Shown piece after piece: positions 1 through 64,000 of a DNA stretch of 64,000 nt. The first letter of the stretch is position 1; each line of letters opens with the position of its first letter. The translations under genes and the position numbers were made by a program. The stretch is taken from contig OX411552.1 of the NCBI GenBank assembly GCA_948146395.1, positions 4,029,501-4,093,500 on the forward strand, given 5' to 3'. The notes under the pieces were generated by a model. The model made no database searches. It worked only from the letters and a program-made list of their open reading frames with translations, and was not told where the DNA came from. Source of the DNA: Fragum whitleyi. Its lineage: Eukaryota; Mollusca; Bivalvia; Cardiida; Cardiidae.

Positions 1-7
1 CGTTAAC

Positions 8-28
8 ATAACGCCCTACGGGCGTTAT
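8..28. repeat. short GC-rich hairpin
   Basis: A perfect inverted repeat, ATAACGCCC-tac-GGGCGTTAT, lies at the very left edge. It resembles the terminal hairpins of the dispersed elements elsewhere in the window and may be the end of an element lying mostly outside it. No other copy is seen here. Confidence 0.4.
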
Positions 29-216
29 TTGCCATGTGCTAAGGCAATTGCACTTAATGCCCCAATAAACGCATTGAAAAAGACACTCATCCCTATAATA
101 ATCGATCTTCATGCGACTCGACGGTGTAGGAAGTATACCTACTTGTGAGACGCCCCTCTCAATTTTCTTCACTTTTGTCTTCGGTGCCTGTATTTGTTAG
201 AATTGTGCCTACGAAT

Positions 217-630
217 ACAGTTAATAACATCGCGAATTGACAAGGTGAATGATTTTTGAATGAAATTGAATGAGAGAATGGAACGAGCTTTCAGTGAAAA
301 TCAAGGGAGGTAATCCAATGTCGCTAATTCTGTTCAGGATGAACAAAATTAGCGATATTAATTTCCCCCACCTAAAATAGAATATACGCACATTCTGTTT
401 TTGCGCCAGACACCTTTAAATCGACACCAGCCATTAGAATTGAAGAATTATTTTTAACGATTTGAATTAGGTGTTGATCCTCTTGAACGGATTTTTAATG
501 TTTTCTAATAATTCAGAGTGTTTTCGGTCGATTTGAGTGAGTTTTTGGAATGAATAAATGGATCGCTGATTGAGCGGTTAACAATAGTTTTGATTGAGAT
601 GAATGTCAATTTCACGATTTAATCAACTGT
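217..630. mobile_element. TIR element family A, copy 1 (MITE-like)
   Basis: The ends are inverted repeats: left CAGTTAATAACATCGCGAAT, right a near reverse complement (TTTCACGATTTAATCAACTG). Inside is a second inverted pair, GGGAGGTAAT...GCTAATT and AATTAGCGATATT. No coding capacity is seen. Related copies lie at 15163-15602 and 53891-54306, so this is a dispersed non-autonomous family. TIRs without an ORF suggest a MITE; the superfamily is not assignable. Confidence 0.7.
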
Positions 631-2315
631 AGGCCTACGAACATCAAATCGTTGGGGGAGACGTGTACCAGAAACGTTTGACCAAAGAAAACAGACCCTT
701 TTTCTTTTCTCAAGTAAAGTCAAGTATGTAACAATTACAAACAAATATGAACAATTGATGGACATAAAACTAGCATTATAAATAAAATGAAACTGATATG
801 TCGGACACTAAAGACAGACTTTTTACAGCTATATATCAAAACATTTAATTTCATGGAAATGTTCATTTAACCAGCACTTTAATCAAAACTAAGTATACCA
901 GTTTATGTGGTCAAAACAAGCACTACAGACCCTGATAAACCTGCTAAGCAGCTTGTTTATCATTGTCTGCACCTAATGCATGTAATTTTAAAGTGTCCTT
1001 GTAAAAAGTCCAAATTCATATATTTAGAAGAATCATGGGTAAATGGTACTCATCGCCTAAGTTTGCGCTGTTACATAAACTACTACACTACCCTAATGTT
1101 CTGACTATACCGATCGGAAATTTCTATATAACTCATTTAGAAATGGGACCAGAGTGTGAAAATTGTATGAAATGTAAAGGATAACCATTTTTCAAGATGA
1201 CATTTACTGAATTTTCCAAAGCTCAAGGATTCGTCGTAGTTTAAAGCACTTTAATTACCCAGGGGTTGCAAGACAAATTAACAACTACACAGTGTCATGT
1301 ATAAAATCAAATTTAGACAACACTGTGTCCGAAAGGGTGTAAAGTTATGAAACAGCTACTGGATGGTCGAATTTGACCCTTTTCCTGATAACCAAAAGTT
1401 TTTCATGAATTACTTTTTTGAATATTTCAGTTACCCCACCCACCAACATTTGCCAGAGCGTTTTTCAAACTATTGCTTTTAAAGAGTTAGGTGGTAAATT
1501 TACTTATACAGCCATATTGCAGGCGTGTTGAGCACCTAATTTTGAGTTCCTTGCATTCATTACTCTAGTACAACAACAAAACACTTTCCGGTCCTCGAGC
1601 ATCATGAGCAACCTAGACCACTGTTTGCCTATTAGCGAGAGGCAAATGAACGTTTAAATCGCCTTTAAGTATGAAGCCGTCAACTCAGTCGAGTCAAGCT
1701 GCTGACATCGAGATTTTCAGGATAACGCTCTACCGATGGCTGTACGTCAGTTGTCTCTGCACATGATCTCAAGAGATTCAAGCGCTCGGAATTGTGATTG
1801 CTTTGACAAAACTATCGCCTTGTGAATATGAGCAAAAGTTTCGTCGACATTCACTCTGTGTGCGATGCTACACATAACCTTAAAACCTTAACAGATCCTT
1901 TTCGACTGGCGACCCATTAGCAAGTGGAGCAACCTCAGACCAGATCGATAGTCTTTTCTCTGTCTTCTGTTGATATCTGAACAATATTTGTTTGTTTTTT
2001 CGGACTCTTAATCGACAGGCTACACATTGCTTATCTAACTTTTCTACTGAAAAAAACAACTTAGGATGCTCGTGGGCCATTGCTGTTTTCAAGCTCCTCT
2101 GTGTAAACAAGCAACGAAAAACACGTTGACACGCTACAATTAGCAATAATCAAAAGTCCTTTAAGTGGGAGGGCCCTAGTAAAAGTTTCAAATCGCGTGA
2201 TGTAAGTTAGAACACTCCGGATCTAATCAAAGTACTGAAAGTACTGATAAGTTGGAATGCGTTCAAGAGACGGTCCTCAAACCACTTACGAAGCGTACGC
2301 CTCCCGCCCACCTCA
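631..2315. other. no recognisable gene or repeat
   Basis: AT-rich sequence. The short open frames here (for example 907-1104 +, 1880-2146 -) show no family motif and no sign of exon structure. Confidence 0.5.
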
Positions 2316-2356
2316 GGTGATCACATAATACGCATCGTCTTTTGACGGGCGTATAT
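2316..2356 (+). mobile_element. relic 3' end of the GACGGGCGTAT element family
   Basis: GGTGATCACATAATACG...GACGGGCGTAT matches the 3' terminal hairpin block at 10243-10284 and 62620-62660. Only the terminal hairpin survives recognisably, so this is a truncated or decayed copy. Confidence 0.55.
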
Positions 2357-3189
2357 AAATCAATGTATTTCGCTAAAACCCCTGAATCGCTATACAGGCC
2401 TGAATCTGATGAAAGAAAAATGATAAAAAGGAAGAAAATGATATGGACCATACAGCCGACTAATGGACTCAAATGGACACTTATACACTCAAAACAGTTT
2501 CAATGTTATTTTTCAAATGGCTTCTGCTCCATTTGAGTTATCAATTACATTTTTAATTAGAATTATCGTAAGTGGACCTGAACAAGCACTTTTTCTTTGA
2601 TGAAAAGCTATTTTCGCAGGGAATGCTTTTTCTTCATGAGTTGGAATCTCAAGACAATTTTTTGACGAAGTTCAATTGTGACTTCGACCTTCGTGACTCT
2701 AAAATCGGGCACTTTCTTGGGTCATTGACAATATTTATGTCAAGTTTTATGATACGGGTCAATTGGTTGTTCAGTTTAAATGGAAACTGTTATCAGTTAG
2801 GGTTTACTTATGACCTTGACATTATGAACACGAAACAATAAGACATTTCTTTAGGTCATGGCCGACATTTGTCTAAAGTTTCGTCAATTGTGCAGGTCAA
2901 TTGCTTCTCCGTTTAACTAGCGAAAAGCAAGAGATCAATGGACTGACAGACATACATGACGAAATCAATATATACTCCTCTACTTCTGAGTTGGTGGGTA
3001 TGATGGTGCTCTTAAACGTGTTCATGTGCAAGAATGTGAAGAAAACAAGTTGAACTAGTTCAAAGTTTTCACAGAAGTAAGAGTCAAACCATTTTGAAAT
3101 TAAGCTGTTTGCAGAGCAAAGGAAATCATTTTTCTTCTGAAAAATTCAATAAGTAAAGCGGCTTTAGCAGATGATTAGCTTCACAGGCC
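2357..3189. other. no recognisable gene or repeat
   Basis: AT-rich sequence. An 89-codon open frame (2572-2841 +) has no recognisable domain and is most likely chance. Confidence 0.45.
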
Positions 3190-3510
3190 TTAGATTTGGT
3201 TGATATCCATGTTTTAGGTTCTGAGAAAAAGATAATTTCAGAGTGTCATCTATATAACATACAGAGAAATGTCCTCCGCCCATAAAGGACATATTTTCAT
3301 CTAATCACAATATTTTTTGTAATCTGGTAAAGGGTCACCAAAGGATAACTCAAGCGAAATTTGGTCGATATCCATCTTTTAGGTTTTCGAGAAAATGATT
3401 AAGTTTAAATTATTTAACATATAGAGATATAATCTGTGCCTATAAAAGACATATTTTTCATCTAATTACAATATTTATTGTGGTCTGATAAAGGATTACT
3501 TAAGTATGCC
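3190..3510. repeat. diverged tandem duplication, period ~165 bp
   Basis: GATATCCATGTTTTAGGTT near 3202 recurs as GATATCCATCTTTTAGGTT near 3367. Both are followed by an AACATA(T/C)AGAGA block, a CATAAAGGACATATTTTCATC-like block and a CACAATATT...TGGTCTG-like block. Two copies are visible. The size matches the ~155 bp repeats found inside other elements in this window. Confidence 0.6.
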
Positions 3511-5816
3511 AAGAAAATATAATTTATACAATAGTAAACCAAGAAAATATATTGGTGCTCACTTTAAATCAAGGCACACGCAGATGATTTGATTACCATG
3601 CGCGAATCGAGGAGAAAAGAGCATAATTGCTAACGAGTAGTGTAGGTATTCCGGTGGGAGTAGAACAGACTGGACCTGAAGGCAAAACACGCTGGGTTGG
3701 TAAACTTGTTCAGATATTTGATAAAATCAAAGCATGAAAGGCTGTATTCAACTTGTGATGATCTTCAATGATACTTAAAGGATTGCGCACGTACGTATTT
3801 TTGCACAAGTGAAACATCGCAGCTACAGGTTAAGTATGCTAGTTCTATATTATGTTATCAATTGAAATTAGATCTATTGTTTTGGGATAATTATTTATTT
3901 TTTTAATATGTATGAGTTCAAAATAACAATGACATGCATATATATTAAAAGTAAATCGTGCCGAGACTATAATCCCCTGTTTTTTCCGTCCATGTTCCCA
4001 ACGAAAAAAAACAAGGAATGGGATTTGAGAAATATGATACAAAAATTCTCATAACCGAAACAAAATATTTATATTACACAAGAATGCAACAACGAAGTTT
4101 GAGATATAGACGAGATGTGTAAATTGCCGGGACATTTGAGAACATTAGTCGTCTGGTAATGGGTTAAATTTTACTTCATATCAAGGTTTGTCACGGTCAG
4201 TTGGTGCGCGTTTACAAGGATTGTCCGGAAGGTTCGTAAACATCGTCTAGTACATAAAAACAGTATATCTAGGGGTTTTTTTAACATTGCACATTAATAT
4301 TCAATTTTATTCAAAAAACCATCATGCAAATTTTCAAGGAGATTCCCTAGTAAATTATGAAATTACATGGAATTTTGTAAAGGCATATTAGTTGTCGCAG
4401 AGCGCAAAAGGACGTACCGCACAATCTGGTGTCGACGTAAAACCACGGCTACTTTTAGTCGAATCTATTAAAGTACCAATTACAGTTATTTTCGACGTTT
4501 TGCCTACATTTCAACCTACCCGTTGTACAATGGCATGATTGAAAAAGAGCAAGCTTTGTCCACTTTAATAAAAAAAAAATGCTTGTAACCAATGAAAAAA
4601 AAAAAAAAAAAAAAATGAACACTACATTTTGCCGCTTTGTTTTTCAACTTATTACATTAATCCAAGATCAAAGGAATTCAACTGAATTTCAAGATGCCAC
4701 CAATTAACAATAAATGTTTCAAACAATGCTGGTTGGTTGCTGAGGCAAATCAAGGTCATGTGTAGCCTGGAAAACAGTAGTGTTGTAACGTTTGTTCTCA
4801 TCAAAGCCATACCAAAAAAATGCGCACAACTCAGTTATTTGTATTGTTTATTAGCTAAATGATTTTTTTCTTTAAAAAAAGAAAAGGTCCAGATGTATAT
4901 TTCTTCGCGTTTCTCAGATTCTTAAGAAATATGCAGATTAGACGCTACTCAGGCCGTCGCAACGTCTTACGGTGTCATTTTCCGTTAAATTTGGCGCATA
5001 GTTTGCTGTGATATTCTTCATTCATTTGAGTATTTATGAAGCGATCATCTTGAAAATATTTAAAGATAAAACTCATAAAATGGGCACAAAAAATACATGT
5101 TAATTTTGTTATTCTCCAACGATATAACCCTTGAAAAAGTTGTTTTAGTATTCAATCGTTATCGGTAAACGTTTGTAATTTCGATGAGCTCCATGTACCG
5201 CTAGGTGGGCTGTTAAGGTAACTGACATATACATGTCAATAAAAATGTTGAACATTTTTCTTTGGGTATGAAGTCAGTGATAATTAGGGTAGCGATTAAC
5301 ATAGAATTATGAATAGAAAGGAAGTAATAGATGAGAATTTCAGACTGTCTACGGATTTTCCGGACAACACTCGTTTGTTTTTATGAGATTTTGAGCTATA
5401 TAGGAACATTCCATTCGTTTGTAAACTTGACCTTTCGTAACTCATGAGTACAGATTTCATTCATAAAACGGCACATAAAATCGTAGCAGGTCACCACTTG
5501 TGGTATGACCAATCAGAAAACGACTTTTGTTTACAGACGCGTGAGGTCAACTCGTGTCATAGGGGAGTAGAGAGGGAAAAAGATTTTACGATGCATAGAG
5601 AAATAAAAAGAGAACATTTGCTTGATCGGGTTTTTAATACAGATAAATAACCTGTAGATGTTGCGCGTTTCTAATGATGGTTTACGAAACAATAAGGTAC
5701 GAAGCATTTTATATATTTTGTTGCGTGAAAAGGTCGTTCAGAAAGAGAAACTAGACCTCTAAAAGAAGCTCTAATTCTACGTAAAACAAGTTGCGACATT
5801 ATAGGTATTCTGCGTA
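3511..5816. other. no recognisable gene
   Basis: AT-rich sequence with a poly(A) run near 4588-4614. No exon, RNA gene or clear repeat was identified. Confidence 0.45.
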
Positions 5817-6183
5817 ATAAATGAACTGGCAGGGCGGGGCTTAGTCGTGACGTAATTTGGCGAGTTAACTTTTAAATATTTTGGGTTGATTGAAAAGTAA
5901 GTCGGCAATAATCGTGAACGCATGCAAATAACTGTTTCCTAAAACCTAGAGGGTTCACGTGCTTAGAGAGTGAACACGTTTTATCGTTTGGTTACCAAAC
6001 CCTCGTAACTTCAGCTTGATCAAGCTGAAGTTACGAGGATTTGGTTACCAATCTACGATTTAAGGTCTCGAGTTATTTATATCGACTCTCTTCAGAAGTA
6101 GGTTATTTTTGATAAAAGCTGATTTCCCTTAACCTTAAGTGCAACGACCCGTTACTTAGGCTCCGCCCTGCCAGGGCATTTAT
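5817..6183. mobile_element. foldback TIR element with central perfect palindrome
   Basis: The outer inverted repeats are ATAAATGAACTGGCAGGGCGG on the left and, read as reverse complement, ATAAATGCCCTGGCAGGGCGG on the right. At 6001-6038 sits a perfect 38 bp palindrome (arms begin CCTCGTAACTTCAGCTTGA), itself flanked by GGTTACCAAA / TTTGGTTACC. No coding capacity. This is a MITE/foldback structure able to extrude a cruciform. Confidence 0.75.
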
Positions 6184-7009
6184 CATGGATAATAAACCAT
6201 GCTATCTGAATGTTTATAAACAGACTTTCGACGAGTTTAATATAGAGAAATTGGAACCAACAATTTTCTTGCTGTCATGGTCTTTGCGCTAAACTGAAGG
6301 ATCACAGAAACACAAAACTACTGGAATGTATACAATTGCGTGCAACCCTTTGAACAACATCTGTAAACGTCATGTGTTATAGCGTAAAAGTAACATGCTT
6401 TCGAAACCGATTTCATCATGAAGAAACTAAAATTGAAACGACAAAAAACATGGAATATCGATTGGGAGAAAAAAAGTGTTTTACTTGATGAGTTTCTTTA
6501 CTGTTTCAGAATACAGGTGATTACATTTGTAATTAAGTACCGTTATCTCACGCTTGTTAAATTTCAGTTCAGTCCACCCCTACTCATGGCTATACCATAT
6601 TTTCCCGCGTTTTCGAATACCCTGGTTGGACTATACCAAATAAGTAGACCACGTGATTGGCTTGTGCAATTGTCAATAGCTGACTTTTTTAACTTGACTT
6701 ATCACATGATTTCCAAATATAGTAATGCAAACATGTGATACTTGTAAATTCGTACGCACCTTTCAATAAATATCATTTAAAACATAAATAAGCGTGTTAA
6801 TAATATACATGAAGTGATAGTTGTGTAATTGTACAACATTATTACTTTTTGGTGTAATTAACTATGTCTGTGTCAAGTCGAGATATACAAAATAGGCCGA
6901 AGTGTATTCACATCCTGTTCACGTGATATGTGTTATCAAAAAACCCGAAATGAAATTATCTTGTGTTCATTTTGCGGTTTTGTTAAATCTAAGTTGGAAT
7001 TGCTCCGCA
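6184..7009. other. no recognisable gene
   Basis: AT-rich sequence. The 106-codon frame at 6418-6738 has no recognisable domain. Confidence 0.4.
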
Positions 7010-7700
7010 TTCCAACTTAAAAACGGTGTAGTTAGAACATTGGTCAGGTGTATTTCTGCCATCCCTTGCAATTCCAAAATATCTTCCTTGTTCAATAGGA
7101 AGTTTGTGATTTATGCATCTAAATCTATTATTCGCAATCCTTAAATCAGTTGGTAATACAGATAGGTAATTTTCAAAATTGTGATTTGTTTTAAAAATTC
7201 TTTAGGGTAAACCTTTTGAAAGTACAAATATAGAGTTATACCAATTTTGTTTAAACTGGTCTATTAAACGATTTTTAACCATTCTTGCCAAGCAGCACTT
7301 GTCAGGAACATTTTGATGAATCCAATATTCTGAAATACCACAATTATTAAGTGTGATTTGTATACAATTTATCCACTTGGAATAATAAAAATTTCTAACA
7401 TGCATTTTATAAATAAGGGTAAACAATAAACATCAGATCTTGTCTTGTTTTCCACAGACTAAACGTTTCCAGAAACCAATCATACGCGATTTGATTAAAA
7501 AATCAGCAGGATAACGGCCTAATTCTCCATATAAAATAGCAGTTGGAGTACTCTTTTTAAAGTGCATAATTATCTTATAAAATGTACAAATAACGACTCA
7601 ATTATTTCAGATTTCTCATATCCATAAATTTCTGCCCTATATAGCAAAATTGGTGCCACCATACAAGCAAACATTTGTAACTGCATATTTTTTGGTGGAC
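7010..7700 (-). pseudogene. LINE ORF2 C-terminal fragment, degraded
   Basis: Minus-strand translation across frames gives the typical post-RT region of a non-LTR retrotransposon. Visible pieces are a PILLYRAEIYGYE-like segment, then STPTAILYGELGRYP, RMIGFWKRL, a basic/aromatic stretch ending VKNRLIDQFKQNWY (7202-7426), and an INHKLPIEQGRYFGI-like tail near 7040-7130. There are several frameshifts and stops, so it is dead. The RT thumb-like piece at 8379-8640 on the same strand is probably the upstream part of the same insertion. Confidence 0.75.
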
Positions 7701-8029
7701 GTTTACGTTCACCAGTGTTAATACTGCACGAGAACAATCCTGTCAGATGTTAATAGGTTTTCAAAACAGTAGTGCTCACTTAGATTCAATTTACTCTTTT
7801 TCAAGAATTGTATCCGTCTGACAACTATACAGTGAAACAAGGATTCTACATAACTTGTTGAAACCTCAAAGACATCTTTTAAGTGTGAGTAATTTTGGCC
7901 CAAACTTCATGAAACTTGGTTTTGTGTAGAAATTATCTCCTTTACGACATATTCCTTTTTAATTGATGCGATGTCCCAGGGGTCAAAGAGACTCAGGTGA
8001 GCGATCTAGGACCATCTTGGTCCTCTTGT
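7701..8029 (-). mobile_element. Helitron-like element, 5' end (ACAAGAGG family)
   Basis: Read on the minus strand, the terminus at 8029 begins ACAAGAGGACCAAGATGGTCC and continues with GCTCACCTGAG, matching the 5' ends at 31274 and 63758. The body lies at lower coordinates, between two pieces of minus-strand LINE. The left limit is uncertain. Confidence 0.6.
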
Positions 8030-8378
8030 GTCAGTTAAGAATGAAAATCGCAGAACATTAATTGATTAACCCTTTATTGAATTTTTCAAGCAGATATCAA
8101 CAGAATTTTTATTGTGACCACAGAGAAACGACTAGTGTTGCAATTAAAAAAAAAAAAAAAAAAAAGAAGAAAAGATACCTAGATAATCTTATTTTCATTT
8201 CGTTCCTTTTATACCCAATGGTCCAGACAATCACTCTTTAACCTACACCCCGCATAATGCCGGCCGAAAGTTATCGAAACCTTATAATTACAGGAGTTTG
8301 GTTGTCGATCGACGATATATTATGAGAAGCGTATATCTGAAGCAAGGTGCGAACTTGGGTCAGGTCATTTTCATTTTA

Positions 8379-8640
8379 TCATAATTTCACATGTAAAATT
8401 TCTCTTTTCTCAACAAATGGAAGAATCACTCTAGTATGCCAACAGAGTACACAATACATAGCTTTCCTACCCTGTTCCAACAGATTATTTTTATGTTTAA
8501 CAATAGAAACAATGTGAGTAAAGGTGACACCCAAGTTAACAAAGTCACCAACAACAGCAATATTTTCATTGTTATAAGTAAAAACAGGCTTTTCTTTAAC
8601 TTTTTCGTATCCGTTAAAAATCAAAATAAGAGTACTGAGT
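8379..8640 (-). pseudogene. LINE RT thumb-region fragment
   Basis: A minus-strand frame reads FNGYEKVKEKPVFTYNNENI, then a VVGDFVNLGVTF segment and LLEQGRKAMYCVL. This matches the region just after the RT catalytic core of APE-type LINEs (F.YNN..IE.V..F.YLGV.F). The catalytic box is absent. A poly(A) run at about 8145-8165 and Helitron-like sequence separate it from the C-terminal fragment at 7010-7700. Confidence 0.65.
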
Positions 8641-9272
8641 GTATTTTCTGTTAACTTGTATGAGATTTTTCAGTTTGGTTTCACAAAGACACGATGAAAT
8701 AAATCGATTGAACCTTTTAAGAAGTGGTACAAGACATACTTCAGTCAAGACATGATTACTTGACTGAAGTAGTTAATTGTTATAACAATCAGATCCATAA
8801 TTCTTATTGTGATGTACTGTTTGTAGCTAAAAATATTAACACATACTTCGATCAAAACCATTCCCGATCACTCGCTAAGTGCTCAATTTATCCGTTTTTA
8901 ACATTCTCGCTTCGACATCGACAAAATTATCATCATTTCAATCAAAGCGATAAATCTATATCTCGATTTTATTGGCTAGTAATGATTTCTAAACGTCTGC
9001 TTTGTCCGAAGGTAAAAAGGACAGAAAAATACATATATTTTATTAAAGATATGTGGACGAAATTATTGACAGTGTTTGCCCCCCCCCCCCCCCCCCTTTA
9101 AAATTATTCAAACTCGCTCCTGTCAGTCATACAGTTTTATCTCAAAATCAACTCGGTATCATTCAATTTGTCGATATCTCGATGTTCATTACCCATACCC
9201 CATTTATCGGTAAAACACAAGTGCGTTGACATTGTTATGCGATTTCATTTAAAAACAAGGTGCCAAATTGTC
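8641..9272. other. no recognisable gene; poly(C) tract
   Basis: A run of about 19 C occurs near 9079-9097. Nothing else is recognised. The 125-codon frame 8724-9101 ends in that tract and is probably not coding. Confidence 0.45.
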
Positions 9273-10284
9273 ACAAGATACGCCCGTCACACTGCTTAGT
9301 ATAAACTGGGGGTTTGAATAGAACTGAGGTTATTTTGAATGAATGTTTTTTGCACCCATGAAGTTTCATGATCCTAGCTATTATACTTTTAGATTTATAC
9401 TCCGGACAAGATTCAAGTCTGAAAAACAACAAAGGGCAATAACTCAAAAAATAGGCCAGGTAGAGTTATGGTTCTTGTGCACTGCACTCCCCCTTGGTGA
9501 GATCTATACACCCATGAAGTTTCATGATCCTAGCTATTATACTTTTAAAGATATACTCCGGACAAGATTCAAGTCTGAAAAACAACAAAGGGCAATAACT
9601 CAAAAAATAGGCTAGGTAGAGTTGTGGTTCTTGTGCACTGCACTCCCCCTTGGTGAGATCTATACACCCATGAAGTATAATGATCCTAGCTATTATACTT
9701 TTAGAGATATACTCCGGACAAGATTCAAGTCTGAAAAACAACAAAGGGCAATAACTCAAAAAATAGGCCAGGTAGAGTTATGGTTCTTGTGCACTGCACT
9801 CCCCCTTGGTGAGATCTATACACCCATGAAGTTTCATGATCCTAGCTATTATACTTTTAGAGATATACTCCGGACAAGATTCAAGTCTGAAAAACAACAA
9901 AGGGCAATAACTCAAAAAATAGGCTAGGTAGAGTTGTGGTTCTTGTGCACTGCACTCCCCCTTGGTGAGATCTATACACCCATGAAGTTTCATGATCCTA
10001 GCTATTATACTTTTAGAGATATACTCCGGACAAGATTCTAGTTTGAAAATCAACAAAGGGCAATAACTCAAAAAAAAGGCCAGGTAGAGTTATGGTTCTT
10101 GTGCACTGCACTCCGTAATGATGAGAAGAACACACATGCCAAGTTTGAGGTCGATCGGATTTCAAGTGACAGAGTTATGCTCCGGACAAAGAAGTGGACG
10201 CCGCCGGACGCCCAGCCGCCCGGACGCCCGGACGCCGGACGTCACGGGTGATCCCATAATACGTCCCGTCTTCGACGGGCGTAT
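9273..10284 (+). mobile_element. Helitron/Helentron-like element with 156 bp tandem repeats
   Basis: The left end reads ACAAGATACGCCCGTC. The right end is a hairpin, ATACGtCCCGTC-ttc-GACGGGcGTAT, followed by an A-run. The left ATACGCCCGTC (9278-9288) and right GACGGGCGTAT are inverted copies. Between them is a tandem array and a GC-rich spacer (10190-10250, repeated GGACGCC). No ORF of its own. Subterminal inverted repeats, an internal array and a 3' hairpin resemble Helentron-associated elements (HINE/DINE-1) and oyster pearl elements; this assignment is inference. It ends about 220 bp before the first coding exon of the FkbM gene. Confidence 0.7.
9353..10115 (+). repeat. tandem array, five copies of 156 bp
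   Basis: CACCCATGAAGT recurs at 9353, 9509, 9665, 9821 and 9977, an exact 156 bp spacing. Each unit contains ACAACAAAGGGCAATAACTC and GTTCTTGTGCACTGCACTCC. Copies differ at only a few positions. The 58.2-59.4 kb array is a diverged relative. Open frames on both strands here are by-products of the repeat. Confidence 0.95.
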
Positions 10285-10505
10285 AAAAATAATAGGCGTA
10301 TTCAGTCTCATGGCGAATGTCCCACTTTACTCTTTTCTGCATTTTTCTTGTAATTATCTATCCAAATTAAGCCCTGATTCTTTTAATTTTCACCACACCA
10401 CACCATGTTGGAATGAAATAATCGTGACATTTCTCCATCCCATGGTGACGAAACTCATTTAAATAATTTTCCTATTTTCTTATGTAACAATATATTCTAT
10501 TCTAG

Positions 10506-10999
10506 GTATAGTCATGGCGTCTTTTAAAGTAACCAATTCAGCATTAAGGAACGGATTACGGATTTCACTGCTGCTTGTGATTCTGTATTTGTTGATCATG
10601 GAACTATCTAGATATAGAAAACCTAGTTTCAATAAAATCAAAGAACAGCCATCCAAAAATGGCGGCATCATAAACGGGATTTTCCGAAACCAAATAGGTG
10701 CGAAAGATTTGACGTACAAAATAACTGATATGAATGATTTAAACTTCTCGGTGAAAACACATACTAACTCAGGGCACGAGACTATCATAACTCAACGAGA
10801 AGACTCGCTTGACTATAAGGCAGAGATGAATAAACTAAACGAAGAGAAAGTGGCAGCTGATGATCCAAGATTAATTGACTTGATCAGAAATTACTATATT
10901 TTACTCCCATCTACATTAGAGTATAATCTTACAATACCTGACCGAATAGACCCATCTGCCGGACAAGCGCCTTTCGTAGATAATCGCCTTAACTATACG
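10506..10999 (+). CDS. FkbM/Star-like gene, first coding exon
   Basis: The ATG at 10514 opens 162 codons. Upstream, a pyrimidine-rich run ending TTCTATTCTAG at 10505 looks like a 3' splice site, so transcription probably starts in an unseen upstream untranslated exon. The exon ends ...AACTATACG|GTAAAT at 10999/11000. That donor is preferred to a GTAAGT-like site 19 bp later, because only it joins exon 2 in frame (phase 0). Confidence 0.8.
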
Positions 11000-13900
11000 G
11001 TAAATATCATAACGGGAGGTAAGTTGCAGTGGAAATGCAAATTAGAAAGACATGCCTGTAGTTAAATGGATGATGAAATTCCTTATAGATATTAAGGCTA
11101 CGGGATTCTTTTAATTGTGTGGATCGTCTGTCTAGGCGCTCGGTTCTTTTCAACATCATCAGGCATTGGATATATATATTTTACCGATTGTAAAGTAGAC
11201 TTGTTTGAACGGAGATTAACGTCGCTTTCAACAATCAGTTATATTGCGGCGGCTAGAGCTCCTAACTATGTATTACTGGTATCTCTCACGCCAGTACTAC
11301 TATAACTTCCTTTACTAGCCCCCAGCTCTATCCCGTATAGGTCTGCGATTAAATTATTATATTGGTAAGCGACAAATAGTCGGAAAGGATGAGTGTCGCA
11401 GTCGGGAATCGAACCCGGCACCTCTAGATTGGCAGTCCGACAAGCAACCAAATGCGTTATAACAGCGTCGAATGTAAAATAGAAACAAGGAAGATATCGC
11501 TTATAAGACAATACATTCAAAGATTAAAACAAGAAATGAAATCAGTGTTCATGTCTTTTCCTGATTAGTCATTTCCATCTTTTTAGGAAGGCGGTTTCTT
11601 TGTTGAGTGTGGAGGACTAGACGGCGAAAAAGGCTCTAATACCCTATTATTTGAGAGATATCGAAAATGGAACGGCGTGTTGATAGAAGCAGACCCACTT
11701 AACTTTAAGAAACTTGTGAGAAAACACAGAAAGGCATATGCTATAAATGCTTGTCTTAATATACACCCATATCCTTCCGTTGTAAGTAATCCGACACGCT
11801 TATCTTCATTCAGTATGAAGAAATTTCAGTATGAAGTGAAAGCGACTCAGCCGAAGTTCAATAAAACAATTTAAGGTTGAGGTCCATAATAGATCTGCAA
11901 CATCTCGGTAGTAATGGACTTTATCGATGTAAACCGAGGTTTCTTAATGATTTTCATTCGTCTCTTCATGGTTACTACAGGGCCCGTTTTACTAAACTTC
12001 TTAAGAAAAAATTAATTGTAAGTCGAAATCTATAATAGTATATGGTGCCTTCATTCATTGAGGGATTCTTCCTTGCAATATTTCATTGAAATCGTCTTGA
12101 AAAGACGATTCCAATGAGATGTTGCATGGCAAAATTCCATGCTCAATTACAACTGTAGAAGCAGCTTTAATTTCTGACTTAAGCATAAAATGATCGTAAT
12201 ATGTTTAGTAAAACAGGCCCCAGGTGTGCGACTGGAACGTTAGTTAAAACTGTGCGATCTTCAGTTCCAGTCGCAAACATCCTCAAACGTACAGAAAGTA
12301 GGCTTGAACGTGTATTATTTATTCGAGTATTAAAATTATTTCAAAAGTTTTAAAAATTCTATAAGATTGCAATTATAGGAGCCGAGTGTCTTACTGATTG
12401 TCTTTATTCTTCAATACACGCACCCATAAAGCCACTCATCCTTATTTACATCGGACCTCAAAAATAAAAATTGTCTCAAATTTGGACAGAATGATTGTAT
12501 AATCGCAATGACCGTTCCTTTCGAAAATAAGTCAGATCAGCCAAGCGTCATAGAAAAGGAGCCTTATGAAAATTTAATCAGGAAATCCCCGTTACACTCC
12601 ATAGTTTTCTTCCTGTTGACTTTTAAAACTTGCTCAGAATAATTATTCCTTCACAAGGAATCACCTTTCGAAAATGGGCCCGATCCGTTAAGCGTCACAG
12701 GAAAAGATGCCAAAGGAACATTTAATTAGAAAATCCGGGTTAACGCTATAGATCAAACAGTTTTCGTCTGATTGTCTTCAACTTGCTCAAATGAAAATAT
12801 AATAAGAAAATCCTCGTAAACGCTCTTTAGACCACAGTTTTCCTCCGATTGTCTTCAAACCTATCCAGAATAATTGTACAATCATAAAGATGGTTCTTTT
12901 GGAAAAAGGTCTCGATCCATCAAGCGTCTTGGGAAAAGGATCAAAATGAAAATTCTATTAGAAATTCCTCGTTAATGGCCTAAATTTCGCAGTTTCATCG
13001 GACTGTCTTCAAATTTGCTCCGAAGGATTGTACCCTCACGAGGATGGTTCCTTTTTGGAAATGAGCCCGATCCGTCAAGCGTCACGGGAAAAGAGGCCAA
13101 ATGAAAATTTAATTAGAAAATCTTCGTTTACGCTGTAAAGTCTACATTTTCATCCGATTGTTTTCAAATTTAAACAGAACGCTTGTTTATATCACAAGAA
13201 CGATCTGTCAAGTGTCAGAGGAAATGGGGCCTTATTGAAATTTAAATAAGAAAATTCTCATTAACTTTTTAGAGTTTGCAGTTTCCTTCGGACTATCTCC
13301 AACTTGCTCAGAATGATAGTATGAGTACAATGATTTTTCATATTGAAAATGTATCAGAACGATTACGTGTCACGAGAAAAGGGGCTTTTAGGCAATAAGA
13401 ATCCCTTATAAACATTCTTCTTATGGCAGTTAATGAACATTTCACTTAGTGATCAACACCAGGTGACAATGTGCTCATTGATTTGGTCTGGCGTCATAGA
13501 AAAGGGGGCCTTAGTGTAAACTTCTTGTCAACAAAACTTCTCTTTTACTAATGGATACACTAATGTGGAACTTTTACAGTATTTTCCATTTCAACTGACT
13601 TTGTGCTTTCGAGGTGGTTGAGTTATATGCGGCGTCATACTAAAAGGGACTTTTTTGTTTATTTATTGTTTACACAACTCCTTCATAATACATTAACACT
13701 TATTAGAATGTTTCTCATCATGTGACCATGGTCACATATTCTAGCCATTTGATGATACGCCACGCCACGGAAAAAGGACCATTAATGTAATCTTCCTTGT
13801 TAACAAAACTCATCTTTGGTTTAGTTTGAATGGGATTTTACCCCGCTTTTAACATTCTTTCAGTTTTACAGCGGCGGCTAGAGCATCTAACAATGGATTC

Positions 13901-14862
13901 ATGGTATTTCTTGCACCTGCACCACCATCACATCCTTTCCTAGCCTCCAGCTGATATCCAACATAGATCTTCTTGTACAATTTTCGACCCATTGTTTGAA
14001 GACATATAGTCAGAAAGAATAAGTGCCGCCGTCGAAACGAACCCGGGGCCTTTAGAATGACAGTCCGACGAGCTCCCAACTGCGCTATTACGGCAGAAAC
14101 GACTCTTTTGTATATTGATTTGGTTTTAAACTCTCAAAGAATGTTCTTGTCGTGACCATGAATATATATTTAATCCTTCATTTCTGCATGGATTGTCATG
14201 ACACCTTATGAAAATATTTTTCATGTGACACATTTGCCATCTGGTGCAATTATGCGACGCCATTGGAAAAGGAGCCTTTAAGTAAAATTTCCTGTTTACG
14301 CAACTCCCCCTTCATTCATTGATATATTTTCATTAAACTTTTATTCTTGTTATATCTTGAATAGGACTATTAATACATGAGCTTTCCCCAAAGTCAGAAG
14401 AGCGATCTCAGGTCCTCAGTGGCCTCTTGTTTTACTTTTTAAATCATAAACATTTTGGTATTTCCATTTACGCATGACTTAAAAAGATTATATATTCTTT
14501 TATTCCAGCTTACATTCCAACAAGCTTCAAATGTTGGTAAAATTGTAGAGGGACAAGCTACTGGAAAGTCGACCCAGGTCCAATGTTTTCCCCTCTATTC
14601 AATCCTGCTAGCACTAAACCAGCTGACTGTAGACTTTCTCAGTTTAGACGTGGAAGGATTTGAACTTAAAGTACTGCAGACAATACCGTTTGATAAAGTT
14701 GACATTAGAATGATGACGGTTGAATACGGTCACCAAAAGACGGGTATAAGGGCTCTGCAAAATTTTGTTGAAGGAAAAGGATATGAAACATTGTTGAAAA
14801 TGTCAAGAGACACGTGGTCTGTCAATGATCTCATTTTTAGGAAGAAAGGAATGACTAACTAG
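10514..14862 (+). CDS. FkbM-domain methyltransferase-like type II membrane protein (Star-like)
   Basis: Joined exons 10514-10999, 11587-11781 and 14509-14862 encode 344 residues. Residues 15-31 form one hydrophobic segment after a basic N-terminus, with no cleavable signal peptide, so a type II membrane protein of the secretory pathway is likely; an N-L-T sequon is at 138. Residues ~163-344 are a FkbM-type fold: FFVECGGLDG (166-175), followed by SNT, is the SAM-loop region; LIEADP (194-199) carries the acidic residue expected to contact the SAM ribose; DFLSLDVEGFE (269-279) is the conserved later motif. In the family these are putative SAM-dependent O-methyltransferases. Drosophila Star, an EGF-ligand trafficking factor, has the same domain, and activity is not shown for animal members. 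Substrate unknown. No stop or frameshift interrupts the exons, so it looks intact; both introns are full of transposons. Confidence 0.82.
11211..11470 (-). mobile_element. tRNA-derived SINE in intron 1
   Basis: Minus-strand copy of the window's SINE family. The tRNA-like head (11393-11463 region) contains GGTTCGATTCCCG. The body shows the conserved ATACCAG...TTAGGAGC block, and the 3' domain reads CCGCCGCAATATAAC...GTTGAAAGCGACGTTAA. It lies antisense within intron 1 of the FkbM gene and is diverged. Confidence 0.8.
11587..11781 (+). CDS. FkbM/Star-like gene, second coding exon
   Basis: Acceptor TTTTTAG|GAAGGC at 11586/11587 and donor CCGTT|GTAAGT at 11781/11782 bound a 195 nt, phase 0-0 exon of 65 codons. 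It holds the SAM-loop motif VECGGLDG and the acidic LIEADP motif. Confidence 0.85.
11871..11965 (+). mobile_element. TTAA-flanked element family B, partial copy
   Basis: TTAAGGTTGAGGTCCATAAT, then CTGCAACATCTC and ACCGAGGTTTC, follow the left half of the complete copy at 37891-38055. The right half is not seen. Intron 2 of the FkbM gene. Confidence 0.55.
11980..12221. mobile_element. TIR element with GGGCCCGTTTTACTAAAC ends
   Basis: The left terminus GGGCCCGTTTTACTAAAC is matched by the inverted right terminus GTTTAGTAAAACAGGCCCC. CTTAAG lies next to both, and a central hairpin is built on GAAATCGTCTT / AAGACGATT. About 242 bp, no ORF. hAT-like MITEs often have such ends, but no clear 8 bp target duplication is seen. 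Intron 2. Confidence 0.75.
12370..14430 (-). repeat. degraded ~155 bp tandem array filling intron 2, with a Helitron-like end
   Basis: A block reading CGATCCGTCAAGCGTCACGG or a variant, followed by GAAAAGGGGCC, recurs near 12531, 12681, 12913, 13069, 13201 and 13358. Weaker traces (GGCGTCATA...AAAGGG.CC) run on to ~14290. Units also share TTAATTAGAAAATCC and GATTGTCTTCAA. The minus-strand terminus at 14430 reads ACAAGAGGCC...GACCTGAG, matching the 5' ends at 8029 and 31274. The array is therefore probably the body of a minus-strand Helitron-like element, old enough for a SINE to have landed in it. The 3' end is not recognised. Confidence 0.6.
13825..14098 (-). mobile_element. tRNA-derived SINE in intron 2
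   Basis: Minus-strand, near full length: 3' domain at 13825-13880 (GCCGCTGTAAAACTGAAAG on the minus strand), middle block with ACCATGAATCCATTG, and tRNA-like head up to ~14098 with AGCGCAGTTGGGAGC. It interrupts the ~155 bp array. The 76-codon minus frame here is not a gene. Confidence 0.85.
14509..14862 (+). CDS. FkbM/Star-like gene, last coding exon
   Basis: Acceptor TTTTATTCCAG|CTTACA at 14508/14509 starts in phase 0. The frame runs 117 codons to TAG at 14860-14862 and carries the DFLSLDVEGFE motif and the C-terminal SVNDLIFRKK strand. The ORF extends upstream of the acceptor only through intron sequence. Confidence 0.85.
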   Translation, partial: LTFQQASNVGKIVEGQATGKSTQVQCFPLYSILLALNQLTVDFLSLDVEGFELKVLQTIPFDKVDIRMMTVEYGHQKTGIRALQNFVEGKGYETLLKMSRDTWSVNDLIFRKKGMTN

Positions 14863-14889
14863 AGTACTTCTGCCATAGAACATGTTATT

Positions 14890-15098
14890 TGAGCCTGTAC
14901 GTGACATTTCCAAAAAATCGCTTTTTGCTCAAAACAAAGGCTCTAGCCAGGTTGTGCATCCACACAGTCTGACCAGATACTTAATTGTTGGATATGTAGA
15001 AGGATAATGTGTTTACCTCTTCACAGGCGGTCCGCTAATATTGTGGCTGTCTATACTGAACTTCTTGGAAATGGTTTGAAATGTCATGCACAGGCTCA
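14890..15098. mobile_element. foldback element just after the FkbM stop codon
   Basis: Left end GAGCCTGTACGTGACATTTCC and right end GGAAATGG...GAAATGTCATGCACAGGCTC are inverted copies. The interior CATCCACACAGTCTGACCAG recurs inverted at 28646-28670. The element begins 28 bp after the stop codon, so it may be part of the 3' UTR. Confidence 0.65.
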
Positions 15099-15162
15099 AA
15101 AAATGTGTACTAATACTTGTATTTAAAGGGAATCGTAATTACTAGTTATTCAGGTCCGGTAG

Positions 15163-15602
15163 AGTTAACAACATCGTGAAATTGACAAGATGAATGATTT
15201 TGAAATACTTTAGGAATGAAATTGAATGAGTGTGTGGAGCGAGTTTTGTGTGAATTTAATGGGATGTAATCCTATACCGCAAATTTTGTTCAGGATGAAC
15301 GAAATTAGCGATATTGATTATCTCCCTTTATTAAAAAATGCATACAAGTTCTATAAAAAGTGTCCTATTTTTTTAAGATCTAATCAGACGCTTACAATTT
15401 TAATTATTTCAGTGAAATCAAAAATATTTTTCCCAGCTATTTCTATTTTAGACGAAGTTGTTGTTATATGATTTTTTGCGAGTTTGGAGCGTTTTTGAAT
15501 GGTTTGAGTGAGTGTTTAAGATGAATGAATGGAGCGCTGAGTGAGCGATTTAGAATGGTTTTGATTGAGATGAATGTCAATTTCACGATGTAACTAATTG
15601 TA
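15163..15602. mobile_element. TIR element family A, copy 2
   Basis: AGTTAACAACATCGTGAAAT at the left and TTTCACGATGTAACTAATTG at the right, with the same internal landmarks as copy 1 (GGAGCGAGTTTTG, GATGAACGAAATTAGCGATA, GAGATGAATGTCAATTTCAC). The 81-codon frame within it (15226-15471) is not coding. Confidence 0.75.
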
Positions 15603-16054
15603 TCACATTAAAGCATATAAAGCTGTTGGGAATAAGGTGGTGCAATGAGACATTAAGTCTGTGCGCGACATTTCCAACAAAGAATATATTGAATATATTG
15701 AGAACCCTGGACAATCACACAGTACATAAGAATTGAATGCGTAATAAAATAAAAAGAAACTTGGCATACCTCTTGATCTGTTTTAGATGGCTTAAAGTGA
15801 CTATATGCTAACTTTATCGACATGAACTTAACGGGCTAACTGCAGAGAATACACGGTAGCGAGATTGTGAGCGGTCGCGCTGACCCCGTATAATTGCCTT
15901 TGCCCTTTTAAATTTAAATCACCTTAACTCCGGATTGGTTGCAAATATGCATAGACACGGTTATGCCGTGGCTATCGAAAAAAGACAGAAATAAGACTAT
16001 GAATACGTTTAAAGCTTACATGCCAGTGGAATGCTTAACAAAGGGAATGGCATA
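15603..16054. other. no recognisable gene
   Basis: A GACATTTCCAAC block near 15668 hints at another remnant of the foldback family at 14890. Otherwise nothing is recognised. Confidence 0.4.
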
Positions 16055-16600
16055 TCATAAGTTGTAAGAACTTGTGGCCAAACCGTCTTGCTTATGCTTT
16101 ATTTTACTTATGTGAGTATAACACGTATATGTGTGAATATAAATGGCTATAAAATATGTATCTAAACAAATATGTACATTTAAAATATGGCTAGAGAAAA
16201 ATAGAATCTCAGAAGTAAAGAACAGAACAGAACAGAACAGAACATAACTTTTTTCGAAAGACTTGAACGTACATGTGCGACGCCATAATATATAAAATAC
16301 ATACATGTAACAATGACGGATTGAAGAACAAAAAAGGTAAAAATAGGAAATATGAATCAGCGGAGGTTGGGAAAAAATCATTGAAAAGAATTGAAAGGTT
16401 TGTATACTTATGCCTAATGGAAGATTGTCTGAACTGATAACTCGTGCGGGGTGTGTCTCTGTACTTACGCCACCACGACTTTTGTCCATGACCTCCACCG
16501 CACGTGTACATCGGGATAAGCGTAATCCATGTGCGACATCATTATGTTTGTCACAGGTACAGTCCGACCGACCAACATTGCAAGTGACGTCATGATTTGT
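16055..16600 (-). other. unidentified minus-strand open frames at a GC-rich patch
   Basis: The patch 16410-16595 is richer in G+C than its surroundings. A 147-codon minus frame (16055-16498) overlaps a 100-codon one (16209-16511). The first extends upstream through a cysteine-containing stretch (TCNVGRSDCTCDKH), and a GGCGTAAGT donor-like site lies on the minus strand near 16462. The 3' half is low-complexity, with an (AACAG)n tract at 16218-16245. An exon is possible, but no family is recognised. Confidence 0.2.
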
Positions 16601-17074
16601 TCATTATTGTATTGCTGCGTGAAATATTTTAGACTAAATAAATAGTAAAAGCACCCAAAATGTACAAGTGTGAAAACAGCTCATGTAGTTAGTGAGTTCG
16701 TACTTACGTCTCCGCCCCTCGAAAGGTGATAATTATTAACTAGGTTCGAACCTCTGTCAGAATAATTTTTTTTGTAACATTATGATTTTTTTTATTCATT
16801 TTCAATAAAGAAAATAATTAATTTCGTTATTTTAAGATCGAATCGTTTATTCATTACATATGTGAGAAAACTTTTCGTTTTATTTATTTTTTTTCTTTTC
16901 TCTACTGATCAATATGTCAGTATCTCCATATTTTTTTTCTTTTTTTCAACTCATACACATGTATTCATCAAATATCACAAAAATTGAAAAAGTTTTTTTT
17001 TCAAAAAAGTTTAGTGTAAAATCGATAATTCTAATACAATGCATCAAGTTTTGAATCCTGAATTTATGAAAAAA

Positions 17075-17160
17075 AATCAATTCTTTAGCGCCGATACGAA
17101 AACCTAAAGCACGTTACTTAGACTAGAGTGCGTTACCGACTGCGCTAATTACGACAGTTG
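17075..17160 (-). repeat. decayed tRNA-like SINE head
   Basis: On the minus strand, TAGCGCAGTCGGTAACGC is a good match to the tRNA A-box/D-arm region of the SINE at 50070. No B box or SINE body is seen beside it. Confidence 0.4.
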
Positions 17161-18034
17161 TTTTAATATGAGTTGAATAATAATTTATTTTTCAATCCTA
17201 CCTTTGAAATGTAAACAAAAAAGTGTCGTCACTTGCAATGTAGGATGGTTGATTTGTAGTGTTCTTGTTTTTGGGATATATTAATTATTGAAATTAAAAG
17301 ATTTAAAGTTTCATTTGGACAGTAAAATGAAATCATTTGACGTTTGGTAAGTTGTTTAAAGTTTAATAGTACTTAGTCACCTTTATTCACGTTAATGACA
17401 GTGGGACAAGTACAGATCGGTGGTGGCGGTAGCTATTCTCGCACTGCAGCTGGTCAAGTGCCATCCAAGCGATAGGGAACAAACAAGAGTATAGATTTGT
17501 GATATCAGTTTGGGACAATTGAAATGATATTTCCCTGATTTGGAAATGGAATGTTAGCTTAAAATCATTTATAAATAATTGTGTTATGTTGCTGATTTTG
17601 TAAATAGGCTTTGGTCGCTCACTGCATCCTTCTACACATGGATATTGATCTTTAAATAATTACAGTATTAGAAGATTGGATGTATTAGTATTGTCGATTT
17701 TCTAAGAAATTCTTGAGCTCATCCTCTTAGTCCGGCCTTCTAGAAAAACCTTGGCGAAACGAAAGTTATGGTACTCTAGCAAGTGGCACTTTAGGTATAT
17801 TTTTATCGATATATATTTTTTATATAAAAGAAAATCATTTGTGATGTATTGGTATAGTTAGTTTCTAATGCTATTGTAAATAATATTGAGTTTGAGTCAC
17901 TCAAGTAGTAATTAATGATGTATTCCCTCAAATCACACATAATACTTGTCTAATAACAAAAGTAATACATAATTATTGGTTCGGTCCCGGAAATCCTTAT
18001 AGCTGTTTAAAATGCCTTAGATAAGACGTTTCGG
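17161..18034. other. no recognisable gene
   Basis: AT-rich sequence without identifiable exons or repeats. Confidence 0.4.
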
Positions 18035-18039
18035 AACTA

Positions 18040-18172
18040 GACCGTCCCCATTTTCAATTCTGCTTCAGGGAAAATACTCCTCTCAAGTCTTGCAACTACA
18101 GCTTGTAATAATCAAATTGTAGTTACGAGGCCTGTGGGAACAGCGCGAAAATGGGAATGGGGTTTTTACTGT
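18040..18172. repeat. imperfect hairpin
   Basis: CCCCATTTTCAATTC (from ~18047) is inverted as GAAAATGGGAATGGGG (~18147). A nested inverted pair lies between them (GCAACTACA / TGTAGTTAC). MITE-like, no second copy seen. Confidence 0.45.
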
Positions 18173-18475
18173 AAATTCATGAATATGAGTTATAAATATA
18201 TCGGGTTATAGACAAGGATTTAATTTCACAACAAGTTTTCTTTTTTGTCATTCAAAAGTATCATTAAATAACCCCGCGATCGGTATGCGACGTAGATGTA
18301 CATAGAACGCAACGCCCGCGGCTCATTGATGTAGTTACGACCTTGCTATCATTTATCGACGGTTAACGTTTCGATAAACAAAATTTGTAAACTATTCGGA
18401 AGAGTTTTTTTCTACTTTCCATTGCCTTCTCGCAGTAAATGGCTAGTTTACTTAACGTTTTTTTATTGGGTGCAT

Positions 18476-18740
18476 TTAGAAGTTGTATAAGTCTGAACTA
18501 CTAGGTTTATCTATATAGTAGTTTTCTATGTAAGTTCGTCTAATATTTTCATAGAACGGGCAAATTAGGATGAAGTGGTATTCATCCTCTGCTTCATTTA
18601 GTTCGCACAATACGCACGTTAGTTTCGATCTTTCTATATTTTGGTGTCTGCCCGTGACGATGAATAATTGGTAGGTTGCTAATCTCTTTTTTGCTAAAAT
18701 ATTTCGATGTTTTTTATTCTACAGAATCTCGAGAAAAGGA
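18476..18740 (-). pseudogene. LINE ORF2 C-terminal zinc-knuckle fragment
   Basis: A minus frame ending at a stop at 18476-18478 reads GRHQNIERSKLTCVLCELNE then AEDEYHFILICPFYENIRR. This is a C-x2-C...H-x4-C motif typical of the ORF2 C-terminus in the LINE family at 29.9 and 40.7 kb. The sequence upstream is frameshifted. A truncated remnant. Confidence 0.75.
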
Positions 18741-20458
18741 GTCAATTCAAAATTGATTTTTTAAATTTCTGAATAAGGTTAGTGATTGTTTATGGCATAT
18801 ATCGTGGATCCAGTCATTGAGGAAAAGATCAATAAGCCTTCTCTTTAATAAAGCGGCAAATATTTTCTCGTTAACCGACGCTGGATATAACCATACATCC
18901 ATCATTGAAACCACAATAGTCCAGTCACCCTAGGGTTTGACATTCAAATAATTGCAACAGATTTTTTTTAATGTCTTGAATGTAGCTTGGTACTAGGCAA
19001 ACAATATACAAAAAGTCTAAGAAAATCCATGTGTACCAATATGTTAAAAAATAGGTCAAAGTTTACAATTTCAAACTAATCCAAAAGGCTTTTATGGGCC
19101 ACCATATTCATAATGATTTTCAAGGTTGTGAAAGAAGGAATTAGTGATAATATCATATTCGGCTTATAAATTGCATGAGGAAGTATTTGCAGAAATTTCT
19201 AGCACAAGAAATCTTAATATATTGTTAATCGATCTAATAAAAACTATTTCACATTTTGGCACAACAACAATTAAAAGATGTATTAGGTTTTCGTGGATTA
19301 CAATATTCCCGATTTCTGAGATTGAAATCACTAAGTGCCATTAAAAAAAGAATTTGAATTGATTGAAAATGGTCATTTTATGAATAGAAAGGATAGTCTG
19401 CATGTTGCAGCCTACCTTTTTGGTTGCAGTGACAAAAATGTATTTTGTGTACATTGTCAAGTATGGAATTTCTTTGAACCATTCATTTTTTTCCGATTGA
19501 GAAGTGAATTGTTTTTCTTTATTCATTTATGGTCCTTAATCGATTCTAACCAATACACAAGTTGTTTTTATTATAAAAAATGTCTGTATTGGATAAATAT
19601 AATTTATCTTACCCTGCAGAACAACAACAACGATTTTGAAATGTAATGTGTATTATTCGCGGATTACAATTTTCCCGATTTCTGACATTTTAATCACTAA
19701 ATGTCATTTAAAATAAAATTTGATTGATTTGGAATGGTCGTTTAAATGAATAACAGGGTATTTTACATTTTGCAGTATATATTTATGTTGCAGAGAGAAA
19801 AATGAAAAGTGTACGCCCAGTTCCATTCGAACCATTCATAATCTTAATACTCAATACCCAATTATTGTTCTTAAAAATATAAATTGTCATCCATAACCTT
19901 TAATTGAATACAAAAGCTGATTTAATTTTAAAGTATTATACTTTGTATTGGATAAACACAACGTTTTAGTCTTTTTTCAGAAGTATTTAAAAGGCACATG
20001 TATGGGGTCAATGCAAAATTGTGGCATCATAGTCTTGTTTAAAATATATTTTATTTGCTTATAACAGCCGTTTGCATATTATTTTACAACTCATGAAAAA
20101 AGGGTAAGAATGGAAGTGGATCTTGTATTGTTCTTCTCCTTGTCAAAGTCTTATGATGATCACGCGATAGATAATTGGAATAAAAACAAAAATACCTGAT
20201 AAAATTCTCAGTACTACATCAGACATATAAGAAACATTTAACATGGGAAAGTGGGGTAATTTTCGGAACTTTTAGATTTTGTTGTAATTCCTAACGAAAA
20301 ATTGGATATAATTGAATCTTATGTTGTTTAAGCCTATTAGAATCGTCTCTATAAGACGATTCAAATGGGTTCGAATATCATAGGATTCTGTACGACTTGA
20401 CCAACAATTTTTTAGATGCTATCAAACTGAACTGTCACATATATTACGATATTTTGTT
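18741..20458. other. no recognisable gene
   Basis: Very AT-rich. Two diverged copies of a GATTACAATATTCCCGATTTCTGA block (19298 and 19663) suggest an old ~365 bp duplication. The ORFs at 19144-19646 have no domain. Confidence 0.4.
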
Positions 20459-20516
20459 TTAAGCGACCATTCCCATAAACGACCGCTTTTTGGTGGCACC
20501 CTAAGTGGTCGCTTAA
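20459..20516. repeat. TTAA-bounded hairpin
   Basis: TTAAGCGACCATTCCC is inverted as TGGTCGCTTAA at the right, with GACCGCTTTTTGGTGG between, followed by a GTTTCACTGTATA tail. Short foldback repeat. Confidence 0.5.
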
Positions 20517-22000
20517 CACAAGTTTCACTGTATATTCATGTCATGTTTTGATTAAGTAAATTCAGCAAAAAAGTTATAGCTAGATTTTGCTTGGTGAGCC
20601 GTGAAATCTACTTTTAGCGCTTAAAGTACTGTGCTTTTCTTTCAAAATAGATAAAACATGTTTGAACAATAAAAAAAGATACAATTTACCTTTCAACATA
20701 TTGCTTGTCATAGATCGTAAGGTTAAAAAGGTTTATTCATGCATGTACTTTAAAAATTGAAAAGGATGGATCACATTAAATTCCTATCATATGCTTTTAA
20801 AATATACCCGATATACCTATGGTAATGGACCCGGCGCCTTCGTCAGAATCAGGGACTCGCATAATTAGGGTCTTTGTTGAAGTTGAGGAGACATTGACTC
20901 CTAAATCATGATATTCTTGGGGTCAAAACCCATTTTTAAGGGTCAAACCAATAGAAAAGGCAATTCGTTTAAAATGTTACATTTTTCAGTGTGAATTGAC
21001 CTTTTGTTATAATGATTTAAAAGGAAAAATAATCAATAGAATTCTAAATAGATTACCAAATATATTCTTGAAAATTTGAGTGGTAAAATCCAATTTTGAT
21101 CTTTAGGATTTTCTCTCAAGGGGTCAAAATGATAGAAATTTCTAAGGCTCAAAATAGGATATTTTCAGATGTTTGATAGTCAAAACCCTGGTTTAAGGGC
21201 CAAACACAAGCCCTGTATGTCATTCATAATAAGTATTGAATATTCAGCTGTGATCAATGTTCTTCTGAGAATCGAACAAATTTATTCATGTCCATGCGTA
21301 AAAAAATAATCATTTTAAATTATCAGATATTCATTTTTTTTGCCAACTTACAAAGATATGCGATGATGGAGGGGCCTTATATTACAAACTTTTAATGTTA
21401 AATTTAGCTTCTAAATCTAAATTTAAACAAATTGCTAATTATTTTACATTTAAACTAGGCCTACTCAAGGTTTTAAAACGATGGTGAAGTAGAAAGCACT
21501 GGAATCATAGGCTGAGATTAGACTGAACATCTGACTGCACAACTGGACAGGGTGATCCAAGTGTTAACTACTTGCCTGGGCTTTTTTTTCAATTGGAAAA
21601 GGTCATTCAACAGCAGGCGAATTCTTAATCACAAAATTATACCTTCAGATTAAAACTGCTTGAACCTTGAGGGCAAAATCTTGTTCTCTTGATTCTGTGT
21701 AATAGATAGAATTAGATAAATTGCATACATTCATATATGCTAAAATATAGTTAGTTTCATGTAATATCATTAGATTTATAAATCATACATTTTGATTGTC
21801 GATTCCGAGCATCTTGTGGCTCAGATGAAATCTTGTGGTTGAATTGGTGTGGGAAACTACAGGAAACAATGAGTGGATGTACCAGATGTCCTGATTTGTA
21901 TCTACATGAATGATGGAAGTGTTGTTGAAACCCAAACAAACAACCAATATGTGTAGCGAAATTGAAAAAGGTATCATTTCTTTAATGCTTTTCGGTGGTT
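20517..22000. other. no recognisable gene
   Basis: AT-rich sequence with some TTTAAGGGTCAAA and GGGTCAAAA recurrences (20932-21200) suggesting decayed repeat. The ORFs at 21757-22152 are short and motif-free. Confidence 0.4.
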
Positions 22001-22136
22001 TATCGAGAAATAACGGTAGATTATCACTTGATAATCACACCGCAAAAGCAGTGAAATTATCAAAAACTTATACCCTGCTTTTGTGCATTTATTCTTATAT
22101 GACGTCATCTATGCGGGGCGAAATAAGTGACGTCAC
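22000..22136. repeat. dispersed repeat shared with 51725-51860
   Basis: GAGAAATAACGGTAGATTA..., CACACCGCAAAAGCAGTGAAAT and ACCCTGCTTTTGT followed by TGACGTCA and GCGGGGC align with the 51.7 kb region (GAGAAATCACGGTAGATTA, CACCGCATCATCTGTGAAAT, ACCCCGCTTTTGT, GCGGAGCC, TGACGTCA). Confidence 0.6.
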
Positions 22137-22228
22137 AATGAACGTCGCATAGCAATCACGCGGAAAATGACGCGCTTTACCAAAATATGTCCTAGAAATT
22201 TCACATTTTGACACATTTTTGCAATAAA

Positions 22229-22393
22229 GAAATAGAATAATCGTTTGTTTTTCGAGTAAGATCGATTGATATCTCATTTCGTGAACACCAAAAGCTATAT
22301 TTTCACTCGTGGCTCTGCCACTCGTGAAAATATAGCTTTTGTTGTTCACTCAATGAAATATAAATCGATCTTACATTGAAACAAACGATTATC
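22229..22393. repeat. ~165 bp hairpin, copy 1
   Basis: Inverted arms AATAATCGTTTG.../...CAAACGATTAT enclose AAGATCGATTGATATCTCAT / ATGAAATATAAATCGATCTT and CAAAAGCTATATTTTCACTC / GAGTG...AAAATATAGCTTTTG, with loop GGCTCTGCC. Foldback element without coding capacity. Confidence 0.85.
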
Positions 22394-22662
22394 CTCTATA
22401 TATCATTAGCAACGGTGTGATGATTACATGGTTTGAAATATTTCTTATGTTTCTGTAAAATATATCAGTTTTACACTGACATTCTAAACACCTTAATTTA
22501 ATTTTTGTGGGTGGGGAAATGATATCCTCCTTTCAAATAATTTTACTTTGGATGCATTTGAGTTTAAAACAATGAACGTCGCATAGCAATCACGCGGAAA
22601 ATGACGCGCTTTACCAAAATATGTCCTAGAAATTTCACATTTTGTCACATTTTTGCAATAAA

Positions 22663-22827
22663 GAAATAGAATAATCGTTTGTTTTTCGAGTAAGATCGAT
22701 TGATATTTCATTTCGTGAACACCAAAAGCTATATTTTCACTCGTGGCTCTGCCACTCGTGAAAATATAGCTTTTGTTGTTCACTCAATGAAATATAAATC
22801 GATCTTACATTGAAACAAACGATTATC
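22663..22827. repeat. ~165 bp hairpin, copy 2
   Basis: Same arms and loop as at 22229-22393, displaced by 434 bp as part of the tandem duplication. Confidence 0.85.
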
Positions 22828-23004
22828 CTCTATATATCATCAGCAACGGTGTGATGATTACATGGTTTGAAATATTTCTTATGTTTCTGTAAAATATATC
22901 AGTTTTACACTGACATTCTAAACACCTTAATTTAATTTTTGTGGGTGGGGAAATGATATCCTCCTTTCAAATAATTTTACTTTGGATGCATTTGAGTTTA
23001 AAAC

Positions 23005-23914
23005 TGTTCATTTAATCTCAAATCGACTTTTATTCATTTTTATCATGAAATCAAAACTGTTAGATGAATATGCATACTTGAATTATAACAATTCTTAGTT
23101 TGGAAAAGCTTAAAAAAAAACAAAAGAAAAAAACGTGCATTTTTTTCCTAAATAGATGGCCTGACTAAAATACAGTGAGATAAACTTGCTTTTGACATTT
23201 TCTAATTTATGCATGTATGAGAAATGAAAATGTGTAGAATGGAAACTATAATTTAAAGGTTCTTTTCCATGGGATGAAAAAAAAATCAGATATCCAGATC
23301 AAGTTTTTAACGAACAGACAGATAAACAGTTAGATCGACAAAGAGAAAGATAGAAAAGTCTGCAAGAATATGTTAAAGATATTTTGATACAGGACAATAA
23401 ATATCATGCAAGGAAGAATCCATTAGTGTTTAAAGTAGTAAAATCAAAGTTAAAACATTTTTTTCCATTCTGATTTAAGTGGGTTGGTAAATTTCACTTC
23501 TCCAGGTAAAATTTTCCCGACAAAAAGTTTAAGAAATGTCATCTTTGAATGTTCAGTATATTCTTTCCTATAATATTTTCATACCATTTTTAGTATAAAC
23601 GTTGAGTTAAATTGAAAATTACATGACATAGCTACCTATTTGCGATTTTTAACTAATATTGTTATCAGAGGGTTGCTCTGAACACATGGCATTTTCACAT
23701 TCCTTGCACAAGAGTTCAGTCTTAGACTTTTAGTATGTCATCAACAACATAGTAGAGATTCTTAAACCATAAAAATCATTTCTGTTACAATTAGTTGAAG
23801 GTTAGGTCATATTTTTTCACAGGGTGACTGGACTATTTGTACAAGAAGGGCTGGTACAAAAGCATTGCTCAGTCTTTTATTATGCAATCGGGCCCGAGTT
23901 TTTAACTGACACTT
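23005..23914. other. no recognisable gene
   Basis: AT-rich sequence. No exon or repeat was recognised. Confidence 0.4.
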
Positions 23915-25206
23915 TTAGCTTGGCTGTTTTCGAAGAAAACCCGAGGTATTATGATCTCCTTGGCGTCGATGTTGGCGTTGGCGTGACCAACTTTAACCTT
24001 GGTCATAACTTTTGAATGATTAGTCATAGAGTCTTTATATTTCACATGATCATTGCTTGGGACAAGACCTCTCTGTAGGTACCAAGTTCAAGGTCTTCTG
24101 TCAAGGTCAAGGTCATTTTTCAAGGTCAAATTTCTTTAAAAAAATAATCATGATAATAATTTGTGAATGGTAAGTCATTGAGCCTTCATATTTCACATGA
24201 TCATTGCTCGCGACAAGACATTTCTGTACGTACCAAGTTCAAGGTCATCTGTCAAGGTCAATGACATTTTGCAAGGTCAAATTTCTTCAAAAAAAAAAAA
24301 AAAAAAATCATGATCATAATTTTTGAATGGTCAGTCATTGAGCCTTCATATTTCACATGATCATTGCTCGAGACAATACCTCCTGTAGGTACCAAGTTCA
24401 AGGTCATCTGTCAATGTCGTTTTTCAAGGGCAAATTTCTTCAAAAAATTTAACCTTGGTCATAATTTTTGAATTGTAAGTCATTGAGCCTTTATATTTCA
24501 CAAGATCATAGCTTGGGACAAGACTTTTCTGTAGGTACCAGGTTCAAGGTCATCAGTCAAGGTCAAGTTCATCCTCAAGGTCAAATTTGTTTGAAAAAAA
24601 ATAACCTTGGTCATAACTTTTAAATGGTTAGTCATGGAGCCTTCATATTTCAGATGATCATTGCTTGGGACAAGACCTTTCTGTAGGTACCAAGTTCAAG
24701 GTCATCTGTCAAGGTCAAGGTCATTTTTCAAAGTCAAATTTCTTTAAAAAATTTAACCTTGGTCATAACTTTTGAATGGTAAGTCATGGAGCCTTCATAT
24801 TTCACATGATCATTGCTTGTGACAAGACCCTTCTGTAGGTACCAAGGTCATCAGTAAAGGTTAATGTCATTTTTCAAGGGCAAATTTCTTTTAGAAATTT
24901 AACCTTTGCATAACTTTTGAATGCAAGTCATAGAGCATTCATATTTCAAATGATCATTGCTCGGGACAAGACCTTGCTGTAGGTACAAAGCTCAAGAACA
25001 TCAGTCAAGGTCATCTTCAAGGTCAAATTTGTTTAAAACAATTTAACCTTGGTCATAACTTTTAAATGGTTTGTCAAAGAGCATTCATATTTCACATGAT
25101 TATTGCTTGGTACAAGACATTTCTGTAGGTACGAAGTTCATATATTTGCATTTGCCTAAGAAATAATTAACAGCCGAGCGTTTGCACCCGCTTTCTTTGC
25201 TCTTGT
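23915..25206 (-). mobile_element. Helitron-like element with ~150 bp array, minus strand
   Basis: On the minus strand the 5' end at 25206 reads ACAAGAGCAAAG...GCGGGTGC. The 3' end is a hairpin, GTTTTC-ttcg-(G)AAAAC, followed by AGCCAAGCTAAAA, with CTAA at about 23915-23918. Hairpin plus short spacer plus CTAA resembles a Helitron 3' terminus (hairpin ~10 nt before CTRR). The interior is a tandem array with no ORF. About 1.3 kb. Confidence 0.65.
23995..25145 (+). repeat. tandem array, eight copies of ~150 bp
   Basis: Units share AACCTTGGTCATAACTTTTG, AGTCATAGAGCCTTCATATT, TTCACATGATCATTGCT, CTGTAGGTACCAAGTTCAAG and repeated AAGGTCA. The AGTCAT landmark recurs near 24020, 24172, 24330, 24478, 24630, 24783 and 24927, with a weaker one near 25071. 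Some units carry small deletions. Confidence 0.9.
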
Positions 25207-25269
25207 TAAATTTTGACACACTCTTTAGTCAGTCGACCATTAGAGAAATTAGTAGAGGACACGAGCGTA

Positions 25270-25450
25270 ATTATGCCTTCCCCTTTCGAAGATAAGGGGG
25301 GATACTGCTCCACAATCGTCGGGCGGGCGGGCGGTCTGTCTGTCTGTGGAACATTATTTAACCAAAGCATATCTCAGAAAGTATGCAAGCTAGAACCATA
25401 TAACTTCACAGGACTAGACATCCAGAATTAAAATGCTATAGGTTTAGGAT
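25270..25450 (-). mobile_element. 3' end region of another hairpin-terminated element
   Basis: ATGCCTTCCCCTTTCGAAGA then TAAGGGGGGATA forms a hairpin, followed by a GGGCGGGCGGGCGG / (TCTG)n spacer and AACCAAAGCATATCTCAGAA. The layout (hairpin, then GC/TCTG-rich spacer, then body) matches the 46481 element. The 72-codon frame here is not a gene. The rest of the element is not resolved. Confidence 0.45.
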
Positions 25451-26149
25451 AACAAAGCACAATCAAGCTCACAAGAAATAGTCTGCGTTCAGATGACAAA
25501 ACGGTACAAACTGTTTGCCAGTTATACCTTTGCACGTGCATTTGCGTACAAAGCAGTTACACTTTGCAAGCAGTCTTCACTGTTTTGTCACCCTGAAAAC
25601 AGGGCAGCATTACCCAGTTAAGCGCACCAAACGATTGTTTCAAACTTGGGGCGCTGGATTCGTTATTCTAACAAAGAAATGTAATGACAGATTGATAAAC
25701 AAGCAAAACCTGTTTCTATCAAACGTAGCATCTGCTTCTATCAAACTAAGCATCTGGTATTATTCAAGGTTTTTCTCATTTTAATTATTTTTGAGAAAAG
25801 ATGTGATGATTTATGAATTATGGATTGTCATTGAGCATGTGTGGCTCAAACTGAGAATGGAAAGTGAGCTCTGTTTGATTAACTACCTCGTTAAGAGGGT
25901 GATTGTGCCTGGGACACAACGTATCTTTTTACTAAGTATTTTTCTTTAATTTTCAATCGGAGATATTTGAAAATGATTTTGTATAATTGGTATAATAGTT
26001 TTATTGGAAAACTTTAATTGTTTGATTAAAAGTTTGAGAATGGTTATTTTCTACATAAATTTACTCGGAGACAATTCCATCAATTTGAAATATTTGTGAG
26101 ATGCATACATTGAGTAGCGTTGAAGCATTTAGCCACATACAATTACATT
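25451..26149. other. no recognisable gene
   Basis: Mostly AT-rich. The 89-codon frame 25515-25784 has no recognisable domain. Confidence 0.4.
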
Positions 26150-28640
26150 TTTTATTGATAATTGGCCACCGGCCTTCACATACATACACATATTTAACAA
26201 ATCTTTGTGCGACCAGTTTAACAATAAACTACTATACATGGCAATTTATGTGTTTAGAAATATATGTACAATGCTAATGTCTCAAAACAGTACAATAAAA
26301 ATGTTTTACTTATTTTCTATTAAGGTTTTACGTTTCTCATATGAATAATATATAAACATAGCAATATGTTTTATGTCAATTTCACTTTTCCTTGTCATAA
26401 TCAAATTGAACTTATATTGTGTTTGGGGTGTTTCCTTTTCAAATACTGAACACGAATATCAGAATAAAGTGGACAAACTATCAAAAAGTGATGCATATCT
26501 TCAATTTCATTTTTACAATAGAAGCAAAACCGTTGTTCTATAGGAGTTCTATCGTAACGACCTCGTTCTATTGCTAATTATAATGAGCCCGTTCTGAAAT
26601 AAGCCACAGCTTTCCGAAATTTATAAATATAGATTACATCAAGATAATATTGAAATTCGAATGAAAACTTTAATTCTTTATATATATCAAGTATTGACTG
26701 AGAACAGCATTTTTTTCTCCAAACTTGCAAAATGTCTCCAAACTTGCAAATAATGATCTTTCAGTCGTTTCAAGTACTGATAAACAACACCTTTCCATTA
26801 TCAATATATTGTTGTTCCCATACATAACCAGAATCGTTTTGATACAGATAATTTTTCAGTTTTGTAAACCAATTTGAACGCCCGAAGGAATCATATAATT
26901 TAAGCATGTTTTAGCATTTTTTACATATCTACTAGGGTTCATATCTAATATTTTTAGCCAGTACTAAACAACTCTTTTGCAAGTGAATATATGTAACGGG
27001 AAACGTCCACATTCTTCTAAGACTGCTGCATCTGTAGTATTCACAGGAACTCCTAGAAACCGTTTACAAGCTTATTTTTAATTTTTTTCAGTGCAATCAC
27101 AAAAAATTATACCCCAAATTTCAGATCCGTAAAATAGAATAGGTGCAATTTTAGTATCAAAATTTCTAAAAAAAGGTTTGTCCACTTAATGGCATTATTG
27201 AGCTTAAAGAAAAAAGAATACTAAGTAAAGCTCTTTTCACTTTGAAGAATTGTATTCGGCCATTCTATAGAGTGAGAGACTTGAATTAAAATTAACACCG
27301 ATAAAAGTAAAATAATAAGTAAAGTCTATTTCTTCCTTTCCATAAAACCACTTATCCATTTTAGATGATATTACACCATTTCTTAATACTATAATCTTTA
27401 ATTTTGATACATAAACATCTAATTTCCATTCATTACTATATTCTCTACACAAATTCAATTGCTTTTGCATACCAATTCTTACACCAGAAAGGAGCGCAAT
27501 ATCAACTGCGAACATTGATAGTAATATTTCAAAAATATCAAGATGTAGCTGTATGCCTTTGATAACACTCTTCGTTATGAATAGAATGAATAAAATGTAA
27601 ATCAGTGAACACCCCTGTCTCAACCCCATAGGACACTCAATTATTTCACTGATATCTTGCTTGTAACGTCTGACAGTTTTTACAGATGCATATATAGCCT
27701 TAATTGCCCTGAGTAATTTTCCGCCTAATCCATGTGAAAGTAAAGAAGAATAAAGTTTGTTTCTGTTCACCGAATCAAACGCTTTTTAAAAGTCAATAAA
27801 TGCAACAAAAAACTTTTTATTTTTCATGGAAAGATACTTGCTAACGATAGCATTTAGTATAAAAGCATTATCAATAGTAAAATACTGTTCTCTAAATCCC
27901 GCTTGAGATTCGGCGATACAATCAAATAATTGGGAATAAAAGTTAAGACGCCTTTGAAGAATATGAATATATATTTTGCTGAAAATATCAACAAGAGAAA
28001 TGCCTCTATAATTATCTGGATTATTTGCATCTCCTTTTTATGTACAGGTATCGTGACGGAGAATGAGCACTTTTTAGGGAACTCGCAAGTATCATATATT
28101 CTATTGAATTTTTTTAATGAATGGTAATATAAGGTGTATTCCATGAATAAAATGTTCCGCTATTAAGGAACCACTGGAAGATTTTGAAACATTTAAAGAA
28201 CGTATTGCATGCACTTTTTCATTATCAGTAATTTCTCCATTCAATATGGAAATTTTAATCTCACAGTTCGGATCAGTGTCAGCATTGAGTACTGTTTCGT
28301 GTAATTGACTTTTGTTATTTACATTATCTTTATAAAATAAATCATTGAAATAGTCATACCATTGGTTAATGGTTATATTTACACTGATTCCGTTTCTGTT
28401 CGTAAAACTCTTTATAGGTCCAAAATACCTTGGTATTTTTAATACAATTATCGAGCGATCTTTTAACACTTAACTTGTGTAAATCTTTCTTAATTTCTTC
28501 TCCTTTTTTTATTATTTCATCAATCGAATCGTTTAGATTTGTTATCGATTCGTCTAATAGATCAAATTCTGTAAATATAAAGTTTCCTAATGGTCTACAG
28601 ATACTTTGATACCTAATATATCTACTAAACGCATAGTGAA
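26150..28640 (-). pseudogene. LINE ORF2, degraded minus-strand copy
   Basis: Minus-strand pieces in order: N-terminal linker (28469-28101, ending NVSKSSSGSLIAEHF, the K-x-SPG-x-DG-like RT entry), an RT finger remnant with IPVHKK (28144-27854), the palm with GLRQGCS and FAVDIALLSG where an active enzyme has (F/Y)ADD (27770-27237), and a C-terminal CCHC knuckle RFCFYCKNEIEDMHHFLIVC near 26490-26560. It belongs to the same family as the copies at 29.9 and 40.7 kb. Many stops and frameshifts plus loss of the catalytic aspartate pair show it is dead. The 3' UTR probably ends near 26150. Confidence 0.8.
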
Positions 28641-28735
28641 GAATCTGGCCAGACTGTGTGGATGTACAGGCTGGACACAGTCTTTGCTTTGCGCGTACTT
28701 GAAATTTTTGGAAATCTTACGCACAGGCTCATTTA
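28641..28735. mobile_element. partial foldback element related to 14890-15098
   Basis: CTGGCCAGACTGTGTGGATG and GAAATCTTACGCACAGGCTC match the 14.9 kb element in inverse orientation. It lies directly at the 5' border of the minus-strand LINE. Confidence 0.5.
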
Positions 28736-28900
28736 TAAATGTTTCCTTTTAAATGAATGTGAGGGTAGACACCGACGCATGTATTTTGGCTCTATTGACC
28801 GAAATCATAAGAGATTCTCCTTTTTATTATCGGACAATTCCGTCAGAAATCATGGGAGCTTGGCCCAGTGGATTTTTGCTTAAATTACTCTGTTTTATAC

Positions 28901-29040
28901 GATAAATAAAGAATAATATGTAAGTGGCCTTAGATTTCAATGTCATATGGTCGAGCTTGAGAGTATTTATCATGACGAGGCTCGCAGCCGAGACCAGAAA
29001 ACATTGATAGTCTAAGACACTAACATATTATTTTTATCAT
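28901..29040. repeat. hairpin element
   Basis: AATAATATGTAAGTGGCCTTAG...TTTCAATG (28912-28942) is inverted as CATTGATAGTCTAAG...CATATTATT (29002-29032). The loop contains GACGAGGCTCGCAGCCGAG. MITE-like. Confidence 0.65.
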
Positions 29041-29668
29041 GTTACCTTTTTTTTCGCTTACTTATCAAATAGCCATATAAACCAAAAAAATAAGGGTGAA
29101 AATGTATGCAATTTTTTCTTAAATAGACTGCCTGATATCATATTTTATCATACTACAAAGAAAATTCTAGCATTTTCATTAGTTAATGCTGACCTGACAA
29201 ACATTGATAGCTACGGCCGCTCCGGTATTACCTTTAATGTTTCCTTAGGGCGCCTCGACGTGAACATAGACAAAAAATCGAAACGGTAATGGCAGCCATG
29301 TTTCTCTCGCTTCGCTGATAACACGACCCGAATATACACACTAGGATACAGTTGAAAAGGATGTCAGTAAATAATGTGCAAATAAAAAATGATATAGTTG
29401 TCAATAAATACCTTAAATTTGTACAAATCTGTCCGATTAAAAGTGCGAAGTTTCTCGAAGTTTCGGCCAAAAAAAGCTTCCACATCACAATAGCGCAGAG
29501 TGTAGTAGTATGACGTCACAACTATATATGACGTCACTTTGTACATGTTTACTTTTCTTAGGGGCGCATTAAGGGATATTGGTGGTTTGAAATCGGTTAA
29601 TACAAACGCCTAAAATAGGCAAAAGACAGATATTTAGCCCTAAAACTTTGAAGTATAATAAATTCGTA
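29041..29668. other. no recognisable gene
   Basis: Contains two TGACGTCA sites (29511 and 29530 region) and short minus-strand frames without domains. No exon is recognised. Confidence 0.4.
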
Positions 29669-29802
29669 ATACGGTTTCTTGCCTGGGTATATGACGATTT
29701 ATTCCCGGCAGTAAAAATGATGTCAACCCTCGCCTACGGCTCGGGTGACATCATTTTTCCAGCCGGGAATAAATCGTCATATACCCCGGCAAGAAACCGT
29801 AT
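29669..29802. repeat. 134 bp near-perfect hairpin
   Basis: ATACGGTTTCTTGCC is inverted as GGCAAGAAACCGTAT, and TATATGACGATTTATTCCCG as CGGGAATAAATCGTCATATA. AATGATGTCA / TGACATCATT lie close to the loop CGCCTACGGCTCG. The 75-codon frame across it is a by-product. Confidence 0.9.
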
Positions 29803-29884
29803 AACTAATAATGTTATCAGACCGGTGATATTAAGTCTAAACAGGCTTCATTGCATAATTAAGTTGACAATTTGACAACCTTTT

Positions 29885-31273
29885 ACCAGGTTTAACCAGC
29901 TTTGATTATATGAGACCAAAGAAAAAGTCCAATATGCGGGGGTCTGGTGGCGTGAGTGTATTTATCAATAATTTAACAATTGATATGAGCTTAATCAACC
30001 GTATTTACGAACATTTTGAGAACTGTGTCGTTCTATACTTTAAATTGTCCTCGTTGGTAGAATATTATAAGGACATTGTATATATATTTACTTATGTATC
30101 GCCAGAACATTCACCTATTTATAAAGATAGAAATAATAATGGGGTAGAAATATTAAACGATTATATAAACATTATATTTTCTGACTACCTGGATGTAGAC
30201 CTTCTGATAGCAGGCGATTTATATGCTCGTACAAAAGACTTCCAAGATTACATTAGCTACGATGGAATGTCTTATATCTATGGGGAAAACACACTTTACC
30301 CTACAGACATATTTGACATTCCTCGAAAATCTAAAGATAAAGTCTATAATAAATTCGGTCTTTCATTAATTGAATTATGTTGTTCACATAATGTTCACTT
30401 TCTAAATGGTAGAGTGTCTGGCGATAATGAAGGTAATTTTACTTGTTTTGCAAACAACGGCGTGAGCGTTGTCGATTACATACTTTGTTCGTCAAATTTA
30501 TTCAATTTTGTCTCCAAATTTCAAATCCTTGAAAATGATAACTCTGTGCAATTTCCCCTAATGTGTATTTTAGATTGTACTTTAATGTGTATTGTAGATA
30601 AGAAAGAGAATCCTCTCTCACAAAATAGTTCTATTTGTAACTTAGAGTGGAAACAGTTTCGTTGGAATGATAGTCTAAAAGATGTTTTCCGACAAGTACA
30701 CCCATTTTAATGAAAAAATTGGATATTCATTAAATCAGTCTGTTTTACCATTTCTTAATGATTTTAAACAAATTTATTTATGAATCGGCATATGATATGA
30801 TTCGTAAACCCAATTACATTCAAAACAATGAAAACTGCCAAACAATATGGTGGGATCGTGAATGTCAATCTGCAAAACGTGAAAAAAGTATTGCCTTGCG
30901 TACATATAGGAAAACAAATACCGACTCAGACTTACGTAAATATAAGATTAAAAGAAATTCTTTCAAATCAATTTGCAAAAGTAAAAAAATAATTTTCTGT
31001 AAAATCAAAAGAAATCAGCTTGTTGAAAGCAGAAAAGACCCCAAAAAATTCTGGGGAATTCTTAGGTCTCATAAACAAAGACAGGCAACTACTACTGTTA
31101 TTCAAAGTGATGCATGGTTTCAACACTTTAATACACTGCTTAATTTAGGTAGCAATACATCTAACAATATTAATGATAATAGCTATGATGATCATATCAA
31201 CAACAGTACAACGGGCCAGACTATATTGGATCAAATACGCTTCGATATCCAACGAAGAGATAGTAAAAAGTAT
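29885..31273 (+). pseudogene. LINE ORF2, endonuclease half (split copy)
   Basis: This is the 5' portion of a LINE ORF2, truncated at its start. The frame 29910-30710 has the APE-type endonuclease landmarks: GSGGVSVFI, TYVSPEHSPIY, LLIAGDLYAR (the family usually has GD-x-NAR), SLIELCCSHNVHFLNGRVSG and the VVDYILCS strand. The terminal SDHFPL motif is altered to VQFPLM. A frameshift near 30710 leads to 30758-31309, with WWDRECQSAKREK and a basic linker. At 31273 the frame, reading EEIVKSI, is cut by a Helitron-like insertion and resumes at 32959. Changed catalytic motifs and frameshifts make it a dead copy. Confidence 0.88.
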
Positions 31274-32786
31274 ACAAGAGGGCCGTTGGCCCTGGGTGCG
31301 CTCACCTGAGAAAAAAGCTTCATTACCTAGGTATGTCCATGCAACTGCAGAAAAGGAGATTTTCACTTATTCAATCAGATAACATTTGAAATAATCCTCC
31401 CCTGGTCATTATTTATCTAAGCTTTTTCATAAAAGGTCTGTGATCAGCTAATCTATGCCAGATATACAGGCTGAGTCTGAGACTTTTAAAGTTTTCTTTA
31501 ATGAGTTGATCAATCCATGTCAAATATAAAGGCTGTAGGGATTCAAAATTCTCAACCAAGCACTCCCCCCTCCCCCAAGATGCTCTGCACCTGGTGAATC
31601 TACAGTCATGATTTTAGCTAATTCAATTAATGTCCATATGCTGATCATCCATACCAATTTTCAAGTCTGTAGGACTCCTGGTTCATTAGAAGAAGTTTAA
31701 AGATTTCAAAAATGATCCAAGGTACTACCCCCTCCCCAAGACACTCAGCACCTGGTGACCCAACAGTCATCATTTTAGCTATTTTTATTAAGATCAATAT
31801 ATTGATTACCCATGACAATTTTCAAGTCTGTAGGGTTTCTGATCCAGGAGAAGAATAAGGTTAAAGATTACAAAATTGATCCAAAGTACCCCCCTCCCCC
31901 CTAAAGCTCCGCATCTGGTGACCCTACATTCATGATTTTAGCTATTTAATTTTAGATACATATGCTTATCATCCATGCCAATTTTGAAGTCTGTAGGGCT
32001 CCTGGTTTATTAGAAGATGAAGGTTAAAGTTACAAAATTTTCACAAAAGTACTCCCCCATGGTGCTCCGCACCTGGTGGCATTACAGCCATGATTTTAGC
32101 TATATTTATTAAGGTCTATGAGCTGATCCTCCATGCCAATTTTCAAGTCTGTAGGGCTTGTGGTTCAGAAGAAGAAGAAGGTTAAAGATTACAAAATTTT
32201 CACAAAAGTACTACCCTCTCCCCCCTAATGATCCGCACCTGGTGAATCTACAGTCATGATTTTAGCTAATTCAATAAATGTCCATATGCTGATCATCCAT
32301 GCCAATATTCAAATCTGTCGGGCTCCTGGTTTAGAAGAAGAAGAAGGTTAAAGATTACAAAATTTTCACAAAAGTACTACCCCCTCCCCCCTGGTGCTCC
32401 GCACCTGGTGGCCCAACAGATATGATTTTAGCTAATTTTATTAAGGTCTATGAGCTGATCCTCCATGCCAAATTTGAACGCTGTAGGGCTTCTTTTTCAG
32501 AAGAAGAAGAAGGTTAAAGATTACAAAATTTACCCAAAGTACTACCCCCTCCCCCCTAGTGCTCTGCACCTGGTGGCCCAACAGATATGATTTTAGCTAT
32601 TTTTATTAAGGTCTTTGAGCTGATCATCCATGCCAAATTTCAAGGCTGTAGGGCTGCTTGTTCAGAAGAAGAAGAATTTTAAAGCTTTTCTTAAAATTTT
32701 TACTTTCGTTTCCATAGCAACCAGAGTTTTTCACCGATTTCAATTCTTTTAGCAATTCTTAAAGGGGATCACCTAAGGAACATTTC

Positions 32787-32818
<32 letters not shown>

Positions 32819-32959
32819 TAGGAGGAGATGTCATTTAAAGAAATTGTTGACGGACGACGGACGACTGACGACGGACGACGGACGACTGACGACGGACGGA
32901 CGCCGGACAAAAGGTGATCACAATAGCTCACTTGAGCACATTGTGCTCAGGTGAGCTAA
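31274..32959 (+). mobile_element. Helitron-like element inserted in a LINE, ~1685 bp
   Basis: The 5' end reads ACAAGAGGGCC-gtt-GGCCCT, with GCTCACCTGAG just inside (to 31310). The 3' end is the hairpin TGAGCACATTGTGCTCA followed by GGTGAG then CTAA (32956-32959), and CTCAGGTGAGC (32946-32956) inverts the 5' GCTCACCTGAG. Because it splits a LINE reading frame (...VKSI / KAMKNC...), the ends can be set to within one A, and removing it leaves no target duplication. The interior is a ~160 bp tandem array and a (GACGGAC)n-like spacer (32847-32905). Hairpin-CTAA suits a non-autonomous Helitron, but the 5' end is not TC and the flanks are not A/T. Confidence 0.75.
31480..32700 (+). repeat. tandem array, about eight copies of ~150-165 bp
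   Basis: TTTTCAAGTCTGTAGGGCT recurs near 31661, 31821, 31985, 32141, 32309, 32475 and 32641, with a weak copy near 31530. Units share TCATGATTTTAGCTA, GCTGATCATCCATGCCAA, GAAGAAGAAGGTTAAAGATT, and a C-run followed by GCTCCGCACCTGGTG. Confidence 0.9.
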
Positions 32960-35016
32960 AAAGCTATGAAAAATTGTAAATCACCCGGTCCAGATGGTCT
33001 CTGTGCCGGATTTTATAAGTATACGCTTTCTGATACCCTCCCCTTTTTTAAATCGGCTTTTTAATGAAATTTTTGATAGCTCAAACGTTCCTGTGGATTG
33101 GTGTAGAAGTATTATAACACCCATACATAAGAAAGGTAGTTCAGCAAATCCTGACAATTTTCGTGGGATTTCGCTCATTGATAGCATCTGCAAAATATGT
33201 GTTAATATTTTATCGTCAAGATTAACTAACTGGTGTGATAATAACCATGTTATTGACGAATCACAGGCCGGTTTCCGTAAAAAATATTCCCCCATAGATA
33301 ATATGTTTAACTTAATGGCGTTCGGACAAAAATACCTTTCAAAGAGAAAAGGAAGATTTTACTGCATATTTATTGATTATGAAAAAGCGTTTGTTAGCAT
33401 AAACCACGAAAAGTTATGGGATGCATTCGACCGAAAAGGTATTAGTGGAAAGTTTCTCTCTACTCTTAAATGTATGTACGGACAGTTACAGTCTTGTGTC
33501 AAAGTGCAAAACTCACTCACAAATTATTTCAAATGTTCTGTAGGTACTCGTCAGGGCTGTAATACAAGACCAACAATATTTTCTTTATTTATAAATGATT
33601 TAGCAGAATTTCTTCAACGGACATGTAAACACGGCATTTTTGTTACAGATTCTATTAAAGAATTGAACCTTCTAATGTTTGCAGATGACGTATCAGGTTT
33701 CTCCGATACTGTTGCTCGGCTACAACGACAAATTAACGAAATTTCGAATTTCTCATCTTTGGTAGGAATTAAAATTAATTTAGACAAAACTAAAATTGTT
33801 GTCATCAGAAACGGTGGTATAGTAAAACATACAGAAAAGTGGTTTTTGGATAATAAGGAAATTGAAGTCGTTTCATTTTTTAAATATTTAGGTCTTTATT
33901 TTACGTCAAAGTTAGCATGGTGTAAGTCTCATGAGATGCTTTCTCACCAAGCTACGAAAGCAATGAATTATAGAACTCGAAGACAATTTGTTTTTTTGGA
34001 AATATGCGACATGTTCAAAATTTTCGATTCTGTAGTTAAACCTATTCTTTGCTATGGGGCTAAGCTTTGGGGCTTTAATGTCTATGATAAGATAGAAGGA
34101 GTCCAAATTCGTTTTTGTAGAAGAGTGTGTAACCTTTCAGATCACACTTGCGATGCTTTTGCGCTTGGCGAGTGTGGTCGATTACCGCTTTGTACATCTT
34201 ATATGACTATCTGTCTTCAATATTGGCTTAAAGTCATACGCATGGAGAATGAAAGGTACCCAAAACAATGTTATTTAATGCTAAAACAACTAGATTCAGT
34301 TGGAAGACGAACTTGGGCAACTTGTATAAAAAATATGTTATTTTTATACGGTTTCGGTTACGTCTGGTTATCCCATGATATTGGTAATGACGACGCCTTC
34401 TTGAAACTGTTTTCTCAACGTCTGATTGACACTTATTCACAAAAGTGGGCTTCTGATATAAATAACACCTCTAAAGCATTAACTTACAAATATTTCAAAT
34501 CTGCATTAAACCCAGAATTTTATCTTGCTATCGACATACCGTTCGTTTACAGACGTATTCTTTCTAACTTTCGATGCTCTAATCACGATCTTATGATCGA
34601 ACGTGGTAGGCATATAGGGTTAGATAAAGATAAACGCTTTTGCTCTTTTTGTAAACGCTTAAATATTGAAATTATCGAAGACGAACACCATGCCTTCTTT
34701 GAATGTTCTTTATACGAGGATATAAGACTAGAACTTTTTCCTCGCTATTGGCTAAGGAATAGGAATAGACTTAACTTCTATCGCATTATGGAATTAAATG
34801 ATAGATACACTGTTAACATAGTTGCAAAGTATTTAATTGAAATGTTCAAGTTAAGGAAAAATATAGAATAATTCAAAATGTCTGCTGTATATGTAATGAT
34901 TGTGACAACCGATTGATGTCACTCGATGATACTTCTCTTGTTTGTTATTATGTAAATGTTTATGGGCCATAGACCTTTGTACTTGATTGAAAAATTGTAT
35001 TGTATCGTATTGTATT
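32960..35016 (+). pseudogene. LINE ORF2, reverse transcriptase half (split copy)
   Basis: The frame resumes as KAMKNCKSPGPDGLCAGFY, frameshifts in a T-run near 33045, then runs open 33000-34871. Visible in order: IITPIHKKGS (finger), NFRGISLID, ESQAGFRKKYS, the palm block FIDYEKAF with its first catalytic aspartate (followed by VSIN where DSIN is usual), GTRQGCN, LMFADDVSGFSD (catalytic AspAsp, FADD instead of YADD), KINLDKTKIVV, KYLGLYF, and a C-terminal CSFCKR...EDEHHAFFEC zinc knuckle. Together with the endonuclease half this is a ~3.4 kb ORF2. The 3' UTR ends in a TTGTATTGTATCGTATTG-type tail near 35010. Inactive because of the insertion and frameshifts. Confidence 0.9.
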
Positions 35017-35401
35017 AAGTATCAAGAAAGGCATTGTGAAGAGTAACGTCCTCTGTGATGGCCGCAATTTTTTTCTACTGGCGACAAAATGAGAAAATAA
35101 ATTAGCTACAGTCATGCTGTATAGTATATAGCGGGCAAGGTACGTCAGAAATAATGCCAAGGAACTACAGCGGACTAGTATAACAAGCTTTCAATGTGAA
35201 CAAAACGGACAATATCTATTTCTGAGATCTGAAGTGAGGTGAACAGACGACAAATAACAATATCGCTTTGTTTATATACCCCACCCTTTAATATATTACT
35301 TTTCAAAACCGATAAAACATTGGGGAAAGGGAAAATAAAGGAAAACATAGACATAAAGTGGGTAGACATACACTGCACATACTGCATAAAGGCCGCGGCA
35401 T
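35017..35401 (+). other. putative 5' UTR of the ORF1-bearing LINE
   Basis: It lies between the 3' tail of the upstream LINE and the ORF1 start, on the same strand. No ORF or known motif. It is assigned as leader only by position. Confidence 0.4.
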
Positions 35402-36658
35402 ATGAAAACTGGCCTGTTTTTAATTGGTGATAATTTACGCGACATGGGTATATCCATAGAGTGTTGGAGGGTCAGAATTGGCGGTTTTATCCCCAGACGT
35501 AGGTGCACTAAAAGGGCTGACCTTACTTGCGAATTACCTTCTATGAAAGATAAAGTTTCATTGTGCATAAGGCTTACGCTTTTTCTTCTTCTGGTGGTGC
35601 AAGGAATTGAAGCAAACCCTGGACCCAGGAAGGTCTCTAGTATTGCCAGCGGAAAAGGTCTGAGAGAGCCTGGACCCAGTAGAACTGACAAAGGTGTGCC
35701 TAAAGAATGTGAAACTAACGAAGAAGTTTTTACTCAAGAAAATCGTGGCCCTGCAACAAGGAGATCACAAATAAGTTCTAAAGAACAAAGCAAAATAAGT
35801 CAATTTCTACAAAAAGGAAACAAAGAGCGAAAATCACAAAAGAAAGCCCAACCAAGACAAGAAAAAGAACAATCTGAAAATGATAGTGAAAATGACTATG
35901 AAACGACCCAGGACGAAATTTATGATGAAGAAAGCGCAGAATCAGATGTAGAAGCTAATTCTACGATAGACCGTGACGTAAAAACGTTATTGCTTGAAAT
36001 ACAGAGAGACGTAAATTCCACAAATAGAAAGTTAGATCGCTTAGAAAGAAGTGTTGATCAGTTAAAAAGAGACAATAGCAAAATAAAGGCGGAGAATGCC
36101 GAAATGAAAGACAAGATAGAAGAAATGAAAAATACAATAGACAGGCTCGAACATCTGACCAGGAAAAATGAGAAGAGAAACGAGCATCTAGAGGCTCAAT
36201 CCCGGAGGGAGAATCTTAGATTCTTCAATGTCGATGATGATGGGAGTGCTGAAACATGGGAGGATACAGAAGGCAAAATAAGGAGTTACCTAGAAAAAGA
36301 CTTGAAAATGAACCCGGACAACATTGACATAGAGCGGGCCCATGGACTGCCAAGCAAAACTATGCCCCGCCCAATTATTGTAAAGTTCTCGTTCTACAAG
36401 ACTAAAGAGAGGATTTTGAGAAATTATCGAGAATACATAAAAAAGGATAGACATAAAGGAGAAACAGCGAAAAATAAGATAGTAAGGGTAAGCGAGGACT
36501 TTGTGAAACGAGTATCCGATGTGCGTGGAAAATTACTTCCCTTTATGAAAGAATCTTTCGAAAATGGACACAAGGCTTATCTGAAGTATGATAGACTAGT
36601 TATTGATGGTATTTCACACGTATTTGACTATGAAACAAACGAGCCTGTACCGCTGTAG
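35402..36658 (+). CDS. LINE ORF1 protein with 2A-like signal, coiled coil and RRM
   Basis: 418 residues, uninterrupted. Residues 48-75 run from a Met through a hydrophobic stretch (LTLFLLLVV) straight into GIEANPGP, a match to the 2A core D-x-E-x-NPGP with G for D; the ribosome-skip point would lie between Gly74 and Pro75. Met48 could be the real start, giving a short peptide resembling a signal sequence. Residues ~76-190 are polar, charged and probably disordered; ~195-262 form a heptad-like coiled coil (trimerisation in L1 ORF1p); ~264-355 an RRM starting RRENLRFFNV and containing IDIERAHGLP; ~355-418 the C-terminal domain with HKAYLKYDRLVI. The RRM-CTD pair is the L1 ORF1p (Transposase_22) type, an RNA-binding chaperone of the LINE particle. 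ORF2 begins downstream but is truncated. Functional 2A recoding is inferred. Confidence 0.88.
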   Translation: MKTGLFLIGDNLRDMGISIECWRVRIGGFIPRRRCTKRADLTCELPSMKDKVSLCIRLTLFLLLVVQGIEANPGPRKVSSIASGKGLREPGPSRTDKGVPKECETNEEVFTQENRGPATRRSQISSKEQSKISQFLQKGNKERKSQKKAQPRQEKEQSENDSENDYETTQDEIYDEESAESDVEANSTIDRDVKTLLLEIQRDVNSTNRKLDRLERSVDQLKRDNSKIKAENAEMKDKIEEMKNTIDRLEHLTRKNEKRNEHLEAQSRRENLRFFNVDDDGSAETWEDTEGKIRSYLEKDLKMNPDNIDIERAHGLPSKTMPRPIIVKFSFYKTKERILRNYREYIKKDRHKGETAKNKIVRVSEDFVKRVSDVRGKLLPFMKESFENGHKAYLKYDRLVIDGISHVFDYETNEPVPL

Positions 36659-36900
36659 GATGCCGGCCGAGGTCCATTATACCCAGAGCCACTTAATGAC
36701 AATGTAGATACATATTTGTTCAAAAATATTGTTAATTCATTGACCTTATGGAGATGGTCCATACCATATATGCCTAGAGCACGGAGGGACCTAAATCCTA
36801 CAAATACACACACACGACCTTATGTAGTCTTAATATACGTGGTTTGCGAAAGCACATATCAGACACTTTATTCATTGTGTCGCCCCATGGGCGACACTCA
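36659..36900 (+). pseudogene. start of LINE ORF2, truncated
   Basis: In the frame through 36829-36885 the sequence reads LNIRGLRKHISDTLFIVSP, the typical first strand of a CR1/L2-like endonuclease. Homology stops after about 36890, so this element has lost most of ORF2. 3' loss is unusual for LINEs, which are normally 5'-truncated, and points to a later deletion or rearrangement. Confidence 0.6.
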
Positions 36901-37890
36901 TTGTAGTATACTCATTCTAAATTTAGATATTTCGTCACGAGGGACAATTACTTCTACCTTAGAATTGCAATTGTATTCTACACAACGATTGTTTACAAGA
37001 TAAAATTTCAAAGCAGTCCTATAAAACCTACAATAAATGTCATCTCATCTCGCAAAACAACGATTTTCATGAATATAAAGTACTAAATGTTTGATTTTGT
37101 CCAGAGAACTTGATAGTCCCTTCTTCCGGTTTGCCCATAAAGCTTACGTCTAAACTCTAACCGATTAAACCGATATATTATTTGATGACTGGTTGACTCC
37201 GCCCATTTCCATCTCGGCCCTTCGGCAATTCGGCCCAACGTATAACTCGACCCCATTTTCGATTATTGATTCAGTACTTTTATCACAAATACAAGACTAT
37301 TCAATCTTCATTCATTTATGAGGAAACATCGTTCGTCCAAAAATTGTACATACTTAAGGAAAATAATCTGTATTACTATAAACTATATGTTCAGGCCGAG
37401 TTTATTGGGCCGAGTTATTCGATGGACCGAGTTGACTGGTACCCTATGACTTTTGATTACGAAATGAGAAAACTCGTTTTCATTCGTGTTTTCTCGGGTA
37501 TCTTCGGAAGGTCACATTACCGGCCACGTGACCATAGAAATCATTTTGTGATCTAAATGGTAGACTAGTAAACCTGTCCCATCTACGCTACCCTCCGACA
37601 CTGGGACAGAAAAAAAACACACTAATTTTTACCATGCTTGTTTCTGCATGGTAACAACTGCGCATGCGTAAGGATGGAATGGAATTTAATGGAAGGAAAT
37701 GACTTTATTGTATAATATTCTAGCGCTGTTAGTTTACTTATAGACTTTTTAATTCGATGATTAATGTCCTTTAATGCCTAGAAAAAAAATCAAAAATGAG
37801 TAGGTGACGTTACGAAAAACTGCTTTTTACACCATTTCTTTATAATGTAGCATTAGCAATCGTTTGCAACGGGCATTGAGAACCACTGAT
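36901..37890. other. no recognisable gene
   Basis: A CGGCCC-rich patch (37216-37255) and GGCCGAGTT repeats (37394-37433) may be an old inverted repeat. The 96-codon frame 37266-37556 has no domain. Confidence 0.4.
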
Positions 37891-38055
37891 TTAAGGTAGT
37901 GGACCCGTAATAGTTCCGCAACATTTCTGAACTCATGATCTTTCACAATGTTGACCGAGGTTTCCAAATGAAAATCATTTGGAAACCTCGGTTAACACTG
38001 TTTAAGTTCTTTACTTCCGAACCTTTGCGGAACTATTACGGTTCCACTACCTTAA
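37891..38055. mobile_element. TTAA-flanked hairpin element family B, complete copy
   Basis: TTAA at both borders (37891-37894, 38052-38055) encloses inverted ends GGTAGTGGACCCGTAATAGT and ACTATTACGGTTCCACTACC. The hairpin continues inward to TTTCCAAATGA / TCATTTGGAAA at the centre. No ORF. TTAA borders suggest mobilisation by a piggyBac-type transposase; this is inference. Relatives: 11871 and 45513. Confidence 0.85.
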
Positions 38056-39302
38056 TATTTCTTGTTACACGAATCGGTTACATGAAAGAGTATTATTTTT
38101 GTATTTTTTCCGATCGGTATATTTGTGGTTGATAAGCATCGGAATCTTGAAAAGAAATCCATTTTGCATGGAAAACATAAAATTTCTTAATCAATCTTTC
38201 GTGATTATTTTGTAACTTTGAATATAGAAATCGGTGGCTTTCACGGATGAATCAATCATAAAAATCGAAGTTCTATTTTCTATAAGGTCAAAATATTTAA
38301 GTGGTAATTTTTGTAAATTAAATCTTTAACTCGTTACCAGATGTCAAAGGTTCGAAATAACAACATATTAAAGACACACCACGACATCAAAGATTTTTTT
38401 ACTGACTGCCAGAGTCGTATATAACGGGTGCTCGTTATGCAAAATATTTATGAACACCTATCAGACAGCGCAAAGCGCACAGGACTATGTGAAACGAGTC
38501 AACAAATTCTTTTTTCATCATTCGTTTAAAGATGCAATAAAAGTATGAATTCTGTAACCAGGTCCCGGTTTTTTTTCAAATACATATATCATTTTATTGG
38601 ATCTGTTAGATATGAGGGGAGCCCAGATGTTTAAACCCTTAATTTTGTCTGCGCTATCATATCGTTTTGTAAACGGCATTTGTCCTTCAATAATCAAAAC
38701 TTTGTCACGTTACTACAGGTCAAATAAGACAGTGGAAAATGTAATCTTTTTAACATGCAATCACTTTGATTTTTTGCTTTCTGAAATTGTCATTATATTT
38801 TATAATAAGAGCAACACAAAAGAGTTGAACAGGTTTTTTGTAGACAGAATAGACCAAGATCAGCCTGGATAGAATTGAAGTGTGATCTTAGCCTTAAGCA
38901 ACACATTTTGCTTTCTACTTAATTTCTGTGGGGAAATCTTATGCCAGACTTTGCTATAAGATTATTCACAAGTTGGTGTAGTAGAGGATGTAAGATCCTT
39001 TCCCATCCTGTTATCTTAGCATTTTTCACATTTTTTTTTAAATCAAGTATCTATTTATATATCATTTTAAATTTAACAGAAAAAAAACACTGATGGTGTC
39101 TATGTTTTATGATTTTTTCCTAATGGGAAAACATTTAAGTTTGGAAGAAATCTAAGACAATTTTCTTACAAATGTAAAACTACATGGTAGAGTTCTTGAT
39201 TTTTAAACATCTTTTACCTGATACATCATAGATAATTTTGATATAGGTGGATTAGAGTGAATCTGTATTGAAATACCAAATTATTTAGATGACAAGTTCC
39301 AC
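38056..39302. other. no recognisable gene
   Basis: AT-rich sequence. The 91-codon frame 38597-38872 has no recognisable domain. Confidence 0.4.
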
Positions 39303-39640
39303 TTTTTAGCTCATATAAGCACAAAGTGCTCATGGTGAGCTATTGTGGTCGAGCTGCGTCCGTCATCAAGTCGTCCGTCAACATCTTGTGTGCACTCTAG
39401 AGGCCACATTTTTGGCCCAAGTATCTTGAAGCTTGGTCAGAATGTTTGTCTTCAACAAATCTCGGTCATATTCTAACTTGAGTCAAGTGGGGTCAAGTGA
39501 GGACAAATTTTTGGCCCAAAGGTCTTGAAACTTGGTCAGAATGTTAGTCTCCATCTTAGCTCGGTCAACTTCAAAATTGGGTCAAGTGAGGTCAAGTGAG
39601 GCCAATGATGGGGACAGGGAGTCAAATTTTAGTAATACGG
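39303..39640 (-). mobile_element. Helitron-like element 3' end, minus strand
   Basis: TTTTTAGCTCATATAAGCAC then AAAGTGCTCATGGTGAGCTA is, read on the minus strand, a hairpin followed by GAGCTAAAAA, close to the 3' end at 32959. The body contains recurring TTGGCCCAA...CTTGAAACTTGGTCAGAATG units near 39411 and 39511. A further unit lies at 40510-40640, suggesting the element extended to ~40700 and was later split. Confidence 0.6.
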
Positions 39641-40500
39641 GAAAGTAACGCAAAGTTCGGGCGCTTTGGCGCTTTTTCTGCTTCTAACTAACGCGTTTAA
39701 AATATTTAAACGACCAAAAACAGAGGGAAGAACATTTACCGTCAAAGTTTTTGTTAATTTTCTCATTGGCAGCCTACATGGATAATGATAATCTCGCGAT
39801 ATTTCGCTATTTTGTTTTATTGTTTATTTAAATTTATTTACTTTTTTTCTTAGATTTTATTTCTGTCGATCTTTATCAAAATTTAAATTTTGCTTAGAAT
39901 CTCATCTGAATGACATTTTCTTTTTACCCTCTGCAAATGAGGTCATTCTGCACTTTGGGGAAGTATGACGCTACTTATTCCCGCTAAAACAACGTCCTTG
40001 TTGTTGAGTTTTAACGTCGTGGTGAAAAGCGGGATAAACCTTGAAAGAGATGAAATCTATACTAATTCTCACAGTTAAGACTTGAAAGAGTTTGAAAAGT
40101 AAATGCAGCTAATTTAGCTTAAGCTATGTCGGCTAACATATAGTCTGAATCCCATTCTTTAGGTTTTGGACCTGACTACGGACCCATGTATATTGAGTGT
40201 TCCGACCTGATGCACTTGCTATAATACGTGCGCCCATATTCAAAGAACCCCCTTGCATTTTTTTCCAAAAAAAAAATTGTTTCAATTTCAGTGAGTATCT
40301 TTCATTCATATTAGGCTAATTTCTTCTGAACAATTATTAAAATTGCTGTAACTGAGGAAATCAATCTAGAAATACACGTGTACATGTATGTATATGAGAA
40401 AAAAGCAAATAGCCATCGATTTTGATAGGTAGCCTATTTGTCTGCTGAAAATAAGTTTAAACTTAGGTCAAATTACTTTTCCCGTCTATAGGTTAAACCT
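39641..40500. other. no recognisable gene
   Basis: AT-rich sequence between two blocks of the same Helitron-like body. Possibly an insertion, but no borders are seen. Confidence 0.35.
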
Positions 40501-40700
40501 ATCATTATTTTACCTTGTGTTTACTCTACAGGCCACATTTTTCGCCCAATTGTCTTGAAACTTTGTCAGAATGTTTGTCCATCAATCCTTTGTCAAGTTC
40601 GAAATTGGGTCAAGTGGGATCAAAAAATCTTGTGTGCACTCTAGAGGCAACCTTCTAAATGAGTTCACCCATTTTTCCATTAGCCATTTTCGATTACTCG
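40501..40700 (-). repeat. further units of the 39.3 kb element
   Basis: CTCTACAGGCCACATTTTTC, then CTTGAAACTTTGTCAGAATG and GAAATTGGGTCAAGTGGG, repeat the units at 39380-39600. Confidence 0.55.
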
Positions 40701-40744
40701 GCTAACATTTTTTAAAGGCGACACATTCACTTTGCTGTACATTA

Positions 40745-43700
40745 CAGCAATTTTTTACTTATCACTTACTGTAATCGATTCGATATCGTCGCGTTGTGTG
40801 AAACTTGGACATCTGAAAATGAGATGTCCTACGAAATGGATAATCATAAGTCATTTCATTATTCAAGACGTAGGAAAAAACGTGCGATAAGAAACTCTGG
40901 AGGTGTAACAGTATATATTAAAGATAGCCTATTTACAAGAAACGGAATTAAGCGTATTTTTGATGATATTGCCGATTGTGTAGTTCTTCTTTTCAAAAAA
41001 GAGCTCTTCGGTCTTTTATCTGACATGATAATGTTATTTGTATATGTTTCCCCAGAGTATTCCCCTGTATATGAGGAAAACAATCAAAATGGAATTGACA
41101 TTTTGACGCAACATGTTTTAAAAATATCTGCGAAATACCCAAATTCATATCTACTCCTGGCTGGAGATTAAAACGCAAGAGTTGGCAGTAATTTAGATTT
41201 CATAGAAAACGATGACTTGAGCAATTTATTTCCAAATTCTGATATAGGAGATTATCAATCAGACTCATTTAACTTGAAAAGGGCATTAAGGATACTGTTG
41301 TCAACAACTTTGGCTTATCACTATTAGACTTGTGTTAATCGTTTAATATGCACATAATCAATGGTAGATTTAAAGATGATTTTAATGGCGAGTTCTCCTG
41401 CAATGCCAATGAGGGAAAGAGTATCGTAGACTATTTTATCGCTTCTAGCGAGTTATTTGAATATGTTTCAACCTTTAAAATTGGGGAGGAAGTTTTTTCC
41501 GATCACTTCCCTTTAGAATGCTCTTTACTGTTTGCAACAACAGATATACATTCAAGCCATAATGAAAAACCCTCGTCCAAATTTTATGTGAAGTATAAGT
41601 GGAACGAAAGTAAAAAGGAAGAATTTCTAACAAAATTTAACAATCTTTTCACATTTTTACCAAAGGATATAGAAAACATTGGTTTAAATAAAATACTCGA
41701 TGATTAAGACGATACACTTAAAAAGGCGGGAGCTTCTATGAAACTAGGGAATCGCTCGAAATTAATTCTTCATCGTTCTTTTCCAGAATGGTGGGATGAA
41801 AAGTGCGAGAAGCTCAAAACAAAAAGGACATGTACCCTTCGACAATTCCGAAAATCAAATGATAACACAGACTTTATTTTATATCAAACAGTAAGAAATC
41901 AATTTAAAGCACAATGTAGAAAAAATCTTAAATCTTTCCAAGCAGAAAATAGAAAACATCTAGTTTCAGTACGAAAAAACGCACGCGCATTTTTGCGGAA
42001 AATCAAACAATCGAACAGCTCAAAATCGACTAATAATAATTCACCGATAAAGCCTAACCTATGATATAAGCATGTTAGTAATCTATATGGAGCAAAGCCA
42101 TCAAATACTAGTGAAAATATTCTGCAATGCATTTCGGTAGAAACAAGTGGGACTGAACTAAACTTACCATTTACTCAGGACGAAGTCCTTAAGAGCATTT
42201 CAAAACTTAGCATCAATAAACCACCAGGTTCCGATGGAATTTGTTCAGAAATGTTCATTGCAACAAAAAGTATCATAGTTGATTTAGTTACGAAAATCTT
42301 TAATCATACATTCGACAGTGGTAGTTTTCCATGTCAATGGAGCCATAGTTTAATTGTACCCATACATAAAAAAGGATCAACTTTAATTCCGGAGAATTAT
42401 AGAGGAATATCCCTCATCAATACTATAACTAAAATTTTTATTGGCGTTCTAGCTGACAGTTTGGCAAATTGGGTCGATTGCAATCGCAAAATACACGAAT
42501 CCCAAGCAGGATTCCGCAAAAATAACAGTGTAATCGACCATAGTTTTACACTTTATTCAGTCGTACAAAAATACTTGTCAAAATGTAGAGGTAGATTTTA
42601 TTGCCTATTCGTTGATTTTTCTACAGCGTTTGACAGCATAAACCATGACAAACTATGGGACACGTTCAAAAGGAAGGGTATTAGCGGGAAATTTTTTAAG
42701 AATTTTTGAATCAATGTATGAAAATCTCTACTCTTCCGTAAAATATAATCTTAATGGCAATACATTTTTAACTGAGAGATTTAAGTGCTCAATTGGTACC
42801 CATCAAGGCTGTTCGAGCTCAACTACGATCTTTTCCCTATTTATAAATGACTTTATTGAACATATCAAATCTAAATGTACACAAGGAATGTTTATTGATG
42901 ACGAGATTGAAGAATTATTCTGCTTGTTATTCGCAGATGATGTTGCTACCCTGTCTGATACTATAAAGGGACTACAAAAACAAATAAATGTACTTGAATC
43001 TTTCTGTGATTACACTGGTATGAAAATAAATATGGACAAAACAAAAATCATTGTTTTTCGAAATGGAGGTGTTCTTTCTAAACACGAAAAATGGTTTCTT
43101 CAAGGTAAACCTATAGAGGTATCAAGTTACTATAAATATCTCGGCACATTTTTCAGTAGTAGACTCTGTTGGTCAAAATGCCTAGCATCTCAAGCCGCTC
43201 AAGCGAAAAAATCCTGTATGAGTATTTTGAAGTTTCAACACAATTTCGGTTATTTTAACCCAGTTGACGCGTTTAAAATCTTCGATTCCATGGTAAAGCC
43301 TATATTGTGCTTCGGTTCTGACATATGGGGATTCAAATTCTATGATATCCTAGAAAAAGTACATATCCTATTCTGTAAGCGTATATGCAACCTTAACATG
43401 AGCACACCCGACTGCTTAGTACTAGGCGAATGTGGTAGATATCCCTTAGCGGTAAATTACATTTCACCCTGCATTCAGTACTGGACTAAACTTCTAACGA
43501 TGCCTGATAATCGGTATCCTAAACACTGTTATAATATGCTTAGAAAACTGGATGATACTAATAGAATAACATTGGCAACACATATAAAAGCGCTTTTGTT
43601 CGAACACGGTTTCGGATACATTTGGATCTCCCAAGAAATAGGAGACACAGGACTCTTTTTGAAACTATTTAAACAGAGGTTAAAAGACATATCCTTGCAA

Positions 43701-44275
43701 ACACGGCTCTCGAAACTTGAAAATTGTCCTAAAGCCAATTACTATAAAGAATATAAATCTTTATTAGAAGTTGAAAAATATCTATTTATTGATCTTCCTT
43801 ACAATTATAGAAGAATTTTGTCAAACTTTAGATGCTCTTACCATAGTCTTGCCGTTGAAAAGGGTCGACATGAAAATATAGATAGACAATATAGATTTTG
43901 TAAATTTTGTTTAAAACATAATATCTATTCTGTTGAAGACGAGCTTCATTTTGTCTTAATTTGCCCACTGTACAACGCTACACGAGATACCTATTTCACG
44001 CAAAGATGGAAAAACTCTTTACCTACGAAACAAACATTTTACAAAATAATGAGTTCGAGTTCTAAGAATGACGTATATTCCCTCTCACGTTTTTAACATA
44101 TGCCTTTAAGGAGAGAGATTCATGCCTTGAAACCCAATAAGTAAGACGACACAGAACGCAATGCCCAGTGTAAAGCCTTTCAATTTTCGTTTCGTGAAAG
44201 GAATGCACAATCGGGCATTGGAATTACTTTCTTGATACAACAACAACAACAACAACAACAACAATAAAAAATATG
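40745..44275 (+). pseudogene. LINE ORF2, nearly full-length inactive copy
   Basis: Starts inside the endonuclease at FDIVALCETW. Then SGGVTVYIKDS, YVSPEYSPVYEE, and LLLAGD immediately followed by a TAA where the family has NAR (41169-41171). Further frameshifts occur before INGRFKDDFNG, and EEVFSDHFPLEC follows (41348-41707). There are stops near 41706 and 42062. The RT part has PIHKKGS, NYRGISLI, ESQAGFRKNNS, VDFSTAFDSIN (first palm aspartate), a frameshift at ~42700, HQGCSS, LLFADDVATLSD and a C-terminal CKFCLK...EDELHFVLIC knuckle; the frame ends at 44094-44096. A 3' UTR ends in (CAA)n at about 44240-44270. Same family as the 29.9 kb copy. Confidence 0.9.
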
Positions 44276-44339
44276 CATTTGCTTTTGTCGTTTTAGCACG
44301 TCAACCACAGTGAGGCTTTTCATTTTCAATTTCTGGAAA

Positions 44340-44530
44340 ATAATTGATTGATTGATTGAATGGGGTTTTACGCCGCTTTCAACATTATTTCAGTTACATC
44401 GCGGCGGCCGGAGCACCTAACAATGGATTCCTGGTATTTCTCACGCCAGTACTACCATTACATCCTTTCCTAGCCTCCGACTGCTATTTCACATAGGTTT
44501 ACGATTATCTACCCATTGGTGAAAGACAAA
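44340..44530 (-). mobile_element. tRNA-derived SINE, 5'-truncated
   Basis: Minus-strand: tail (CAAT)n at 44343-44355, CATTCAATC..., 3' domain CCGCGATGTAACTGAAATAA and the ACCAGGAATCCATTGTTAGG block. The tRNA head is missing. It lies ~70 bp past the (CAA)n tail of the LINE. Confidence 0.85.
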
Positions 44531-44794
44531 CGCTGGAAAAGAATCTCGTGTGGTTTGTCATGCTGTTCGGATATGAAAACGAATATTATAATTTAATTCG
44601 AAATTCAAACTTCATTTCAAAATGCTTTCCTGTTGTTAATACGACGAAATATTAGTATGTATCTCTACGATAAAATTGTTATGTATTTTATTTTCTTCTG
44701 AAATGGAACTTTAATTGTTATTATATATGCCATCTTCTATACAATTTCTTAAATGAAACTGTTCAACATAATCAAAGTTATTCTTCTACTGGTA

Positions 44795-44875
44795 TTGTTA
44801 AATTTATTTGTGTTTTGTATTATGGGCCAGTGGCCTAGAAATACATATGTCAATAAAATTGATAATTGGTAATTG
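44795..44875 (+). repeat. LINE 3' tail remnant
   Basis: TATTATGGGCCAGTGGCCTA, then CATATGTCAATAAAATTGAT, resembles the GGGCCATAGACCTTTGTACT...TTGAAAAATTGTATTG tail of the 32.96-35.0 kb LINE. Confidence 0.4.
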
Positions 44876-45512
44876 TTGGTGATATCTATCGTCTTAATGA
44901 TGGGTATTGCGCTTTCTGACAAAAAACCCGTACATTGCAAAAAAAAATGTAACGGGGAAGAGGGGTGGGAGCGAAATGTACGTCTGTTTTTAGCCCAACA
45001 TTGTTTATTGAGTATAAAGTGATTTTTTTGCTCTTTGGAGAAAGGATCACATAAAAGCTTCACTGAGTTTCTCCAATTAAGTCTACAGACAAGTATGACA
45101 GAACTTAATGTTTTACCGGAAAAGATGCCGCTTTTTAAATTCTATGGAATGAATAAACGAGTCTTCGGTTTTAGTTTAGACGACTGTTCCGCAATTTGAA
45201 CGATAAAACTTTGGAATCTACTGTATGTGAAGCAGGCATAGAACCGAGTTATATTTTTAAATAATCGTCATACCATTTTCACTATGTAGGCAAAAGTATC
45301 ATATGTTCAAGACAAAAAGGTTTGTGATCGTGTCAGAAATACTAGCATGCTTTCAAACGTTTGTAAACGGTTAAGCACCCTAAACACAGAGATAGCAACC
45401 GGTTGTGTTGGACAAATGTAAATTCAACCCTTTAGTTATTGAAAAAGGCGCAAATCGATCGTTCCAGAAATAGTAATTTGTATTTCCCTGCGAACTATAG
45501 CTAAGTGTATTT
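44876..45512. other. no recognisable gene
   Basis: AT-rich sequence. The minus frame 44749-45063 has no domain. Confidence 0.35.
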
Positions 45513-45852
45513 TACGTAGTGGACCCGTAATTGTTCCACAACATTCTGGAATTCATGATTTTACACAATGTAAAACGAGTATTCCATAAGGAGTCATTAA
45601 CCCTTGTCATGCTGAATAAATTTGCATTAAAATCAAAGGGCAAAAAGCGCTGAAAGTACCAATTGTAGGACATTTTTTATTTGAAAAACTAAATCTTCTG
45701 ACAGTTCTGGTTTGAAAGTAAGAAACAGGTGGTGTAGTTTTACATCATACTGCACATATGTGCAGGCTGATGTTTGTCTATAGCTCCTGCAAAAGCAGAA
45801 ATATTCCGGGTTCAGCATGACAAGGGTTAATAATTACGCGTCCACAACCTAA
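45513..45852. mobile_element. TTAA element family B, interrupted by family D
   Basis: The left part (ACGTAGTGGACCCGTAATTGTTCC) and right part (TAATTACGCGTCCACAACCTAA) are the two ends of family B as at 37891-38055. Between them sits a complete family D element with its own TTAA borders. Confidence 0.65.
45597..45830. mobile_element. TTAA-flanked TIR element family D, complete copy
   Basis: TTAA borders at 45597 and 45827. Inverted ends CCCTTGTCATGCTGAA and TTCAGCATGACAAGGG. 226 bp interior without a functional ORF; the internal GCACATATGTGC palindrome and ATCAAAGGGCAAAAAGCGCT are shared with 63009-63249. piggyBac-type non-autonomous element by its TTAA, an inference. Confidence 0.85.
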
Positions 45853-46480
45853 TCAAAGCGCTAAAAGCGCTGAAGGCCTGGTTTATAAAGAGGCAAGATG
45901 ACATTTGAAGGCATGTACTCCATTTTTTGAATCATTTGAATCATTTTAGCGAGGCTTCTTTAGGCGAGCGAAACCAAGGGTCCAATTTACCTATAGGGAT
46001 CGTTAGCCACATTCCGAACTCAATTCAAAGGAAAATGTCGAACGGTGTGCTCACTATATAGCACTGAGTCCGCAAAACTTATTCCCTAGGTATAGATTAC
46101 TACGCCCGATACCGCTTTGCAGACAGCCGCAACTCGCGTTTTTATAATTTAAGTTGAGTTGATTGGTTTGTAACTAGTCATTCAATTTATCCATTCGATC
46201 ATTCCGCCTTATAATCGTAGTAATGTTGTTTTTCCAGGGGCACAAGCTCGTCGGCTCTTTCTTTTATATCCAATTGAATTCCAAAAAGAAGTTGTATTTT
46301 ACTGTGGAAACACAAGAAATTGATAGGATCAATTTCACCCTTTTCCACAATATGGTCCATCCTATACTCATACCCCATTATTTTTAAATTACTACCCTAG
46401 GTATATATCAAATTTCACTCATGTTGATTTATCGTCTGCAACCTGTTGCAGATTGAACCTGTCTAAAATTTTGTCGTCTG
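45853..46480. other. no recognisable gene
   Basis: No exon or repeat structure was identified. Confidence 0.35.
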
Positions 46481-46552
46481 TTTTTATGCCCCTGTATCGA
46501 GAGATCGGGGGCATATTGTTTTACTCATGTCCGTCTGTCTGTCTGTCTGTCC

Positions 46553-46598
<46 letters not shown>

Positions 46599-46787
46599 CC
46601 GTCCGTCTGTCCGTCCGTCTGCCTGAAAACTTAACCTTGCCAATATCTTCAAGCCTATTCAAGATACAAAGCTAATATTTGGCATAATGATAGATCTCAA
46701 TGATCCACATCCGCTGGTACCAAAGTCAATGTCATGTGATAAGGTCAAGGTCATCTGTCAAGGTCAAACTTTGAAAAAATGCCGTTA

Positions 46788-46820
<33 letters not shown>
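46481..46820 (-). mobile_element. short Helitron-like element with GGGGGCAT ends
   Basis: On the minus strand it starts ACAAGATGTGTTTGTGAAAC at 46820, followed by ATGCCCCCG. At the other end it has the hairpin ATGCCCCCGATC...GGGGCAT followed by an A-run. A (TCTG)n microsatellite and one partial AAGGTCA-type unit fill the interior. Same layout as the other ACAAGA-starting elements but with a much reduced array. Confidence 0.6.
46534..46623 (+). repeat. (TCTG)n microsatellite
   Basis: About 22 units of TCTG/TCCG with C/T interruptions, inside the 46481-46820 element. Confidence 0.95.
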
Positions 46821-46823
<3 letters not shown>

Positions 46824-48649
46824 AAATGTGGATTAATCCATTACAAGTAAACAAATGTTCAGATAGGTCAAAATTGTAAAGGGTTGAAGATTACATACAC
46901 TATGTGGGCAAATTATTAAATTTGTAGCAGAAAGGGTAGATAATATTAGGGTGGAAGAAGATGGTGTAAGTTAGCAGCATTTTCTTCTTTTCCCTATAAG
47001 CAAGGTCATCCGTCAAGATCAACTATAAAAGCTATGTATCTTTAACACAGCAGTGATTTTTGGCAGTGATAAGTTAGAAAATATCTGGTAAACATGATAA
47101 GGACAAGGTGAATAATCAAGATTATATTCCAGAAAACTGACCTCGAGTGTTGTTTCGTCTATTCAGTTCCCCTCGCCTTCAGTACTATCAGCACTTTAAT
47201 TTTAACACAGTGTAGTGATATGAAAGCACTGCGTTGAACACACGAAACACTTCATGTCGCACAAAAGTTGATGGCGTATACTAGACCTATTTTTGCGAGC
47301 ATAAAAAGCTACGTAGTACACATGTTGTTCGGTTTTTGACTCGATTATCTTTTTCTTAGGCAATTTCCAGGATACAGGGCTGTTTCCTATGGCCTTCTAA
47401 ATAGACCAAACTAACGGCGCTCACTTAGCATAAAACAAGTTACACATGGTTAGCCTTTTACATGTTTTTTGTAAAACTTCCTAGTTGAAGGGTCTTTTTT
47501 TCGACTAGGATTACATCGTTGTAAGTATCAAACTAACATATAACGGGTACTATTAAAAGGGGTCTTAATTCCGATATTTCTGACAAGACTTTGATCATAC
47601 ATGAGATTAAATTTGCGAAAAACGTGTGATTTTATTTATCAGATAGATTTCTATTTATGATGACCTCGATAAAAACAAACAAACAACAACAACTACAAAA
47701 AATGATAATAATAATAATAATAAAATAAAAAAAAATAAAAAAAAGTAATAGAATAAATTGATGAAACATGTCTATATTTGTGTATGTAAAAATTTGCTTT
47801 GATTATTAAGGTTTTGTCCATATTAAAGTTTTATCTCCAGTAACATTTTTGTATGGTTTTATATAACAAGCTTAAAGTTTTTGATTTACACATAGTACGT
47901 GCTTTGTACGTGATAAAGTGTTCTTTCAAAACACGAGCGTTTCCCCCTTATAATAAAATGTAAATTGAACAAATTGTTCGGAGTCAACTTTAAGGAACCG
48001 GCCAGGGAAAAACAAACCAAGATCTGAATTATTTGTATCCTGTAACATCTATTAAATGCAACGTTTGAATACGTGCCCCTGATATTAAAGCCATTTAAAT
48101 GGTCACTTTCGACATCAAATCTTGTAAAGGAAGTAGTTTTACTGGTTATTCGCTTGCTAAATAGCTAAAAAAGCTATCGACATCCCAATTTCCTGCCTTT
48201 CATATATCGTATTATCAGGTGTTGACATCCAATGCGAAAGCCTCCAATAAAACAAGACAGACCACTTCTGGCTTTTTTACAAACATTTGCTCGCACACTA
48301 TCATATCCTTATCCTTTTTGAAATTGTTCTGTTACGAACTTTGTAACTATTCGAGTTAAAATTGTTCGGCTAACAATCATGCACAATTCGGACGATGCCC
48401 ATAAAAGCAAATCAATTATAGCTTAGTTTTGTTTTAATTATCCTCCTTTCGCAACAACTTATCCCCATATGCAACACATTTCGTTTAAGAAACCAAACTA
48501 TTATTGGCGTGGTATGCTAATTTTTTGTGCATGACTTGATCCAATGAAGAAGAATAATTGCTGTTACCTATGAGTTAATCAGTGGCTATAATATAAGCAT
48601 ACGGAGTTTTAATAGAAATAGAAAGTGATCCAAGAAATCCCTGCAAAGC
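46821..48649. other. no recognisable gene
   Basis: AT-rich sequence with an (AAT)n-like tract near 47700-47725. No exon or ordered repeat was found. Confidence 0.4.
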
Positions 48650-49005
48650 TTAAGCTTGATAGGCCAAGTGGGTTTTTTTGTAGTTTTTTTCTAAGATTTT
48701 TGGCAATTTTCAGTCATTTTTCGACCTTTCCGTTGCCATGGAAATAGAGTTTTTGACGAAATTAAATTCTTTTAAATCGCTACCATGGAAAACAGAGTTT
48801 TTGATGAAATAGAATTTTCTTAACTATTTTGAATAGTTTCACCCAAAGAACGCCATTGCCAAGTATCAGCTTGATTGGCCTAGTGCTTTCGGAAGAGAAG
48901 AATGTTTTCTAAGATTTTCAGCAATTTTCGACCTTTCTGTTACTATGGCCTTCACTCAAGGAACAACCCTGCCAAATTTCAGCTTGATTGGCCAAACCTT
49001 AGAAT
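48650..49005. repeat. decayed repeat units
   Basis: AGCTTGATTGGCC or a variant recurs at about 48653, 48868 and 48981. GAGTTTTTGACGAAAT/GAGTTTTTGATGAAAT recur at 48749 and 48794, and TTTTCGACCTTTC-like pieces at 48718 and 48925. This resembles a body of Helitron-like repeats, heavily diverged. Confidence 0.4.
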
Positions 49006-50069
49006 GAAACATCAGTTCTTACGTATAAGAATTTTGTAATATGCATGTATTTGTCAAAAACGTTAATTGTCCAGAGTCTTTTAATGATAATTTTTGTCTC
49101 ATTCTCAACATATATGTAATCTGTTCGACTTCTCTCTTTTACTACAGGATTATATAATTGGATAAAAACTGAATACATGTGTGTTCAATCTACTTTTACT
49201 TATTTACAAACGTCTTGTCTGATCATCTCAGCTGCCTCGACATTTACGAGTATCCCACTGCTATTCAGACATCAGTTGACACAGATACGGCTGGTAGTTT
49301 ATTTCAACTCAACTCTTACGCATAGAGTCCCAAAGTTTATTGGTAACGTAATCTATTTGTCCAACTCTAAATATCTTATGAAAATAATTTGGCAATTAGA
49401 TTCATTACATTTATTCAGTATGTTTATCTTCGTAACTGCAAGATCAAACTATGATATGACCAAGTTCAAGCTCGTTACAAAGGCCATTTACATAATCAGA
49501 TAACAAAAAATCCAACGTCGTTTTGCAAAAATATTTTCATGCTAATCAACCATAAACATATCCTCATTCGGACTTTATTGGAACACCTGTTACAAAATAA
49601 AGACTAATTATTTTGTTGTTTACCTAAGAACAATTCAGTAAAGTACATTCAGAGACCTCATTTACAGAGTTTCTTGTCTCATCAATAACTGTACCTTACC
49701 TCAAAACGTAGGTTAGCCATACTACCCACGAAGGTAAAACAATTATTGACAATAAACGCATGTCCAAGCCACTTATTAGCTCTTATCGGACATAAAAAAA
49801 GATATATCGTACAAATAAAACACAACACTACAACCAGAAAAAAATCAGTAATTACTCCTGATCCAACCTACAAACAAATTGTCATTTACCCGAATTTCTT
49901 ATCAACTTCTATGAAATAATCATGCTAATTACAGTAGACCCCGCCATAACATCAAAGATAAGAATGTCAGGTTCACAAACAACACCTGTTGTTTTCTAAT
50001 AATTAACCAGATAATCCTACTGTCCAAAATCTAGATCTCATTTGCTCTGTTCTTCCAATTAAAATGATA
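49006..50069. other. no recognisable gene
   Basis: AT-rich sequence. The 108-codon frame 49177-49503 shows no known domain. Confidence 0.4.
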
Positions 50070-50350
50070 GCCGCCACCATAGCGCAGTCGGTTAGGCATA
50101 AGACTTCCAATCTGGAAGTCGTGGGTTCGATCCCCGATGGCGGCAAATATCCTTTCCGACGTTTGTCTCTTACCAATGGGTAGATATTCGTAAACCTATG
50201 TGAGATAGCAGTCGGAGGCTAGGAAAGGATGTAATGGTAGTACACGTGAGAGAAATACCAGGAATCCATTGTTAGGATGCCCCGACCGCCGCGATATAAC
50301 TGAAATAATGTTGAAAGCAGCGTTAAACTCCATTCAATCAATCAATCCAA
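50070..50350 (+). mobile_element. full-length tRNA-derived SINE
   Basis: The head at 50073-50145 folds like a tRNA: acceptor arms GCCGCCA / TGGCGGC pair perfectly, with A box TAGCGCAGTCGGTTAGG and B box GGTTCGATCCC. The anticodon-loop equivalent is CAATCTG, lacking the universal T33, so it is a SINE promoter and not a working tRNA gene. The body has CCAGGAATCCATTGTTAGG. The 3' domain CCGCCGCGATATAACTGAAA, then TGTTGAAAGC.GCGTTAAACTCC, resembles the deeply conserved Meta/Nin-DC SINE domain (recalled, not searched). The tail is (CAAT)n. AAAATGA at both sides may be the target duplication. Confidence 0.88.
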
Positions 50351-51222
50351 TGAAAATGACCATGACATTGACTAAAAAATATCATGCTCTAACGCAAAAA
50401 AGTTAACCAAAGTTTACTAGCAAGACCAAACAACCTTAACCTTGTCAAATTGAAACGTCATTTGCTTAGACCTTGATAACCAATTGTCCTTGCCGAATAA
50501 AGAAAAGTCGACCTATAAATCGAGGTGAAAGTTAAAACCATAATGCAATATTGCGATCAGCAAGATTCATCATGCTTCTTATATGACCTTAACCTTCAAT
50601 TGTTTTCGTAGCCTGTATTCATAATACCATATGACCTTGCCAAATAAAGAGATGGTGACCTATCAACCAAATTACAGGATAGCCCCATGGTACAGTATTT
50701 CGGTCTAATGAGTCATAGAACTCGAAGATCATCCAATATACACGAACCCACTGCGTGATCTAAAGGTCATTTCAATTAAAACTTCACGCTTCCTAACAAT
50801 CATACAAATGACCCTACAAAATTTTTTGCAAAATTAAATAAAATTATCGCCATTTTTTCAAGACCAGGCTTAACTTTTAATCAGCGTGATTTCCCCAAAG
50901 AAAATACTTGAAATGAAATAAAAGCTTCAATTTTGCCAGTTTCTTCATGGTACATACGTTTTGTTCTGCCAATTATTTTCAAAGAGATACAAGTAGAGTA
51001 GACAAGTTACGGTCTCAGAATTTCCAATATGTCCAATCATTTTCTCAGAGCACAGATCAGCACAGCACGAATTTTCAAAAATATTAGTTTGTCCATAATT
51101 GACCAAGAACTTCTCCGTAATAGTCCAAAACCGTTGAGACACCATCATACCCCAAGTTCGTTTTTTGGTCGAAATTTATCAAAATTTCATCCAATCCTAT
51201 GTCATCGGCACCAAACATGATC
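50351..51222. other. possible LTR-element leader, no gene recognised
   Basis: Follows the LTR on its downstream (minus) side. No gag/pol motif is seen, and the frames at 50945-51220 are short. Confidence 0.35.
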
Positions 51223-51655
51223 TGTGATACTATCGCGTTGTGTAATTAAATAAAGTCAGATGTTTTGTTGTAATAAATTTAATAAACACCAATTTACCAA
51301 CTTCAAATCTACAGTAAAAGTTCTAACTCTAACTTAACGTCAGCTTCCATGACGACTGTGATCTAACCTGAGACTCTCTCCCAACTCCTAACTCCCCGCG
51401 CTTGGCGGCTTCATTTCTTTATATACGAGAGCTTGGCCAAGGTCATCTGACCAAGGTTACCAAGTAACAGACTTCCATTCATAATATCATACCGATCCAC
51501 GTGCTGGCGATAAACTAGATCAACTATCCAGGTTGTCAAAAACATAAAATAATATTGTCGGGTAATTAGGGTGTTTCCTAAGAATCCAGACAAACAGGTG
51601 TTATCTTATTAGTACGTTAACTCGGAAAGCATTGGCGGCATGACATTGTGTCACA
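51223..51655 (-). mobile_element. probable retrotransposon LTR with adjacent primer-binding site
   Basis: On the minus strand the block starts TGTGACACAATG and ends GATAGTATCACA, giving TG...CA with TGTGA/TCACA inverted ends, 433 bp. Inside, TATATAAAG (51417-51425) could be the promoter TATA, and ATTAAA lies ~140 bp downstream as a poly(A) signal candidate. Seven bases beyond the 3' end, TTTGGTGCCGATGAC (51201-51215) looks like a tRNA primer-binding site. No second LTR and no gag/pol are seen, so at most this is a truncated 5' end. The region is richer in GC than its surroundings. Confidence 0.5.
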
Positions 51656-51724
51656 ACTAGAGTACTTTTGCTTTTGGACTATCGTCAAAGTCAAGTATAA
51701 AATATTCTTTAATGCCTTTAGTTA

Positions 51725-51860
51725 GGTTATGGAGAAATCACGGTAGATTAATGTTTGATTAACTCACCGCATCATCTGTGAAATGATAAAAAACTGATAC
51801 CCCGCTTTTGTTCATGTCACCTTATATCTAAGCGGAGCCAAATTAATGACGTCAATAATA
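51725..51860. repeat. dispersed repeat shared with 22000-22136
   Basis: GAGAAATCACGGTAGATTAA, GTGAAATGATAAAAAACTGA and ACCCCGCTTTTGTTCATG, followed by GCGGAGCC and TGACGTCA, align with 22.0 kb. Confidence 0.6.
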
Positions 51861-53219
51861 TGTATAATATATATAATTGTAAAAATCACATTCTCTGTCC
51901 TAATGTGGGAACAATAAGATGATACACCTCCTGAAAGGAACAGGCAAAGATGTGAAATCTATTGTCATATACTAGATGACAGTTTACTTATAACATCATT
52001 AAGGGATAAGAATAACAGTTAAACCTGTACAAAATTTCCCCATCAAAACAAATCAGGCAGAAGTATTTCAATCAAAATTTATTTTGATATCAACAACCAG
52101 CATAGTTCAATGATTGATGCCAAATTGAAATTCATATTCAATCATGGCCACTATCGGATTTTCGAAGAAGTTTTTATTTATTTTGATTCCATAACTAGAT
52201 CGCAATATGTCAAAAAAAATTCATTACGAGGTATTTTTGTTAGAATGTTGGTATTGCCATATCTCATAATGAATTATTATAATGTCGCAGCAAGTGCGGT
52301 GCTTCTTCGTACCTTTAACAAGCTTTAGTCATTAATAGAAATGACTGTAATTTCTAATCATATCTCTTCTAAGTTTCGTGCAAGTATTAATACATTCAAC
52401 CTCTGCTCTATTCCATCTCTTATTTTCTGATTTATCATACCCAAAATGTAACGGGAAAAGGTATGTAACCATATTTGAAAAGTAATTGTAATTTGATTTA
52501 ATACTTCTGTAGTTTGCTGTTTTTGTAATTGTAATAATATTTGAGATATTGCAATATAATTTGTTATTTGATAAATCAAATTGCCATATAATTGAGCCAA
52601 GCTCTGCCTATGAATACAGGTACCACAGAAATATTAGTATTTACAGAAAAAATCCTAAATTACCTAGCTATATCGATTGAAAAGTTCTCTTAAATCAGGA
52701 ATTTGCAAGAAAAAAATATTTTTTTCTCTGTTTTTTTTTTTGGTATTGATATTTGCAAAAGAAACGTCGTGGGATTTACTAAAAACTGATCTTTTTGTGA
52801 AAACAAAAACAAAAACAACAAAAAAAAAACCCAACTCTTTTATCATTTTCAAACTTTGATTCTTTAAATAAATACACAAATATTGATGGTATAGTAGCAG
52901 ATTTTTTAATAAAAATACTTTGGATATTTATTTGGTACATATATAAAAAATATAAAAATCAACAAAATCTTAAGACCGCCATGTAATAGCGATTGCATGA
53001 TAGTTCAGAGAATTGTACCTTGAAAAATGCCATTTATCTGCAAAATATATATTAAGAACTTGAAACAACAATATAAACGTTTAATTGAAGTTTGTACAAA
53101 ACAAAAAGTTGTCATTGCATACGAACACAAAACGTCGCTTTAAATTGAATTATAGTCTTTAGTAGACCAAGATTAGTCTGCGAATCTGCAGCAGTAGGAG
53201 ATCAGTAAATATTGATAAT
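51861..53219. other. no recognisable gene
   Basis: Very AT-rich. The short ORFs have no domains. An imperfect A/T inverted repeat (52700-52860) produces mirror ORFs on both strands. Confidence 0.4.
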
Positions 53220-53880
53220 ATCTCGTCTTGATGATGTTTGCAAAGCAGCCAGTTAAGGTGCGTGAAGGTGACAGCCAGCGGCTTTAAGTAGACAGCCTAT
53301 CAGGCATTGGTGGCATCTAGCGGCGTGGACTTTGTAGTACAGCAACTCAGCAGCCTAGTGGCATTGTGGCATAGCAAATTATTGGCCTAGACTGACACAC
53401 ATATCTGCTAGACTGCCAACTTGATCATTATGAAGATGGGCCATGATCAAGTTTTAGTACCGAAATTGTTCAACATTATGTCAGTCATACAACGACGATT
53501 AGTTAACCAACCTACTAACAATCCTGAACAGACATAGGGGTTGACCAGTGCAGAGTTTATATCTCCGCTAGTTTCTGAGAGCAAGATCGCTGTAAACTCG
53601 CCACGAGAGTGCGATTCAATCGTCGTCGGATCTGCATCGGCGCAGTACAGGCGTTGTAGAAGCGCAGTAGGATCACCACTAGGAGTGTGGTAGAAACACC
53701 GAGGCATCGACATGAATACCTTAGCATCGCAGAGTAGCTTTTACAACTCTCACCCGAAAGGTATAATTTTTTCCGGTGATCCCACTGGGATTTTAAAAAA
53801 TCTTGAACGCTGTGGAAGCATGGCGCGGTCGCTGTCTTGTGTGTCTGGCCCTTAGGATCGATCAATATTAGTCAAATCAT
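53220..53880 (-). other. GC-richer island with overlapping minus frames, unidentified
   Basis: The base composition rises clearly. Two minus-strand frames, 53447-53713 (88 codons) and 53557-53865 (102 codons, with a hydrophobic stretch TTLLVVILL), overlap in different phases. Neither has a recognised domain. It could be an exon, a promoter-type island or the LTR of an unknown element. It abuts TIR element family A copy 3. Confidence 0.2.
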
Positions 53881-53890
53881 TTTACGACTA

Positions 53891-54306
53891 GTAAACAACA
53901 GCGTGAAATCGACAGGGTGGGTGATATTGGAATGATTTGGCACAGAATTGAATGATTGTGTGGAGCGAGTTTTGAGTGAAATTTACGGGAGGTAATCAAA
54001 TACTGCGTGAAATTTACGAGAGGTAATCAAATACTGCTAATTTTGTTAACGATGAACAAAATTTGCGATATTTGTTACCTCCCTTTAAAAATATCCATAA
54101 ACGTTCTTTAACAGCTTCATATTCCTTGAAGAACAAATCAGACACTTACAATAATTCATTGAAATCTCGATTTCTTTTTATTTACCTTGAATATAGTTGT
54201 TGATCTCATATTTATAGTCAACTTTGAGCGTTTTTGATTGGTTTGAGTGAGCGTTTGAAATGATATTGATTGAGTTGAATGTCAATTTCACGATGTTGTT
54301 AACTGT
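53891..54306. mobile_element. TIR element family A, copy 3
   Basis: TAAACAACAGCGTGAAATCG at the left and CAATTTCACGATGTTGTTAA at the right are inverted. Internally GGGAGGTAATCAAATACTGC and GCGATATTTGTTACCTCCC form the nested inverted pair. The unit TGAAATTTACGGGAGGTAAT is locally duplicated. Confidence 0.8.
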
Positions 54307-54363
54307 TTATTGGCTGATGAGGGCTTTCAAACGCCTTATTTGTTCAAGAGGATATACATACAT

Positions 54364-54468
54364 CGTTAATTTCGCCCATTAGCAACATATTTGTACCTCC
54401 CCTTATTTCACCCAAAACTCGCTCCGTTTCTTTCTGAAATCTTTCACCTTGACAATTTCACGATTGCT
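54364..54468. mobile_element. TIR element family A, partial inverted copy
   Basis: TACCTCCCCTTATTTCACCC then AAAACTCGCTCC and CACCTTGACAATTTCACGAT is the reverse complement of the family A left arm. Confidence 0.65.
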
Positions 54469-55115
54469 TTTCACTGTACCGCACACGAAACTGAATAATT
54501 GAAATTCATCCAAATGGAATATACAATAGCATACTAAATTGCGACTAAAAGAAATCAATTATCAGATAGTAATAATTAGAAAAAAAACAAAAGTCAAAAA
54601 GAAAAAAAAAAAAAACCAAAAAACCAAAAGGGCTTAATACATTCCAAATTCATTATGATAATGAGGAGTAATGCTACTCAGTAATTCAAATATATGCTAC
54701 AAACACAGAAAATACGCCGTATTTATTTTACGGTTGGTCGCTTTTTTAACGATAATTGTTTAAACGGAGTATTATATGGACCTAAATTAAATTAAGTGGA
54801 ATTAGATGAGAAATCAAAGTACTGATAGTACTAAAGGCCAGGAAATGTTTAAAATTTGAAAGATGAGAACTTAAAGAATAGGACAATTTAAGCATGTTGA
54901 AAGAATTTTGACCTGAAGTTTCTTGTTTCTGTGATAAACATTGTTGAAAGAAGAATTTGAATTATCATTATCAAGACAAAACTTTTTTTCCTCATTGATT
55001 TGTTCAACATTAACCTAGTCCTATCTTCGTGATAAATATGGCGTTCGCGAACAATTTCCTCCTGAGACACACACTAGATAGGTTTCAAATGACGATACCA
55101 GGTAAAATTACAATT
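54469..55115. other. no recognisable gene
   Basis: AT-rich sequence with poly(A)-like runs at 54575-54620. Confidence 0.4.
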
Positions 55116-55185
55116 CAGAATATCGTAAAATTGACACCGTGAATCACTTTGAATTATTTTCGAGGGGAATTGAACGAGTGCAGTA
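55116..55185. mobile_element. TIR element family A, partial left arm
   Basis: AGAATATCGTAAAATTGACA, then GTGAATCACTTTGAAT and GAATTGAACGAGTG, follow the family A left arm and then diverge. Confidence 0.5.
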
Positions 55186-55974
55186 TATATAAATACAAAA
55201 GAATCAACAAACGGCGACTTTTTCGTGAAACGCATAATCTGCCGTATGAAGTAAAATATGTAAATAGCAATTTGGTCACTTTAAATACGTCCACGTGCAG
55301 GGGCGGGATAGGAGCGGTATTCGCGGAAATGTTTACCAACACAGACGGAGGCTTTAAACAATCAAGTAAACTAATGAGGGAAGTGTTATTTTTCTTTTAC
55401 TTAGAGCCAAGTTGAATTGAATTTCATCAAAAATCATCCCATCTTTTAAATTTCACTATTTTCTGAAAATCTAAATACTGTGACATTTCTTTTGTGGTTC
55501 AGTCTATCTATTCGTCAGTATAATTGCATAAAGGTAAAAACCTTGTGAATTTTTTCAAACTACATACATATATACTGTTATTCGTTTATAGATATAACTG
55601 AGTTAAGAATCGTTTTCCTTATCTCATATTTAATTAGAAAGTACTTGACTGCGTTGTGGAATGACGAAATATGGGTAAGTTGTTTTGAATGAAAAATAGT
55701 TAAAGGATTTTTCGTTTTGTTGAATACCGTTTTGTTGAATACCCTTTGATTTCAGTGTTTTATGTTCTTGGAGTAAAAATATATTAAGTAAATAAAAAAG
55801 CAAAATTTTGATTCGGCTTTGCATATTCCATACAGTTGGATTTCTTTTGTCGTTTAAAAAACGCTTTGGTAATAAACATGAGTTTGGTAGAATGATTGCA
55901 TGCGCGAATCCAGAGATCCGGAAATCTAATAACTATGTCATTTAATGCGTTTTATTATATCAATCTTATGAGTA
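55186..55974. other. no recognisable gene
   Basis: An 88-codon frame (55149-55415) covers the family A fragment and has no domain. The rest is AT-rich. Confidence 0.4.
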
Positions 55975-56235
55975 AGTAAAGTAAGTAAGTAAATTTTATT
56001 ATTATAGTGACATGTGTTATGACAATATGTTTATAAAAATAGATACATATTGTAAATTATTAACTAACTATAATAAACACCCGGTCACATGGACCTATAT
56101 GTCTCCTTGGTCTTTCTTTATTGGTACGGCGTGAGTGAAGCTATCTTTAATTATTATCATTGACGAAGGCTGAATTATGACTACGAGTCAGGTGGCCATG
56201 ATTCGCTCTTTCTTTTTGGAAAGGACTAATTAGGC
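55975..56235 (-). mobile_element. LINE 3' UTR and tail, minus strand
   Basis: On the minus strand, CATGTCACTATAATAATAAA is followed by ATTTACTTACTTACTTTACT, a 3' end with a (TTAC)n tail typical of molluscan LINEs. It may be the 3' end of the LINE whose RT lies at 57071-58165, separated by microsatellite sequence. Confidence 0.45.
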
Positions 56236-56522
56236 CATCTGGCTCGCAGACTCGCAACAAAATGTTCATTCAATAAAGTAAATCTATCCTTTACCCGAAA
56301 CGAAACAGAAAGGGGTAAACTGTCCATCTTGAACAATGAATGATTTAAATGTATTTTCGGATTAATGAGCTCTGCTTAGAAATATTTCGCACATGTATAT
56401 ATTTTTGGTTAATTTAAATATATATATATATTTTTAAATGAAGTTAATAAAAATTCATGTTTAATGATAAAAGATTAAGAATTGAATATTGATGTAATGT
56501 TGGTGAGTGAAAAATTATTGAA

Positions 56523-56530
56523 TTAGTGGA

Positions 56531-56562
<32 letters not shown>

Positions 56563-56860
56563 TGACTGGCTGGCTGGCTGGCTGGCTGGATGGATGGTTG
56601 AATGGATGGATGGATGGATGGATGGATGGATGGATGGATGGATGGATGGATTGATGGAAGGATGAGTGGATGGATGGATGGATGGATGGGAGGGTTGGTG
56701 GTTAGATGGATTGATTGATTGATGGATGGTTGGATGTGTGGGTCTTGGATGGATGGATGGATGGATGAGTTGGTTGGATGATTGGAAGATTGAATGATGG
56801 AATGAATGATGGAATGAATGACGTATGGATGAATGGATGAATGCATGAAAACAAGAAGAT
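56523..56860 (+). repeat. (TGGC)n / (TGGA)n microsatellite
   Basis: Runs of TGGC then TGGA with TTGA, TGAA and GATT variants. Minus-strand Ile/His/Pro/Ser-rich and Gln/Pro/Ala/Ser-rich frames through it are translation artefacts. Confidence 0.97.
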
Positions 56861-57059
56861 ACGAATACATGGTTCAAATAACAACAAATCCAATCTGGTG
56901 GAAGATTATTTCACAGAGACGTTTTATTAGCATTTCTGTTATATAGTCGCACATCTATTAGACTTTTGAATATTAAACCTCTCGTCCCATTGTGTATGCT
57001 TTAACTAGGTATTTTTCAATTAAAAATGTCAATTTCTCTAGAGAACTAAGACAATTAAA

Positions 57060-58165
57060 TACTGAGTCCGTCACACAGACAAAAACATCGCTCTCTCGTT
57101 TGCTGTAGACCAAATGTCATGAGAGTACGCATTGATTCTGTTTTCAACTATTGTCATGTTTACACTCGATTTATTTCTATAATTTGTTAAAAGATCCAGT
57201 TTGGTCATAATACTTTGAATTTCACTGCACCAGTTGTTTGAAGCGATATTAGTCATGTTAAAAACATGTCTTGTAAGTCCATCTTCACTGAACGACAGAA
57301 GTCTATTCCAATATCGCAGCATTATAATCCATCGTCTATACGAGCTGGGAAGCCATCCTGTATATCCCGTGAGTGCAGCTATAGGTGCAAATCTATGAAC
57401 ACCCGTGAAGTCTCTCATAGCGCGATGTTGAACGTTGTCTATTGGTTGATTTTGTTTGAAGCCCCAGGTTGACGGATTATAAATAAAACAATCGGAGCCA
57501 CACAGTTGAAATAGGGTTTTTCATACGATTTAAACCCTAAATGTTTGAGACCATGTACTTTTGAGATAACACCTCCTAGGGCCCTGCTAGCGGCTTTTGC
57601 GACCGATTCACAATGTGACGAAAAACTACCCTTTACATTAAAGATGACACCTAAATATTTATATTCTGCTACTGTTTCTATTTCTTCCTCCCCAATTCTA
57701 AACCGAAAATTGCTTTTTTTCTTTTCTCCCTTTCCTTAAATGGATACACTTGGATCTGTCTCTATTAACTATTACTCTCCACTTCCTACACCAATTATGC
57801 ATACGATCTAACATTTGTTGCAGTGATTTTTCCGATTTTGTAACAAGAATGATATCGTCGGCGTAGAGAAGAATGGACACTTGTGAAGCTCCTAACAATA
57901 CTCCAACGTTCAGGTCATTGATTTCACTATCTGAATCGTTTATGAAAATAGAAAACATTGTGGGAGAAGAGCTGTCTCCTTGAACGACGCCCATTTTACA
58001 ATCGAACCAATCTGTCATTTTGCTGTTAATCCTAAGAGATGCAGAAGAATAACAATATATTGACTTTAAGGAATTGTACACCTTTCCGTCAATCCCGTTT
58101 AATAACAATCTGTATAGTAACAAGTGCATGTCGTATTGCGATGCAATACAGGAGTCCCCCACCGG
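57060..58165 (-). pseudogene. LINE RT fragment of a YADD-type family
   Basis: The minus frame 58162-57698 contains the RT palm: LLLYRLLLNGIDGKVYNSLK, GVVQGDSSSPTMFSIFINDS, ILLYADDIILVTKSEKSLQQ (intact YADD box) and SKCIHLRKG. A frameshift then gives an IETVAEYKYLGVIF thumb, and a later frame (57418-57071) continues the C-terminal region (RAMRDFTGVHRFAP, GWLPSSYRRW). The 5' end is truncated just before the palm. It differs from the FADD family elsewhere in the window. Inactive. Confidence 0.85.
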
Positions 58166-58204
58166 ATAACCAAAAATCCTCTCTTATAATATATCTCCTA
58201 CTTA

Positions 58205-59385
58205 CTAGATCTATAACTGTAAAAGTTTAAAGTTGCTAGCACTTATAGTTTAGGAGATATGATCCGGACAAGAATGTAAGACTAAAAACAACAAAGGGCA
58301 ATAACTCAAAAAGTGGGCCTGGCAGAGTAACAGTTCTTGTACATGACACTTGTCCTCGATAAGATCTATCAGTGTACAAAGTTTGAAGTTGCTAGCACTT
58401 ATGGTTTAGGAGATATGATCCAGACATAAATGTAAGCCTAAAGACAACAAAGGGCAATAACTCAAAAAGTGGGTGTGGCTGAGTCATGGATCTTGAACAT
58501 GACACTTCGCCTCAATGAGATCTATAAGTGTACAAAGTTTGAAGTTGCTAGCACTTATAGTTTAGGAGATATGATCCGGACAAGAATGTAAGGGTAAAAA
58601 CAACAAAGGGCAATAACTCAAAAAGTGGGTGTGCAGAGTTATGGATCTTGCGCATGACACTTCGCCTCAATGAGATCTACAAGTGTACGAAGTTTGAAGT
58701 TGCTAGCACACATAGTTTAGGAGATATATTCCGGACAAGAATGTAAGGGTAAAAACAACAAAGGGCAATAACTCAAAAATTGGGCGTGGCAGAGTAACGG
58801 TTCTTGAACATGACACTTTTCCTCAATGAGATCTATAAGTGTACAAAGTTTGAAGTTGCTAGCACTTATAGTTTAGGAGATATGATCCGGACAAGAATGT
58901 AAGGGTAAAAACAAAGGGCAATAACTCAAAAAGTGGGCATGGCAGAGTTATGGATCTTGAACATGACACTTCTCCTCAATGAGATCTTTAAGTGTACAAA
59001 GTTTGAAGTTGCTAGCACACATAGTTTAGGAGATATGTTCCAGACAAGAATGTAAGGGTAAAAACAACAAAGGGCAATAACTCAAAAAGTGGGCGTGGCA
59101 GAGTAACTTTTCTTGAACATGACACTCCTCCTCAATGAGATCTATAAGTGTAGCAAGTTTGAAGTTGCTAGCACATACGGTTTAGGAGATATGTTCCGGA
59201 CAAGAATGTAAGGGTAAAAACAACAAAGGGCAATAACTCAAAAAGTGGGCGTGGCAGAGTAATGGTTCTTGAACATGACACTCCTCCTCAATGAGATCTA
59301 TAAGTGTACCAAGTTTGAAGTTGCTAGCTCATATGGTTTAGAAGATATAGCCCGGACAAAAGCGTGACGGACAGACGGACAGACG
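58205..59385 (+). repeat. tandem array, eight copies of ~156 bp
   Basis: GAAGTTGCTAGCAC recurs near 58230, 58389, 58542, 58698, 58853, 59007, 59162 and 59318. Each unit has ACAACAAAGGGCAATAACTC and TTTAGGAGATATGATCCGGA, and it is a diverged relative of the 9.35 kb array. The array ends in a (GACGGACA)n spacer at 59364-59393, as the Helitron-like elements do, but no terminal hairpin was recognised. Confidence 0.92.
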
Positions 59386-59628
59386 GACAGACCAACTGAG
59401 TATCATCTCTGGGGTTCTGTGCATGTGGGGTGTGCAGTACAAACAGCACTTGTGGGTTGCACTTTAGTCCGTGCATGTGGGTTTGAATCAGCCAAATAGC
59501 TGTATGGGGTAAAGTGCTAATAACTGGAATTAAGGGCCAAACGAGGCCATATAAACTTAAGGGTAATAGCAAAGTACATGTACTTATAAACTATTACTTT
59601 TAAATAAATATATCTACATATGAATAGG

Positions 59629-59726
59629 TTGATTGATTGAATGGGGTTTAACGCCGCTTTCAACATTTTTTTCAGTTATATCGCGGCGGCTGGAGCACCT
59701 AACAATGGTTTCCTGGTATTTCTCTG
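59629..59726 (-). mobile_element. SINE fragment (3' half)
   Basis: Minus-strand: (CAAT)n tail, CCGCCGCGATATAACTGAAA domain and AACCATTGTTAGGTGCTCC, breaking off within the ACCAGGAA block. Confidence 0.85.
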
Positions 59727-60955
59727 GTACTTCTTATACTGCACATACTTCTTACATATTATTGCATTATCAAAATTCTAAACACTTTCTAATTCCGTCA
59801 AATCTTGTCCAATTTGCAAACGGTTTGAAGTAGAAAAGGCAGGAAAGTGCCCAAGTTTTCTGAATCTGATTTTGTTTGGGTTTTTTTTTTTTTGTTGTTG
59901 TTGTTTTTTTGATTTGCTGATAAAAAAGTAATTTACAACCCAACAAAATTTTAATTGGTTGCAAAAAACTTTTTTTAAGCTTATTTATAAGATCTACCAC
60001 ATCCAGTATTTCCTGGTATAACTTTTTGCATCTGCTTCAAACCTAATTCAAATAAGTCATATATTAACAGAATCATTAAAAAATTGAAATTGTTGTGCCA
60101 TGTGAATCCCCACTCTGTTGGGTTCCAAATGAAATTCTTTCTTCTTCCTCTTGATGTAAGCAACTGTATCTTTTTAATTTACAGAAACAACATAAAACTG
60201 GACTTCTGCCGTCAGTCTACAATGTCCCCATTGTGGATTTGAAAAAAAGTTTTTGGCGATTGAATAAAGTATTGGCAACAGATAAAAGTAGTCTTGGTGA
60301 CGTCATTGTAATCTACTTTATGATGTCATGAAACAATTAAAACAATCCAAGACATTGTGCCTAATAAATTCAAATTCTTTTATTGGTATAAAATCCAGCC
60401 AAAGGATTATTACCACAAACAGTGTTACTATTACAAAACATAGATCAATGTGAACAGATAAACACTCCCCATGGTATTTAATGTATTTATCATACAATAG
60501 AAAGAGAATAAAAATTATTGAGAGTTTAATTAGATATTCAGAGTGATATTCATTTTCTATCCGTTTTTAAAAGGTATTACCAAACAATAAAATTTTTTAC
60601 TTGTCCTAATTCAAAGTGCATGTAATTTTGCACTTTTTGGTGATTCTGTTTTAGACATCATTGTGAGAAATGGAGGAAATGCTTGTAAAGGCATTTTTTT
60701 CCATTTTTCACGATGTTTTCCAAAGCCTTTACCTTGTAGAATGACAATGGGCTTCACTATTTGGGAAGGCTAAAGTTTGAAGTGATTGACAAGGGCTGTT
60801 TTAAACGTCCTTATTAGAAAAAAAAGCGCCAACTTGTGCCAACGCTTAACTGCATGTGCTGGATAATGCAAAAATCTAAGTCCAACAAGAGCCATGTCAG
60901 ACATGACCATCCCCGCCCCAAAAAAAGCTTGATAATAAACTGAAGCCAGTTAGAT
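59727..60955. other. no recognisable gene
   Basis: AT-rich sequence with a (GTT)n/poly(T) patch near 59880-59910. Confidence 0.4.
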
Positions 60956-61066
60956 TTTGGCTTCTTGTACACCGCACTTCTCCCCAATGAGATCTATCCA
61001 CCTATGAAGTTTCAAATTGACAGCTATCATACTCTCAGAGATAAGCTTCGAACAAAATCCAAGTAA

Positions 61067-61957
61067 AGTTTGGTGGGTAAATTAGTTTGTTTCAACTTGT
61101 CTATCATCCTGAATAATGTTTTTCTTAACCACATCTTTTTTCCTCATGTGTATCATTCTCTTGCTAATTTAGAGCCCTTTTTCACTTATGCTGCAGTAGG
61201 CCTTTTCTTCTCATCAAAGCCTTTTTTGAAAATGTCTTTAATATCATTTTCTTCTTTACTCCATTGGAAACGTGTGGAGGCAGAATTTCTTTTCATTGTA
61301 GCATTCCTATCGTCTTCTTCGTATTCCAAATCCAGTCCCTTATCCATAGCTAGTCCATCGTCCAAAACTTCAGACAGCGGAATATCAATTCTGCTTCGTT
61401 CCTCGGCCAAGTCTAGTAACGAAAAATGTTGGGACATGTAATTTGTAAGCTAAAGTATAATGTACTATTTTTGTTTGTGTTGATGCTGTCTATTGTCACT
61501 TCTTCTGTATTTCAGACATGTAAGCTATTGAAACTGTGGGCCAATCAAAATTTCACAAAAATTTTGGAAAAGGGTCACAAAAGGCACATTCTGGCTAAGT
61601 TTCTTTGAATTCGGCACAGTGGTTCAGCAGGAGATGTCGTATAAAGATTTCGGGCTCAAAATAAGCCCCACCCTGCAACGCCCATATTCATTGGCCAATT
61701 AAAATTTCGCAAACAATTTTTGTAAAGATTTCAAAGTGAAAAAATGCCATGCCCTGCCAGACCCATATTTATGGGCCAATCAGAATTTCACGAATAATTC
61801 TTAATGAGGGTTGCCCAAGGAACATTCTGGCAAAGATTCATTGAAATCAGCCCAGTGGTTCAGGAGAAGAAGTTTTTTTTAAAATTATTAACGATGGACG
61901 ACGGCCCAAGGTGATCCTTATAGCTCCCCTTGAGCATGTTGTGCTCAGGTGAGCTAA
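61067..61957 (+). mobile_element. Helitron-like element (GCTAA end) nested in another element
   Basis: The 3' end TGAGCATGTTGTGCTCAGGT then GAGCTAA (CTAA 61954-61957) matches the hairpin-CTAA terminus at 32959. Upstream are two body units with GGGCCAATCA.AATTTC and CCCAGTGGTTCAG, and a GATGGACGACGG spacer. The 5' ACAAGAG terminus is not seen and ~20 bp of host repeat are missing at the left border. Confidence 0.55.
61186..61452 (-). pseudogene. possible captured coding fragment, Myb/SANT-like
   Basis: An 83-codon minus frame starting at 61437, highly charged, contains EYEEDDRNATMKR and ends FQWSKEENDIKDIFKKGF...KRPTAA. W-x-EE spacing followed by a basic/aromatic helix suggests a Myb/SANT-like helix. 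An acceptor-like TATACTTTAG lies just upstream of LTNY-Met on that strand. The frame stops at TAA right after RPTAA. The opposite-strand frame (61070-61441) is its shadow. It lies within Helitron-like sequence, so gene-fragment capture is possible. The family call is tentative. Confidence 0.25.
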
Positions 61958-62372
61958 AAGTAGGCAATGTAGAGTTATCGTTCTTGTTCACTGCACTTCC
62001 CGTTGATGACATCTATCCACACGTAAATTTTCATGATCATAGCTATTTTAATTCCTTTTATGATCATAGCTATTTTAGTTTCAGAGATATGCTCTAGACA
62101 AAGTCAAAGTACAAAAACAACAAAGGGAAATAACTAAAAAATAGGCAAGGTAGAGTTATTATTCTTGTGCACTGCACTTACGCTTGATGACATCTATCCA
62201 TCCATGAAGTTTCATGATCTTAGCTATTATGCTTTCAAAGATATGCTCCGGACAAAGTCAAAGCATAAAAATCAACAAGGGGAATGACTAAAAAAAATTG
62301 GCAAGGTAGAGTTATGGTTCTTGTACATTGCACTCTGTAATCATGAGGAATATTACAGCCAAGTCAATCAGC

Positions 62373-62550
62373 TGATTGAATGGAGTTTAACGCAGCTTTC
62401 AACATTTTTTCAGTTATATTTTGGTGTCTAGGGCACCTAACAATGGATTCCTGGTATTTCTCTCACCAGTACAACCATCAAATCCTTTCCAAGCCTCCAG
62501 CTGCTATCTCACATTGGTCTACGATTATCAACCCGTTGGTGGTAGACAAA
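62373..62550 (-). mobile_element. tRNA-derived SINE, truncated
   Basis: Minus-strand: CATTCAATC tail, AATATAACTGAAA domain, ACCAGGAATCCATTGTTAGG block and AGCTGGAGGCTTGGAAAGGA. The tRNA head is absent. Inserted close to the 3' end of the GACGGGCGTAT-family element. Confidence 0.85.
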
Positions 62551-63008
62551 TTCAAGTAAAACGGACTTCAGATAACAGAGATGTACTCCGGACAAATAAG
62601 TGGACGCCGCCTGTCCGCACGGGTGATCGAATAATATGTCCTGTTTTCAACGGGCGTATAAAAATATTCAGTGCTGTTTTTTGTACAGAGCTCCCAAGAG
62701 TAAAACTGATACAAAAACACTACTTGTACTAGAGTATTGAAATATTGATAAAGACATTTTATGCGGCAACATTACAATTACCTGTGTCATGGTTGCCATA
62801 AATTTCCTGAGTGTTGTGGCTGTTATTCTTTCCTGGTACTACAGGTTCGCATTATGACAGCAGTCAGCCAAGCAATCATACACACAGAACACTGATTTTG
62901 TCTTTCCTGAAGTTCATGAACAAAACAAAATTCATGATAGTTCTAGATGATGCCACATACTTAATGTAAAGGCTGCAGTGGATTTTCTGTGATTGAGATT
63001 TATCCTAC

Positions 63009-63249
63009 CCCTTATCATGCTGAATAAATTTTGGCTAAAAATTTGCATAAAAATCAAAGGGCAAAAAGCGCTGAAAGAACCAACTGTAGGCAAATTTTAT
63101 TTGAAAACTAAACCTTTTGACAATTCTGGTTTGAAAGTAAGAACCAGGTGGTGTAGACTAACACCAGACTGCACATATGTGCAGGCTGATGTTTGTCTTT
63201 AGCTCCTGAAAAAGCAGAAATATTCCGGGTTCAGCATGATAAGGGTTAA
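63009..63249. mobile_element. TTAA element family D, copy 2
   Basis: CCCTTATCATGCTGAATAAA at the left and TTCAGCATGATAAGGG then TTAA at the right. The interior aligns throughout with 45601-45826. The left TTAA has decayed. The 69-codon frame is not a gene. Confidence 0.85.
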
Positions 63250-63379
63250 CATTAATATTTCTTGTACTTTTTGTTTTCTGTCCAGCAAAACATTAAGCCC
63301 CTATGTTGCAAAAACTAAAACAAGAGGGTCATAACTACCTAGAATCATTCATTGGAGTCGACTATGTTTGTTTGTTTGA

Positions 63380-63746
63380 ATGGGGTTTTAAATTAAGACC
63401 TATTGAGTGGTAACAAGGAAAATTTCATTAAGACCCCTTTTCCCGTAACATATGTCAGAATGCTAACATAATTAATAGGCTTCTTCCTATTGACCAGACA
63501 AACATCTTGAGCAATTAAGAGAAAGATTGAGCCGAAATTGTCACCTTTAGAGTGGTAACAAGAAAATTGTCATTAAAATTATTAAATGACTCCTTTTCCT
63601 GTTAACTGAGTATGAATGTCGCGAAACATCAATAGGATTCTTCCATATGAGTAGACAAACATTCTGACAAAGTCTGAGAAAGATTGAGCCAAATTTGTGA
63701 GTTCAAGAGTGGTATCTCTAAAAGTCGACGCTTAGGTGAGCTTAAA
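63380..63746 (+). mobile_element. Helitron-like element remnant with ~150 bp repeats
   Basis: GAGTGGTAACAAG(G)AAAAT recurs at ~63403 and ~63551, with a third partial GAGTGGTATC at ~63709. GAGAAAGATTGAGCC recurs at 63520 and 63680. The end CTTAGGTGAGCTTAAA (63731-63746) corresponds to the CTCAGGTGAGCTAAA terminus. The 5' part is missing. Confidence 0.5.
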
Positions 63747-63757
63747 CCCACAGGGAA

Positions 63758-64000
63758 ACAAGAGGGCAAGAATGGCCCTAAAGCGCTCACCTGAATTTTA
63801 TTGGTCCAATAGATGACATCAAAGTAAAACTCTGGTAAAGTATCATTGAAATTGGCCCTGTGGTTCAAGAAATTTTGGTAAATGATTTCAATGTGAAAAA
63901 ATGAAAACCACTGCCACGTCAACATTTTTGGGCCAATCAAAATTTCGCAGAGTATTTTTAGAAAGATTCACACAAGAAATATTTTGTTTAAATTCATTAA
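63758..64000 (+). mobile_element. Helitron-like element, 5' portion running off the window
   Basis: It begins ACAAGAGGGCAAGAATGGCCC, then GCGCTCACCTGA, the same 5' terminus as at 31274. Body units (GGCCAATCAAAATTTCGCAG) resemble those at 61690-61800. The 103-codon minus frame here (63629-63940) is not coding. Confidence 0.7.

Follow-up and report, generated by a model that had tools for sequence, protein, structure and literature searches.

Several HINE families at a Fragum whitleyi locus very probably share an ACAAG terminus that corresponds to a Helentron 3′ end on the opposite strand

The window analyzed here is a stretch of 64,000 nucleotides of Fragum whitleyi contig OX411552.1, and all coordinates are positions within it. 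A family 1 element with both ends lies on the minus strand at 31274 to 32957, with its 5′ end at 32957, after a T run, and its 3′ end at 31274. The 3′ side is formed by the terminal CTTGT (31274 to 31278, ACAAG on the plus strand), a palindrome recognized from RNA energies (AGGGCC-aac-GGCCCT, 31279 to 31293), and the subterminal inverted repeat (subTIR) CTCAGGTGAGC at 31300 to 31310. The same strand carries a tandem array at 31540 to 32684 with a period of 166 (or 324) and 79 to 80% matches, a GTCC/GTC-type microsatellite adjoining the 5′ end (32849 to 32898), and the 5′ subTIR GCTCACCTGAG, which forms a strong hairpin with its inverted copy (32922 to 32958). Further family 1 3′ termini are found at 7955 to 8029 (plus strand) and 63758 to 63832 (minus strand), and a diverged, family-1-like one at 14356 to 14430 (plus strand); a search for the second end of these three elements returned only the ACAAGA terminus, with no matching 5′ end for the first, none within the window for the second, and none for the diverged one. 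Family 1 5′ ends are present at 39305 to 39605 (plus strand, TTTTAGCTC), with monomers 73 to 80% identical to those of the autonomous Helentron A described below, and at 61893 to 61959 (minus strand), within an array of family-4-type monomers.

The other families differ in sequence and in the presence of an array. The family 4 HINE (non-autonomous Helentron) occupies 9255 to 10284 on the minus strand, with a tandem array at 9353 to 10114 (period 156, 4.9 copies) and the 5′ subTIR TACGCCCGTC with its inverted copy at 10260 to 10285; a second family 4 5′ end lies at 62618 to 62663 and a family 4-like 5′ end at 2316 to 2358, both also on the minus strand. The family 2 HINE (23917 to 25206, plus strand) has a subTIR pair at 23918 to 23928 and 25169 to 25179 with one mismatch, and an array at 23992 to 25140 (period 152, 7.7 copies). 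The family 3 HINE (46486 to 46820, plus strand) measures 335 bp and lacks a 150-bp array; it has the subTIRs ATGCCCC and GGGGCAT, a TGTC microsatellite (46528 to 46625), and a 3′ palindrome, TGTGTTT-cac-AAACACA, followed by a TCTTGT end (46798 to 46820). Family 6, absent from the preliminary description of this DNA, extends over 58120 to 59359 on the minus strand, with a 3′ CTTGT at 58120, the palindrome GTATTGC-atc-GCAATAC, a subTIR near 58151 to 58163, and an array at 58207 to 59359; no 5′ end of this element was identified in the window.

The preliminary description listed seven ACAAGA sites, at 9273, 31274, 63758, 8029, 14430, 25206, and 46820, all of which are present, and took them for 5′ starts. 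The terminus is real and the strand was misread: ACAAG(A) corresponds to the Helentron 3′ end CTTGT on the opposite strand, and the A-rich end said to bear a “3′ hairpin” is the Helentron 5′ end, made of TTTTA, a subterminal inverted repeat, and its inverted copy. The hexamer by itself says little, occurring 90 times in the window against a shuffle mean of 50, with many copies inside tandem arrays. Borders were judged by alignment with other copies, checking where identity stops, and wherever such an alignment was possible it shows the border of the family. At 31274, 8029, 63758, and 46820, alignment with copies elsewhere runs to CTTGT and diverges beyond it; identity up to CTTGT is 97% and 96% for two copies of the 31274 end (L005 and L006), and four copies of the 8029 end (L003, L030, L007, and L020) stop at the identical base. 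ACAAGA is accordingly the true border in the families tested in this way, with the exception of 9273. There, the window element and a copy at L007 have 18 further bases in common (GACAATTTGGCACCTTGT), which moves the border to 9255, where it reads ACAAGG. No second copy of the 25206 and 14430 ends was found in the genome sample, so these two borders are based on the motif. The terminus of the family at 58120 reads ACAAGT, which limits the conserved unit to the pentamer ACAAG, one base shorter than ACAAGA.

Both ends lie inside the window for four of the seven termini (31274, 9273 or properly 9255, 25206, and 46820). The inverted partner that had been proposed for such elements is present in all four, and a tandem array with a period of 152 to 166 in three, the 46820 element having a microsatellite only. 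By RNA energies, the 31274, 46820, and 9273 elements have a strong hairpin at their A-rich end and the element at 25206 a weaker one, and the palindrome beside ACAAG is clear in families 1, 3, and 6 and not clear in families 2 and 4. Subterminal inverted repeats are present at both ends in families 1 to 4, and unrelated interiors are joined to the common short end across families, as first described. The elements thus read, from 5′ to 3′, as a target T run, (T)A, subTIR, inverted copy, and GTCC-like microsatellite, and then the body, often with an array of about 150 bp, the reversed subTIR, usually a short palindrome, CTTGT, and a target T.

Pattern searches, in which the terminal bases were left open and reversed patterns served as controls, retrieved the same ends. 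For two families, with 6,960 and 3,354 places in all, 93 and 96, respectively, of the 100 places listed read CTTGT, with no match to the reversed patterns, and the base after CTTGT is T in about 97% of cases in family 3. At the 5′ side, TTTTA was read in 90 of 100 listed places out of 12,398, the first T being specified in the pattern. The pairing of family 1 ends shows the orientation: of 36 3′ ends examined within 6 kb, 23 are preceded by a 5′ end on the same strand and 2 are followed by one on that strand; no 5′ end lies on the opposite strand, and 11 of the 3′ ends have no partner. A scan of the window and a 200-kb sample for hairpins preceding a pentamer did not single out CTTGT (23 of 768), although 19 other letter orders gave 7 to 16 hits, as the rate was higher for TTCGT and the same for CGTTT. 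Adding an exact subTIR match proved too strict to inform (CTTGT, 6; CTTTG, 6; TCTTG, 5), and the subTIR scan without the hairpin gave 33 hits for CTTGT versus 7 to 24, with 11 of the 33 being repeats of one array. Because these raw scans do not single out CTTGT, copy alignments and open-end patterns were used as the basis for the assignment.

Four paralogous empty sites, which cover family 1, family 3, and Helentron A, all lie in T runs, and the only target duplication that they allow, of the kind raised in the preliminary description, is a single ambiguous T. Apart from that T, these elements insert into a T-rich or TT target without duplication. The length of the T run varies between monomers, and because the paralogues of the family 3 site have about 2 to 6 Ts, that site excludes only a longer duplication. 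The joined flanks of four window elements matched no empty site in the sample, and of five further cases two likewise yielded none.

The genome also contains an intact Helentron with the family 1 ends of the window. Helentron A spans 16 kb and encodes a 2,494-amino-acid protease-DUF6570-Rep-Pif1-endonuclease protein in which the domains Herpes_teg_N, DUF6570, Helitron_like_N, PIF1, and a C-terminal Exo_endo_phos are recognized. Rep (HUH) and Pif1-like helicase domains are thus combined in one protein (Helitron_like_N, 4.2e-27; PIF1, 2.4e-22), the helicase part of which matches Helraiser chain 7lcc, together with an AP-type endonuclease (Exo_endo_phos, 2.2e-06, residues 2310 to 2487 of 2494) and a tegument-like (VTD) protease domain (Herpes_teg_N, 1.4e-09). 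OTU or tegument-like proteases are often found in Helentrons, according to the available text of PMC9741609. Copies on C1 and C7 are 99.9% identical over 5,401 and 2,920 bp, start with TTTTTAGCTCACCTGAGCACGAAGTGCTCAAGGTGAGCT, end with CTCAGGTGAGCGATTAAGGGCCACTATGGCCCTCTTGT, and diverge beyond. Helentron A itself bears 145-bp and 154-bp arrays. Two autonomous family B copies (C12 and C2) are identical over 658 bp and diverge directly after CTTGT|T, and a hairpin and CTTGT end lie downstream of the autonomous frames of families B and D, for D by motif only. The 3′ flanks of twelve autonomous loci were read (two loci of family A, five others, and five more as short stretches at guessed positions); the end is present in five and absent from seven within the 1.0 to 4.5 kb read. 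The proposed search for an autonomous Rep/helicase partner thus succeeded for family 1, the only family found to have ends in common with an autonomous Helentron of the same genome, and returned none for families 2, 3, 4, and 6. A comparison by eye of 36 family 3 5′ hairpins with 150 Rep places gave no convincing pair; the nearest hairpin precedes a family A Rep on C11 by 12 kb and, by the known geometry of that element, lies outside it.

In bivalve pearl elements, conserved modules flank an array, and the window elements resemble them, by description rather than by sequence, in carrying an array between conserved modules. Pearl has been refiled as a non-autonomous Helentron in the available text of PMC7492417. 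The same text describes Crassostrea gigas Cg_HINEs that are alike in the subTIRs of both ends, the inverted copy of the 5′ one, a GTCC-type microsatellite, a satellite-like array, a T-rich target, and the absence of duplication, and also in the 3′ palindrome where this is clear in the window families. Its authors were unable to relate any autonomous Repbase Helentron to the Cg_HINEs, whereas family 1 here has an autonomous Helentron, the two being compared by layout and not by end sequence (PMC7492417). The Helentrons and HINEs of mites, Drosophila, and Culex share the Rep-helicase-endonuclease open reading frame, subTIRs, 3′ palindrome, TT target, variable terminal T number, and arrays, as far as the text of PMC4067079 describes them; in families 1 and 3 the palindrome stops 5 to 6 bases short of the 3′ terminus, in contrast to a distance of about 8 to 35 bp in the mites. 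That text, figures aside, contains no word beginning with ACAAG or CTTGT, and a word-start search of the literature found no paper naming CTTGT with Helentrons, which does not show that the end is undescribed, such ends usually being placed in figures or supplements. In the available text of PMC5148889, Fusarium Helitron2/FoHeli elements also have hairpins and asymmetric inverted repeats, with a TTTT^T insertion stated for Helitron2 and a CTCCTGT end for FoHeli3-5, and the 3′ end of Chaetomium copies is more conserved than the 5′ end; unlike Helentron A, the Fusarium elements lack the C-terminal endonuclease. The nearness of oyster pearl and DINE/HINE layouts, suggested at the outset, is therefore borne out.

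Taken together, the window very probably holds several families of HINEs, and the ACAAG common to them is the Helentron 3′ CTTGT as it appears on the complementary strand. Canonical Helitrons (Helitron1; 5′ TC, 3′ CTRR, A^T) do not fit the TTTTA and CTTGT ends or the T-run target, and Helitron2, a Rep-helicase without endonuclease, does not fit the Exo_endo_phos domain of Helentron A. That the elements form a separate, poorly described rolling-circle class starting with ACAAGA, distinct from Helitrons and Helentrons, is highly improbable, even though the end bases are neither TC nor CTRR and unrelated interiors are joined to a fixed 5-base end, because the true orientation is reversed and the layout and T target match published HINEs (in the available descriptions). 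For family 1 this reading is largely refuted by the autonomous copies, which have its ends and encode a Helentron protein including the C-terminal endonuclease. The earlier statement that Helentrons have other ends and the suggestion that these elements may be a poorly described variant were mistaken. Least probable of all is the movement of the elements as cut-and-paste, MITE-like copies with target duplication: they are short and non-coding with inverted repeats, and pearl was originally described as a MITE (PMC7492417, available text), but the repeats are subterminal and asymmetric rather than terminal, the two ends are unlike, and the empty sites allow at most a one-T duplication.

The earlier proposal of one machinery finds support for family 1, and no partner links families 2, 3, 4, and 6 to it. 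Other enzymes could move these four families, with CTTGT/T as a convergent target preference, which would be compatible with a Helentron origin of family 1. The missing autonomous partners, the absence of the usual palindrome from families 4 and 2, and the one-T accounting left unsettled by the family 3 empty site speak for this possibility; it is nevertheless unlikely, as families 1 to 4 are alike in the 5′ TTTTA, subTIR, and inverted copy and in the 3′ CTTGT, and a family 3 element is inserted in a T run that shows no longer duplication. Under the HINE reading, the Rep nuclease encoded by an autonomous Helentron would nick at the T run preceding TTTTA, the Pif1-like helicase would peel off the strand, the palindrome and CTTGT^T would serve as the stop and second nick, and the freed strand or a circle would join into a T run. 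The outer bases would then be common cut sites and the subTIRs the family-specific recognition part. The inner subTIR pair changes jointly at both ends (GCTCACCTGAG, ATGCCCC, TACGCCCGTC, GCTTGGCTGTT/GCTCGGCTGTT, and others), and we tentatively suggest, as a possibility that is somewhat doubtful, that the ends are modular, with the fixed outer TTTTA and CTTGT^T as a universal cut site and the inner pair conferring specificity.

The elements are of a known kind, and the useful facts are the autonomous partner and an outer end that stays fixed while the inner repeats differ between families. A large HINE family is here linked to an autonomous Helentron by near-identical full-length copies with common ends, and since the autonomous element carries 145-bp and 154-bp arrays, arrays need not be an invention of HINEs. 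Without TC and CTRR, the ends of Helentrons are difficult to locate; a fixed CTTGT^T end, if true, would provide a simple search key for Helentrons, and its cut site would be directly testable. Modular ends, if true, would allow new families to arise, or a family to be captured by another Helentron, through a swap of the inner repeats alone.

All seven ACAAGA termini of the preliminary description lie where it had placed them (8029, 9273, 14430, 25206, 31274, 46820, and 63758), and the hexamer alone is weak evidence, because it occurs 90 times in the window, often within arrays, and shuffled sequence already has 50 on average. Four elements have two visible ends, and each carries the inverted partner and hairpin described for it. 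A tandem array, claimed for most, is present in three: the elements at 31274-32957 (array 31540-32684), 9255-10284 (array 9353-10114), and 23917-25206 (array 23992-25140); the fourth, at 46486-46820, has a TGTC microsatellite only. No partner end was found for termini 8029, 14430, and 63758. A further family, at 58120 with a second copy at L015:4356 (L-numbers being stretches fetched from the same genome), ends in ACAAGT. Also seen in the window were a possible further terminus at 60885 on the minus strand (palindrome CATGTCTGACATG, then GCTCTTGT plus T); a tRNA-like stretch, possibly a SINE, at ~14030-14090 on the minus strand (TAGCGCAGTTGGGAGC ... GGGTTCG), just inside the 14430 terminus; and, at 22135-23004, a 434-bp unit repeated twice in tandem with 99% matches, a recent duplication.

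Copies of the window ends were aligned from 20 10-kb stretches at fixed positions of the same genome and a few others. Thirty 3' ends were recovered; once an autonomous end was included and the register of family 4 corrected, CTTGT is present in 28 of 31, TCTTGT in 26, and T as the next base in 28, a tally that is not an independent count, as rows were chosen by likeness to the window ends and include a few near-duplicates. Information is 1.8 to 2.0 bits per base within CTTGT, then drops to 1.45 one base out and 0.6 two bases out; farther on, where the flanks remain T-rich, it is 0.03 to 0.6. No second copy of the 25206 and 14430 ends was present in the fetched sample. Position 9273 was rejected as a border: both copies found extend in common through GACAATTTGGCACCTTGT beyond it, which places the true end at 9255, with the complement ACAAGG. 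Together with ACAAGT at 58120, this reduces the conserved unit from ACAAGA to ACAAG, the complement of CTTGT.

To avoid that selection, whole-genome searches used exact patterns with the end bases left open, T being required after the end in the family 3 and family 1 3' patterns. The family 3 core occurs at 6,960 places (3,467 + 3,493) and that of one family 1 subtype at 3,354 (1,698 + 1,656), with none for either reversed-pattern control; among the matches listed, all on contig C1, CTTGT is present in 93 of 100 and 96 of 100, respectively. For the family 3 pattern, CTTGT is followed by a base other than T at 180 places, which, set against 0.93 × 6,960, gives an estimated ~97% with T. The family 1 5' end pattern occurs at 12,398 places (control, 0), and TTTTA, its first T required by the pattern, is found in 90 of 100 matches listed. 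At C1:10426878-10434591 (G000), a family 3 end and a neighboring family 1 end lie 814 bp apart in each of two places ~6.9 kb from one another, in what looks like a segmental duplication.

ACAAGA had been read as a 5' start. Two published accounts (PMC7492417, PMC4067079) give the order of HINEs (nonautonomous Helentrons) as 5' subterminal inverted repeat (subTIR), inverted copy, microsatellite, array, 3' subTIR, and palindrome, and the window elements match it on the opposite strand. On the C1 stretch common to both listings, a 5' end lies upstream of 23 of 36 family 1 3' ends, on their own strand and at 513 to 5,151 bp (limit, 6 kb); for two it lies downstream on that strand, for none on the opposite strand, and 11 are without one. 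The open reading frame (ORF) of the autonomous family A runs in the same 5'-to-3' direction.

A Helitron_like_N search, with 150 of 260 candidates scored, returned many long open frames. For family A, whose frame has 2,508 codons, copies on C1 and C7 share 99.94% identity over 5,401 bp; on the 3' side the identity is 99.90% over 2,920 bp, and on the array-bearing 5' side it is 97.96% over 2,599 bp. The C1 element spans 16,027 bp from TTTTAGCTC to CTTGT, with arrays of 145-bp (11.5 copies) and 154-bp (4.7 copies) units, and it shares its ends with window family 1. An autonomous partner with the same termini, which the preliminary description proposed to seek, is thereby found for family 1; none was found for families 2, 3, 4, and 6 among the loci examined. 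The predicted domains of the 2,494-amino-acid ORF (herpes-tegument-like protease, DUF6570, Rep, Pif1 helicase, and C-terminal endonuclease) are the Helentron set; according to PMC9741609, proteases of this type occur in Helentrons and also in Helitrons of molluscs. The features tested assign the repeats to the Helentrons and their HINEs and separate them from canonical Helitrons, Helitron2, and MITEs.

At five other autonomous loci, 4.5 kb of the 3' side was examined. A palindrome plus CTTGT end fitting the frame was present in two, on C12 (family B, 2,469 codons) and C4 (family D, 2,578 codons), the latter a candidate end recognized by motif only. None lay within that distance of the other three, one of which (L035) has a short complete family 1 HINE there instead. 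Five further short 3' stretches were placed by guess from family geometry: in one, family B on C2 equals C12 for 658 bp and the sequences part directly after CTTGT-T; no end is seen in the other four, among them a C16 copy of family B that stops before reaching it. At L029:2127-2846, the 154-bp array unit of the autonomous family A Helentron includes TAGCTCAGTGGTGAGAGC, which we take to resemble tRNA box A; this array may thus derive from tRNA-related sequence.

The C7 Helentron interrupts a HINE array. As an empty site, CCC-TTTTT-ACATAG is found in two intact monomers of L007 and in L020, where another monomer has four Ts; the filled site reads CCC-TTTTT[AGC...CTTGT]T-ACATAG. Five further insertions gave bridging matches for three (family 1 in L015 and L014, family 3 in L006) and none for two, one of these perhaps mispaired; the joined flanks of the four two-ended window elements retrieved nothing bridging in the fetched sample. 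The filled C7 and L015 sites exceed most or all of the empty copies shown by a single T, as L014 does its closest copy (96.9% identical), other copies there having fewer Ts. For L006, paralogues with ~2 to 6 Ts make the T count ambiguous and exclude only a longer duplication. The extra T is either the element's own, beyond AGC...CTTGT, or a duplicated target T, which are indistinguishable in a T run. PMC5148889 places Helitron2 insertions at TTTT^T or TTTT^C, and those of Helentrons at TT. Nesting was also seen at window 61959-62663, where a family 1 5' end lies within an array of family-4-type monomers, and four fetched cases (L014, L015, L006, and L028/L030) have Helentrons or HINEs within HINE arrays.

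The analysis shows the orientation, the target, the borders of those families that could be aligned, and, for family 1 only, the partner. By analogy with the Helitron/Helentron literature, Rep would nick at the T run that precedes TTTTA and the helicase would peel the strand off; the palindrome plus CTTGT^T would serve both as stop and as second nick, with the product then joining into a T run. Head-to-tail neighbors were seen at L017:6870/6871, where a 3' end (CTTGC) abuts a TTAGCTC 5' end, and at window 63738-63758, where another 5' end follows 11 bp past the 63758 terminus; both are compatible with read-through or with one site being used repeatedly. Constant outer bases, together with a subTIR pair matched within families and differing between them, suggest modular ends in which the outer bases would be the cut site and the subTIRs would confer specificity. 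A literature search found no paper containing both Helentron and CTTGT, which is weak evidence of absence, and an oyster study states that no autonomous Helentron could be related to the HINEs there (PMC7492417). The fixed CTTGT end across families may be new, as may the autonomous partner of a bivalve-type HINE family.
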